Source: Phialocephala subalpina
Lineage: Eukaryota; Ascomycota; Leotiomycetes; Helotiales; Mollisiaceae
Length of the DNA stretch: 64,000 bases
Reading direction: 5' to 3'
Assembly: GCA_900073065.1 (NCBI GenBank)
Contig: FJOG01000032.1
Location: 316,567 to 380,566 of the forward strand
Numbering within the stretch: position 1 is the stretch's first letter; each line of letters starts with the position of its first letter. The position numbers were made by a program, and so were the translations under genes. Shown here piece after piece: positions 1-64,000 of the stretch. The notes below the pieces were generated by a model. The model saw nothing but the letters and a program-made list of their open reading frames with translations, had not been told where the DNA came from and did no database searches.

Positions 1-430
1 TTATTATATATAATATAAAATTTAATTTTTAAAAAATATTAAAAGAATTTTTTTTAAATATTTTAATTTTGAATTTTAAATTTTAAATTTTGAAATTCGA
101 AATAAATTTCAATTTTTTATTTATTTGAACTTTTATATTTTAATTATATAATTTTCAATAAATAAAAATTTAAAAACCTTTTTATTTTATATTATATTAA
201 ATAATTAAATTAAAAAAAAGAATTTAAATTATAAATAAAAATAAGAAAACTTTTTCTTTAAATAAAACTTTTATATTTTATTATTATAAACGATTATTTA
301 TAATATAATATAAATTTATTTTTATAAAAATTTAATTCGAGATTTTTAGAAATTTATTTGAATTTTTTAAAAATTATTATTAAAATTTAATAAAAATAAA
401 ATAAAAAAGCTTTAATTTATATTTAGTTTG
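1..430. other. AT-rich block, no gene
   Basis: Almost pure A/T with long homopolymer runs and no open frame of note. It resembles the RIP-degraded island further right and probably is the edge of another such block extending beyond the window. Composition rises abruptly at about 430. From 430 to 659 I see only short reiterations of a CTTAGG/CTCAGG-like motif and no gene. Confidence 0.7.
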
Positions 431-659
431 ATTAGAGATTAAATGCGTAAATGAGAAGTAGGTATTACTCAGGGGCTACTTAGGGACTGCTCAGGTTACT
501 TAGGCTATTCAAGTGAGCTAGGTAGGGAGAGGGTGAGCCGAGGGTGATTAGCGCTTGAATAGAAGCAGCGAGCTTACTAACTGACCTTGGGACGAAGAAA
601 AAAAAAGTTGTATTCAACTACCATAAGAAATTTATGTGACCACAATCTTCGACCCAACA

Positions 660-1825
660 TCAAACGTAGTATTTCACTTGCTCCTCGCTCCACTCCCAGA
701 ACTTCTTTGCGATTCCTGTTCCACCCTCCTCCTCAGTCTTGCTTCCTGCCTCAAGATCTTTTCGCAGAGGGCCAAAGCGGCCCCAAGGAACAACTAGTAT
801 GAATGTAAGCACTACACCAAGCGTCATCGAGAAAAGAAAAACGCACTCCAAGCACCGTTATTTTCGGGTTTAACATCTGGCGACAATCCAGCGAACAACT
901 CGGTGTATGCGCCATGAATAGGTGTGTACAACATGAGATTCAGTAACGAGACTTGCCATCCAGACATATGGCGCTGCAGGCCTGTTTTCAAGTTTCCTGG
1001 ATTGAGAGCCTGTTATTTGTGTCAACTGCGATCATTTTTGTACGATATCGATGCCCTAAAAATTCCGAGTGGGGGACCGAAAGAGGACGAATCAAACTTA
1101 CAACGCTGATTACACCGTCACCACCATATCGTCTTGCGTACTCCTTAGCATGGTACAGATTCCCAACTTTCGACACGCCATATTTATGCCAGGCCCCTTG
1201 ATCCAGCTTATAATCCAAGTTATCGATATCCATACCTCCAGCAGGACTGAATCCCTCTGCAGCAGAAGAGCTCGTCCAGACCACACGGACGCTCCCAGGA
1301 GGTTTGACCTTCGCCGTCTTGACCAAAACCGGAGTCAAGAGCTTGGTGAACAGGAACGGCGCAACGCAGTTAGTTCCAAGCTGCTGCTCATAACCTTGTT
1401 TCGTCGTGCTTCCTTGTGGTGATACCATGACCCCAGCATTATTCCATAGAACATCCAGCTGATCCTCCTTTGACAGAAATTCCTCCGCAGACGCCTTGAT
1501 TATTGTCAGATCATCGAGATCGAGGCGGAGGAAGATCAATTCGCCTTTCGAGTCGGGGAAGGTGGCTTTGATGGAGGAGATGGCTGCGTTGGCTTTGTCT
1601 TGCGATCGCGCTGCGAGGTACACCTTCGCGTTGTGAGAATAGAGGATTTGAACGAGCTCTTTTCCTACACCACTGCTAGAGCCGGTCACTATGAAGACCT
1701 GAAGACGTCAATCGTTGATGCGCCTACGGACAGGTAGGTCTGCATACCTTTCCCGCTTGGTCAGGGGCTGTCTTCTCAGTGAAGTTGGCCGTTGGAGGGA
1801 ACGTTTGGCTCAATTGGTTACCCAT
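660..1825 (-). CDS. Short-chain dehydrogenase/reductase, four exons
   Basis: Predicted exons are 1748-1825, 1102-1698, 856-1009 and 660-793, giving 320 residues. Introns of 49, 92 and 62 bp all have GT-AG ends and keep the frame. The N-terminus runs MGNQLSQTFPPTANF, then a Rossmann glycine motif TGSSSGVG (31-38), NNAG (112-115) and the catalytic Tyr-x3-Lys as YGVSK (Tyr199, Lys203). After the catalytic helix comes LNPGNLKT, the usual substrate-loop start. The C-terminal stretch VVPWGRFGPLRKDL is typical of fungal SDRs related to retinol dehydrogenase/WWOX-like reductases. It should be an NAD(P)-dependent oxidoreductase; the substrate cannot be told. The length is normal for the family and no defect is visible. 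An uninterrupted reading would truncate it at both ends, so the spliced model matters. Confidence 0.9.
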
Positions 1826-2565
1826 TGTTGCTGTTGATATGCGAGCCGATGCTGCGCTGGAGGATGGAATAATAAGGTTGTCTCATAGTAGGATCCAGAA
1901 GCCAGAGGCAATAGCACCAGGCCGGGCATTGCGGCAGCGACGAAGTTGGTTTCAGCATCCTAAACATTCGATGGCAACATGATCGTTTTCGGGTTGCCGG
2001 CCCAATATTGTGCCGCAGCGAATGTCACCGGGCGTTATCCATTGCGGTGCCACCAACCCCGCGCTCGCTTCTAGGCACCAGTTACAGGGCACTTACAGAG
2101 GCTTCAGTAAGGTCACGTGCGCGAACGCAAAGCCTGGGGCATCGCCACGGATACTGGGCAAGGGCATTGCAGGTAGTCAGGAATAGACAATTGTGGTGTC
2201 GTGTCGTCCGCGATTCGAGGACTGCAAATTCAACTGCGACAACGTACTAGAGTATTTTCCCTCACCTCCGTTTTGCTCCCCTTCCGCCCCGCTCTCTCCA
2301 CGCCGCCCTATGTCTCTCTAAATCAACGCCATCCTCACACCTTTCTAATGTGGACTTATTATTATTATGAATATTTGCAAGACAATTTAGATTGTGAAAA
2401 CAATTCTGAATATTCTTCTTGAGTTACCATCAAGTCATTGAAATCAAATAGATAAGATGTTTAATTTTCAATATTCCAATACTTCAACAGATCTCCCATG
2501 TAAAACTGCGAACAATATTTCCATTTGTTGTACCGTGCATCACTTCTTGAGGTCGCCGGCGATCC
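1826..2565. other. Intergenic, no gene recognised
   Basis: Upstream region of the SDR gene. Short frames exist on the plus strand but none shows a recognisable protein or plausible splicing. Composition becomes AT-richer after about 2340. Confidence 0.5.
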
Positions 2566-3074
2566 TCAAGATAAACACTCAATAATGAAATGACCTCTAA
2601 CTTCGTGGATAAACCCCTTCTGATCCTGCAACCAAAACGTATGCGCTTTTCTCCATTTGTCGTCGACCAGGGAAGTATGTTGGACCGATTGTAGTTGAAG
2701 GAGACCACCGAGGGATTGGCAAAGCCATACGCCTACCAAAATTCACTAACAAAACCATCCAAGTAGACCGGTAACTCAGAATTGAAACCCCAACCTGGAA
2801 GCGTCACAAATTCTGTTCTGGAGATGTTTGATTGAAAGCCGATATCGACAGAATTGTGGTCAAACATTAACATGAGGTAAGGGGTAGGCTCGGAGCCGGT
2901 TACATCATGAACGAATGTGGCTGTACACATACTCCGGTCGTCATCAGGAATACAGACCGGAATTTGTACTGTGTCGAATAGGTAGGTCAACATTGGAGGT
3001 CCGTCTCGACGTTGGAGTTGTTTGGCAGAAGCAGTCGTTGGTGAAAGTGGACTTCCGAAGTTTACACAAGCCAT
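2566..3074 (-). pseudogene. Frameshifted copy A of an unrecognised small protein family
   Basis: An ATG at 3074 opens a frame (MACVNFGSPL...) of about 110 codons that ends at a TAG near 2734. In another frame just downstream the protein resumes as GGLLQLQSVQHTSLVDDKW and runs to a TGA at 2566-2568. The resumed part aligns residue for residue with the intact-frame part of the second copy at 3752-4115, and both carry FDHN and SEL motifs earlier. The spacing between the two frames is about 11 nt longer than in the other copy, too short for an intron, so I read this as a frameshifted gene. No family was recognised. A still-functional spliced gene is possible but less likely. Confidence 0.5.
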
Positions 3075-3751
3075 GTTCAACAAGCTGACTATGTGTTTGA
3101 GTGCATTTTACATCTTGGGAGATTGCTTGCCCATCTGGCTGGTATCGCAGAATAAGAATAGGAGTTTTGAAATGCTCGAGTTTACGGGGGTGTGGCGTTT
3201 GACAGAGCTTTGTTGGACTCGTCTTCGAATTTGCAGCTCAAATCGTGGAAGATCCTTTTACGCAGAATTAAGATTATTATGTTTGAGTAGGGAAAGAAAA
3301 TATTCAGAAAGGATGAAGAGCCCTATCTTTTCTAGAAGGGAGCATGTGGTCAATTCGAATCACATGTAGCTCCGCTTCCGTTCAATCACATGCAAGCCTT
3401 ACGTTCGATATATTACGGTCGATGATTGGGAACAGGGTGTCAAACGCCAAACATGCTCGTAAGCGTAAATTTTGGGAATGATACTCAAAACAATCGTAGG
3501 GCCACAATCGCTGAAGTAAAGGTTGAAACTACGGCATAAATAGTCTTGGGAAATTTGTTGGTATTCTTACGTTCTCACAGGTATACACTGCACGGGTTTT
3601 GATGTAGAAGTACTTTGGCTACAGGCATTCTATGATCTAGTACCTAGAGAAACGCCTGGGCACGGTGTGTAGAAGCCAGCTGCCAATATGCCAGGTTACC
3701 TGCGAGGAGCCATTTTCTGGCCTTTCACATCATCGACGCCTTTCAGCTTGT
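3075..3751. other. Intergenic between the two broken paralogs
   Basis: No convincing coding frame on either strand; several short frames lack any supporting similarity. It probably contains the former promoter of copy A and the 3' region of copy B. Confidence 0.45.
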
Positions 3752-4115
3752 TCAGTAACGAAACTGTCCATTAAATTGCCTTAACAATCCAAAATAGTCC
3801 TGAGTGTTCTCTACATATGCAAGGTTCCAGTGATCGTCGACTAGCGGGTATGTCAAGGTATAGTATATGAATGTAACCCCACCTTTCCCCGCCTCTGGCC
3901 AGTTTCGATCAACGTGGACGAGGAGAAAGTCGTGGAGTTCTGAACTAAAGCTGTAATCACCAGGCGCGGCAAGCTGATCTCTGGTGACGTAGTCGCCGTA
4001 GCTGATTTGAATGCAATTATGATCGAACATGTACAACTTAGTTCCATCACTATTGCGATCTGAAAACGGAAAATATTGGACTATAGTGTAGGTACAATCG
4101 GGTTCGGTTAAAACT
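3752..4115 (-). pseudogene. N-terminally truncated copy B of the same small family
   Basis: An open minus-strand frame runs from a stop near 4116 to a TGA at 3752-3754, about 120 codons, with no ATG before an internal methionine. It includes KLYMFDHN, RDQLAAPGDY, FSSELHDFLL and LVDDHWNLAYV, each of which has a counterpart at the same spacing in copy A (2566-3074). The frame stops exactly where the AT-rich island begins, so the 5' part of the gene seems lost to that insertion or decay. Function is unknown. Confidence 0.5.
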
Positions 4116-4124
4116 CGTCACGTG
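4092..4124 (+). repeat. Left arm of a 33-bp inverted repeat bounding the AT-rich island
   Basis: The reverse complement of this 33-mer matches 24629-24661 at 27 of 33 positions without gaps. Both begin CACGTGACGAGTTT and end CCCGATTGTAC. The arms sit at the two outer borders of the AT-rich island, 20.5 kb apart, like terminal inverted repeats. The left arm overlaps the truncated paralog frame, so it could also be duplicated host sequence. Confidence 0.55.
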
Positions 4125-4996
4125 AAAAAAGCACACCCTATTATCACTCGCAAATATTTCTTTTATTTTCCTATGCAATTTAGCTTATATAGGCTTAAAA
4201 TGAAAGTATTTAATAATTTGTTACTTCTCTTTTATTCTTAAGATATACTTTATATTTCTTAAGTATAAAATTATATAACTTTAAAAGAAAATTCTTATTT
4301 ATTTAATATTATTCCTTTAATATAATTTCTATGAAATTTGCTTTATTTCTAAGTTTATATTTGCGTTTCTTAAGTTTATTTTTAATGGGATTAAAATTTG
4401 GAGATTATAAAGAATATAATATTTTATTAATTAATTAATTAATTTATTTTTTAAATATTAAATAAAAATTTAATAATATATTAAGAAGTTTTATTTTATT
4501 ATAAGATAACTTTATTTTTAAGTTTTTTTTCTTATTTTATTATTAAATAAAATAAAATGATTTTAAAGAATTTAATAATAATATTTAGAGTTTATATTAT
4601 ATTTTTTAAAAGAATATAAATAAATTTAATTTCGTTTTTATAAAATTAAGTTTATATTTTTATAATTAGTTTTCTATTCTTAAAAGAAAATCTTAAATTA
4701 TTATTAGTATACTTTTAATCCCTTTAATTATATAGAATATAATTCCGTTTATTTTTATTTCGAATATAATTTTATTATTTTAATATATTTTCCTCGAATT
4801 TCTTTTCAATTTAAATTGGTTTTAATAATAAGCCTTTTTCTTCTTTTTATATAAAGGATTTAAATAAAGCTTTTTACGAGGTTAATATTTTACTTTATTA
4901 TATTATTTGAGGATTTTGAAGATTATATAATAATTAAATCGTTTTTTAAATTTGAATAATATTTCGAATATTTTTAAAATTATTTTTGATTTTATT
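4125..4996. other. AT-rich, RIP-like sequence left of the LTR element
   Basis: Strongly A/T with many short A/T palindromes and no readable protein. It lies between the left inverted-repeat arm and the 5-bp target duplication of the LTR element, so it predates that insertion. Confidence 0.6.
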
Positions 4997-5001
4997 ATAA
5001 T
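4997..5001. repeat. Target-site duplication (left), ATAAT
   Basis: ATAAT directly precedes the LTR at 5002 and is repeated at 24288-24292 directly after the other LTR. A 5-bp duplication is what Ty3/gypsy integrases make. Confidence 0.85.
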
Positions 5002-5263
5002 TGTGAGGTATAGAATAAAAGGAGGCAATAATAGGTTAGATTGGTACTAGACTAATTTCTATCTTTTTGCCAGAGATTCAGAGGGCCCCTATATACAGAA
5101 TAACAGCCTAAGAATAATAGCCGCATAATCCTCGTAAGACTTCTTACGCTACGCGTAAGTTTACGCGAGCTTTACGTAGGTTATAGAGGCTGCGCAGCCT
5201 TAGGTGGTGGCTATAAGCCAATTAGAGGCTGCGTTAATAGGATACCCAATCCTATACGTAATA
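5002..5263 (-). repeat. LTR (3' LTR in element orientation), strongly mutated copy
   Basis: It aligns without gaps over 262 bp to 24026-24287. By eye there are about thirty differences and all are transitions, mostly with A or T in this copy, consistent with RIP. The terminal CA has become TA here. Confidence 0.92.
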
Positions 5264-7109
5264 CGATTCCCTTTCCCTACGATATTATCCTCGGTATTAA
5301 ATCTCTATTATAAGCCTCATTAACTCTTTGTAACGGTCGCTATAAACTTCCGTTGCCTTTACGTCCTTTGTGAAGTTCGAATTACATAAGTACAAGATAA
5401 AAGTACCCTTTAATTGATTTATTTCCATTAGATCAATAAGTTAATTTCAGTGGTTTGCCGATAGCGTATCGTAAGAATATATAAATGGGAAGATTTTCTT
5501 GTAAACTAAAACTTAAAGTAAGAGCTTACTATATTTCTATAGTAATTATAGTAATAATTATCCCGTTAATTAATAAATAAAATAGTAATTTACTCCTTTT
5601 ATAAGTAAAGTAGTACGAAGACCCTCACATGCTTTAATAGAGACCCTTTAGACTTCAAAAGAAACAAATAACCTCCTAAATAAACTTTAAACCTTTGCAA
5701 TATAATTCTCGCATCGCGTTTTCTCAATAGAGCATCGTAATTAAAGGGCTAATTAGCGTTCGAATTGTAATCGCGAGCGTTTTACGCTATTTGACTGGTT
5801 AGAATCGGGGTAATTTATTCCTAATCCGGTATAGCGTGACTCTCGAAGGTCGCGAAGCGAGGCTTTAAGTCTCTTTTATATAATCGAGAGATATTCTCTT
5901 TATATTTGGTTTCTTTAAATTATTTCGCACTTCCGTAATTAAACTTTAGAAGCTTCCTTTTATTTTCTAATTTTTATTCGATATATCGATTACCTTTGTC
6001 CAGTTTACCCCTTTTACTTCTATTATAAGTAAGAAGCGTAAAGGTGCCGGAAAGATTAATTTAAATAAACGTTTTCGTAAGGAGATTAATATTACTTGGT
6101 TTAAAATCGGGCGTTATCTCCGTTGCTTTAAGCACTTTATAGTTGATCCTTAATATAAATATAAATTAAAGTTTAATTCGAAGAATTGCGAGAAGTATAA
6201 TAATAAAGGAAACCCTTGTAAAAAAGTATATATACCCCTCGAAGTATTTGCGATATAACTAATTAATGTAAATCCTATACAAGTTTTATACGCTATTCCG
6301 TGATTTAAAAGATTGCGCTAAAGCTTTCTTAGAAGATATAATTTAAGACTTTTGCTCTAATTTTGATTTAGACGAGTTTTAAGTTAAGTTCGGGTTAATT
6401 GACTCTTCTCGGCGTATTAAAGTGGATAAGGAGTTTTCTTTGGAGGAGGTCTTTAATAAGTGGTACGCCCCCGAAGTAAGTCTTTCCATTTTATTATTCT
6501 TAGGGTCGTATTAATACTTTGAGTAGTTTTTTAAAAACTTTTATATTGCTAGTATGAAAATTACTACGCAAATAAGGATAGACGCTTATAAGTTTAATGT
6601 CCTTAGCGCTTCTAGCGTTGAGATTATAAAGCTTCAAGTTTTGAGAGAGTTGATTACCGCTATTAAAAGTTTTAACGCCTCCTTTCGATTTGCGGTATAT
6701 GTCTAATTGACCTCGGTAACTATTACTAACTCCTCTTAGTACTCTATCGTCGATAAGGAGGAGGAGGATGATAATAGTATCCCTACGGAAGTACTGCGGT
6801 AGTTTGAGAAGGAGGTTTAAGCTTTGGCGTTTTTAGGGTGTTTTGCTTTTGGCGTATAAGTTTTGCGGCGTTTTTCGGTTATAAGACCCTTTCTAGCGAA
6901 ATACTCGGGGCTATTAAACCATTATATAATGAAACAGATTTTAACCAATTGATTTCTATCGATTTATATAATTAAAACAAAAACAAAAACAAAAGCAAAC
7001 AATTTACGCGTATTTTCGAAGTTTACCGCGTTTCCGCTTTAACTTTTCTACTATTTAATCTTTTGTCGAGAAAAGTAAATCGAGGCTTTTGCGGCGTTTA
7101 AAAGGTCGA

Positions 7110-8700
7110 ACTTCTCTAAGATTATAATTTTCATTATAAGAATCTAATAATTCTTTCGCGTTTCTAAAGTTGAAGTAAATTAATAATTATATATTATAAT
7201 CTTCTAATTACCTTTTCCACTTGATCAAATATTTGCGGTCTTTATTACGGCTATCTTATTTGTGATCTAAAATAGTTTCCACTTTTTATTTTTACTCGTT
7301 ATCGTCGTTAGTAAACTTCGGGTTAACGCTTGTAAAGAAATCTTCCGATTATTTACCGGCGCTAGCGATATACTCCTCGAGGAGAGAGATATAGAAAACA
7401 AAGTAAAGCTAAGAATATAAAGAGAGTAGTTTAAGCCTATAAACGGCTTTACCGATATACTCCTCGATTTGAAATAGCCCGATAAATTTAAAAGCGAATT
7501 TCTTTGGTTTTAATCGAATGTTTTTCGTAGATAATAAGACTTATAACCTTACCGAGAAATACTTATCGAGCCTATACTTATTATAATACTTTTCTTTGTT
7601 TTTCTGCACGCGATCTTAGAGCTTTTAAAAGTTTTTTCTTTTTTTCTTTATAATTTCTATTCGTTATCATACAATTAATACTTCCTTTTAAAGCTTATTT
7701 TTAAAGTTCTATAGTAAACGTGGGTTATAACCGTAAACGACTTTAAAGAGAATCGTTTAAAGCGTTTAGTACTTCAAATTATTATAAGTAAATTCCGCGA
7801 ACGAAAGTTTATTTGTTTAATTGTTTTTCTTAGCGTTATAATAATAATGTAAATAGTATTTAAACACTTGATTTTGGCGTTTTATTTGCCCGTCAATCTG
7901 AGGATAAAACGCTATAAAGAGCCGTTATTTACAAAAGAAATAAAAATAAAATACAATTTAAAACCTTAAAATAAAAACGCTATTACGGTCCGAAATAATA
8001 CCGTTAAAAGTCCCGAAGTTACTAAAAACTCTATTTTATAATAAATTAATTAGCTCGAGAGTATTAATAGTTTTATAATAAAGGATATATTTCGCTATCT
8101 TTAAATAATAGTAAATAACGACGAATATATTATCGAAGTCGTCTCCGTTAAGATTTTTATAAGAGGGTAGTCTTATAATAAAATCCATTGATATTTCCGA
8201 TTAAGGTCCAATAAATTGCGGTAAGGTACTAAGAAGCCCGTAAAGCGTATAACGCTTGGCCTTAATTCTTTAATAAACGTCGTATTCTCGAATATAATTA
8301 CGAACGTCGTTTTTAAGCCCTCTTTAGTAATAAGCTCTTCGAATAAGTTCTAGCGTTTTATTTACGTCGAAGTGGCCTACTAAAAGGTCGTCGTAATAAA
8401 ACTTTACGATTTCGGCTTTAAATACGAAGTTATAAAGTATAAAAACTCTACTATTTCAACGTAGAAGCCCCTATTTATCGACTTACCAAATTTCCTACTT
8501 TTAAGAGTTCTTTTTGCGCGTTTTATCGGCCCGTATTACCTTATTATACTCATCGTTTTACTGCGATAGCAAAATGAGGTTTGCGACGAAATCGGTAAAA
8601 AGTATTAACGTAATATTCGAACGCGTTACCGCACATATTTATAATCTTAAGATTAATTATTTGCAATTAATTAAATTTATTAACGATTAAAAGTTTTGAT
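7110..8700 (-). pseudogene. Chromovirus integrase and C-terminal chromodomain remnant
   Basis: Read on the minus strand with RIP stops ignored, the stretch from about 8.2 to 7.4 kb gives integrase-like text, including a segment close to the usual 'DGQ-ERxNQ' region. Around 7.27-7.13 kb it gives ILDHK, KYLIKWKRYLEDYN and NAKELLDSY, the pattern of a chromodomain that guides integration into heterochromatin. Stops are nearly all TAA/TAG. Domain edges are approximate. Confidence 0.75.
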
Positions 8701-9059
8701 CGCTATACTCCCTATTAAAAACTTTATCTATAGATAAATAATCGTTTATAATTTTTATAACGGGGTTTCGAAGGTCTTTAATTTTCACTTTCAAATTATT
8801 AGTTTGGACTTTTTAATCGAAATCTCTTTACTTATCAATTAAAGCTAAATTCGATTTATACGTCGCAAATAAGCATCGTATAATCGGAGATACTTTTAAT
8901 TCGATCGAAATATCGCGGATTACAATTACAAACTTCCCTTTTAACTTATTTTGAAAAGTAAAAAGCTAAGAGTCTTTAAAGGCCTCTTTAAGTAACTTAT
9001 TATTATAATCCGATCGACGACTTAATCCATTTATTGGATTTAACGAGCTTTTCCGATAA

Positions 9060-10400
9060 ATAATCTCAAAATCGTAAAAAATAAAATATATAATCCATTT
9101 TACTTGTCGCCCCTCTAAATACTTTGTATTCATTTAATATTTGAGGTTATTATAATCAATAATCACTTCTATAATATACTTAGCACCTTCAAAGTAATAT
9201 CGCTACTCTTTAAAACTCTCGATAATCGCTAGAAGTTCTTTGTCGTAAATTGCGTAATTTCTTTCCGTATCGTTGATTTTGCGGGAAAAGAAGGTTATAA
9301 AGTACTAATAACGCTTCGGACTACCCTTTAAACCCTTTTATTGCGATAAAGTCCCTACGATAGCAAATTTCGACGCGTTAATTTCTAGACGAATCTTCTT
9401 CGCTAAATCAAAATAGATTAAAAAGGGGGCCTTTATAAAAACTTCCTTCAAATCTTTAAAGCTTTATTTAACTTCTATTATAAATATAAATTCTCTCGTT
9501 TTCACGCTTTTCTCTATACCTTTAAATAGCTTTAAGAGGCCTATAATTACGCCAAAGAACCCGTGCACGAAACGGTAATAAAAGTTAATAAACTTTAAGA
9601 AAACTTAAACTTCTCGAAAAGAAATCGATTTAAGCCATTTAACGATTATCCGAACCCTTTCCGAGTTTAAGTATACTCCGTCGCAATTGATAATAAACCT
9701 AAGAAACTCTATTTACTTCTTACTAAACTTATATTTGTTGAGTTTAGCGTAGAGCTTATATTTGCGGAGCTTTTTTATCACTTAAAGTACGTGCGATTCG
9801 TATTTAATAAGATCTCGAAAGTAAATCAAAATATTATTTAAATAAACTACGATAAAATAATTTAATAAGCCTAAAAGAGCCCCGTTAATATACGCTTAGA
9901 AAATTACTAGCGCGTTCGTTAATTCGAATAGTATTACTTAGTATTTAAAGTAATTATAACGAGTTCGAAAAATTATTTTCTAAACGTTTTCCCCCCGAAT
10001 TCGTATTCGGTAGTAAGCGTCTTTCAAATCTAATTTAGTGAAAATCTGGGCACTTGTAAAGCGATCCAAAGTCTCGTTAATTAAAAGTAAAAAATATTGG
10101 TTTTTAATCGTTACTTTATTAAGACTTCTATAATCTACGTAAAGTTTTAAACCTTCGTTCTTTTTGGGTACGAAGAATATAAAAGCTTTCATAGGACTAA
10201 TAAAAAGGCGTATCCACTTTTTCTCGAGAGAAATTGCGATATAATCGCGAAATACCACGAGTTAAAGTTTTAAAAAGTTATATAAAGGCTTATAAAGTAC
10301 TTGACCCTCTATTTTAATCGTATACTCGTATCCACTTTATTCGGGAAAAATAAAAGTTACCCTTTCGTCAAAGATATCTTTATAACCCCGGAGATACTCC
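9060..10400 (-). pseudogene. Ty3/gypsy reverse transcriptase and RNase H remnant
   Basis: The minus frame 10258-9980 is still open and reads FVPKKNEGLKLYVDYRSLNK, then FTKLDLKDAYYRIRIR, the N-terminal fingers/palm of a gypsy reverse transcriptase. Further down, around 9.3-9.1 kb, RNYAIYDKELLAIIESFK and YFEGAKYIIEV match the RNase H segment. The catalytic palm box between them is not legible. Stops and transitions point to RIP. Confidence 0.85.
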
Positions 10401-13400
10401 GGTAGAATAATCTCTTGCTTTTAAGTAGTTATAAAAACTCTCGATATCTCCGACTTTTAAGGGGTAAGTAATTCTACTTTTGAATTTGAGTATTTACACT
10501 TCCTATAATTAATTAAATAATCGCATTCTTTTCTCCTAAAGAAGATTATATAAACTTCGGTATTTAATTCGGTTTTGAGAAGCTTTATAAACTCGAAGGG
10601 GCTTAAAACCTTAATATTATCTTAAGTTGCCGTATAAACCCATTTCCCCATTGATTAATCGTAAATACTAGTACTTTTCTTAATAAACCAATTTCTCTTT
10701 AATATTATCTTATAATTCGATTTATCGCAACCGTAAAAGCGCTATTTAAAGTCATGAGTTTACCCATGGTTATTAGTAATAATAAAGTCTAAATCATAAT
10801 AATTAGAAACTTAGAAAACGTATCCGTCAAAAATCGCAAAAAATACGTCGCACTTAGCGTTAAAAACAAAATTGTTCCTCTTCGCCACGCGATTATCGAT
10901 AAAGCAATTATCGGCGCTAGTATTTCCCATCCTTTCCGTAGTTAATTCGGCATTTGTATTATGGCGGGGCGATCTATTCTACTTTAGAAATCCTTATTTA
11001 TAGTAGTAATTTCGGAGGTTTATATTAGCTACGTATCCTCTAGTATATAAGGAGCTTTTTACTCTCTGAGAAATAATAAGAACTTTTTACCACTTTATTT
11101 TGCTAGCTTTACTACGTATAACGAATAATTATAAGAGCGAAATCAAATATTTGCTAAAGCTTATAAGTTTACTATAATTATACAAGATTAAATAGTTTTC
11201 TTCTAAGAAAACTATTACTTTTTTATATTGGCGAGCGAAGCCAGGAATCCTAAAGTAATACTATTTAAATATCACGAATTATAGCTTATAAGAATTATAT
11301 TTTGAGTATTGCGATTATTATTAAAGAATTTAAACTATTGGAATTCGGAGGTTAAAAGTTAATTAACGAAAAGCAAACTTTTCTTTATTTATTGATTTAC
11401 CGATTTAAAATTAAAGAAATTGGATTGCGAGATAATAAAATTACAAAGGAGTATTAATTCTTGGAATTTACGTATTGAATCATTCGATATAATTAGTATA
11501 ATAGCGAATAAAAAAAAGAAGAAAATTAGTTTACAACGATTAAATACGGAAATTAGTTTCCCGATTAATATTATTTCTATTGGGAGTTAGAATACGAATA
11601 TTAGAGACTTATCGTGGAGATAGAAGGAAATTCATATTTTAAGAAGCGAAATTATAATATTATTTTGTATTTTAGTCTTAACCTTTTTAGGAATCGCGAT
11701 ACAAGGAATACTCGGAATAATTTTAATATTGAATTTATAGTAGTTTAAAAAATGTTAATATTTACGAGGAAACACGAAACGGATTCAAATAGAAGCTTTT
11801 ATATAAGAAGAAAGAGCGGCGATACGCTTTACTCGAACAATTAAAAAGATTAAACCTCGAGTAAAATTCAGAACTCGAAATTTCTTTTTAACTATAAACG
11901 CTATAAGTAAGAACTATTCTCATAAGAAATTTTCACTCGATAGTATTTACTTAAAGAAACGAATTTCTCTCGGATTACTAAAGTAATTATTAATTTACAA
12001 ACTAGTTTTCACGAGTTACTCTCGATATAATTTAATATTAAGCGATTATTTTTCTATTATAGTACTAATTAATACTCTTTTAAGCGGTTTTTTAAACGGC
12101 GAAAAAAACTCCTCCGAGATAAACTTACTTCGAAATACTATTCCTTTGTATAACGACGAAAACGGATATTTTGCGGCCCCGATTACGTAGTATATCCTTG
12201 TTCTTAATATATAGTTACCCCTTTTTAAGACCCTTTAAACGCTTTACTTTAACGGAGAAAATATCACGGCTTTTATAGAGTAATAAAACGATATTTGTAA
12301 AGACTTTAAAGTTTTTATTATTACGAAGAAGAATTAAATACCGCGATACGTTTCTCTTTTTTATTGCGATTAAATTTGTTTTATATTAAATTATTATATT
12401 AAATTCTACGATAAAGAAAAATTCTACGCCGCTTTTAAAGAAGATTTCAAGGAATAAAACTAAAAGAACTTTAAAATTAGCTTAAGATTTTTACGCCGAA
12501 TTATTATATAAACTTTAAATAAATACTTATTAATTAAGATTTACGTAGAGATATTCGATCGAGTATTTAGAGATTTAATTAAAAAGGGAGCGATAAACTC
12601 GAAATTACGAGGCAATAAACTTATAAAAAGTTTTTCTTTTAATATTAAGGATAAGATTCTCAAGGAAACCGATTACGATTTAAAGGACTTCGCTATTTAC
12701 GATTACGAGAAGATGAAAAAGAAGGCTCTCGATACTTATACGTATAAAGAAAAGAGAAAACGTTATATTGAAACTATCGACTTAAAGTATATAAAGCTCA
12801 AAGAAGAATACTTAGATATCGTAGTCTAACGAATAGTATTTAACCAACGTGATTATTTCTCTTTGTTTATCCTACTTAAATTACTCGTTAATAATACTTA
12901 GTATATTACTCCGAAGAAATATAAGAAAGCGTCGTTTACTCTTTAACTTATTATTTCACGGCTATAAAAACCTCGATTATTATCTTCTTTTAGACTCGAA
13001 AGCAACGTGGAAAACTTTGCCGTAACTATAGAAATACTCTCTTTTACTTTTATTATTTTCTCGAGTATTAAAGACTCGATAGATAATAATATTATTATAA
13101 TGGCCCAAAAAATAAATAGATTTATAGTTACTTTGAATTATAATTAGAATTAAAATTGACTTTAATAATAGGGTTATTCTCGTGGCTATAAACGAAGAGA
13201 GGATTTCGATCGTGGATATAGTAAATATAATAACTTCGAATAATATAACCATGAAAACTCTTATAATTTAGGATTTAATAACCTTCTATAGAACGTGCAA
13301 CCCACGGTTCAAGGGAATATAGTGGAAGTCAATACGGCGGTTACGTATAACGCTTAACCTAGAGAATTTATATACTTCGGATATTATAAACGTAATAAGA

Positions 13401-14346
13401 ACGGAGAAGTTAACTTATTTTGCGATTATTTTTACGTGGATCGTTGCTCTCTTATAAACGACTTATAGAATCGAGATTATTATTACCGAGATAATAAGAG
13501 CCGATTATATTAGGGCAAATAATCGCCGAATGAACTCTCGAAACCTTTTGCGTTAAAATTTAACCGACGTTAATACGATCAAATTATTAAAATAGTAATT
13601 AGAGGATTATAAGATTATAATCTTGATAAATATACTGGGAACGTGTAACGCGTATAAAACTCTACCCAATTGGCGGCATAAGAAAAAGCTAAACTCAATT
13701 CGTAGATTAATATTAATATTACTTTAATAATAAGAAATAATACTCTTATTTTCAACGTTATCGAGATCTTATAACAATGGAATCAATTATTTCATACCGT
13801 TCAAAAAAATAATATCGATATTTTACTCTTTAATAATAATATTATTAGTTCATTGGATAATTATTATAAGCTTCTAATTATTATAACGTTAATAGTAAAT
13901 ACTATAAAAGCGGGCAATAAAGCAAAGGGTAAAATAGCGAGTATAATAGCGAAAGAAATCTTTTGATAATATGCGAAACAAAAAAAAAAACTCCCAAGAA
14001 TTAGAATTTAGCGCTAATTAACTTTGGAGGTTTAAGAGGAAGATTTAAAGGATATGAATATCGATTTATCCGAGGACGAAACTATAAAGCAATAGTTAAT
14101 TATTAAAAGTAATGGCGAAAATAAAGCCTCGCCGATCAAATTTCCGCGCAAAAGTATAATATTACTCCTTAGAATTTAAAAGGGAATAAAGATAATTATA
14201 AACGCTTTTAAGACTTCGAATTCGATTGTAATACTTTTTAATTAATGGTAAAAAGATAATACTCATTACGTGTTTTTTATAAGTGCGAGTATAATATTAA
14301 CAAAGAAAATAATAAGAGTTATCGAATTTATATTTTAATTTTCTTA

Positions 14347-14366
14347 NNNNNNNNNNNNNNNNNNNN
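14347..14366. other. Assembly gap (20 N)
   Basis: Twenty consecutive N between the gag-like and protease-like parts of the nested element. True length is unknown. Confidence 0.98.
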
Positions 14367-15960
14367 AGTTTATAACGTTTAAACGCCGCGATGAATAAAC
14401 TTGTTTTTGTTTTCAATATTCTTATTATTATCGAGACTAATTTTATTAGTGCGGATTTTACTTTTTGATTAAGAAAAAGTATATTATTATTGCTTTTAAA
14501 TTATATTTCGTGATTTCCGGATTACGAGATAATAATATAGAAATTAAAGTCTTAAATATAAAAGCAAAGTATTATATTACTTTAATTTTTATAGTTCGAG
14601 ATTATAATTATACTATTATAAACGTTAAGGATTTCTAATTATTTATAACTACCGGAGAAAACTTTGGATTTACTAACGTAGTTTTCATGAGAATAAAAAT
14701 CGAATATAGTATTAATTACGATATCCCTTTTTTCTTAGTAAATAACGCGAAAAAGATTTTTCTTAAATAACTATTCGTAGTTGCGATGAAAATGCAAATT
14801 AAATATAAAGATAATAGTTTATAGGATAAAGTCTTTCGAGACCCTAAGTATTTAGACTTTATTTGTATAATTATAATTATCCCTTTATTGAAGTAATTCG
14901 TGGGGAAGATTAAGCGAACTCGTTATATTAATATAAACTCTCGAATCAAAGAAGTATTTAACGAGAAAAAAGACTCGGAAAACTAAATGCTAATATTATT
15001 AGAGGATAATGCGATATTAGAGCTTTTAATAAGTTTTTAACTTTTAACGAATTTCCTTTTGTTTATACTTTTTCGATAAAAGGTTCAAATTCCTCGATAA
15101 ATAAATCCGTAATTATATTTAAATTAAAAATAAACGAGATTAACGTCGTTAATATAAATAAGGATTTTAGCGGAAGAAAAATTAAGACTTTTCTTTATAC
15201 TTTCTATAGGATATTCTTTGATTTCGACGAGAAAAAAGTTGAGAGGATTTTAGTAGAAGATATTTCTAATAAGGAAGTAATAGAATTCTTAAAAACGATA
15301 ATAATACTTTTCCCAAATGTAAACGTTTTAAGTGAGGGTTTAAATGCTAAAGCGGATCAAAAATACCTTTATTTTACTAATTAATAACGCAAGTAAAAAA
15401 CATTTAAATATGGAAGTAATAGAGATATTTAAATAGAAGAGATAATGCTAACTTTAAACGATTTAGAATCGAAATTCTCTTTTATCGATATAAATATTAA
15501 TATAGCCTATAAACCGAAATCTAAGAAAGTTCGATTAATTGATTTAATGGATAGAATTAGTAATACCCCGGGAGGATAAAAAGACTAGTATAAACGAACG
15601 AAAACTAAAGAAACCCTTTAAAAGTAAACCGGAAAATACAAGGACTATTTGTTACCGCGATTTACTTTTATTCTTTGAAGTTTTAAATTTACCTCGGAAC
15701 GATTAGTATTATTATTTATTAGAGATTAATTATAAGAAAACAAAAGAACTTTATTCGACGAGATAATACTTAATTATAAGAGAGTTATAACCTTCGATTA
15801 AACGGAAATTAATAAGATTTATGAGGATATTAGCCCATTGGTACGCATTAAAACGATCCCGTATATTGTATAATAAAAAAAGAGTTTTTATTATTTTTAG
15901 GCCTTATTTTTAGTAGTAATAAAAATGCTTTAAGAACGCTTTAATCGTGGAATACTTAAG

Positions 15961-17250
15961 AAGTATAAAAGTTCGTATCGAAACTTTTGGTTTTTAATTG
16001 CAAAGAAGATTACTAATATATATAGACTAATTAATGCGGCTTTGAAAATGAACTCGATTACTTTTCGAGACGCTAATTTACTTTTTTCCGCGGATGAATT
16101 TTCTAAGGAGTTTATTAAATACTTTATAGCTTCTTTAATTAATTTCTTCTTTAAATACGATCAAATGATTTTAAACGTTTGAAATCAAAATATAATAGCC
16201 TTTATAACCCCTTTTGAGTTTTTTCGAATAATAATACTTTTTATAAATACTATTAACTCTATAGCCTAATTCGTTCGAGTTATTATAATTATTTTAAAAG
16301 ATTATTTCTTTAAAGTTATTATATTATTCGTCGATAATATTAAAGTAAAAGAACTTTATATTAATTATAATAATGAATTAACTTTTCTAAGAATTCGCCG
16401 TTACGTTTTCGAGTATATTTAGAACTTAGATATAATATTAGATCGGATTAAGAGAGCTTAAGTATATATTAATATTAAATCTTAATTTTACTAAAATGGA
16501 ATAATTATAATTAGATTCGTTTGTAACTTTGGAAGGCGATCTTTTAAAGCTACTAAAATCGCTAAAATATTAAAGTGGAAACGATATAATAATACGTTAA
16601 ATATAAAAGCTTTTATTGGTATTTGCGTTTATTATAGAATTTAAATTAAAGATTTCGCGATAATTATTGAACCGCTATATATATTAACTAGAAAAGGCGT
16701 ATTATTTAAATGGGAAAAAAAAGAAAGTAATTATATAATACTTGAAAGATTAACTAACGATTATACTAATTCTTTATAAGATTTACTATAATTTTATTAA
16801 TAAATAAAGAAAGATTATTCTTAGTATAAATACTAGTTTTTAAGAATAGGAAGGCACTTTTAGATAATACGATAGCAAAGAACGAAAATAAGTTACTTGA
16901 TACGAATTTAGACTTTGGAATTTTATAAAACGAAAATATAACGCGATTAAAAGGGAATATCGAGGAATTATAAAGTATTTTTACAAAGTATAATATTAGT
17001 TATATAAAGTGCATTTTATTCTCGAGACGGATATTAATACTTTAATTATATAATTAAATCGCGTTGCGACGGATTTTTCGAGAGCTTTAATTACTCGTTA
17101 ACTAATTTAAATACGCTTTTTCGATTTCGAGGTGAAGTATATTAAAAGTATTATTTATATTACGGTAAACGGGCTTTTTAAAAGACTTTTATAAGACGAT
17201 AATAATACTAAGGATAAGGAGAATATTAATAACTTTATTGCATTAAAACT
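15961..17250 (+). pseudogene. Nested element reverse transcriptase and RNase H remnant
   Basis: From 15961 the plus strand reads KYKSSYRNFWFLIAKK, then RLINAALKMNS and DANLLFSADEFSKEF, characteristic of a fungal gypsy RT lineage that differs from the minus-strand element. Near 16.6 kb IGICVYYRI and FAIIIEPLY follow. Around 16.95-17.15 kb YKVHFILETDINTL and FFDFEVKYIK mark RNase H. Stops are TAA/TAG at likely glutamine and tryptophan codons, as RIP would make. Confidence 0.85.
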
Positions 17251-17599
17251 TGATTATATTAGAATAGTTCGAATCTCGATAAAAAAACTTAAAATTATTC
17301 GAGAGTTTGCTTTAAAACTTATTATTATTGCTAGGGGTTACGTGCGACTTATTTTGCTGTTTGAATTTCTAAGTCGAAAATGGGGGATTTCTTTTATCCG
17401 CGGAGTTAATGATCCTCCGGAGTTAAGTACTAATTATATGACTATTAAACTTGTAAACGATAATTATATCGATAATATTATTCTCTCGCTCGATGATAAC
17501 TACTCAAGCTATTCCTAAGATATTACTTAGTATTTAATAATTTTAAAGCGGTTAAAATAACTCTCGAGAATAGAATTCTATAAACTAATTTAAGAGTCC

Positions 17600-18800
17600 A
17601 TTAATTATAGCGTTTGAAATAAGATATTATAAAAAAATACGATTAAGTTTTATTTCCTTCGATTTGTTTTAAACAATTTAAGGCAATAATATATTATTCT
17701 AATTAAATTATATAATAAATCTAAGTATATTAAGCGAGAGAATACTTATTATCGAATGGCTAGTAAATATTATTAGGAAAGTTATTACGAGGATATTCGA
17801 GACTTCGTGGCAAATTATAGCGATTATTAGTATAAGAGTAAATAAAAGCAAGAAAAAGCTTTTTATTCTCAGAAAATTATTTTATACTTCCGTTCGATTG
17901 AAATAAACGTGATTAAACTTCTATAATATAAAGGATATAATAATTTAATTATAATAAGAAATAAGTTTTTTGGATAAATTAAAATTAAACCGATAAAGAA
18001 TTCGATTTCTAAGAAGATTATTAAGTTCATTTATAATAATATTATTTATAAACACGAGATCTTTAATTATATAAAGTTAAATAAAAGGTTAAAATTCAAA
18101 AGATAAATCATTAAAAAGTTAAATAAACTTAGTATTAAACGGATTATTATTTCGGTATATAACTCGAAAACAAATAGAATAATCGAGCGAAATTATTAGT
18201 TTATTATCCTTGCTTTAATTACTTTAACGAAAAGAAATAAAAAAAGTTAATTAGAATATTTATTAATAATTTTTTTTGCTAATCGCATTATTATTTATAT
18301 ACTAACTGGTTATACTCTCTTTTATATAGTTTATAATAAAGAAATAATCTTATTAATCGAGATTTGATTTCTTATTTAAAGAACTCTCGAATAAAATGAA
18401 ATATATAATCGAGTAAAACTCTTCGAGATACGGATAAAGTAAATTGAGATGCGTAATAAGAATATAAAGGAATCGAAATTAAAGAAAGAATACAATCGAA
18501 AAAAAGGCTAAGAATACTTTGACGCTTAATATTAAATACAAAAAAAATTAATTCGTAAAAGGGATTTCGTGTTAATATACGACGTTAAACTTATTAATTA
18601 AAATAAATCAAAGAATACTAAACTATTATATTAATGGCTTAGTTTATATTAAGTTTATTAAATAGATTAATTAAAAGGGAGCTATTTGCTCGAAGAAATA
18701 AATAAGACTCCGATTCGAAAATTATACGCAAATAATCGCTTAAAGAAGTTTATTAAAAGAGATAAATATTAAAATCCTTTAAACGATAATAAAAACGAGG
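17600..18800 (+). pseudogene. Nested element integrase remnant
   Basis: The plus strand reads YYRMASKYY and GYNNLIIIRNKFFG, then a core-like stretch with HEIFNYIKL, LNKLSIKRIIISVYNSKTN and ANRIIIYILTGYTLF, and ends near NRLKKFIKRDKY. The order and wording match the integrase of fungal Ty3/gypsy pol. The catalytic acidic residues are partly obscured by RIP changes. Confidence 0.8.
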
Positions 18801-20279
18801 AAACTATTAAATTTATTACTTTCGACGACGATAAGGATACGAACGTGGAAAAAGAAGCCGCTAAAGAATAATAAAATAAAGAAAGCATATAAAAAATTAA
18901 AAAAAGAATAGGAATTATTATTCGTATTTTTGAACTTAATAAATCCGAAAAAGAGAAGTATATACGTTTTTTTAACGATTGGGAAAATGAGGAAAATTTG
19001 TTAAGTTTTAAGGTAATACCGATTTTCTAATTAAAAAGTGGCCCTTTTTATCTTTTTAATTATTATAGTTTTACTTTTTTATTAATTACACTTAAAGTTT
19101 CTCTATTTATTTTAACCTTTTTTATATACGCTTTAGAGATTTACGCTTTCTCTTTTTATCGTCGAAACGACTTTAATATATAAAGGGACAAAGGATTACC
19201 AATAGTTTCGATACTAATAATATTGGCTATATAATTATCTTTTATCGTTATAAGCTGCATATTAATATTAAAATAGTCATAGGATATATTTAGATCTTTG
19301 AATACTTAATTTTTTTAGTTTCTTTGATCTTTTTAATCCTTTAATCCTTATTTAATCTTTACTTGGTTTTTTATTTACTTTACCCTTTTCGCTATTATAA
19401 TTTCTATCGTTGCCTTTTCTCTTTTTAACAAAAAATCTCTAATATTTTATGCATTTAAATACATTAGAATACATTTAATTGCATTTAGAATACATTAAAA
19501 CTATATTCGATTACATTTAACTATATTATAAAAGCATTAAATATTTAATTAAAAAAATATTTACTATGATATTTTAAAGGATTTACTTTATTTATTTCAT
19601 TTTACTTACTTTCTTTTTCCATTTTATTTATAACATTTTTACTTCGCATTAATTTAAAGCTACGACTTTTTTATATTATTACTTTTTTCTTTAATTCGAT
19701 TTTATTTTAACTCTCTAATTCATATAATTTCTAAAGAAAGTAATTTCGCCAATTAAATACATTTTACTAATTTAAATACTTTGCGTTTATTACTTTTAAA
19801 AGCTTTCGTATTCTCTTTTTATAATTACGATATAAATATATTCATCGGATTTATCACTTTCCCTTTAAAACCCATTTAATATAATTCATATAAAACAATA
19901 CGAAAGTTCTTTATTTACACTTCAAAATTTCCTATTTAAAATTAGTATACTAAAGTTTTAAACACGTGTAATATACCTCCCAAAATCCCATTATAAAAGC
20001 AAACAAAATCCTTATAACTCTTTACTACTTATAATTTACGAATATTTATTTGCTTTTTCTTATGTAATTTTCTTATGAGTATAAAAGCTCACGATTACCC
20101 CCTTTTATAATCAAAACTCCTTCCTTTAAATTCTCGCGATTTTTTCTCCTCAAATTTAAATTATTTAATACGTAATTACTTGCGCATATATTTTACGTTT
20201 ATTATTACCTTTTATTAGGATCTTTAGCGGAATCTTTTCATTATATCTCAAGAAGATATTACATAGAATTCTAAAGATA

Positions 20280-22600
20280 TAAATTTTATACTTTAAACGC
20301 GTTAAAAAAACACAAAAACTATAAATAAAATAATAAAGAAAATTCGCGTTAAATAAGAGATTATTAAGAATATAGCGCCCTTAGATAAAGTAACTACTAT
20401 TAGTAATATTAACGAGATACTTATAAATACTAAAGAAAATATCAACGAAATAATAATTAGTTAATATAATAAAATCGAAGATAATACGATTATAAAACTT
20501 TTCGAGGAGATTTTGGAGAAATATAAAAAAGTAAATAAAAGCTTTCTTATAGAGGTAAACAAAGTTAAGAAAGCGCGCGCGAGAATTTAATAAGTTCGCG
20601 AAAACTTATTTAAAACCTTTAATAGAAATTTCGCGCGTTACGATTTTGAACTTTTAACGCGAGTTTAATTATTCCGCCAATTCATTAAAGGACCTTTAGC
20701 AGGATTTAATAGTAAATACGCATACTAATACTTTAATTAAATGTTTCGCATAAAGTAATTTGCATTTCGAGAAGTTATTAAAGTCTTTAATATAATAATT
20801 ATTAATCGAAATAAAATTTTTCGATCTTTTTACACTCGATTACTTTTCCGGCCTATCGATTATAAGAAAGCTTTGGAATACATAAAGGCAACGAATAAAA
20901 GGCTAAAAGTAAATATTTTAAAGAAAATAATTTTAGAGTAACTCGAGTTTACTTTCTATGAAAATAGAATTCTAATAAGCGGGGGATACATTAAAGCGCC
21001 TTTCCTAGCCTTCGCTAATAAGCTTAAAAGCTGGGGAATCATAGTAATCATTAGTAGAAATATTATAATCGCGAACTCTATTAGTTATTCGAACGATATT
21101 AATGAAAACTTAAACCCTCTTATAAACGCGAATAGTATTTCCCTCGCTAATAATCCTAAGATTGAATTTTCTGGACTTATATTTAATCGAATTCCCGTTC
21201 TAATTGCCCCCCGCTTTTCCAGTTTAATTCTTACCGCAATTATACCGGCTTTATCAACGCCCGTTAAACTTACTAAGAGAGTTATTGCCGATAATAAAGA
21301 CTACAAAAGAATAATTGGTTCCGTACAAAAGAAGCTTAAAGTGATTTATGCCCCTTCTTTTAACTATAATATAACTCTTTCCTACTTTGTAATTAAGTTC
21401 CTAACTAGTAAAGTATATGCTTTAAGCGAATATACATGCGATATAATTAAGTCTTAGAAATCGGATACGGCGTTTTTCAATAATTTAAGTTTCCGCAATC
21501 AAATTAAAGTTTTGACTAGTATTTATAATGCCTTCTAATATACGTAGAGCAAATAACCTTATTATACCTATTGCTAGACCTTCTTCAAAGATCTCGGTAT
21601 GATTCCGGAGGAAGATTAAAGCCAAGTTAAGGGTATAATAAAAAAACTAACTAAAGTCTACGAGTTATATACTAGAAGAACAAGTTTTCGATTTGCTTAA
21701 ATCTATCCCGATTCTCGCTCCTAATTCCAAGAGACTAACGCTATCTTATAATATAAACAAAAGGCATTAACGAAAGACCGATTTTAACCCTTTAAAGCTT
21801 TTATTATCTTTACTCGAGTTTCCTCGATTTAATTTACTACCGATTTAAATACCGTGGCTATATACGTCATATAAGACTTCTTTAAATAAATTAAAGAGAA
21901 AAGTATTTTATTTAGTTTTTTTAAGGAAATCGAAATACTAAAGTTCTACGCTCGTTAAAATCTTTCCGATTATATTTACTTCTTGCGCAACGCGTATTTC
22001 CCTCTTATTATTCAATTCTTATAAACAAATCCTAAACTATAATTAGCGTTTCATCGTTTCTCTAAGGGTTATCCTCTTTATTTTATTGCTTACTTTCGTC
22101 TAATTAAACTTATCTCGAACGGGAAATTAAACTATATTATTTACGAAAATAAAAATACCAAGTTATTATATACTAAGGTTATCCTCTCCTATTTAGTACG
22201 AATGGATTATTAGCGAGTCGACGACATTAAGAAACTCGGTCGCTAGAAGTCAAGATACTAATAAGACTTTAATTACTACCAAATATCCAATTAAGAGCTA
22301 AAGAATAGGGCTATTATACTCAAGGAGGATATACAAGCGAAACCTGCGGAAATTCGACCTCAAGATTTCGAATTATATATCTACTAATTCGGCACGTTCG
22401 TGTATCGCTTTTACGATACCTTTCCAGCCAATTCGAGCCTTCGAGTATTTCTTCCAATCAATTTGGTCCTTATTAATACGAATAGTAAAGTTTAAACTTC
22501 TTAGAGGAGTCGTAGCCCTCGTTATTATCTCTGCCGTTTCGCTTCCTTTTCGTATCGTAATCGAAATAACTTTTCTTCATTTTTTAAAAGTTTTTAAATT
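20280..22600 (+). pseudogene. Unidentified RIP-degraded coding frame
   Basis: One plus-strand frame can be followed for many hundreds of codons, clearest from about 21.18 to 22.59 kb. It is interrupted only by TAA and TAG; I saw no TGA over the stretch I read. That is what RIP does to CAA/CAG codons, so it was probably a real, glutamine-containing protein. Legible pieces include KVLTSIYNAF, KDLGMIPEED and RQNLSDYIYFLRNAYFPL. I do not recognise the family. A gag-type protein of a third retroelement or a captured gene are both possible. It lies between the nested gypsy pol and the outer element's gag. Confidence 0.45.
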
Positions 22601-23971
22601 ATAGTTCAACCTCTTAAAAGTCCCGTAAAAGTACGTCCATTGTAGGAGGAAGAATCCCACTAGTCTTATTATACTATTGTCCTTTTGTAAAAGGGTTCGT
22701 AATAGCGTTCGAAAAGGTTTATACGCGGTCGCTTTCTTTGCGCACTAGTAAATCTCGCTCGTACTCGCGCATTCGATTATAGACTTCCGATATTATCTCG
22801 TTTTTACTACTATTTTGAGTAAGACGCTAAAACTTCGCGAAAATATTCGTTTCGCGTTCTTAAGGCAGCGCGATAAAATTATATGCTTAAGACTTTTGAT
22901 CTACTTAAGACATTCGAACCCTAAAAGGGCTAATAGCGAAGGATTATAAGAGAGACTACTTATTCTTTACTTCTGAGTCTATTTTAAAGCGCGTCGCCGT
23001 AGTATTTACTCTCAATCGATAAGAGTTATACGTGAAAAATTGGGCTCTAAAAACGTCTTTTATAGCGTCGAAAAAGGTTCGGTGCTCTGCGATATCTTTT
23101 CTTTCGTAAAACGGAGGAAGAGTAATAGACTTTGTTTAGCTTTCCCTCCGTATCTCAAGTCCGACGTCGAAGTTTAGAGGAGGGTCAAATATTTGGTCCG
23201 AAATAAGTGCTTCGAAAGTAAGTCGAACGAGTGTTCTAAGGGGAAGGTCGAAAGTCGGCCTTGGGTTTTGAGACGCGTTTCCAATCGGGAGGTTTCTAGA
23301 GGCTGAAGAGTTTATTTCAAGGCTTATAATACTAGCTAGACGGGTCTCTCTGTGCTTAGAATACCGTCTCTTCTCTCGTTGTTGAGAGCGCTTAACGCGT
23401 AAAGGCCACGAAGTCCGTTAGCGAGGTTTCTCGGCCTTTGATCGTATTTATCGCGGATATACTCTTTGCGAGGGGTTAATTTATTTCGTTTGAATCCGCG
23501 CTAGCGATACGCGTCGTTTCTGGCGTTGATTTGGGCCTATAGACGCTGAACCGTATCGAGGACTTGGTTTAGGAGGTCTTGTTGTTCCTGCTGTCGCGCA
23601 AAAAAGCGCTAGTCTACTTGATCGGCGGAAGGGTTTCGAGGCCTTTCTTGGACGCGATCGGAGCCAGCTGGAGATCTGAAAGATTTGCTTAGAGACTCAG
23701 TTGAAGTGTCTCTGTTTCCAACGCTGGGAGCAGTACTTGGAATAGCGCTAAGTTGTCGTCCGTAGTCTAAGGTTTGGTTAGGGCTTTCAGCAATTTATTG
23801 AGGATTATTAGTGGCGGCCCTTGCGTTGCCACTTAGTGTCCCAAAAGTAAGAGATTCGCCGTTTCCCCTAGAGTTCTGAGAGAGTTGCTGAGCCTAGGAG
23901 CGAAGGACGCTATTACCTGCTGAAAGAGGGTCCGTAGGGGCCCCTTGTCTATTGTTGTTATTAGTAGCCAT
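22600..23971 (-). pseudogene. Gag-like 5' coding region of the outer chromovirus
   Basis: A minus-strand ATG lies at 23969-23971, 55 bp inside the LTR. It opens an N/Q/S-rich frame starting MATNNNNRQGAPTDPLSAGN and continuing with RQQEQQDLLNQVLDTVQRL, a short coiled coil, as usual for fungal gypsy Gag N-termini. The frame is cut by a handful of TAG/TAA stops, each one C-to-T step from CAG/CAA or one G-to-A step from TGG. Its left limit, where the inserted material begins, is uncertain. Confidence 0.65.
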
Positions 23972-24025
23972 AGCTTTGTGCGCGCTATTATCGAACTTTT
24001 AACCCTTAAAGTAGAGAGATTAGAA

Positions 24026-24287
24026 TGTGAGGTGTAGAATAGAAGGAGGCAATAATAAGTCAGATTAGTACTAGACTAATCTCTGTCTTTCTGCCAGAGA
24101 TTCAGAGGGCCTTTATATACAGAATAACAGCCTAAGAATAATAGCCGCACAGCCCTCGTAAGACCTCCTACGCTACGCGTAAGCTTACGCGAGCTCTACG
24201 TAGGTTATGGAGGCTGCGCAGCCTTAGGTGGTGGCTGTAAGCCAGCCAGAGGCTGCGCCAGTAGGACACCCAATCCTACACGTGACA
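24026..24287 (-). repeat. LTR (5' LTR in element orientation), better preserved copy
   Basis: A 262-bp partner of 5002-5263, ending in CACGTGACA and followed by the ATAAT duplication. The copy keeps more C and G than its partner, as does the adjoining gag start, so RIP acted less here. Confidence 0.93.
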
Positions 24288-24292
24288 ATAAT
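24288..24292. repeat. Target-site duplication (right), ATAAT
   Basis: Matches 4997-5001 exactly and directly abuts the right LTR. Confidence 0.85.
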
Positions 24293-24628
24293 AATGCGTA
24301 TTAAAGTCTTTATTATTCTAATCGAGAGTTTTTTCTTTGTTTTATTTCCGACCTTTTTTATAAATATAAAACTATTGGTTTTAGAATAACGATTAATGAA
24401 AAAAAAAAAAAAAAAATTTTCTTATTTTAAATCAAATTGCGATAAATTTATATTCTTTATCTTTTAATATTAAAATATATTCTTTTTTACACTTTGTAAA
24501 ATGAGAATTTTTTACTTTTAGTGCTATTCTTATGATTTGAAGTTTGAAAGAATTCTATAAGAGAATAGAAAAGATATTATATATGCGGTAGGGTAGGTAA
24601 TATTCGGCTATATAGCCGAATGTTACCT
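24293..24628. other. AT-rich spacer with a short palindrome
   Basis: AT-rich sequence with a 15-base A run near 24400 and a perfect palindrome around 24602-24619 (ATTCGGCTATATAGCCGAAT). No coding frame. It is the right-hand counterpart of 4125-4996, outside the LTR element but inside the inverted repeat. Confidence 0.6.
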
Positions 24629-24661
24629 CACGTGACGAGTTTCAATATGGCCCGATTGTAC
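24629..24661 (-). repeat. Right arm of the 33-bp inverted repeat
   Basis: Partner of 4092-4124 in opposite orientation, 27 of 33 identical, starting CACGTGACGAG and ending CCCGATTGTAC. Weaker similarity seems to continue a further ten bases or so outward. Confidence 0.55.
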
Positions 24662-24713
24662 ATATATTAGGATCCTTGTTTGGCTGGCAGATTAGAATTG
24701 TAGGGGGGGCGCG

Positions 24714-25694
24714 GCGCCCCTCCTAGCCCGAAACTCAGAGGGCTGTCCNNNNNNNNNNNNNNNNNNNNNNNNNNNNNNNNNNNNNNNNNNNNNNNNNNNN
24801 NNNNNNNNNNNNNNNNNNNNNNNNNNNNNNNNNNNNNNNNNNNNNNNNNNNNNNNNNNNNNNNNNNNNNNNNNNNNNNNNNNNNNNNNNNNNNNNNNNNN
24901 NNNNNNNNNNNNNNNNNNNNNNNNNNNNNNNNNNNNNNNNNNNNNNNNNNNNNNNNNNNNNNNNNNNNNNNNNNNNNNNNNNNNNNNNNNNNNNNNNNNN
25001 NNNNNNNNNNNNNNNNNNNNNNNNNNNNNNNNNNNNNNNNNNNNNNNNNNNNNNNNNNNNNNNNNNNNNNNNNNNNNNNNNNNNNNNNNNNNNNNNNNNN
25101 NNNNNNNNNNNNNNNNNNNNNNNNNNNNNNNNNNNNNNNNNNNNNNNNNNNNNNNNNNNNNNNNNNNNNNNNNNNNNNNNNNNNNNNNNNNNNNNNNNNN
25201 NNNNNNNNNNNNNNNNNNNNNNNNNNNNNNNNNNNNNNNNNNNNNNNNNNNNNNNNNNNNNNNNNNNNNNNNNNNNNNNNNNNNNNNNNNNNNNNNNNNN
25301 NNNNNNNNNNNNNNNNNNNNNNNNNNNNNNNNNNNNNNNNNNNNNNNNNNNNNNNNNNNNNNNNNNNNNNNNNNNNNNNNNNNNNNNNNNNNNNNNNNNN
25401 NNNNNNNNNNNNNNNNNNNNNNNNNTGGCTTAAATGACGCGCTATGATACTTCGTATCTGGGGTGTATCTTCCGCCAAGCTTCAGGGTTTTTATATGGCG
25501 ACACTGCAGAAAACTACCCCTGTCTTTTGGAAAATATACCCCGGGTACGAAGTATATCAAGGCGGACGGCCAACAATGTTCAGAGAGCTTCATCGTTCGG
25601 CTGCACCCGTCGGAATACTCCGCTTTTGCCTTGCCCAACCACCCAATCCTTTCCATTAGCCGTATGAAGCGTAGCGCCCTTCCTAGCCCGAAAC
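24714..25694. repeat. Gap flanked by a 21-bp direct repeat
   Basis: GCGCCCCTCCTAGCCCGAAA at 24714 recurs with one change at 25674-25694, about 960 bp apart, with the 677-N gap between. To the right of the gap, 25447-25468 and 25534-25555 form a 22-bp inverted repeat with 19 matches whose three differences are all transitions. This looks like an unresolved repeat family rather than a gene. Long open frames here only arise because the Ns contain no stops. Confidence 0.5.
24749..25425. other. Assembly gap (677 N)
   Basis: Unsequenced stretch next to the right border of the AT-rich island, inside repeat-like sequence. Confidence 0.98.
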
Positions 25695-25786
25695 AAACTC
25701 TAGGTCCATCTTAACTCGAGGTCTTTCTAAGCCTCAAGTTAAGCACTTTACTCTAAGGCTGGCGCTCGCAGCGCGGCTAGCTAAAT

Positions 25787-25876
25787 CACAATGCCTCTGT
25801 CTCTCACAATGCCTCTGTCTCTCACAATGCCTCTGTCTCTCACAATGCCTCTGTCTCTCACAATGCCTCTGTCTCC
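25787..25876 (+). repeat. Five copies of an 18-bp tandem repeat
   Basis: The unit CACAATGCCTCTGTCTCT is repeated head to tail five times, perfect except for the last base of copy five. It lies in a gene-poor stretch and is probably a minisatellite. Confidence 0.95.
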
Positions 25877-27447
25877 TGGCTAAAAGCTACTTTAAAAGTT
25901 CACGTGATTTTAAGATCCTACTACGACGGAAAGTGGGTACTATAAGACGCCATTCATCGGACACCCAATTCCATCGGATTAATACTATTCCATGAAACAC
26001 AATGCATTTCATCAAAGATTTCTTATGAATTTAAGTAAGTAAAATATAAAAGTATATAAAGATATATATCGATCAAATTATAAAGTATTTTATAAATTTA
26101 AATATAATTTATAGAATTATATATTACTTTATAAAGTATTATATATTTCTATATAATAAATAAATATGTATATTTAATTAATTATATTATAAATCTAATG
26201 GATTATGACCGCGGATAATCATATTATGGCTTGATTAATCAAGTAACTAATTTCGGGGCTAGTTTCCTTCTCTTTTTCTCTTTTCTTTCTATGCCTCAGA
26301 TTCTAAAAGATACGCAATATCAATTACTTTTCTTTATTTCGCCAATTTAGCGTAGTGGTCTTAAGCTATCATAGGGCATGGCGAGGTTTAGCCCCTTTAT
26401 TAAGTTCGCGCTAAATCAGCCTTTACAAACATTAAAAATTCGTCAGAAATTACTCATGGAACGTGACGCGTTCCATCGATTTTATTGGTTTCTATGGGTT
26501 TTGATAATTTTTCTATGGGATGTGGCATCCGATAAATGGCGTCCTATAGTACAACTTCTCGTCGTGTCCCCTTCACAAGGTTTCGGGCAACCTTCCCTGT
26601 AGTTTCCGTCGTGACCCCTTCACAAGGTTTCGGGCACTCGAGCAAAATCTCCTGTAATTTCGCCATAGTTCGCCCGATACACTGGCTGCGGTCCATCTCG
26701 GGGGCGAAGTTGTGTTGGAAGGCTGCCCACGGGAGTTGCTTTAACCAAGCGAGAAATGGCTAGTGGAGAATGTTGTATCGCCAGGAAGCTGATGAGGAAG
26801 CGGCTAACGACACTCGAAAAGGGAGAATGGCATGGTTATGATTCGGTGAAGCTGATATTTGAGGTTTGTAGTTTAACTTTGACGACTTGTTTGTAAGATT
26901 TTGATCGTTTTCGAAGCTGTCTGCAATGATGAGGTCGGCGAACTGAGTGACTTTGTATAGAGTTTGAGTAAAATACGAGGTCTTTTATGTTCACGAGAAG
27001 GCGCTCGAATCACGGCATGTGAATGAGCCTGTCGTTGCGTTGTACTCACGCGCCTTCCATTCTGTGAACCTGTACTGTACATGAGCTGCTATGAACCTTT
27101 ACTCAGTCCATCTCTGAATGAGTTTGGTGAATGCCCAGTCTCAAGAGAAGAGAGTAAAGTTTGCGGGAAGAAGAAAGCACAACATTACGTCGTACAAAGA
27201 GAGACCGGTGAACATTGCAGGCACCTCGGATTCCCTCGTATTTTGAATCCTCTTGAATTCATTAAGCCTGCCGAAGGTAGTATGCTGAACCGAGAAGATA
27301 TCTTCCTTCATCGGGTTGATCTTTACTGGACTGCCTACCCGAAAGCTAGCATGAATAACGAAAGGGGCAAGACGTGTGTACATCATGACCTGAATTCATA
27401 CCTGCGCTTGCAAAGGGAGCTTTAAAAGTCGCATCCCATCATTCCTC
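25877..27447. other. Gene-poor stretch downstream of the P450
   Basis: 25990-26200 is AT-rich. 26561-26589 and 26608-26636 are a 29-bp direct repeat with one mismatch and a 47-bp period (GTCGTG...TTCGGGCA). 27081-27425 has an open plus frame of 114 codons with no recognisable features. I would not call a gene. Confidence 0.5.
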
Positions 27448-29278
27448 TTACTCAATCACAATCCTCATATTCCCCCTTCCATCCTCGGGAGCAGAAAACC
27501 CAAGATCTTTCTTCATATCCGTATCCCTCCTATCCGTCTCAAACAGCTTCATCCCTTTCACTCCCACAACCTTCCCCTCGTCATCTCGCTCAAGACTCAA
27601 GAAAGTCCTCGCTACTATGGGGATGGTCAGATACAGCTCAGCATTAGCAAGTGGCCAGCCCAGACAATTCCGAGTCCCTTTTGAGAATGGCATCAGGTAT
27701 TTGGTGCTCGCTTCGGGGATTCCTTCTGGACGGGATGGGATAGGGTAAGAGGTCTTGGGAGGAGGTGATGGGAGCCAGCGTTCAGGGATGAAGGACCATG
27801 GTTCGGGGTAGACGGTAGGGGAGAGGTGGATGAGGGGGTAGTGCATGCTAAGTGCCGTCTATGGACTTATCAGAGAAGGTTGTGACAATTTTGGTAAGAG
27901 TACTTGCATTGGGTGGGATGGTCCATTTCCCCAGTTGGAGAGCTTCAGTTGGAGCTGAGCGAGTGAGTCGGTATGAAACCCCTGACACTAAGCGAAGGGT
28001 CTCTTGCACCACTCCAGTCTGAAGTCAAAATATGTCAGCATGTCCCACAGACCCTCGGAGATTTGCTCACAAGGTATGGCAGCTGCTCGAGTTCTGCTGC
28101 AGTAAGTGGCTTGTTGATATCTGGCATTGCACACTCGAGCTCCTCAAGTAGTACAGCAAGCCTCTCGTGATCAAGCAAGAGGTAGACGAATGCAGCAGAA
28201 ATGGCTCCTGCCGTAGTAACAGTACCAGCAGAAAGCAGCAACTGAGCTTCTTGCCATAGTCGATCAGCACTTTTGTCTTTCTCAGGCAAAGACTGATTCT
28301 CCAAAAGCTCCTGGAAGATTGTGCGGTGCTTGACATCGTGGAAGTCACCACGCGTAGAAATCGTCTCCTGAATCTTCTTGATGCAGTGCTAACAATCAAG
28401 TCAGTAACATCCACAAATGTACGTAACGAAAATGAGGACATACGTGCTTCATCGAGTTAAACTTTGCCATCCCAGGCCCAACAACACTCTCCATAATCTT
28501 CTCTGGTAGCATATCCAGAACTTTCGGGAGCCACTGCGCATTCACAGTGATGTGCGTATTATTACTTAAGGCATCCGTCGCCTCCATAACAACCCTATTA
28601 AATCCCTCCGCCTCAATATAATTCTCACTAATCCCAAAACAATATTCCGCTATAATGTCACTTGTTAACGCTCCAAAAGCAGGTCTCATTGGAATCTGCT
28701 CTCCTGCTTTTTGGTATCGACGAAAGACGGAGATTAGAGATGTGATTTTGGAGAGGATGAGGGGCTCGAGTTTTCGGAGGGAGCTGGCGGAGAAAAATGG
28801 CGCGAGGGCGTTTCGACGGAGACGGTGGATATCGTGGCGTGTGGTGCCGAATGTGGAGTCGATGTTGGAGAATGCGTGGGACCAGGTGGGTGGTTTGTCA
28901 CGGCGAGCTGGGAAGGAGGCGAAGAGGATGTCGTAGAAATCGGGATCGATGACATGGAGTTCGTGAGGGCTAATTCTTATGATGGGGCTATCTGAAGCTT
29001 CAAGTTAGCAGAGTGATGCTGTATGAGAACCACGAGTAAGACTTACTGTACTCTTCGTGCAGCTCCTTTATCTTGTAGATGTATTGCCCACTTCCGGCAA
29101 TCACATCGTAGTAGAACATGTACCCATATGTGAGACCTGCCAGCTTTGGACCTGGAAATTTCGCATACTTGCTGAAGTAAAGTCGATGAATGGCAACGCC
29201 GACGCAATAAACAACCCATCCCACTGCCGAAGCCAAGAAAACCTGGGTTGCAGACCATTGGTCAAAATTGGGAAGCAT
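27448..29278 (-). CDS. Cytochrome P450 monooxygenase, five exons
   Basis: Exons 29047-29278, 28444-28991, 28071-28388, 27908-28018 and 27448-27858 give 539 residues; introns are 55, 55, 52 and 49 bp. The last intron appears to be GC-AG (donor GCAAGT, acceptor ATAG). With those ends the reading is WTIPPN-TALSMHYPL, the usual P450 wording, whereas GT donors nearby break the frame. An N-terminal hydrophobic anchor (about residues 10-30) is followed by FPGPK. The I-helix is AGTVTT (314-319), lacking the usual acidic residue. The K-helix ETLR is at 372-375, PERW at about 428-431 and the heme loop FSKGTRNCLG has Cys468. It is an ER-bound haem oxygenase, most like the trichodiene-oxygenase-type fungal P450s. 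Substrate is unknown and no secondary-metabolite backbone gene lies nearby. Confidence 0.93.
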
Positions 29279-29500
29279 CGTGATGGCTGCCTTCTCTCGT
29301 GAAGGCTCCAGAACTTAGGACTATATACCTCTTCGACTCCTCTATGACAGCAGGTTGACTAGGTCTGACTATGCAAATAGAGTTCATGTCTGACAAGCTT
29401 AAGCACATGCCTACTGATTTGTCATGATGATACAGAACGATGCGGCCTTTTGACCCTGGAGATATCTGCAAAGAAGGCGTGGCATGCAAATGCAGACATA

Positions 29501-29625
29501 CGGAGGTGCCAGACCTAAGTTTTCCTACACCGCCTTTGCTCGCAGGGATTAATTTGTATGGGCAAAATGATTTGGTTGGTGGCAGAACTAAGACGGTGTA
29601 GGAAAACTTAGGTCTGGCACCTCCG
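29501..29625. mobile_element. 125-bp MITE with perfect 32-bp terminal inverted repeats
   Basis: 29501-29532 and 29594-29625 are exact reverse complements (CGGAGGTGCCAGACCTAAGT is the first part). A TA dinucleotide sits directly outside each end, as with Tc1/mariner target duplications. The 61-bp core has no coding capacity. It is therefore probably a non-autonomous element. The lack of any mismatch between the arms suggests a recent arrival with no RIP. Confidence 0.85.
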
Positions 29626-29784
29626 TACTCGCTTAGGCAAGAGATGCACCTTTTTTGGATAAATGCCGATCTTCATTCCAAAAGTGTCCGGGATGTTGCA
29701 TGTTGCATACCCCGCAGTATGCTGACACTTGCAGCTCAGCGGTACCTCGTTCGGGGATAGCTCATAAATCACGTGCCATTGCTC

Positions 29785-30177
29785 TATCCCTTAAACTGCC
29801 ACGCAACGCACACTTAGGCACCCAGGCAGCTGTTGCTAAGCGAGCCACTTGGAGTGCTAAGATTGATGTTGGATGGTGCTCGAAGTTGATGCCTTATACG
29901 AAGGCGCGGTTTTAAAGTAATGAGCCACGCACGTGATCTATACACTTTATCAAAACACTAAAAATAATGCATTCAAGTATTATATTAATCATATAATTAT
30001 TTAATAACTGTTTATAATTATCTATGAAATACGAAGGTATGGTTTTAAGGTAATAAGTCTAATCTAAGTATTTTTACTGCAAAATTCTTGATTTTGGGCG
30101 AGGAAAGCTTGGCCCATGGCTCATTACTTTAAAACCGCGCCTTCGTAGGTGGTGTGCGTGTGGCAGTTTAAGGGATA
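29785..30177. mobile_element. Outer MITE-like element, interrupted by another
   Basis: TATCCCTTAAACTGCCAC at 29785-29802 is exactly inverted at 30160-30177, and the similarity continues inward with a 3-base indel. TA forms the outermost bases at both ends. The inner element 29899-30145 sits close to the right arm. This nesting explains why 97 bases separate the arms on the left but only 14 on the right. Confidence 0.65.
29899..30145. mobile_element. Inner 247-bp MITE with 29-bp terminal inverted repeats
   Basis: 29899-29927 and 30117-30145 are exact inverted copies (CGAAGGCGCGGTTTTAAAGT...), each flanked by TA. The core is AT-rich. A third, mutated copy of the end sequence lies inside at 30030-30060 in direct orientation with mainly transition differences, as if an older copy of the same element had been invaded or rearranged. 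Confidence 0.8.
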
Positions 30178-30600
30178 ACTGTCCGGTGTCGGGTTGAACG
30201 CCGACGTCAGTAAGATGCCGCCAGGAGGGCGCAAGAAAACACGGAGAAACAAGATGGCACTTACCGGGTACCCCATCTCCACCATCGCAACGTCGACGGC
30301 AAGTGTAGCTGTCAATTGTTCATACAAGAATTCAATTCTTTCAAGGTCGGAAGCGTGCTATAAACATCAACACGGCGGGGTATTCAAGTCTTACAAATAT
30401 CGCCTTAAACAAAAAAATTGTACACCAAGCCTTCCATCCATATTCGGCGCCTTTCGTCTCGTCGTCATGGTATTTCCTCCACTTTCCCCAAAATCATAAA
30501 AACAACATCAAAGATGTCCTAGAAGTTCAAAAGCCGCACAACTCTCACCACATTACATCCATTATCTCTCATCTCTCCTCATCTTCATAATGGTTGTGAA

Positions 30601-33600
30601 TCAATCGAAACCATCATCCCAAGCCCCAGCCGCATACGGGTTCCTACTCACACGTTAGTCAAGTTTCACAAAACTTTCACCAAGGAAAACTCACCACTCC
30701 ATCCCCGGATAACTCGTAGCAACCATCTCCGGCTCTCCATCATCCTCATTCGTACTCGGCAATTCCGCCCGTCCTACCGTCCCATCCCGATACGGAATCT
30801 TTTCTTCTTGATGCCCTCCTATTCCACCTAGTCCTGCTTGAGAACTTGATGCTGCTCTCACCACATTCCCCTCTCCTCCCATTCCCATAACGGGCTCTGT
30901 ATGCTTGACTCCTGCGGAAGCGCTTCTGCCTACGTTGGGGTTTTGGTTTCTTAGGGATTGGAGAGGACCACGGGAGGCGGTGGGGGAGATATTAGCGTTG
31001 GCGTGGCCGTTGCTGATAGCTGAAGAGGGAGCAGAAGACATTTTTAATTCTAGAGGAAGGCGGGATCCGGGTTTCGGAAGGCGGGGAGAGGCGTCATAAA
31101 GATCTTCTCTACTTCCTCGGTTCATCACTTCCGTAGTCCTGATATCATCCCGGACTGGTCCCTGAATTTGTGGTGGTCCTTGACCTACAGATTGGTGGAC
31201 AATATCAGGTGATACATTGCGCTCTGGTGTACCTGGCATGGGACTAGGTGGCGACGGACTAGGAGACACCCTCCTACCAACATCTCTTTCTGTCGCATCG
31301 CTAATCTGCCTATCCGGTACATTCAATCCTCCCCCACTTTGGGGACGTGAACCTGAGAGACCCGATACTGCGGATATGGCTGTGCGGCGAGTATTAGAAC
31401 GATCGAGATCCCCGTTCATGGTTGATAGGGAGAGTTGGCGATCATGCTGTAGCGAGGTATTGGAACCTTGGGATCCCATACGACCTGGACCTGGCCATTG
31501 AGGCGGTGGCGGGGGTGGGATGTCGTTTGCGCGTGGGTCGACGGGGGAGAATACTGTGTCTTCGGGAAGGGGGTAACCGGCGGGCGACTCAGGGTGACGG
31601 AGGACTGGCTGTTGGAGGCGCTGGATAGCATCGTGTTGTGGTTTAGGTGGTGATAAACGATCCTTCTCAACAGGTACCGGTCGCTCATCTTCATCATCAC
31701 CGCCGGGCAAAGAGAGTTGATATGGTCTTTGTTGGCCTTCTAGAGATTTTGGCGGAGACCGTGCAAGTAAGTCCTCCCGGCTCAGACGACGGGGTGCGGT
31801 GCGAGCTGCAAAGGCCTCATATGTCTCGATCGCGGAAAGATTTGGCTTCGGCTGTTGCATCTGGCGAGGATCTTGCAATTGTGGTGGTTGTTGTGGTCGT
31901 GGCCCCGGTCCATATCGTCCATCATTCTGCTGAGGCTGTCCCTGCAAAGGAGCTCCATTGGGGAAGTACTGTCCGTTTGGAGCTCGTTGTGCATAACGAG
32001 GATCACCTTGCTGCATCTGACTCAAGCCACGAGGATCGTACTGTGTGGGTACAGCCTGTGCACCTTGACCTCGGACGAGAGAGTAACCACCAGGAATTGG
32101 GACACTATCATACTGAGGCTCGAGGCTCCGGCTGGCTTGGCGACCCCGATCTGCGACTCGAAGAGAAGGATCCTGGAAGGGAATCTCGCGTTGCTGAGGT
32201 GGGGGAGCCATTGGCTGCTGTTCTTGCAAGTCGGTGTATGTCTGAGCAGCTGGAAGCGTCCGAGGTCCACGAAGTGTTTGGCTACTGCCCTGCGAGCGAG
32301 AATCGTCACTACTTCTGTCTTGTTTCTTGGTTTTGCCGCCTATGAGTCCACCGAGCAATCCTCCAGATGAACGACGCGTCTTGTTGTCAGGTCGTGGAGA
32401 TGTTCGAGGCGAAGAACTTGATGTTAGCTTCTGAAGTACATGACGCGTCTGACTCGGAGCTCGGCCTTGGCTTGGAGGTGGTGTATTCATGGCAGGTCTT
32501 TGCACACCAAAAAGAGGTGATTCAATAGGCTGTCGTTCGTTGTAGGGAAGTTCTCTGGTAGCCTGTGGTCTTCCCTGCACAGATCCACCTGTGGATGGAC
32601 TGGTTTTGCTAAACATGCTGCTCAAACCCGAAAACCTATTGTGCTTCTTTCCAGGAGGATCTATCGATCCAGTGTGCGATCCAGTAGAAGCTCTGACAAG
32701 CTTGCTTGGCTTCTCTTTAGGATCTTTTGAACCACCTCCAAAGAATGATCGCTTCCGTTGCTGATGAGTAGGAGAAGGCTGAGGCGAATCCAAGAGGTCG
32801 GTTCTTGAAGCAGAGTTGTGCGCAATCACGCTCTCTCTGCTTTGTGGTGGACCCAAACCTGATGTAGAATTATGGCTGAGGTGGCCGAAGAAACTTGAGC
32901 GACGCTTTCTTTGCTCCAGCTCACCTTCCGAAGCAACACTAGACTCCGCATACTCATTTCCACGCGACTCAAATGGTCTACCTGGTGATGGCGCACCACC
33001 ATCCCGATCTCGAGATTCTGAGTTGCGCCTGTCCCTAGAAGAAGCGCGAGATATCTTGCCTCCAATCTCCTTGAAGAAGCCAGAATTTCGCTTTGATGAA
33101 CCGGCAAAGCGAGGGTCATCAGCGGGTGGTCCGACGCCTGGAATTTGATACTCATTCGTCTGATGTCTTGGCATGAAGGCGATGGCTCCGGCTATGGGTG
33201 CTTGATAATAGTGATCTGGTAGATCAATATTCTCTCGTGGCCCATCCGCTTCCGGCGGTCCCTGTGGCCCAGGTGATCCTTGCTGTCCAGGTCTGAAAAG
33301 CTCAGGATATCTTTGCGCTGAAGACGGAGGCTGTGGGTAGGGGTTTTGTTGAGTAGGTGGTCCAACCCATCCAGCTCGTTCATTGTATTGGCCATCGGGA
33401 CGTTGTGGATGGCCTTGGCTTGATCCTGAGTAGCCTCGCGGACGTTGAGGCTCCCATGAGTTTGATTGTCTTGGAGGTGGCATGTCCATCTCTTTCCACG
33501 CAGTGGGTGAGACCACAGGAGGAGGCTGCTCCGTTGCCTTTGGTCTGTTTGGTCTCCATTCGACCTGTGATTCTCTGAACTCTGGGCGTTGTAGAACGTC

Positions 33601-36600
33601 TGATGCTCTGGGAGTCACGATGGGCGGTAGTTGTGAGTGTTGCGGAGGGGGCATTGCACGCTGGGTTTGCTCGGCACGGTGGGTCGCTTCTGGTGTCCTA
33701 GGGACAACTACCTGTTGCTGTGGTGCTTGGGGTGGGAACATTTGACGCTGACCTGGGACAGATTGCTGACTATAGTTCGAAGAGCCAGCTTGAACCAATG
33801 GCGGTCTAGGTGAGCTATCTTGCGGGGAAGTAACTTGCTGCAAGTTTGCCACTGGTTTTTGTTCTTTCGGTCGCTCCTCTCTCGGCTGCTGCTCTCTCAA
33901 TGGCTGCTCTCTAACCTGCAATGGCTCTTGATACATCGGAGGGTCTCGTTGAACGGGCTCATTCGGCAACGCTTGTTGCATCGTGTTGGCTCTCCGTGGA
34001 GTCTGCAAAACCTCTCCCGACTGGACAAAAGAGAGTGGTCTTGCACCTTGCGATGGTTGGGTAGTTGATGGAGGAGGAACTTGTTGGGAAGCCGGAGGTT
34101 TCCACCCAGGAGGAGGCCCCGGAGGAGGCGACACATTATCCACTGTTCTGATCTCTTCGCCGTGGGGGAGAGAAGTGCTTGGTTGTTGTGGTGGCGCTCT
34201 AACCTCTTCAGCTGACTTTGGGAGATTTGGTGCCATGTCCATGGGTTTGACGGCATTTTCTGGAAGGGTATTTCCCTCATCATCATCCTCGATAGGGAAT
34301 CTTGGTTTGGCATGACGAGAACCGAACCCGAGACCGAAAGTGGACGTTCGCCGAATGGGCGGTAGGAACGAGGAAGCTCCAGTCTGCTTCTCTGGCTCGG
34401 CTTGAACAGGCTTTGGAGGCGAAGATATGAACTGCGGCACAGGGGCAGCTGCAACGACTGGAGGCTCTGCAGGTCTCGGTGTTGGTCCTTTCGCCGAATT
34501 TGGAGGAGACGGGATCTCGTAGCTACTTCCACGTGGACGATTCAGGATGCTTGTCACTGGTGCTTCCGAACTTCGCCTGGTATCTGGTTCGACGTTCGGC
34601 TCAGGTGTGAGATTCTGTACTGGCTGTTGAGTGGGAGGTACATCCTTTGTCTCTGGGTTTGGAGGCACCATCACCCAGTCATTAGGAATATCAGACGGTT
34701 CCTCCTGTGCACTGTGGAAGTGAGAGTCATCGTTGTTTGAGCGCTCATTTCCTGAGACCTTACCAGGTGGCACTGCTAGTGAACCATGTGGATTCGCCAC
34801 GGCAGAAGAAAGTTGACGCTCTTGACGCTCTGTTGGCCGGTCTTCATATTGAAACACCTCCTCTTCAGCAATAGGTGTAGCGTTATAAGGATCCCAGCTT
34901 GGCTGATACTTTCCAATGGGTGCAGGTGGCCCTAAGGAATCTCGAGCTTCAGACTCTTCCAACGTCGGCACTGGCTCCTGGACCTGTCTGATGGTAGCAG
35001 GTCTTTGATGCTCTTGACCTGATGTGCCATTAGTATGTGTAGAAGCCAAGGCCCCACTCATGATCCCAAGCGAATTACCCGTTGATATATCCGGTAGCTG
35101 TGGGGCGGGGAAACTTCGGTTTGATGTGTTGGTTGCTGCTCTTGGGCGTTGGAATTGGGGACTGAACTCTGTTGACTGGCGTGCCGACTGGTCAGGCTTT
35201 CCGGAAGAGCGTGTCAGGTTGAGGGGAAGACCCCAAGACGTTCGTCGGTCTTCCTTCGGGCGCTCATTCTTAGGCTTGGGCTCTGGGCTTGTCTGTATGG
35301 ACATAAAACTTAGTAACGTATGCAATCAAAGGCAGGTACATGTATCATGGTAGCAAGGAGAGAACAGTGGAAAGGCTGCAATTTCCCCTAGTCGTACACA
35401 ACCTGCTAAGCAGGTGGCCATCTGACAAGACATGAAAAGAAACCACCACACTCATTAGTCTCGGAAATGCAAGTACTTGTAAATCAGATGAAACGCCCCT
35501 TCGCCTAATTGTGCTCCAGCTCAAAAGGAGATGTGTCAATCTACCTTGTCTCCACCACGAAACTTGCTTTTGCCCTTTGCAAGTAAGCCCTTTCCTGCCT
35601 TGCCTGCCTTACCGCCGAAGATACCGGCCGAATGAAGGAGCTCTTTCCCCTTAGCTTGAACCTGTTGTGTGGTGATTTTGCCACTATTAGAAGAGAAGCC
35701 CTGTTGAGAGCCAGACGCCATGTTGGAACTAGGACCAGAACCAGGGCGAGGTACTGGTGTGGAGGGGGTTGTTGGCGAGCTTGCATTAAGATATTGTTGA
35801 TAATATGGTTGTTGCAAAGGGGGTGCTGCTGCTGCTGCACCACCACCACCAGTAAGCTTGCCAAACTTGGATCTTGATGCTCCCTGATTGGGAACACTGA
35901 TCCTGGATCCTCCAAAGGAAGGACCAGTACTTGCATGCTCAGGGTGCAGGGCTTGGAGATGTGCCATCCACTCATTCAACCCAGAATCCATAGTTGCAAA
36001 CCGTTCTCTCGTTAGATCAAAGGTATGGATCCTCTGTTGAGTCGAGCCAATCCCAACTATCTCTTTGAATCCTAAGGGCGGGATTGTGTGGAATGTGGAT
36101 GGATGTTGAAGTACAGGTGAAGCAACAGGGGAGACTGTGCTTGGAGCTGGGACCGGAGAGTTTTGGTTTGGAGATGGGGTGAAATAAGGTGGCGTTTGCC
36201 GAGACGGATGCTCATCCTCAGGTGGTGTTGGTGAAACGGGGTGTGAAGAAACTCGCGGGTCCTTTTCTTCAGCGAGAGACAGTCTGCGTCCACTGCTTTC
36301 CTGTGAAGTGGGTGTATAGGTAGTAACGGCAGCCGCGGCCGCCACACCACCAGCTGCCAGCAGGTATTTATTCCTGAATTCCGCTGAATCGTGGCTCTTA
36401 GGGGTGGATTCCGTTTGAACTTGAGGCTCGATGGGCTCGGCCTGTTCCTGGGCTGAGGACTGGGTAGCGGATAAAGCTGCAGTTGGAACGACAGCTTCCT
36501 CGGTTGTCTGGGGAGCATGAACCGGAGTGCTTACAGCGCTGACTTCCGAAACTTGATCATTTGGCACGGCAACGTTGACATTTGCGCCGCTCGCTTCCCA

Positions 36601-39600
36601 CGAAAAGCGACTTTGAATAGGCGGTCGAGAAGCTTCAAGAGACGGCTGTTCCACCTGTTCGGGTCGCCGAGGACTCAAAGGGGCAATGACAGGCGAGTCG
36701 ATTTCCTCCCGATCCTGGTTGTTTGCTGGTTTAGGCTCGGTAGCTTCTGTCCTTGCAATGTGTTCTAGGGCAGGAGGAGGGACAGAGTCGGTGCCTTCCT
36801 CGCCATCTGAGGTAGACGCCCAATAATTATCATACTCCCGAGGGAGGTAGGTACTTTCGTGGCCTTGCTTCGGGTAGTTGCTCTCGTCGTATTCATCAGA
36901 AAGTATATTATCATTAAGAGCTGTTACGTCTGATGGCCTTGGACTCAGGCTTTTCACGATCTCCTTCCGGAGTTTGTCGTTCTCCTCATCATTGGGATGG
37001 GTGTCTGTACTGAGTGCTGGAAGCATTTGGGGTCTCGAAGGAGGCAACAATGCTTCACTAGCCTCTGCTTGAACAGGAGTCCGCGGCTTCAATGGCACAG
37101 GTGGCTTTGTTTCATAATCCTCGTTGCCATCGTCGCTTTCAGAACTGTCTTTGGGTGGAGGACTCGGAGCTGCGCTCGATTGTGCGGAGACGTCTCTGTG
37201 AACCGCATCTGCACGGAGCTGAGTCTCGGGAGGTGCTTGTTCCAGCTTCGGTAGTAGTCTAGGGTCAAGATTTGCGGTTGAATAAAGGTTTCCTCCTGGC
37301 GCCATGGCAGGATCAGGTGTAGGAGGCCCAGTACTGCCCGACACTGGTTTTCGACTGGGTGAGCGAGAAATAGTGACCCCACTGCCTTGGCCATGTTGAT
37401 CCAAAGAGGCTCCAGCCGTCCCTGCAAGTGCCGTACCAGCAACAGCGCCACCAAAAGTCGATTGGGGTAAGGCGTGCTTTGTGGTAGTGGGGGTGATATC
37501 CAAATTGCTTCCTCTACCCGCGCTACTGGCGGGTGAGACATCGCGAACAGGAGTTTGAGCTCTTAACGATGGAGGCTGAGTAAGATTTTCGCTTTGAGCT
37601 GTCGTTGCATAAGACGTCCAACCACCAGGTAACGATGGCCGAAAGCTTGCTTCACGTTCAGCAATTGGTCGTGGAGGCTGTAGGGGTTCGATTTCAGGAG
37701 AAGATATTTCAGGGGAAGCTTCTGAGACGATAGCATGCTGTCCACTGGCAATGATCTTGGTCTTGGTAAGATCTGGTGTTCTGGCAGGACTGTTGTCACT
37801 TCGCGGTGTGCTGATATCACGACGATAGCCTGGCTTGAATCCTGGAACTTCTCGGCCCCGATTCGTGTCTTCGGCCTCTCTCTCTGTCGTGGCTTCTGGT
37901 GAGTCGGGCTCATTGACGACCTCGAGTATCGATGAGTTTGATACATCGTGATTACGAGATGCAGCAGCAGCACCACTTGGAACCCTACTCATGATGGGAC
38001 TAATTCCTGTTGTGCCAGTACTTTCACTGTCGGTCCTCCTAGGGCCACTTCCAGTATTGGAAGCAGGTGTTGGCGGAACTGATGTGTCATCCGATCTGTC
38101 AAATGCCTGATTCACGACAGACCGGAATCCAAATGATGGTTGAGTGTGCAGTTTCAAATCTTCTGCCACAGGAGAAAGTGTTGATGTTGATGCCGTAGCC
38201 GAGCTCTCTGAATGCTTCATCGTCGGAAGCTCTGGGGCCTCCTCCTTCGGCTGAGAAAATAAATCCATCCCAAATCCGGACATTCGGTTCAAGTCTGGCA
38301 GCTTTGGACTTATAGACAATCTTCGTGCCTCTTCTTCATCGACTTCGTGCGCGATTGCAGACTCTCCAGGCTGTTGAGGATGAGTATGAGTCGTAGTGTC
38401 AGGTTGTGGAGCTTGTTTATTGACATTGACACCTTCAAAGCCGTACTCGCTCTTCCTCTCCCTGACTGGCTCGAGCATTGGCATCAAACGACGTCCCGAC
38501 TCAGAACCATCGTCGCCCTCGAAGCTTGTACGACGTCTGCCGCCACCCAAACTGTCCGAGCTTGACTTCTCATTCAAATGGGAAACAACAGGAGAGTCGG
38601 ACCTATCGCTGGATCTAACACCACCAGTAGCAGAGTCGATGCTTGGCCGACTTCCAGATTCTATAGATTGACGTCGTTCCTCCTCAGCACGCTTGTAAAT
38701 GTCTGCAGGTCGAATGAAGGGGAGAGCTTTGCCAGTAGGGGTATTGGGTGACCTCGCCGCAGCACCAGGTGAAGCCGATCGAGGTCCAGAAACCCAGGGC
38801 CTGGGTGCAGATTCTGCTGGGGATGGCCTGGTAATCTCTGACAGAGGCGGTCCCGCGACCTGGCTTAAGCTGCTCTTTCTTGCAGGGAATCTTGTGGAGG
38901 GTGAATCCGTAGCGGATTGGGGAGCAGGTGAAGCCCGGGTTGTAAGTGGTGGGGGGACCGCTGATGGAGAGAAATCCCGTCGAGCTTGAAAATCACTTGC
39001 AGAAGAAGGCGCTACAGATGCGGGCGATATGACAGAGCTTTCACCGGTATTGACTCTTCCAGGCTGCAGAACATCGGGATGAGGTGATCCAGAGATCGGG
39101 GACACCATTTGGCTTGCTTTTTGAAGTCCTGTATTGACTGGAGGTTGTTGTGTTTGTATCTGGAGAGCGGGCGGCCCACTGGGGTTGCGAGAAGACGGGA
39201 CACCAGTAATCTGCGAGAACCTTGTAGCAGCAGCACCAGATGTTGGCGTCGTCGTTACTGGAGATGGTTGTCTCATGGTGCTGCTTGAAAAGTTGCGCTT
39301 CTCATCGTCTGCATCGAAAGAGTTGCTCCGTCCACGGGGATCACTTGCACTTGGCAGCGGCGGAAGCTCGCCATATTTCTTTGAATTGTCGAATGCTGGA
39401 GATTCTGGCTTCGCAGAGCTCTGCATTCCTTGCCCTTGCTGTCGAAAACCCGTTGGTTTGGATGGTGGAGGGGGAGCATCGTATTCATCGTCATCGCCCC
39501 AATCGTCTCCTCCGTAGTTGACTGCTGGTGCCTGTGTCCACTTCTTCGTCTTTTGTCGATTCACATTCGTCTGGTACGATATGCTGGACGCAGATTGAGG

Positions 39601-39698
39601 GGTCCTGATGACATGTTAGCAATGCGAAGGAATGAGGCAATTAGGATCTCGTACATCGGCGAGCCTTGGTCGAAGGTATTGGGAAATGTGGGCGCCAT
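30601..39698 (-). CDS. Giant proline/serine-rich, mostly disordered protein
   Basis: I propose exons 39655-39698, 35545-39604, 30695-35292 and 30601-30643 (introns 50, 252 and 51 bp), 2914 residues. Two long frames look like separate genes, but the first runs into its stop just after a GTAGAT donor (GGDK/intron). The second has no proper start before a CATACAG acceptor, and both junctions are in phase. The first exon supplies an ATG and MAPTFPNTFDQGSPM. The last supplies NPYAAGAWDDGFD after a GTGAGT donor with a TGACTAAC branch site. The protein has an acidic N-terminal patch (GGDDWGDDDEYD), long P/S/Q/R-rich low-complexity stretches, a lysine/glycine-rich segment before the large intron and short polyproline runs. 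No catalytic domain is visible. A scaffold or cortical role is conceivable, but function is unknown. It is divergent from SED5. Confidence 0.87.
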
Positions 39699-40584
39699 GA
39701 TGGGCAGTTTTCAATGACCCGTATGCTACGAGACATTCATCACCGTGCCTATGCGTACATTGGTGGTGGGATTGATGAAGGCCAGCAATGCAAAATGCGC
39801 GCGTTGACGAGTGTCGATCGTCCCAGTATTATCTGCCCAGCTAACGTCAGGCTAGCAGCTAGAATCCCTCTGTCTATCTGCGCGTAGAGCGAAGGCTGAC
39901 GGCGGTGAGAGGGGGATAATTATGATTAAGAAAAATATCAGACGAAAGTGAAGCTGTAGATGCCTCACTCCTTTGAAAGATCCGTTGGCTGTGGGAGAAT
40001 GATGATGAGTTCCGTTCCTTCTCCCGAGCGCTCCAAACAATCAAAGTCTTGGTCGCTGGTCAACTGCAGAAACCCTGTCCAAAGATCAGCCGTCTTCGCA
40101 TCATACTCCACTTATTCTGACTGCGCCACTTAGTACAGCATCAATGATTGGCGCTCGCCACATCCTCAGTGCGCTACTCCAGATTGGCTCAAGCTTTCCA
40201 CTAATTTTAGGATGAAAGCCTGGACATATTGGTGCCTTGAATTCAAGGCCACAACTAGCATCACTGACCGACCGCAGTGCAAATCGAAACACCAGCTGTC
40301 CTAACACCACGACTCCGTTTTCAACTGCGACTTCGACTTCATCTCTTTCTCTTCGACTCGACTTTACACTTCCTAATAAGAGACTGCGTTCACACACTCC
40401 TTCGAAATTTCATTGTCCCCAGCCACTGTAATAATAATACGACTTCGATCCGAGCCTCCGGAAGGTTGAACCAGAAGGCGAACAAGGAGTACGACGTGCG
40501 CCCCACGCGCCCAACAACCTCAGCAAGGCCATCCCACTGCGCTGAATTCGATAACGACGATCCAGACTCGCGCTATCCGTCGCG
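39699..40584. promoter_or_regulatory. Divergent promoter between the giant gene and SED5
   Basis: An 886-bp stretch between two outward-facing starts. It has CT-rich tracts before the SED5 ATG (about 40330-40420), common for fungal core promoters. No specific operator was recognised. Confidence 0.5.
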
Positions 40585-41643
40585 ATGGCGGTATCTTCGA
40601 TTCAGGACCGGACGAATGAGTTCCGTTCAGTCCTCGCCCAAGCACAGAAGCGACAAGCATCCTCAAAGGTTGGCGCGCAGAGACAATCTCTGCTCAGCGA
40701 CTCGCAGAAGGCTGCAGCAAATGGAGATGCGAAACCCAAGAGATCGGATTTTGCCAGGAGGGCGGCGGACATTGGGCGAGGGATATCAGCTACGATGGGG
40801 AAACTGGAAAAGCTGGCACAACGTGGGACTCTCACCTAGATCCATACACATCAAATACTGACCGTATATAGTTGCAAAGCGGAAAACGCTATTCGATGAC
40901 CGGCCCGTCGAAATCAACGAACTCACATCCATCATTAAACAAGATCTCTCGGCACTAAACGCACAAATTGGATCCCTACAAGCCCTGACCCGAGCACAGC
41001 ATCCCAAAGCCGATCAAGAAGGAGAACACAACAAGAATGTGGTTTTCTTGCTTCAAGGGAAGCTCACAGATGTATCTGTCAATTTCAAGGACGTGTTGGA
41101 AGTCCGGACGAAGAATATCCAGGCATCCAGAGCCCGAACGGAGAACTTCGTATCCCACGTCTCACAACACGTCGCGCCTTCAATATCACAATCAGCCTCA
41201 CCGTTGTACAGCACACCAGCACGAGGTTCACCAGGACCAGGTCAAGATTCGTTATCATTGAACCCAGTTGGAGATCAGCAACTCCTAATGATGGAAGAAG
41301 CACAACCCCAGAATACATACATCCAACAAAGAGGCGAGGCAATCGAAGCCATAGAAAGAACGATCAGCGAACTGGGAGGCATTTTCGGGCAACTGGCGAC
41401 CATGGTTTCAGAACAGAGCGAGATGATCCAAAGAATAGACGCCAACACAGAGGACGTGGTAGACAACGTACAAGGCGCCCAAAGGGAACTGCTCAAGTAC
41501 TGGTCGAGAGTGTCTGGGAACCGCTGGCTGGTTGCTAAGATGTTCGGTGTTCTCATGATTTTCTTTTTGTAAGCACTCTCCATTCGTATTTTCATGATTC
41601 GTGGCTAATATTGGACAGACTCTGGGTTCTGGTTGCAGGTTAG
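40585..41643 (+). CDS. SED5: Syntaxin-5 / Sed5 Qa-SNARE
   Basis: Exons 40585-40822, 40872-41568 and 41619-41643 give 319 residues with introns of 49 and 50 bp. The N-terminal peptide SSIQDRTNEF is the Sly1-binding type found in syntaxin-5. An Habc-like helical region follows (about 50-180), then the SNARE motif (about 228-288) with the zero-layer Gln261 in SEQSEMIQRID. The tail is a C-terminal membrane anchor (about 301-317) encoded across the last intron. It acts in ER-Golgi and intra-Golgi fusion as the Qa partner in SNARE complexes. It is an essential housekeeping gene, intact here. The last exon codes for only eight residues and is easily missed. Confidence 0.97.
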
Positions 41644-42561
41644 AGCAGCCACACGAATCGATGCATTGGTGGCTCCTGTGCTTATTGTATAACTATTGTA
41701 GAAAGAGCGCGCTGCTTATACCATTTAATACAGTGACTCAGGTCACATTCACGAAGTTGGAAGTTTATCCTCCACACCCACATCGTCTTATTGTATTCGT
41801 TGATTGCATTCTCTAGTTGAAAGTTGATCTTTGAACTCGTGCTTGGTAGCGCTTGAAGTACATGCGCACCAATCCCAGTTCACGGAGACAATAACTGAAT
41901 CTCCATCTCGCATCACAGCAACATCACCTCACCTCACCTCGGCACGATCCGGTATTTGCCCCGCATCTCACTTCCTTATCAATCGAATGCGGGCTTCCCC
42001 ACGACTCACCGCAACCAAGCGGCTGTGGCTCAACCTCACTCGAACGCATCACGAGGAACCCCGGAATCCACCCCAGATTAGGAAGCGGGTCCATCTCCTC
42101 TACGAAGTACGCGGTCGGCAGATCTCTTCCACCCGCTCCAATCCCTGATCTTAATGGATTTATTAAATGCTTAAAGCAAGCTTAAAGTTTCCTTCCCCGA
42201 TGATCCCCGCGGCCCTACTATGTAGCCGCTCCAGATGGATGGGCTCGTGGTACCTGAGAACCCTTGAAAGGAAGCGATGTCCGACAGGCTTCTCTACGAT
42301 GATGCAGGAACTACTGCATTCGACATGCAACGAACCCTCGATTGATGGATGAAGATGCGAGAGCTCGGACAGAGATCTATTGCGGAAGGAGAATTCAGTC
42401 ATGAATTCCACAAGTGATCTTCTCCGGGGCATGTCCCTCTAACGTTTCCCCATCTCTTCTCCCCATGACCTCGCAGCTATAAGAGCTTGAGATGTTCCCA
42501 GAGCCGTGGGCGAGCTTCTCCTCTATACCGAAGCTCAATCTCGGTCACTCAGTCGCCAGTC
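41644..42561. other. Intergenic between SED5 and the GH51 gene
   Basis: 918 bp without a credible gene. A CCCTGA hexamer occurs at 42143-42148. A TATA-like TATAAGAG lies at about 42479, 80 bp before the GH51 start. Confidence 0.5.
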
Positions 42562-44785
42562 ATGTTTTCTCTCCAAAACATCTGTCGCAGCCTCGGGCTA
42601 GTATCTCTTGTCCTATCTTCTCTTACAAACGCAGCTACTCTGACAGTATCTACAACTGGTGGGAATGCTTCTAGTCCGTTGCTTTATGGGTTGATGTTTG
42701 AGGTATGCTCTACCTCCACCTTCCCAAATCCATACGCTTCCCATTCCAAGTGAACATTACTGACAAATTTTAGGATATCAACAACTCAGGCGACGGTGGA
42801 ATTCACGGTCAACTCCTAAAAAACAACGGATTTCAAGGCACCTCGCCAACTACCAGTCCCTACGCCGCCGTCGGCTCCGCAACCATCTCACGAGATACCT
42901 CCAACCCCCTCTCTTCCGCCATAACCTCATCCCTCAAAGTGTCCGTTGCAAGCGGGACAACCGGATACGTAGGTTTCTCCAACGCAGGCTACAACGGTGT
43001 CCCAGTCAACCTCGACACCTACGCCAACTATTTCTGGGTCAAAGGCGCCTACTCCGGCATCGTGACCTTGGAACTTGTTGGAGCGAGTAGCGGGATTGTT
43101 TATGCGAGTCAGAATTTGACGATTACGAGTACGGCGAGCAGTTTTAGCTATATTGATACGACGTTTGCGAGTACGCAGAGTCCGGATGGGAATAATGTTT
43201 GGCAGTTGACTTTTGATGCGAGTCAGGTTGCGGGTGGGAGTTTGTGGTTTGCGTTGCCGCAGCTTTTTCCGGTTACGTATCATGCGAGATATAATGGGAT
43301 AAGGCTTGATGTGGGAAATTTCCTTGAGGCGATGAACCCGAGTTTCTTGAGGTTTCCGGGCGGGAACAACCTGTGAGTATTTTCGTGGAGATACTTGACA
43401 CTTGCTGATAACGGAGCAGCGAGGGAGCATCTCCAGCAACAAGATGGAAGTGGAACGAGACTATTGGTCCTGTCGAAGACAGACCAGGTCGCCAAGGTGA
43501 CTGGGGATATGCAAACACCGATGCACTTGGTAAGTTTCTCGGCTTCCTACTCTCATAGCTCTTGCTTATTCTCCAGGTCTCATGGAATACCTTCAGTGGT
43601 GCGAGGATATGAATTTGGCGCCTGTTCTCGCCATCTGGTCAGGCTTGTCTCTTGGAGGTGGGATCGCGTCAGGGACTGCCCTGACACCATACGTCAACGA
43701 TGCTTTGAATGAGCTTGAATTCTTGCTCGGGAGTACATCTACGACCCTCGGTGCTCTGCGCTCCTCGTATGGTCATCCTGCTCCTTACAATAGTAAGTAA
43801 ATATCGACCACCTAAAACTACATCCTCAGGATTGGTATCAACATCCCAACTGATATCGACGTGTTGGTCCTGAAAGTCTTCAAAATAATGCCGAACAATC
43901 AGAATTTGCACATTGACTGACCATTTTTCAGTCACCATGCTCGAAATCGGCAACGAAGACAACCTCTCCTCCGGCTGTTCCACCTACGCATCCCGCTTTA
44001 CGGCCTTCTACAACGCCATCCACGCCACCTATCCCTCTATCACAATAATCGCATCCACCACCTCCTCTTCCTGCCTCCCGTCCCCCCTTCCCTCCGGAGT
44101 ATGGACCGACATCCACCACTACGAAGAGCCGCACGCATTCGTCTCCCTCTTCAACGAATTCGACAACTATCCCCGCACAGACGGCTACGGAATCTTCGTC
44201 GGTGAATATGCGAACACAGCTGATGATTCGGGGGCAACGACGTATTGGAGTACGGTCCAGGGAGCGGTGAGTGAGGCTGTGTATATGATCGGGTTGGAGA
44301 GGAATTCGGATTTGGTGAAGATGGCGTCCTATGCCCCGTTGCTAGAACACTACGATGTCGCGGAATGGTCACCCGACCTAGTCGGGCTCGATGCCCGCCC
44401 AGGCTCTTTGACAGGCTCCGTCTCTTACTACGTCCAGAAACTCTTCTCCACCGCTCGCGGCAACACGATTCTACCAGTAACCTCAGACACGGCGTTTAAT
44501 CCGCTGTTCTGGGTAGCGAGTTCCACTACCACGGGGAAATATTATGTCAAGTTGGCGAACTATGGGACGACAGCTCAGAGTGTGACGATCAAGATTCCAA
44601 ATGCAAGTGGAGTGAGTGCCACTGCTGGGTTGCAGACGTTGACGGGTGGGGCAACGAGTAGTAATTATCCGTTGGATGTTACAGTTTTGCCGACCAGCAC
44701 CACGGTCAGTGGGAGTGCGAGCGGCGGGTGGACGTTTAGTGTGCCGGGGTATGGGGTTGCGGTTTTGACGGTTAGTCCGGCGTGA
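42562..44785 (+). CDS. GH51 alpha-L-arabinofuranosidase, secreted
   Basis: Exons 42562-42702, 42774-43372, 43420-43529, 43577-43792 and 43932-44785 give 639 residues; introns are 71, 47, 47 and 139 bp. A signal peptide (MFSLQNICRSLGLVSLVLSS, cleavage near ANA/TNA-A) leads in. A beta-sandwich carbohydrate-binding-like region (about 60-190) precedes the GH51 barrel. LRFPGGNNLEG marks the barrel entry. The general acid/base is Glu364 in LEIGNED and the nucleophile Glu447 in FVGEYAN. A C-terminal beta domain completes it. Enzymes of this family release terminal arabinofuranose from arabinan and arabinoxylan, which suits trimming of rhamnogalacturonan-I side chains. Its length matches fungal AbfA-type enzymes. 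It is the left-most wall-degrading gene in the window. Confidence 0.96.
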
Positions 44786-45237
44786 TTGCTGAGTTTCTTG
44801 TAACAAAAGTTGAGGTTGGGATGGGGAAATGGGTTGGATGGATGTTTGATCGATTTGAAAACGAAAGTGTGCATGAACAGCATCTCGATGTCAAATAAAT
44901 GCTGCGTGCTTCAAGTTCATTCTACTTCTGAAAAGTTGTGAACTTGAACTCAGACTTTCACGTAATAAATGTCGATTCAAAGTAGCCGCGAGGCAAGAAA
45001 GTTAACAGGTGAACTTAATTGAGGATAGACCTTCAGCGACTGAGAGAACAAGAGCTGCAACTGGAACTTGGGAAGGTTTGTCCCAAATCAGGTGATTGTC
45101 TGCCTAATTCGGAATAGTCCTCGCTCAAGACCGGACCCACTTTTTGAGTTCCTCCCTCCAACTTCAGCACAAGAGCAAACTTTCAGAAAACAACGCGTAA
45201 CTTCAATCGAACGATAAGACAACCTTGAGGAAGACTC
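44786..45237. other. Intergenic
   Basis: 3' region of the GH51 gene and promoter of the next gene. I see nothing specific. Confidence 0.5.
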
Positions 45238-46954
45238 ATGTCTAGAGCCGTCTTCTTGATCGCAACGATGCGCGAACTATCCGAAATCATGCGCGTCCTA
45301 CCACAGGAGATTTACGATGAGGTGCGATTTTATATATCTACCGTTCGGTTTCAAGTAGCTGACCGCAAACAGATTGCCTCTCAATTCGAAGCCGTGATCC
45401 CGTACCAAGAGCCACCCAGAGGCGCGCCGAGAAATACCTCCCCATTCGTCTGCTACGATATGGTTACAGCCTGGTATGGTCGGAATTCGAGACCTGACGT
45501 GGAGACATTGAAGGACCTATGCTTAGTGTCAAAGGCTTTTAACCTTGCTGCTACTACTGTTCTGTTTCGAAATACACGTTCATTGTGGACCCCACGCTGT
45601 GCCTATTGGTGGCTTCAGAGTCGGAACAGCTTATCTTTGAGTCTGCCACCGAAGTACGTCAAGAATCTCGATATCCAGCTCCACACGTTCTTCGCCAAGT
45701 CAGCAGCACATGAGCAAACAAACGAAGACCGAGAGATCTCAGCTTCTGTGGGAAAATTCATTGACGATCTTTCCGAAGGCCTGAATTCAGTTGGAGGGCT
45801 TCGATCTCTCTACATCAACACAGGATCCTGGAAATCCCGGTTCATATATGATTCGTATGGAGTAAGAACCGGCGACACACGTGCTGAGGATGTCGACATG
45901 GAGCACCTGACGTCTTTCCTGAATCAACTCTGCAAATCCTTCTCGACACCCTCCTCCTTCTCCCATCTTACTGAATTACGATTGTCATTTCCAAGCTCCT
46001 ATGACTTCGTCGCCCTCGGGAAGATAATTCCTGGTTCTTTCCTACAACAGCTGAAGGCACTGGGTCTCGCAGTAGCAGATGCAACAGGGCCAGGGGGGTC
46101 AAGCTCCTATTTGGCTCAATCAGATCTGGACAGTGATGGAGATGATAGATTCGAGTCATCCAACCTCCAGAAACTGTACCCAAACAAACAATATGCGCAT
46201 GCTATGTTTGACCTCGCATCGCGCTGTCCCAACCTCGAATCTCTGATTCTAGAAAGCACGCACAGACTTGATTGCAACCTTCTATCACTAAGCACTTCGA
46301 AACTTAGGCAAGTGACCTTCTTATAGCAGTATCCCTACTCCTCGTACATTAGCATATGCAATTCCAACCGCTACGGAGACATGCACGCCTACTACCTGAG
46401 GTCTTTGAAACAGCTATATAGACTTATTTCTCATTAGATCCTTCTTCCTTTGCCGTATGATCATCAGTGCATCAAAGTTGGTTGAATTACTTTCTCCATC
46501 AGCACTGTCAAGACTATGGATTCACGATGTCGAATTGACTTCAGGGTCGTGGGATGAGGTCTTCGACCATCTTCAAAAATGCGACAATCTAGAGTACCTC
46601 AACCCATCCAACTGCTCGTATGCGAGAGGTGGGTCATCTATTCACTACAGAGATTGGAACGTTAGGGAATGGGAGGATACTAATAACCTTTGGAGTACAC
46701 ATGAGCGAGATGGCACAACGTTGGTAAAGCTTGTTGAGAGCTTAGTGGAGAAGGCGGGTGGGAGAGCAAAGTATCCTGACATGAATATTGAGCAGGCGAT
46801 GTTACCATCCGAGGTGTACAGCGATGACGAGGACGACAGCGAGGAGGATCCAAACATCGACGACTTTGACGACTATGAGAGTCTTCATGACTACGTCTCC
46901 GGAGACGACGATTTCGATGGCGAGTACGAATACGACGAGAATGATCACTATTAA
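45238..46954 (+). CDS. F-box-like protein with acidic tail, probably two exons
   Basis: The first frame (45238-46326) has an F-box-like start, VLPQEIYDEV, and a DLCLVSKAFNLAAT segment typical of fungal F-box/LRR-like proteins. A second frame (to 46954) resumes with ASKLVELLSPSALSRLWIHDVEL, which continues the same type of repeat, and ends in a very acidic tail (DDEDDSEEDPN...). A GC-AG intron 46308-46467 (donor AG/GCAAGT, acceptor CATCAG) would join them in phase to 518 residues. A GT donor at 46312 does not fit the frame. Alternatively the gene is broken. Such proteins may act as adaptors of SCF ubiquitin ligases; the target is unknown and a link to the pectin genes is not evident. Confidence 0.6.
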
Positions 46955-47638
46955 TGAGGACGTGGTGGTGGTAGTGGCATCAGCGACGGCAATGTAGCAG
47001 TACCCGGTAATTCAGTAATAATGTACTTGTATCAGGCAGCCCTTCCAGCAAGGCTTCATAGGATGGTCAGAGGAGCAAAATGTCACCCCAAAGGGTATGT
47101 GGCGTCGTGGGACGAAAGCTCCTCGCCTTCATTCGTCCATGAAATTCAACTACGCGACAACTAGGTCCTTCATCCTAGGAAACATTTTTTGTTCCATCTG
47201 CAAACATGCAGGTTCTTTGCGGCTGAAGCTACCCCTGACACGAGCGGAGGGTCTTCGGTCCGTGGATGACTGTACGGTATTTCGCCCAGCCTATCGGAAT
47301 GTCACTGAGCATTCGCGAAAGGCTCAGCCAATGGACGCACACGGCATCGCGGTTGTCGGAATACCGATGTCTACGAGTCTTCTGTTATTGTTGCTGAACA
47401 AATCCGCGCTGCGGACGAGATATAATTCTCTATGATGTGGTTTATAAGAAATGCGATGCTCGGTTTTTGTGGCCTTCCTAGTTCATGCCACACTCTTCCG
47501 TCTCAAGTTTATTTCGACCTCTCTCCATCTTCTAATCCGCAATTTTTCTGCAGATTTTCTCTGAATTACTTCATCGTTCTTGCAATTCAGGTTGTTGTCT
47601 TCGAAATTTTCTGCTACTTCTCACCATAGCCTAACAAC
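46955..47638. other. Intergenic upstream of the RTA1-like gene
   Basis: 684 bp without a gene. 47231-47262 resembles 63270-63300 in the PL4/CE12 promoter (ACCCCTGAC, then GCGGAGG and TTCG at matching spacing). A pyrimidine-rich stretch precedes the start. Confidence 0.5.
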
Positions 47639-48682
47639 ATGGCGGCGAACGTCACCCAGAATGCGAACGAGACACTGAACATCGCATTCAACGGAGTCCA
47701 GGCACTCTTCATACCAACAAACGGCATCACAGGCTTCAACAGAAACAATAACACCGGCTACGGCAACATCACAATACTCCAAAACCACGATGCTCTCTGC
47801 ACAACAACTCTCTGCGACCTCACTCTCGCCCACTTCAACTACATACCCTCCCTCGGCGGCAACGCATTCTACGCTGGCATCTTCGGCATCTACATACTCC
47901 TGAACCTCTTTTTCGGCATCTGCTACAAGACATGGGGCTACATGGCAGCCATGTTCTTTGGCCTATCAGGCGAAGTAGTAGGCTACATCGGCCGCATCCT
48001 CCTCTACCAAAATCCGTTCGATCCCACCGGCAACAATTTCCTCATCTACCTCGTCTGTCTGACCATCTCGCCTGCTTTCCTCTCGGCGGCTATCTATCTC
48101 TGCCTCGCTCGCATCGTTGTTATTTATGGAGAACATCTTTCGATATTTAAGCCCAGGACATACACGCTTATTTTTTGCGGGTGTGATATCTTCAGTTTGG
48201 TGTTGCAGGCGGCTGGAGGTGGAATTGCTTCTGGAGCTACAACGCCGAGTCAGGATCAGTTGGGCATCAATGTCATGCTAGCTGGTCTCAGTGTTCAAGT
48301 CGTCTCTTTGTTCCTTTTCGCATGCATGTGCGCCGAGTTCGCCAACCGCCTCCGTCGAAACCCAGACTCATGGAATACACAACACGCCCAACTCTACAAC
48401 GGAAGAGTCTTCAAATCCTTCCTGATAGGGTTGTGTGTGGCGACTTTAACTATCTTTATTCGAAGTACATTCAGAGTTGCTGAACTGTCGGGAGGCTTCC
48501 ATGGTCCGTTGGCGAATAACCAAGTGAGCTTTATGGTGTTGGAGGGAGCAATGGTTATTATGGCTACGAGTTGTTTGACGTTATTGCATCCGGGGTTGTG
48601 CTTTCAGGGTTTCTGGCATGCGGCGAATTTTTCGTTCCTGCAGAAGAAGATTTCGGTTGAGTCGGAGGTGGAGATGGCTTGA
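47639..48682 (+). CDS. RTA1-like seven-helix membrane protein
   Basis: An intronless gene of 347 residues. An asparagine-rich extracellular N-terminus with several N-x-T/S sites is followed by about seven hydrophobic helices. Family landmarks include GYIGR (near 120), the PAFLSAAIYLCLARIV helix, FCGCDIFSLVLQAAGGG, and RSTFRVAELSGGF before the last loop. RTA1/Rsb1 proteins sit in the plasma membrane and are linked to lipid translocation and resistance to toxic lipids or azole-like compounds. Length and motif order are normal. The relation to the neighbouring wall-degrading genes is unclear. Confidence 0.95.
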   Translation: MAANVTQNANETLNIAFNGVQALFIPTNGITGFNRNNNTGYGNITILQNHDALCTTTLCDLTLAHFNYIPSLGGNAFYAGIFGIYILLNLFFGICYKTWGYMAAMFFGLSGEVVGYIGRILLYQNPFDPTGNNFLIYLVCLTISPAFLSAAIYLCLARIVVIYGEHLSIFKPRTYTLIFCGCDIFSLVLQAAGGGIASGATTPSQDQLGINVMLAGLSVQVVSLFLFACMCAEFANRLRRNPDSWNTQHAQLYNGRVFKSFLIGLCVATLTIFIRSTFRVAELSGGFHGPLANNQVSFMVLEGAMVIMATSCLTLLHPGLCFQGFWHAANFSFLQKKISVESEVEMA

Positions 48683-49627
48683 ATGTCCCAGAAGCTCTAG
48701 GACATTGAGGGGTTGAACGAGGTGGAACCCTTTTCTTTTGTGTTGTAAATTTAGAGTCAAAGTCTTTCCATTGTCACTAGAGGGCTGAGGTACCTTCCGC
48801 TTTTGCCTTTTATACGTAGGAGCCAAGTGTCTGTTGGCGTTCTTCGAGCTCTTTAACGTATCTGTCAACTTTTCATGGATCAAGTTCCGGCTTTTTGTCC
48901 CTAGCCTTTCTAACTGAATGGAATTGCCGAATTATATCTATCAGTTCACTCAATGTATTGCCGCCCCAGGCACGTCTGAAGTTCTTATTTCGTTCTTTGC
49001 GCATGGCCCAAGGGGTGACGTTATCTCGAAGGTGGGGTAGCGGGGTAACGAGTTTTGTCGTCCACTCCACTACCAAGATCAAACAGAGCAAGCTCGCTCG
49101 TTCTACCTCTTTTATTTATTCAATTTACTTCATGAATGTGAAGCTTTTTAGCGGCATGTTAAAATTTTCACGATTCATTTACGGATTTACCAAGTTAATG
49201 GAATTTTCATATGCTCCCTTGGCGTAGAGCCCGCCGTTCCGGACGCGCGATAAATCGCCCGCCAAGAATGACGCACCCTGCATACCAAGTGCTGATATTT
49301 TCGAGCCGCATTACTTTGCTTTTTGACTTCCAAGAGATAAGACTAGTCTTATCTTTGAAATATCAGGAACGTTCTGAGAGTCTGCTGCTTTCATTGGCAG
49401 CTTTGAGCCGTCGCGGTGGGAACACCAGCGATAGTTTCCCCGACTACGAGCTCCGCCTTATGTAAAGTGGGCGCTCCAGCAAAATAACATGCAGGAACAA
49501 GTGAAGGGCGTCCCCATTCTTGGGACGCCAAGTCAGCAACGTACCTGAGAAAAGTACATAAAATGGCAGGAAGTCCTACCTTTTCGTCCCAGCTTTGTCT
49601 CTCGTCGTCCCTCTTCTTTCTCGAGCG
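48683..49627. other. Intergenic upstream of the amidase
   Basis: 945 bp without a convincing gene. The part before the amidase start includes GCCCGCCAAGA near 49258-49268, similar to the CCGCCAA core noted in the lyase promoters, and a pyrimidine-rich tract directly before the ATG. Confidence 0.5.
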
Positions 49628-51864
49628 ATGCATTTCAACCGTCTTATCGCCGGAGCGGCTGCTCTAGCATTTGTTTCTGTCGCAAATGCCTCGATTTACA
49701 AAAGTGGCAGCACCGTCGAGGTTGACGGGACTTACTACTACATTCCAGCTACTCCGGTCTCGAGTTTGGGAGTTGGATATGATCAGTTAAAGACCACCTG
49801 TAGTGCGGGCGACGACTTCATCCCACTCACTGTCATGACTGGTAACTTCAACACGTTCGATGCTGCTGCTTTGGTGTCCGAGGTCTCAAAGTACACTGAT
49901 GCGGATGATGTGTTCAGTACGGGGTTCTTGCAAGGTGAGTCTGATAGAGTCTGATACAAGTTTGAATTGGGAAAGTGAGTCAACTGACTTTGGCAGCAAT
50001 TTACCTTGTCTCATCTACCCCGGCGGAGCTTCATGCTTCTTTGACATCAACACTGGCCGGATACAGCAACAAGTTGTTCATGGTCTCTGCAACGAGCAAT
50101 TCTTCAATCACAGCAACAAGCTGTACCTCCGAGCTACTAACAGGACCGTACTTCCTGCATGCCTACACTGGAGCCGTGTATCAAGCCTATCGGTTATACT
50201 CCGATTTTGAGGGTGCCTTTACAGAGGGAACAATTGCCAACGCCGATGGAAACTTCAGTACCATGTCTGCATCAATTCCTGTACGTATCATCTCCAGAGC
50301 ACGTGCCTTCAAACTAACACAGACAGGGAGTTCAATCACCAACGATCGGAGTGCCGTCGAGATTGTACTACACCAAAACAGATGCACAGCCACTTGCAGG
50401 GGTAACTATGCCACCAGCTCCGTTACAATTGGGAATTCTAAGGATACCAGGTCCGTCTTGGCGTCAAAGATATCTATGATGTTGCAGGAACCAGAAGAGG
50501 CTGCGGAAATCGAGCATATTATGACCTCTACCCAGAGCGTCCAACCACTGCACCAGCTGTTCAAAAACTTATTGATGCTGGTGCAATTATCGTGGGCAAG
50601 ATGAAGACATCACAATTCGCCAATGGTGAGATGGCGACTGCTGATTGGGTGGACTACCATTCTCCTTTCAATGCACGCGGTGATGGGTACAATGATCCAT
50701 CCTCGTCATCATCAGGACCTGGTGCCGGTATTGGGGCTTATGAATGGCTTGATCTTGGTCTCGGATCGGATACTGGTGGTAGTATTCGGAATCCAGCTCA
50801 AGTGAATGGAGCATTTGGAAACAGACCTACTCACGGTCTGGTGACTCTTGACGATGTGGTAAGTCAGATCCTGGATGCAAACTTTTGGTCTTCATCACTA
50901 ATTTGACTTCAATCTAGATGCCTCTATCACCACTCATGGATACTGCAGGCTTCATCACGCGCGATGCATCACTTTGGAAGACAGCAGGTCAGGTGCTGTA
51001 CGGCAGCAATCTCTCGACCTTCACCTCTTTCCCCAAGAAGCTCTACACCTCCGGCTTTCCGGTCAATATTACATCCGAGGCAGACTCTGTATTCTTTGAC
51101 TTCGTGTTCAAGCTCGAGTTATTCCTTGGAACCAACGCTTCAGTCCTTGACTACGATTCCATGTGGGCTGCCTCACCTCAAGCAGTGTCCACCAACGCCA
51201 GTACTCTATCCGACCTCCTCGCCCTCACCTACCCCACCTTAATCGGGAAACAACAATACACACTTTTTGGAGCACCATTCATTGCCGACTACGAAGCAGC
51301 TCACGATGGTCGCCACCCCTTTTTGGATCCGAACCCCCTCGTGCGATGGACGTGGGCACAAACCAACGCCACGACTCTCGAGGAAGGAATTAACAACAAG
51401 ACGATATTCATGGATTGGTGGAACAGCGAAATCATCAAACCAGATGCTGAGACTTGTTCTGAGAGTTTGTTGTTGTATCCTGGGACGTTGGCTACGCCGA
51501 ATCCCAGGAATGTGTATATCGATCCGCCACAGATTCCGGCGGGATGGAGTGTGCAGAATGTTGCAATCATGGCAGGTGTTCCGGATATGGTGCTACCTAG
51601 TGAGTTACTAAACTTCTCAAACCATGTAAGCCGCTCATTTGCTAGATATGCTGACATCGCGACGCAGTTGGCCAAGCTCCCTACAACTCGACCATTTCAC
51701 TTCATGAGGAACAGTTGCCAGTCGCCATAGACATTATCGCAGCTCCGGGATGCGATGCTCTAGTATTCGAACTTGCAGAGCAGCTCCAGAATGCGGGTAT
51801 AATCAACGCACCGAAGGCAGGAAGCACGATGTATCGCCGTGAAGTCTCTGCTCGCTTAGAATAG
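49628..51864 (+). CDS. Secreted amidase-signature enzyme, six exons
   Basis: Exons 49628-49934, 49997-50280, 50327-50401, 50451-50858, 50918-51599 and 51668-51864 give 650 residues; all five introns (46-68 bp) are GT-AG and in phase. It starts with a signal peptide ([20 protein letters not shown]) and an extra N-terminal domain of about 200 residues. The amidase-signature core follows: Lys228 in LGVKDIYD, the Ser-rich SSSSSGPG loop holding the cis-serine, and the nucleophile Ser333 in [12 protein letters not shown]. The last exon supplies [17 protein letters not shown] and the C-terminal end, missed if the penultimate donor is read through. It hydrolyses an amide (or ester) bond outside the cell. 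The substrate is unknown; a role on amidated or phenolic wall components is only speculation. Confidence 0.94.
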
Positions 51865-52093
51865 GGGGCGGGGTAATGATGTGAAAGCGTCTAGGCTTCG
51901 ATCACTGTGTTTCTAGCGAGCGCTGAAATTCAGAGTATTAATCACCAATCTTTCAGGCACTCGATGCCTGGCTTACTGCTTCACAGGATTTGAACAACGC
52001 GACACAAACAGCAGCAGTCAGAACAGTCAAAGGATTTAATTAGTCGAAGACAACTACCGTCGTTATTTCCTGGACACTGTTGAACATCTTTCC

Positions 52094-53963
52094 CTACGCC
52101 CACTCCAGGATGACCGAGTCCCACATGAATCCGTGCCAAAGGGTACTTCGCGTACACTGAAAGCTTAACTTATTCAACCCTTCCTTCAAAGTCGCAGCCG
52201 GAACCCCAAACTCAAAATAATGCCACTCTCCCGCCGTCGTCCCGCTCCTATACAGACATGGATCAGTCGGTATGTTCGCGCTCGTCAAGTTCCCAACCAC
52301 GACTCCATTCATCAAGATACTATCGCTGACTCCACTCGAATACCCTGCCAAACTCACACTTAGCACTGCACTTGAGTTGCTTTTCAATTGGGGAATGCTG
52401 AAAGACACGTCCCATGAGCCGAGAGCAGATTGACCGAAACACCAATCGCTTTCTACACTTGAGCCGATTGTGTACGTCAAGTTCGCTGGACACTTTGCCA
52501 CGAGTGCGTGTTGGTGCGGGGCACCGCCATAGAGGAAACCGAGTGATTTCCTGTCCATGATTCCGATTTGCCAGATTTGTTTTCGGCTTTGCGTCTTCCA
52601 TATCAGAGACCTGAGTGCTGTTTGCTTTCCTTTGGTAACAGTGACATCGTTTTGCAGAAACGTGGTGCTTATATCTCCAATGCTGCCGCCATTTGCCCAG
52701 GCTTGCAATGCATAAGCGCCGGAGCGGACATTGGTGAATGTAAACGAGCCATGGCTGTCGGCGTAGGCAGTAAAGTAGTTGTATCTGCCCATATCAAGTG
52801 TTGTCTCGTTTGGATGGTTGTCGCCCAGAAAGACTGCTGCACCGGATGCGGGCCGTCCGTCTGAGAGCTTGAGCGTACCAGAGACAGAGCCCCGAGAGTG
52901 GTAGTTGGTGCTTGATTGGAACCACGAATATGGCCATTTATTTTCTTCATTATCTGACTTTTTGGAGACGTCCTCGAATGAGCCATCGTTCTGAACTCGG
53001 GTTAGCACTTCTAATGTCCCTTCCTGATCTGGAAATTAAGAAAACGCGACTTACCAAATACCACAACCAAGGGCCCCATGTCTTCCCAACCTCAAAGGCG
53101 TCACTGCTGCTTGCCATGAAATGGGTACCATGGAGCATATTGAGCTGCACAACATCACCAGTTGCACTTTCCCTATGCACCAGTAGCTCCTGCTTCAATT
53201 GGTCCCCGTTGTACTCGTCCTTTCCGGGATAGATATACCAACTTCCATACCTAGGACCATAAACTCCATAGTATTTCTGGTCACGGATGAAAGCGGACCA
53301 GTCGTACTTGGTGATGTATGTTCCATCTGCTTGCTGCCAAGTCTCGTCCTGAACCTTTGTTGAGTTGGCGATTTGGGTAAGCGTTGGTAGGGGTCCTTCA
53401 TTTGAGTTAGCTTCTTCATCTTTCTAGACCTAGACTAGATCGATTACCCTCTTTGATGTCCGTCTTCCCATTGAAGAAAGTCGTGTTGTCCAATCTAAAT
53501 AGACTTCTGAACTCTCCAAGAATCGGTAATGCTCGGTTGACGAAGTACTGGTAAGCACCTGCTTGATTTGGGTAGATCACCCAGTGGAAGTCCCCTTCGT
53601 TGGCAGAGAATGAGACGTCGAGATATGTTTCTGTGCGTTCGAAAACCGAGACTGAGGTCCAGTTGAGGTTGGATGCTGCTCCATCTAATCCGAGTAAGCA
53701 TTGTTGTCGCGGACGCACAGAGGATAAGAGGTTGGGGACTTACTGTAGCTGACATAGTGCCCCACAGCGTTTCCGACAATATCCTTGCCCTTGTAGTACA
53801 GTTTGGTGCCGTAGGTCTGCCCGATGGTGATGTTCCAAATGGAATTGCCTATCACATGCTCGGTGTCGTTGATGGTGACGAGAAAGGGAGCATTGTTGAC
53901 AGGTGCAGCAACAATTCTTGAAACAAGACCAGCCAGAATGGCAAAGCTGACAGAGAACTTCAT
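52094..53963 (-). CDS. PL4 rhamnogalacturonan lyase (shorter type)
   Basis: Exons 53744-53963, 53448-53684, 53055-53395 and 52094-52990 give 564 residues; introns are 59, 52 and 64 bp. I chose the ATG at 53963 because a signal peptide follows (MKFSVSFAILAGLVSRIVAA); an in-frame ATG at 53999 would add twelve residues. The catalytic domain keeps the Lys of TKYDW (Lys182) and the His of LHGTH (His241), spaced as the lysine/histidine pair of Aspergillus PL4 lyase. A fibronectin-III-like domain (GSVSGTLKLSDGRPASGA onward) and a carbohydrate-binding-like C-terminal domain follow, the normal PL4 architecture. It cuts the GalA-Rha backbone by beta-elimination, leaving a 4,5-unsaturated GalA at the new end. 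Fungal RGL-A-type size. Confidence 0.95.
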
Positions 53964-54446
53964 CTTGAGCCCTTGGAAGCTTCTAAAAGATTTAAACATG
54001 TATTTCTGTCCTCTTTTAGCCTATACTTCGTTGCCTCGCGTCAGATATAACTTATAGACACCCTTGTAGACTTCCTCCAGGTTAAGCCAGGATGATATAC
54101 AGGGGCACAGCCTCTCTCCACGTGGGGTAACGCAGCTTAGCTCGCCAAGACATGAGGGGAAGGGGAAGGGAAAGGTAGGTCAATTTGCTTCGGTTCAAAT
54201 GTCACCGAAGGCTGAAAAGTAGGATAGCATACGGAAAAACTTCCGGATCAACGCAAGAAGGAGGCCGATGACCCAAGGATATGGTTAGCGTTTCTTGGGA
54301 CTAAAGTCTGGGGTCAAAATAGAAACCCTGAGACATCTCGGGGAAGGTGATAACGAGGCGGCTCATGATAGCGCGATGTATTTTGTTCTAGGCAGATAGA
54401 GCTATTCCCGCTTTCGGTTCCTATCACTAGCAAGTTCAACATGACT
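53964..54446. promoter_or_regulatory. PL4 promoter region and MFS pseudogene 3' side
   Basis: 483 bp. It contains CCCTGA at 54326-54331 and a CTCGCCAAGA near 54141 that resembles, imperfectly, the CCGCCAA core of the other lyase promoters. Confidence 0.4.
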
Positions 54447-56235
54447 TCATAATGTATATCTAAACTTTTCAGATCCTTCTATAATTCTCTTCCCTTCATC
54501 GGCTTCGTTGTTGCGCCTGTGCAAGATTAACATGGTTAATAGGGCCAGGAAAATTGTGATGACTGAAGGAGCAAGGAGAGCAATTACACCTGGAACATAG
54601 CGTGGGGCATTCTATATTGTCAGATACATGTATTACATCGAGCGGGGTAGAAACTCACCTGCTGTCTAAAGACTACATTGGGATATCACCCGCTCCACTC
54701 ATCATAACAATGATTGCGGTAGCAACTGATCTCTTCGCATCGCCTCTGATATTATTTGCTTGCCATGCCAGCGACGTCACAATAAATCCCTAAACTCCAG
54801 CTTCTCCGATGAAGACGCCTATTAAGTAATTAGTCACTTACTTAATCGAGAAGGATCAGTTGCCTTACCAACTAATCTTGGAATTGGATCTGCCAGACAC
54901 CCCATCATACAAAATCCCACGAGGGCAAGAACGCCCAATACAACGACAAATGGTCCACGAATGTGCCATTTATCAGCAAGCCAGGCAGCAAACCCTCCAA
55001 CCAAGACAGCAAACATAACTGGCGGTGCCACCAGAATGAAAGAGAGTTCTTGGCTGAAGCCGAGACTGTCTTGGAGAATGATGGGAAGGAACAGGGTGAA
55101 ACTGCATCCTCCGATCGCGCCTGTCATGTACATGAATGAACTGGTCGGCACCAGCCAACGAAAGGGCATCAAAATCGGATCGTATAATATCACTCACTAA
55201 GACCAGATCTGCCAATCTAAGCTCGTCGCCCAGATCACAGCCCATGTGACAGGTCAATTATTCTCAGCCCCAAGATCATCTTCAAGACGCTGTAATACGA
55301 AGGTTTTCTGCTTTTTGCCCAGAAACTTAGTGCGATGCGAGGCCGGAAAATCAACAATCAGGAACCCAGATACAAGCCCGACCAGAATAGTGATAGCTCC
55401 CTCAACAATGTAGATCCGTCTCCAACCTTTGTATTCAGGGTTAACACGGGAGATTTTTATTAGTCCGTATGCGAGAATACTGCCGAAACTGGCTAGGAAT
55501 TGAGCTGTGAAGTAGAAGAATGCAAATCGTTTCTGGATCTCGTATCGTCTGTATCAACATGTAATCAAATATACCATACCTAGATAAATACCCTGTTTTC
55601 TGTTCAATATATGGTAAAGACTAGATAGACGAGGGAGACTCACAGCTTTGCAAGCACCGATAAAATGTCTCAGGACGGATAGACTGATCCAGTCATGGAC
55701 GAAGCCTTGACCAAGGGTAAAAGCGCCAAAAGCTATCGTGATTGCAGAAATCCAGTTCGCGACACCGATTTTCTTGATGATGATATTGCTTGGAATTTCG
55801 AAGACTATGTAGCCGATGAAGAATACCAGTACTTTCAAATGTCAACTTTGAGGCCTGATGGCCTGTTGGAACGGCCTACATGCTATAGAAGCTCGACTCC
55901 CGATATCAAGACCGACATCTTCGTCGAGCCCAGATATCCTGGCAACGGAGATATTGGTTCGGTCAACGTAAGCCAAAGTGTATATAAGACCAAGAAGTGG
56001 TAGTACTCGAAAATCATTCTTTCGTCTATCCTACCGTCAGCTAAGGGTTGACCTAACAGGACTAGAATTTGAGGATGTACATAATTCGTTTAGCAAATTT
56101 CGAATCCTCTGCTTCTTCCCCGGGGACAGAGTCTTGAGTACCAGCTTGATCCGGACCTGCGTCGGCGGGCTTTTCTCCAAGTTCCATGGTGGAGGACTCG
56201 TCGGACCTGGCTCCAGGTCCCGCTTCGGAAGCCAT
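54447..56235 (-). pseudogene. Decayed MFS anion:cation symporter (Dal5/allantoate-permease type)
   Basis: The start at 56235 (MASEAGPGARSDESS) leads through a GTACAT-TAG intron (56026-56080) into RKNDFRVLPLLGLIYTLAYVDRTNIS-type TM1. TM segments and YEIQKRFAFFYFTAQ, WQIWSYSFMYMTGAIGG and RGDAKRSVATAIIVMMSGAG follow in family order, ending NAPRYVPGVIAL and a short tail. Lesions seen: an in-frame TGA at 55254-55256, an in-frame TAG at 54790-54792, a single-base frameshift near 54685, and an irregular junction near 55560-55640 where the FPG-YLI-WY stretch should be. I therefore call it a pseudogene. It lies next to an intact relative (56852-58649), which suggests a redundant transporter being lost. 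Confidence 0.82.
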
Positions 56236-56851
56236 TCTGATTGCTGTGGTTCTTCTTTCGTTCTCGTAGATGGCGCTAGGAAGATAGAAGAAGGTAAAAA
56301 GGCAATAACAATTGGAAGAAAACAGAGCGTCGAGGACGGAGAATCGCGAGGGGCTAACATCCATGTATGATCCAACTCACTCTTTGGTGACAGACCGCAT
56401 TATCGAGATGAGGTGTTTTCTGGATATTAACTTACAGCTAGATTGGCCGACCTACGGATCTGGTGGATGTCCGTTTGAGTTCCGACACCTGTATCAAGAG
56501 ATGTCATTGATGCCCCCAATCTTAAGTTAGCAGATCGTGACACTGCCGAGAACACTGAACTGTAATGAACCTAGTTCGGCATTTAATGGTGGCGGATCAT
56601 GACGAGGGGGCTGAGTAGTGGCAGCGCTAGATTCAGCAGTCAAAGGGGACTTTAAACAATTATCCTAACATGGGTTACTAGCATTAACATCAAAGAGAAT
56701 AAGGATGATGATGTGAGAAAGCGGAGTACCAAGGGGACGTATTCATGAATAACCACAACACTAACGATTTAGAGAAAGACTTCCATTCCATTACGACAAA
56801 GTTCAGAGACGCTTGCTGCGCAGAGAAATTTTCGACCTATCTAATAACAAG
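56236..56851. other. Intergenic between the two MFS genes
   Basis: 616 bp of unremarkable sequence holding the former promoter of the MFS pseudogene and the 3' region of the intact MFS gene. No gene seen. Confidence 0.5.
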
Positions 56852-58649
56852 CTAGAAGACATATCTGAAGTTCGGGTTCTCCTTGTCCGTCAAATCCTCG
56901 AACGCATGCACGTACTGCTGATCCTGAGCCTCTTGAATCCCAGCTAAAGCCAGCTCATCCTTCTTCTTATTTTGACGAAGTAGATACCAACGGAGGAAGA
57001 GGATGACGAAAACCAAGATGCTGTAGCAGACGAGATGAACTGTGAACGCGATGAGATATCGAGGGGCATTCCATTTGAGGAACACTTGAGGTCCTGTAGC
57101 TTCACGTCAGAGAGAGTCCCATCGATGAAAAGGTGAGAGCTTACCAATTGCGTTCCCAACAGCCCAAGCGACGAAGTTGGTAGCGACGACTGTGGCCTTC
57201 TTGGTCTGGCCTGCAATGTTTCTCGAGATCATGGACAGAGCTAATGTCTGGGCAGACCAGAATGAGAGAGTCAAGTAATAGCTGATGAGCAAGCCAACCT
57301 GGTTCGCCTTATCTGTGTTTCTGACAGTCATAAGGACGATGGTCCCAATAAAAGATCTACCCGAGTCAGTCAAGTTGTCATGGAATGATAGAGGGAGAAC
57401 TCACGGAATGACGAATCCAAGCATGACAAACAGGTTCTGTCCAAACTTCTTGACTAACCAAGTGGAAGTGAGAAGCACAATAATGATATAGAAGCCGAGA
57501 ACCATTGCCAACAACTGTGTCTGGAGCACGGTGAAGTGGAACCCAGTGATGATGATGTTTGCGAATGCCCCGAGACCACTAGTTGGAAGAGTTGTGGTGA
57601 TCGCAATGCCGCAATAACACCAAGTCTGAGGATCTTTGAAAGCCTCAATCATTTGCTCTCTCTTGAAAGTCTTGTTTTGGACACCAGTTTGGTTGACTCT
57701 GACACGTTCGACCATGAGGCGTTTATCCTCTTCGCTGAAGCACTTTGCTCTCATTGGAGAGTCAGGCATCCAAAAGAAGACGAAGACTCCCCATAGGATT
57801 GCTACTCCTCCATAGGCGATGAAGAGAGCTTGCCATGACTTGAGCGGTCCGTGTTTCAAGAGTGTGAAACAGTAAGCCAGGAGACCTCCAACAACTTGCT
57901 GAGCACCGTTCATCATATCTGGTCAATGTCAATGTCTGAAGTCTTACAAGTCAAGGTGAATCCTTACACCAAAAAGAGACTGTGGCTGCCTGCTCATCTC
58001 TCAAATACCACATACTCGACAAGATAACGAATGATGGCTGGCAGCATGCCTCAAAGATACCTAACAGGGTTCTCACAGCAACAAGACTAGCAAAGTTCTT
58101 GCAAGCAGCATGGCACATCAAAGTAGCTCCCCAGAGCATAATGTTGATCGACAGGTATTTGGCAATGGGAACTCGTTGAATGATCCAGTTGGTGGGGTAT
58201 TCCACGATGAGCACAGCGATGTAGATACACGTTGTCAACCAAGAAAACTTGGAACGTTGTTAGCTCTCTGCCTCTGCACAGACAGCCTTTCAAAAGAATC
58301 TTACCTGTTGTCCGACAAGCCCAGTATCCTCCTGTATACCCATAATCGAAGCAAAAGACATTGTCCCCTTGTCTAAAGCTTGCAAGAAGTAAGTGAAGAT
58401 CATAATAGCCAGGACTCGGCGATCAATGAGCTTTTTTAGGCGTTTGCTGGTCGCTTCATCGATGTGGACGCGAACATCGCTGGTGTATTTTGCGACTTCA
58501 GAGTCAACGGCATTGAAGTCTGTTAGGTCTTTGCCAGCATACTCCATACGCTCGACGTGGACACTTTCAACATCGTCGCCTTTTCGAGAAGTGTGCTTTT
58601 GATCGTCATGGAGCTCAGGAGGAGTTGCTGGGTCGATTTCGTTTGCCAT
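56852..58649 (-). CDS. MFS transporter, Dal5/allantoate-permease family
   Basis: Exons 58305-58649, 57968-58247, 57405-57918, 57145-57356 and 56852-57093 give 530 residues; the four introns (57, 49, 48 and 51 bp) are GT-AG and in phase. A charged N-terminal tail of about 80 residues precedes twelve predicted helices. ALDKGTMSFASIMGI and FSWLTTCIYIAVLIVEYPTNW mark the first helices. RTLLGIFEACCQPSF marks the middle, and FLKWNAPRYLIAF and the C-terminal tail the end, in the order usual for the anion:cation symporter family. Members carry vitamins, allantoate, amides or acidic sugar derivatives. It starts 755 bp from, and diverges from, the GH105 gene, so import of unsaturated rhamnogalacturonan fragments is an attractive guess, not shown by sequence. 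Confidence 0.94.
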
Positions 58650-59404
58650 CTTGAAAAGGGAGACTACCAAGGAGACCAAAGTTGCTACTGTCAAAGTAGG
58701 AGACGGAGATGAACAGCAATATAGAGGAGGAGCTGGGAGACTTTAGCTCAACCCAACATCAAATCCTCTCTCTCGGCTACACGCATCGTAGACCGAAGCA
58801 TACGACTCAGATCACAAGCATTTCCAAGGCAAAGTAAGCTTCCATTACTCAACCGTGGCAAGGTTGGGACGATACATCCCAATCCAGTCCATCTGCAGCG
58901 CCAAGCCATGTATTTGTTGGTGGAAGAATCACGGAAGTCAAGACCTTTCGACTTAGTATGCTCCGAACCGCACCCCCAAATGCAGGACGAAAGATGGGGA
59001 GGCTGAGGAGCATTCCAATTTTCATCAACAATACAAGGGATTGATTGGTGAAAACATAATGATCGGCAATCTTGTGGCGCCTTTTGTCGATTTCCAGCGA
59101 GTCATGCTCGGCTAAGTCCCCTTTTTTGGCGGGGTATTCCGGAGCCCCGCGTGGGACTCGATACGAGACTTCGGGGTAGACTCGACCGAAGAGCAAAATT
59201 TCTCACAAGGCCAAGACAGCTTCGTCAGCCTCGTCCTTCATTGTTTCGAGAAGACGAGATTCTTTGGACGAAGCATTCGAAGCTCTTCCCGTCTAGCTCG
59301 AATTCTGGAGCTTCGTCCTTCTGTCCGAGAGCAGCAACAGCAACAGCAACAGCGACAGTCCGACAACACCAGCAGAAAGAATAGCATCCTCCAGACCCGC
59401 AAAG
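58650..59404. promoter_or_regulatory. Divergent MFS/GH105 promoter
   Basis: 755 bp between outward-facing starts, containing the composite module at 59124-59150. A CAG/CAA-type microsatellite (about 59332-59362) lies in the presumed GH105 leader. Confidence 0.65.
59124..59150 (-). promoter_or_regulatory. Composite promoter module, copy 1
   Basis: On the minus strand it reads GCGGGGCTCC (59150-59141), six bases, CCCCGCCAAAA (59134-59124). The same two blocks with seven bases between occur at 63306-63333. GCGGGG and CCCCGC also form an inverted pair, as a zinc-cluster regulator might bind. CCNCCAA-type cores have been described for galacturonate-responsive fungal promoters. Confidence 0.6.
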
Positions 59405-60526
59405 ATGCCCAACACCGTTGACGGAGTCGAATCTGCCGCCGTGCACGATGCCATCAAGCTCCTCACCAACAACCTCGTCAACATCAAAGACACAACTGGC
59501 AAATTCCTCATGACCATACCCGACGGTCGCATAATCGACACGAAAGGCTGGAACGAGAACAACTGGGAATGGACACACGGCGTTGGTCTCTATGGACTGT
59601 ACAAATACTATTCTCTGACAGGAGATAAAGCAACACTCAAGATTGTGGAAGATTGGTTTCGGGAACGGTTCGCAGCTGGCGGAACGACGAAGAACATCAA
59701 CACTATGGCTCCATTTTTGACGCTGGCATATTTGTATGAGGAGACGGGGAATAAGACGTATCTACCGTGGCTGGATTCATGGGTGGAGTGGGCGATGTAT
59801 GATTTGGAAAGGACGGAATATGGTGGGATGCAGCATATCACCTACTTGACACCGAACACGCAACAACTGTGGGATGACACGTTGATGATGACGGTTCTGC
59901 CCCTTGCGAAGATTGGGCAGGTGCTTGGAAGACCGCATTACGTGGAGGAAGCGAAAAGGCAGTTCCTGTTGCATATCAAGTATCTTTTCGACCCGCAGAC
60001 TGGGCTTTGGTTCCACGGATGGACATTTGAGGATGGAGGACACAACTTTGCGAGAGCGAGGTGGGCGAGAGGGAATTCTTGGATAACGATTGTGATCCCT
60101 GAGTTCATCGAACTTCTGGATCTGCCAGAATCAGACCCGATCAGAAGGCATCTTGTCGATACCTTGGAAGCACAATGTCGGGCGCTGAAGAAATACCAAC
60201 ACGAGTCGGGATTGTGGAGAACATTGCTGGATCATAATGATGAAGGATCGTATGTGGAAGCTTCCGCGACTGCTGGATTTGCGTACGGAATTCTAAAAGC
60301 GCAGCGAAAACGCTTTATTGGAAAGGAGTACGAGGAAGTCGCGTTGAAGGCCATCAAGGCTGTGATAGGACAGATTGATTCGAAAGGAGAGCTGCAGAAC
60401 ACCAGCTTTGGAACTGGAATGGGAGATTCTTTACAATTTTATAAAGATATCCCGTTAACGAGTATGCCGTATGGGCAATCGATGGCAATCATGGCGTTGG
60501 GAGAGTTTTTGCGAAGGTTTATTTGA
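59405..60526 (+). CDS. GH105 unsaturated rhamnogalacturonyl hydrolase
   Basis: Intronless, 373 residues, of normal length for the YteR/YesR-type (alpha/alpha)6-barrel family. It opens MPNTVDGVESAAVHDAIKLL with no signal peptide, so it should be cytosolic. Landmarks are WEWTHGVGLYGLYKY (54-68), TMAPFLTLAYLYEETG (100-115) and WDDTLMM (156-162). The last holds the acidic residue expected to protonate the C4-C5 double bond (Asp157 or Asp158), followed by GHNFARARWARGNSW. The enzyme removes the unsaturated galacturonyl residue that PL4 lyases leave at the non-reducing end of rhamnogalacturonan oligosaccharides, giving rhamnose-ended products. It diverges from an MFS transporter and lies between two PL4 genes, so product import followed by hydrolysis inside the cell is likely. 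Confidence 0.96.
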   Translation: MPNTVDGVESAAVHDAIKLLTNNLVNIKDTTGKFLMTIPDGRIIDTKGWNENNWEWTHGVGLYGLYKYYSLTGDKATLKIVEDWFRERFAAGGTTKNINTMAPFLTLAYLYEETGNKTYLPWLDSWVEWAMYDLERTEYGGMQHITYLTPNTQQLWDDTLMMTVLPLAKIGQVLGRPHYVEEAKRQFLLHIKYLFDPQTGLWFHGWTFEDGGHNFARARWARGNSWITIVIPEFIELLDLPESDPIRRHLVDTLEAQCRALKKYQHESGLWRTLLDHNDEGSYVEASATAGFAYGILKAQRKRFIGKEYEEVALKAIKAVIGQIDSKGELQNTSFGTGMGDSLQFYKDIPLTSMPYGQSMAIMALGEFLRRFI

Positions 60527-60814
60527 CATAGAAATGAACAAATGAAATGTTGCATTCTAGTGTGTCGAAAGCCTAAAACTTCAGTACCGGGTGCCTTGAA
60601 TCGCAAGCGAGACTTCGCTCATAGCGTACGCTGGAATTGGTGGGGTGAAGCCTGAAGAATTAGTGACCAGTACCCTAAAACCCACCCTAACTCACTAAAA
60701 CCTAGTGACCAGAACCTGTCAATTTGGAAACATAATCTCTCGATCCCAGCAACTGTCGGATACAAAACGAGAGGGCAGAGATTCCATGATTTTCTATATG
60801 ACTACCTCTCTCTT

Positions 60815-63083
60815 CTATACAATCTCCAATCTCAAAGCATCATACTGCACGTAAGTGCTCTGCGGCAACACCGCGCTCTCATAATCCGTCGCATTAGCTG
60901 GCAGGTGTAGCACAATCTCATTCGTCCCTTCAACCAATAACTTCGGATCAAAAGTGAACTTATTCGCGATATTATAGCAAATCACAGCCGATCTCACAGC
61001 GCAAGAGCTGCTGTGATAGTATCTGTTCACCTTGTCAGTACAACAACCCCTCATTCATGGAAAAAAAAAACCTTACGGAATAACCCAAGGTTCCAACTCC
61101 TTCCCATTAACAACCACTGTATACGGCAAGTTCGCAAACGGCTCACTGGCGTTATACACATCCGTGTTTCCCGCCGCCGTCTTCGCACCGGCAAGCTGGA
61201 CGGTGAACGTCGCCTGCCTCTTATTCGTAAACTGGCTCTTCTCCATATCCCACAAAATCGTCCAATTATTCACGTTCTCATAGTACGGCTGAGTCCGTAT
61301 CGAGTTTGCGTATCCGCCAAACACGCTCCAGTGGACGTAGTTGAGGTCTTGCGCAATGTCATCTTTCCCAACATGGAACGTGACACCGTTGGGGAACTCG
61401 GTAGGGAAATCGTACACAGCCCAGTAAATGCGGTATTGCTCTGGATGCAGAGGCTTGGTTTCGTCTGGTGCGTAGCCGTGTTTGTACTCTCCTGAGGATT
61501 TATCGGGTGTACCGATTCTCCAGATCTCCGTTCCGGCGTTCTCTTCTCTCCATCTAGCGTGAGTGGTGTGGACTTCGCCGGCGATTATTTCGACGTCATC
61601 TTTGGTGTATTGGCCGAAGATGCCGTCTGCGTAAACGGTCAAACGATATGTCCCTGCTTTGACTGCAGGGATCTCGACATCGCCTGTCGCGGGGTCAATG
61701 TCGGCCCAGTACTGATAGGCTTTGGTGTCGAGGACGTTATCTTGGAAATCGACGCCATTCTGGGCGAGGACGGCGATAGGCTTTACTGCATTTGCGGGGA
61801 GATCGACATGGCCTTTCCAGGTAGTGCGACCAGAGGAGGGAACGTAATTTGGTACGTGCTGTGCAATAGAGTCATAGAATGCTTGGTTCCAGGTGGGAGA
61901 GGCGAACGGGAGAGCTTCTTGGCGGAGTGTTTCCATGGGTGTGCCAGGAACACCTTTGTTGAAGAAATAGAATTGCTGACGATTGTCAGTGAGGTGGCCT
62001 ATAGTATTAATTTGTACTTACCGGTCCAAAGGTTCGGTCGAAGCCATCAGTGATGTTCGGTGTGCCGTCGCCGTGATGATTGGAGACTGGCTCTTGTTAG
62101 CAGGGTACCGGGGTCGGCTCGTGACGACTGACCAATATAATTGTAGACAATTCCATCAACGATAAGATCGGAATGCAGAGGTCCTCCGAAATACGTATCC
62201 TTGGTGTTCATCACAAGCCATGATCCGAAAGTCGAATTGTCATTGCTGGTTGTTCCATCTGAGTACAAGCCATGTACATCATGGTCTCTCCAAGTATCCT
62301 GGAACGTGTACTTGGTGAAGTAGTCCGCTTCTTGCTGCACGTATGGATCATCGGGAGTGTTCCCAAGATACCAAGTTGCATCCTGGACCGTGACTTCGTG
62401 GCTTGTCGCATTCTTCGAAGGCAATGGAGCATACTGTTCCTCGTTGGTGAGAAGATGAGTCCAAAGCGGGGTATTTGGTCTGAACAAAGTTCTGAACTCT
62501 TGTAAATTCCTTAAGAAGGGAGTTGTCTTATTATGGTATGCCAATCGACTGAAGGTATGCAGACCCGTTTCGCCTTCTCTCAGAAACCAGTACTGTTCAA
62601 GTGTCTGGCCGGTTGGTGGGTAGGTCTCGCTCATCACAATTCCTCCATATGGGGTGTTCGTCGAGTCCACCCCCTTTATGAGTTGATATTTTGGCGCAAT
62701 TGAACCTGGCGTGTAGCTGCCGGAAGGAATGCAGTAGCAATCTAGGTATGGTCCGATTCCACTGTTTCCCGATCCGGTCGCTCCCCCAGGTGTCGGAGTG
62801 ACATAATTCAGTGTTCCTAAGAGATCTTGCCCATCCAGGAAGAGGTAGTTGATCGCACCAGTTGACTTGTTGACTGCGGCTGAGAACCGATCGTTGGCTA
62901 GGATCTAAAAGTTTGTCAGATTTTTGAGCTTGACAGCTCGAAGGTTGTGGGATTCTTTCTCACCAATGAAGCAGCTGTCTCAGTCGCATTGAGAATAGCA
63001 GTAGCTTTTGCAATCCACAGCACGAATAACGCAGATACTGACAGAAGGCCTCGTCCCCGAATTATTGAGTTTGGCGAAACCAT
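60815..63083 (-). CDS. PL4 rhamnogalacturonan lyase (longer type)
   Basis: Exons 62964-63083, 62133-62904, 62022-62086, 61077-61975 and 60815-61022 give 687 residues; introns are 59, 46, 46 and 54 bp, GT-AG. The final intron needs the acceptor at 61023 (GAACAG); the earlier AG would give a stop. The N-terminus (MVSPNSIIRGRGLLSVSALF...) is a signal peptide. The catalytic Lys of TKYTF (Lys238) and His of NHHGD (His302) correspond to the Lys/His pair of the family. An FnIII-like domain (near VDLPANAVKPIAV) and a C-terminal jelly-roll domain complete it. This fits the RGL-B-like group, and its similarity to the PL4 at 52094 is only moderate, so it is not a recent duplicate. It shares a divergent promoter with the CE12 gene. 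Confidence 0.95.
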
Positions 63084-63832
63084 ACTTTCAAATTTCCCAG
63101 CGCTGCTGCCCACGATCCAAAACTTAGAAGGAAAGTTCGTACCTGCGCCTGGAACTTTCCTGCCACACCATGACCACCTGCAGCATACATATGTCACCCT
63201 CGGCGTATTGATTATCCACCCTAGTTCATCCAAACATTGGCATTCCAAGGTACATTACAGTGCAGCCTTACCCCTGACCTCGGCGGAGGATGTTCGACCG
63301 AAAATGCGGGGCTCCACCACGACCCCGCCAAAACGCACTTCGGGATCTCTTCAGACGAACCGCCTCAATTTTAGGCATACATTAGACCTTTCCTTTGCTG
63401 AAAGCGAGGGTAGTCCTTCCGGCTGCTTGTTTCCGAAGCGAATTCGTGATATGCATTGTGGGGAAGAAGTGAGGTAGGTGGAAATATTTGAACCGACTTC
63501 GAGCCAAGAATATCCACCCCGCGATTTGCTCGAACAGCTTGCATCGGCCTAGCGGCGTAGGTTGGAAGTATGGGGTAGGAATTAGATTGGCAAACAATCT
63601 CGTGGTCGCTCGTCATTGAGACAACCGATCTGGCATCGATGTTGGGATATGGAGGAGCCGCTCGTCCGCCGTCGTTCGAGTATGCAGCAGTCTATGTTGA
63701 TCATGCACGCGAGGAACTTGACAAAAGCGCAAATTTGGTTAAATAGGTCGATGCAGTAGTGTTGACAAAACTGAATACAATTGAAAAGCTTGATTGTCCT
63801 GTACTTCTCTGTTTGTCACCATCTTCTCAATC
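63084..63832. promoter_or_regulatory. Divergent PL4/CE12 promoter
   Basis: 749 bp between outward-facing starts. It holds CCCTGA at 63272-63277, a block at 63270-63300 resembling one upstream of the RTA1-like gene, and the composite module at 63306-63333. Confidence 0.65.
63306..63333 (+). promoter_or_regulatory. Composite promoter module, copy 2
   Basis: GCGGGGCTCC (63306-63315), seven bases, CCCCGCCAAAA (63323-63333). Both blocks match copy 1 (59124-59150) exactly in the same relative order. Confidence 0.6.
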
Positions 63833-64000
63833 ATGAAGTCCGTCGTAGCTCTTAGTGTCATTGCACTTGCAAGCATCAACAGCCTCGCAATCGCTGCAAG
63901 TATTCCCCAAACCCGATATGCATCTCGTAGCTGGCCACCCAAGAAGCCAGCAGCATTCTTCCTCGCCGGCGACTCAACGACAGCAGCCCAGTCGAACTCG
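63833..64000 (+). CDS. CE12 rhamnogalacturonan acetylesterase, 5' part only
   Basis: The window ends 56 codons into this gene. An ATG at 63833 starts a signal peptide (MKSVVALSVIALASINSLAI, cleavage near AIAAS). After a short linker comes AAFFLAGDSTTAAQS, the block I of the SGNH/GDSL esterase fold with the catalytic serine in GDS (Ser48 by my count), in the form seen in fungal rhamnogalacturonan acetylesterases. The enzyme would strip acetyl groups from the galacturonic acid of rhamnogalacturonan I, which opens the backbone to the PL4 lyases. Another SGNH esterase family cannot be excluded from so short a piece, but the neighbours support CE12. Confidence 0.85.
   Translation, partial: MKSVVALSVIALASINSLAIAASIPQTRYASRSWPPKKPAAFFLAGDSTTAAQSNS

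What the first reader, a model, noticed from the sequence alone, without database searches (positions are those of the whole stretch)
42562..64000. A fungal rhamnogalacturonan-I utilisation cluster
Within about 21 kb there are a GH51 arabinofuranosidase, two different PL4 rhamnogalacturonan lyases, a cytosolic-looking GH105, MFS carriers and a CE12-type esterase. These cover deacetylation, debranching, backbone cleavage, uptake and intracellular hydrolysis of one polymer. Fungal pectinase genes are usually scattered, so such a near-complete set side by side resembles a bacterial polysaccharide utilisation locus. Reading of the families is direct; the pathway is inference from what these families are known to do.
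Basis: partly seen in the sequence, partly recalled or inferred. Interest (0 to 1): 0.85.

Follow-up and report, generated by a model that had tools for sequence, protein, structure and literature searches.

The report
Fungal pectin uptake-and-digestion gene cluster
A root-dwelling fungus keeps genes for cutting, importing and finishing off one branch of plant pectin next to each other, apparently under the switch that senses the sugar rhamnose, in a layout that resembles a known bacterial system.

Summary
The genes are real, but the cluster is tighter than claimed. The window lies in the root endophyte Phialocephala subalpina. Core, 52,094-64,795: PL4, a probably decayed MFS, an intact DAL5-type MFS, a GH105 without signal peptide, a second PL4, and a CE12-type esterase ending 795 bases past the window. 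The GH51 is real but lies beyond three other genes and its promoter lacks the shared site; I leave it out. Four of the nine RG-I backbone genes found in this genome sit in these 12.7 kb. Most conserved is the GH105-MFS pair: linked, by locus tags or contig length, in 9 of 13 other genomes comparable here, and duplicated elsewhere in this genome. PL4 linkage is a minority (2 of 7 genomes with GH105). The published rhamnose-regulator site (TCGG-N11-CCGA, one mismatch allowed) lies within 300 bp upstream of 10 of 13 RG-I/rhamnose genes against 2 of 35 control genes. In Neurospora a neighbouring GH105-permease pair is published as co-regulated by that factor. Best reading: a fungal functional counterpart of bacterial RhiE-RhiT-RhiN, in which an anion permease imports the unsaturated disaccharide and cytosolic GH105 splits it. 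The transported substrate is inferred.

The parts
52094..53963 (-). PL4a: secreted-looking PL4-type rhamnogalacturonan lyase, divergent subtype, 564 aa, 4 exons
   Evidence: Model; PF14683 (132.9 bits) and PF14686; relative P0321 aligns with PL4b relative P0248 through the N-terminal part
54190..54208 (.). Exact TCGG-N11-CCGA site in the PL4a promoter
   Evidence: one of 658 exact sites in the genome
54450..56235 (-). MFS1: probably decayed MFS gene with an in-frame stop
   Evidence: Pfam MFS_1 only below cut-off on the model piece
56852..58649 (-). MFS2: DAL5/allantoate-permease-type MFS, 530 aa
   Evidence: MFS_1; P0121 of P. subalpina maps on its exons; nearest solved structure a D-galactonate transporter (E 2e-9)
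59171..59189 (.). Exact TCGG-N11-CCGA site in the MFS2/GH105 divergent promoter
59405..60526 (+). GH105 unsaturated rhamnogalacturonyl hydrolase, 373 aa, one exon, no signal peptide
   Evidence: PF07470 333.9 bits; PDB 4xuv, 3qwt, 3pmm
60815..63083 (-). PL4b: secreted-looking PL4 rhamnogalacturonan lyase, 687 aa, 5 exons
   Evidence: Model; PF14686 and PF14683
63283..63301 (.). One-mismatch regulator-type site (core CGG-N11-CCG kept) in the PL4b/CE12 divergent promoter, the best of four one-mismatch sites there
63833..64000 (+). CE12-type esterase, first part; gene continues to 64,795 (270 aa, 4 exons)
   Evidence: profile match to 1DEO; a relative is named CE12 by its source (P0345)
42562..44785 (+). 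GH51 arabinofuranosidase: neighbour, not counted as a member
   Evidence: no regulator-type site in 1,000 bp upstream

Best explanation
A fungal RG-I catabolic gene cluster that works like bacterial RhiE-RhiT-RhiN. A secreted CE12-type esterase removes acetyl groups; two secreted PL4 lyases cut the Rha-GalA backbone by beta-elimination and leave an unsaturated uronate end; MFS2, of a carrier family that takes organic anions, imports the short acidic product, most likely the unsaturated GalA-Rha disaccharide; cytosolic GH105 splits it into L-rhamnose and 4-deoxy-5-keto-uronate. L-rhamnose feeds the non-phosphorylative pathway and, through a RhaR/PDR-1-type activator on TCGG-N11-CCGA sites, turns on the cluster and other RG-I genes. 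Shown here: gene content, clustering, recurrence and duplication of the GH105-MFS pair, site enrichment. Inferred: enzyme activities, the substrate of MFS2, control by RhaR in this species.
For: Families. Four of 9 backbone genes in 12.7 kb. GH105-MFS linked in 9 of 13 other genomes and duplicated on C51 with 69% identical MFS, while the third GH105 (C14), which has a signal-peptide-like start, has no MFS among the gene models around it. Regulator-type site: two exact in 2,606 bp of cluster intergenic DNA (expected 0.025); with one mismatch 10 of 13 target promoters against 2 of 35, and spacer 11 alone stands out. Neurospora mfs-20 (NCU02653) and gh105-1 (NCU02654, called intracellular) are both in the PDR-1 core regulon with 3 sites each (PMC5469009, sections and passages read). 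RhiE/RhiT/RhiN parallel (PMC3870299, passages read).
Against: No expression or enzyme data for this species. PL4b is unlinked to GH105 in 5 of 7 named genomes and to the MFS in 12 of 16; GH105 and MFS are unlinked in 4 of 13. The exact site is absent from the rhamnose catabolic genes, the natural positive control; only one-mismatch sites are there, and that tolerance was chosen after seeing this. Two neighbours outside the pathway (RTA1, rhodopsin-like) also have one-mismatch sites. In Neurospora the PL4 gene asd-1 is regulated oppositely to gh105-1. MFS1 looks broken.
Confidence: 0.7

Rival explanations
1. Two co-regulated pairs (MFS2-GH105 and PL4b-CE12) plus PL4a merely came to lie together in this lineage. 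MFS2 imports a sugar acid monomer such as galacturonate or galactonate, and GH105 finishes products that enter by another carrier.
For: The pairs recur separately: MFS-GH105 in 9 of 13 genomes; PL4b-CE12 linked in 2 of 3 named genomes (Cudoniella, Acephala yes; Xylogone no); full linkage is a minority. Nearest solved relative of MFS2 is a D-galactonate transporter; some hits are named 2-ketogluconate transporter by their sources.
Against: GH105 without a signal peptide needs an imported unsaturated oligomer, and the same MFS type follows both such copies; bacteria pair the enzyme with a carrier too.
Confidence: 0.2
2. GH105 and MFS2 serve another unsaturated uronide, for example from homogalacturonan or glucuronan lyases, and the RG-I lyases are incidental neighbours.
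For: GH105 and the related GH88 act on several unsaturated uronides (recalled); names in hit lists include unsaturated glucuronyl hydrolase.
Against: Regulator-type sites shared with L-rhamnose genes and PDR-1/rhamnose control of the Neurospora pair.
Confidence: 0.08
3. Chance neighbourhood in a genome rich in carbohydrate-active enzymes.
For: The genome has an expanded set of such enzymes (PMC5148876, abstract and passages read); the GH51 neighbour is plausibly of this kind.
Against: Expected count about 1.3e-8 for the four backbone genes, recurrence, shared sites.
Confidence: 0.02

Closest known systems
RhiE-RhiT-RhiN of Erwinia (Dickeya) chrysanthemi under the rhamnose activator RhaS (PMC3870299, passages read; primary paper not read)
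   Same: Secreted rhamnogalacturonate lyase, carrier for unsaturated rhamnogalacturonides, cytoplasmic hydrolase, control by a rhamnose-responsive activator
   Different: Fungal carrier is DAL5-type MFS while the 8 bacterial neighbour ORFs scanned are PF13347; activator is of another type; fungal genes have their own promoters. Homology was shown here for GH105 only, against close proteobacterial relatives, not against RhiN itself.
Neurospora crassa mfs-20 / gh105-1 in the PDR-1 core regulon (PMC5469009, sections 13-14 and passages read)
   Same: Neighbouring gene numbers, allantoate permease plus GH105 called intracellular, rhamnose regulator, same DNA motif
   Different: The passages I read do not discuss the pair as a unit or assign mfs-20 a substrate; PL4 asd-1 and ce12-1 carry unrelated names and asd-1 is oppositely regulated
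Aspergillus niger rhaB-rhtA tandem (PMC5161314, abstract and passages read)
   Same: Pectin hydrolase beside a carrier, both controlled by RhaR
   Different: Secreted GH78 and a rhamnose monomer carrier
Bacterial polysaccharide utilisation locus (recalled)
   Same: Depolymerise outside, import, finish inside, genes linked
   Different: No operon; no SusC/SusD-type gene among the models here

Membership tests
Fungal RG-I catabolic gene cluster | Several RG-I backbone enzymes plus a carrier side by side, beyond chance | tested here: met
Fungal RG-I catabolic gene cluster | Linkage kept in other species | tested here: inconclusive
   GH105-MFS 9 of 13; GH105-PL4b 2 of 7; MFS-PL4b 4 of 16; PL4b-CE12 2 of 3, by locus tag or contig length
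Fungal RG-I catabolic gene cluster | Shared regulatory element | tested here: met
   10 of 13 against 2 of 35 promoters; spacer control; exact site missing from the rhamnose genes
Fungal RG-I catabolic gene cluster | Co-expression on RG-I or rhamnose | not testable with these tools
   Only published data on the Neurospora pair
GH105 | Family profile over the whole domain | tested here: met
   PF07470 positions 2-351 of 352, 333.9 bits; 4xuv 566.7 bits
PL4 | Domains II and III | tested here: met
   PF14686 and PF14683 in both
PL4 | Catalytic domain and activity | tested here: inconclusive
   Neither N-terminal part hit a Pfam model; PL4b relatives carry PF28395 and the PL4a relative P0321 does not in the precomputed column; shared invariant Lys in the alignment, catalytic role recalled; activity not testable
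CE12 | Relation to a solved rhamnogalacturonan acetylesterase | tested here: met
   Family profile against 1deo, E 3.6e-6; the single sequence did not reach it
RhiE-RhiT-RhiN (membership, as distinct from working alike) | Carrier homologous to the bacterial GH105-linked carrier | tested here: not met
   MFS2 finds no match in 0 of 80 bacterial GH105 loci, i.e. none; 8 neighbour ORFs scanned are PF13347, MFS2 is PF07690
Bacteroidetes-type PUL | SusC/SusD pair in an operon | tested here: not met
   None among the gene models and domains of 42.5-66.3 kb

The most novel reading that the evidence does not exclude
Filamentous ascomycetes run a eukaryotic counterpart of the bacterial Rhi pathway: a DAL5-family anion permease imports the unsaturated rhamnogalacturonyl disaccharide, and a cytosolic GH105 that shares its origin with proteobacterial enzymes (transfer between bacteria and fungi, direction and date unresolved) cleaves it, producing inside the cell the rhamnose that switches the cluster on. 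It would be a fungal import route for an acidic pectic disaccharide.
Probability: 0.45. Interest if true: 0.75.

Novelty: new variant of a known kind. Interest (0 to 1): 0.6.

Why it matters
Fungal pectin breakdown is usually pictured as digestion outside followed by monosaccharide uptake (general knowledge). A recurring permease-GH105 pair suggests that part of RG-I is taken up as an unsaturated acidic disaccharide and finished inside, which would also make the rhamnose inducer within the cell. It names a carrier gene to test and exposes a gap: no KduI-family match, the bacterial next step for the other product, was found in this genome.

Tried and rejected
GH51 as a member: rejected for distance, three intervening genes and no regulator-type site in 1,000 bp upstream. 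Galacturonate-responsive element TCCNCCAAT (recalled): one full match between 41 and 70 kb, at 51,414 inside the amidase gene; dropped. Transfer of a whole bacterial cluster: MFS2, PL4a and PL4b match none of the 80 bacterial loci; 13 of 80 hold a weak CE12-type match within about 6 kb. Direction of GH105 transfer: in a tree of 69 rows (199 collected, 105 left after thinning at 90%, database fungi then halved) all 29 bacteria lie on one side of a branch (99/98), but the one outgroup is too distant to root it. First candidate for the rhamnose genes (C46:2,075-2,083 kb) held other genes by eye; the right locus is C46:1,957-1,960 kb, whose dehydratase matches L-rhamnonate dehydratase 3fxg at 825 bits. 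Ten paper searches were run; those for a described fungal RG-I cluster or GH105-permease pair listed nothing that I recognised as such from titles and abstract openings, PMC5469009 apart; the lists were capped and subscription journals are mostly not covered. No structure prediction or fold search was run.
Full report
Source. The window is G000:C76:316,567-380,566 of a 68.1-Mb, 119-contig genome. MFS2 returns a Phialocephala subalpina protein (P0121) that maps on the window's exons, and the contig holding its paralogue P0158 has the same length, 3,933,241, as C51. P. subalpina is a Helotiales (Leotiomycetes) fungus, a root endophyte with a published 69.7-Mb genome and 20,173 predicted genes (PMC5148876, passages read).

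Anatomy. Models come from my own exon predictor, checked against database proteins for MFS2 and CE12. From left: GH51 42,562-44,785 +; an unassigned gene 45,238-46,954 +; RTA1-like 47,639-48,682 +; amidase 49,628-51,864 +; PL4a 52,094-53,963 -; probably decayed MFS1 about 54,450-56,235 -; MFS2 56,852-58,649 -; GH105 59,405-60,526 +; PL4b 60,815-63,083 -; CE12-type 63,833-64,795 +. Beyond it (numbering continued) are a rhodopsin-like membrane protein 65,100-66,261 -, a Glyco_hydro_cc protein 68,114-69,180 + and, 14 kb from CE12, a borderline Zn2Cys6 match at 78.8-80.1 kb (21.2 bits, cut-off 21). MFS2-GH105 and PL4b-CE12 are divergent pairs with intergenic stretches of 755 and 749 bp.

Families. 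Pfam gives GH51, PL4 domains II and III in both lyases, MFS_1, Glyco_hydro_88 and Fung_rhodopsin. The esterase stays below the Pfam cut-off in my first, mis-spliced model; the database copy carries PF13472 and PF00657, and its family profile reaches rhamnogalacturonan acetylesterase 1DEO and YxiM, while the single sequence reaches only YxiM. GH105 matches 4xuv, 3qwt and 3pmm with 537-567 bits; that the first is fungal and the other two enterobacterial is recalled. A PL4a relative is 24-26% identical to 15 PL4b-type proteins, with an invariant Lys in a TKY motif; its catalytic role is recalled, not tested. Neither lyase hits a solved structure by sequence (55 and 61 used PL4b relatives; 61 listed one irrelevant weak match).

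How unusual in this genome. Found: 4 PL4-type genes (5 matches), 3 GH105 genes (4 matches) and 2 genes with the CE12-type query (5 matches; other CE12 subfamilies may be missed). Four of these 9 lie in 12.7 kb; a random-order model expects about 1.3e-8 such sets and none appeared in 2 million draws. PF06964 has 6 matches, 5 over the cut-off, one being the window's GH51. GH28 gives 60 exon matches, the nearest on this contig at C76:594,712; PF17389 gives 15, none on C76.

Paralogous pair. C51 holds a GH105 without signal peptide divergent from an MFS 69% identical to MFS2. C14 holds a GH105 with a signal-peptide-like start (by eye) and no MFS among the five other models printed for its 30 kb, a list that may miss genes. 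C67 has a second RG-I-looking locus: PL4, GH28, an aminotransferase (by eye) and two MFS-like genes within 13 kb (GH28 confirmed).

Other fungi. Fungal DNA is not held here, so I compared locus tags and contig lengths by eye in hit tables that list the best 120 each. Named genomes in both the GH105 and MFS tables: 13, P. subalpina left out. PL4b and GH105: linked in 2 of 7 (Coniosporium, W97_06832 beside 06833; Phlyctema same contig), unlinked in Rhynchosporium, Cirrosporium, Cadophora DSE1049, Annulohypoxylon bovei and Diplogelasinospora; three unnamed metagenome contigs (8,493; 8,844; 10,759 bases) appear to hold both. PL4b and MFS: 4 of 16 (Coniosporium, Phlyctema, Xylogone, Coleophoma). 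PL4b and CE12: consecutive in Cudoniella (g7867, g7868), same contig in Acephala macrosclerotiorum, unlinked in Xylogone; CE12 is also unlinked to GH105 in Talaromyces atroroseus and P. herquei, and to the PL4a-type gene in Halenospora. So the pair is widespread (Leotiomycetes, Dothideomycetes, Sordariomycetes, Xylobotryomycetes; others not looked up), and the full set is a lineage-limited assembly.

Regulation. The PDR-1/RhaR element TCGG-N11-CCGA is published (PMC5469009, sections 13 and 14 and passages read). Exact sites: 658 in the genome, against 774 for the reversed control pattern, so there is no genome-wide excess; two fall in 2,606 bp of the cluster's intergenic DNA (expected 0.025, P about 3e-4). 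The positive control failed at first: the rhamnose catabolic locus has no exact site in 7 kb. With one mismatch its genes do have sites. At that tolerance, within 300 bp upstream: 11 sites in 10 of 13 promoters (PL4a, MFS2, GH105, PL4b, CE12; C51 GH105; C67 PL4 and GH28; C54 PL4; C34 CE12 with an approximate start; C14 GH105; rhamnonate dehydratase; a neighbouring short-chain dehydrogenase taken as rhamnose dehydrogenase). MFS2, C67 PL4 and C14 GH105 have none; MFS2 has one at 317 and an exact one at 540 bp. Controls: 2 of 35 other genes of the same loci. Spacer 11 stands alone: spacers 2-10 and 12-24 give 0-4. The genome rate (20,596 sites) predicts 1.1 in those windows. Leaving out the two promoters added after a site had been seen: 8 of 11, P 2.5e-5. 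Of 8 window neighbours checked separately, RTA1 and the rhodopsin-like gene have a one-mismatch site; adding all 8 to the controls, though some are already among the 35, gives 4 of 43 and P 6e-6.

Published support. In Neurospora, NCU02653 (allantoate permease mfs-20) and NCU02654 (gh105-1, called intracellular) are both in the PDR-1 core regulon and in the expression cluster of most rhamnose genes, with 3 sites each. That they are neighbours is my inference from the consecutive numbers. Against: the PL4 gene asd-1 is regulated in the opposite way there. In A. niger, urhgA (GH105), rglB (PL4) and two CE12 genes are among the RG-I genes down in rhamnose-pathway deletion mutants (PMC5674754, passages read).

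Bacterial connection. Within 1.5 kb of GH105, 64 of 80 have a polytopic ORF by a simple hydrophobicity count that is uncalibrated (it finds only 4 segments in MFS2 itself). The 8 such ORFs that I sent to Pfam, from 7 loci, are PF13347. So bacteria pair this enzyme with a PF13347 carrier and fungi with a DAL5-type carrier. PMC3870299 (passages read) describes RhiE, RhiT and RhiN and their control by RhaS.

Mechanism and limits. Deacetylation, backbone lysis, import, cytosolic cleavage and rhamnose-driven induction fit the anatomy. The permease's substrate is the weakest step: carriers of this family take organic anions (recalled; nearest solved structure a D-galactonate transporter), and the unsaturated disaccharide is one. 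No KduI match was found, so the second product needs another route.

Noticed in passing
window 4001-26000: AT-rich block (GC mostly 21-31%, with a GC-richer island at 22-24 kb), repeat-induced-mutation-like by eye.
   Followed up: no
window 54450-56235: MFS1 beside the intact carrier looks decayed: an in-frame stop and no continuous frame.
   Followed up: partly
G000 C67:94385-106796 (L019, L020): Second RG-I-looking locus with PL4, GH28, an aminotransferase-like gene and two MFS-like genes, with an exact regulator-type site at 97,448 before the GH28.
   Followed up: partly
G000 C51:561601-565189 (L026): Divergent MFS-GH105 pair, a paralogue of the window's pair.
   Followed up: yes
window 47639-48682 and, in continued numbering, 65100-66261: RTA1-like and rhodopsin-like membrane protein genes flanking the core each carry a one-mismatch regulator-type site within 300 bp.
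   Followed up: no
L034-L113: Proteobacterial GH105 proteins are 62-69% identical to the fungal one, suggesting transfer between bacteria and fungi.
   Followed up: partly
whole genome G000: No KduI-family (PF04962) match, so the fate of 4-deoxy-5-keto-uronate is unclear.
   Followed up: partly
window 30601-39698: Two adjacent long, proline-rich predicted proteins (1,550 and 1,370 aa, two exons each, minus strand) of unknown family.
   Followed up: no
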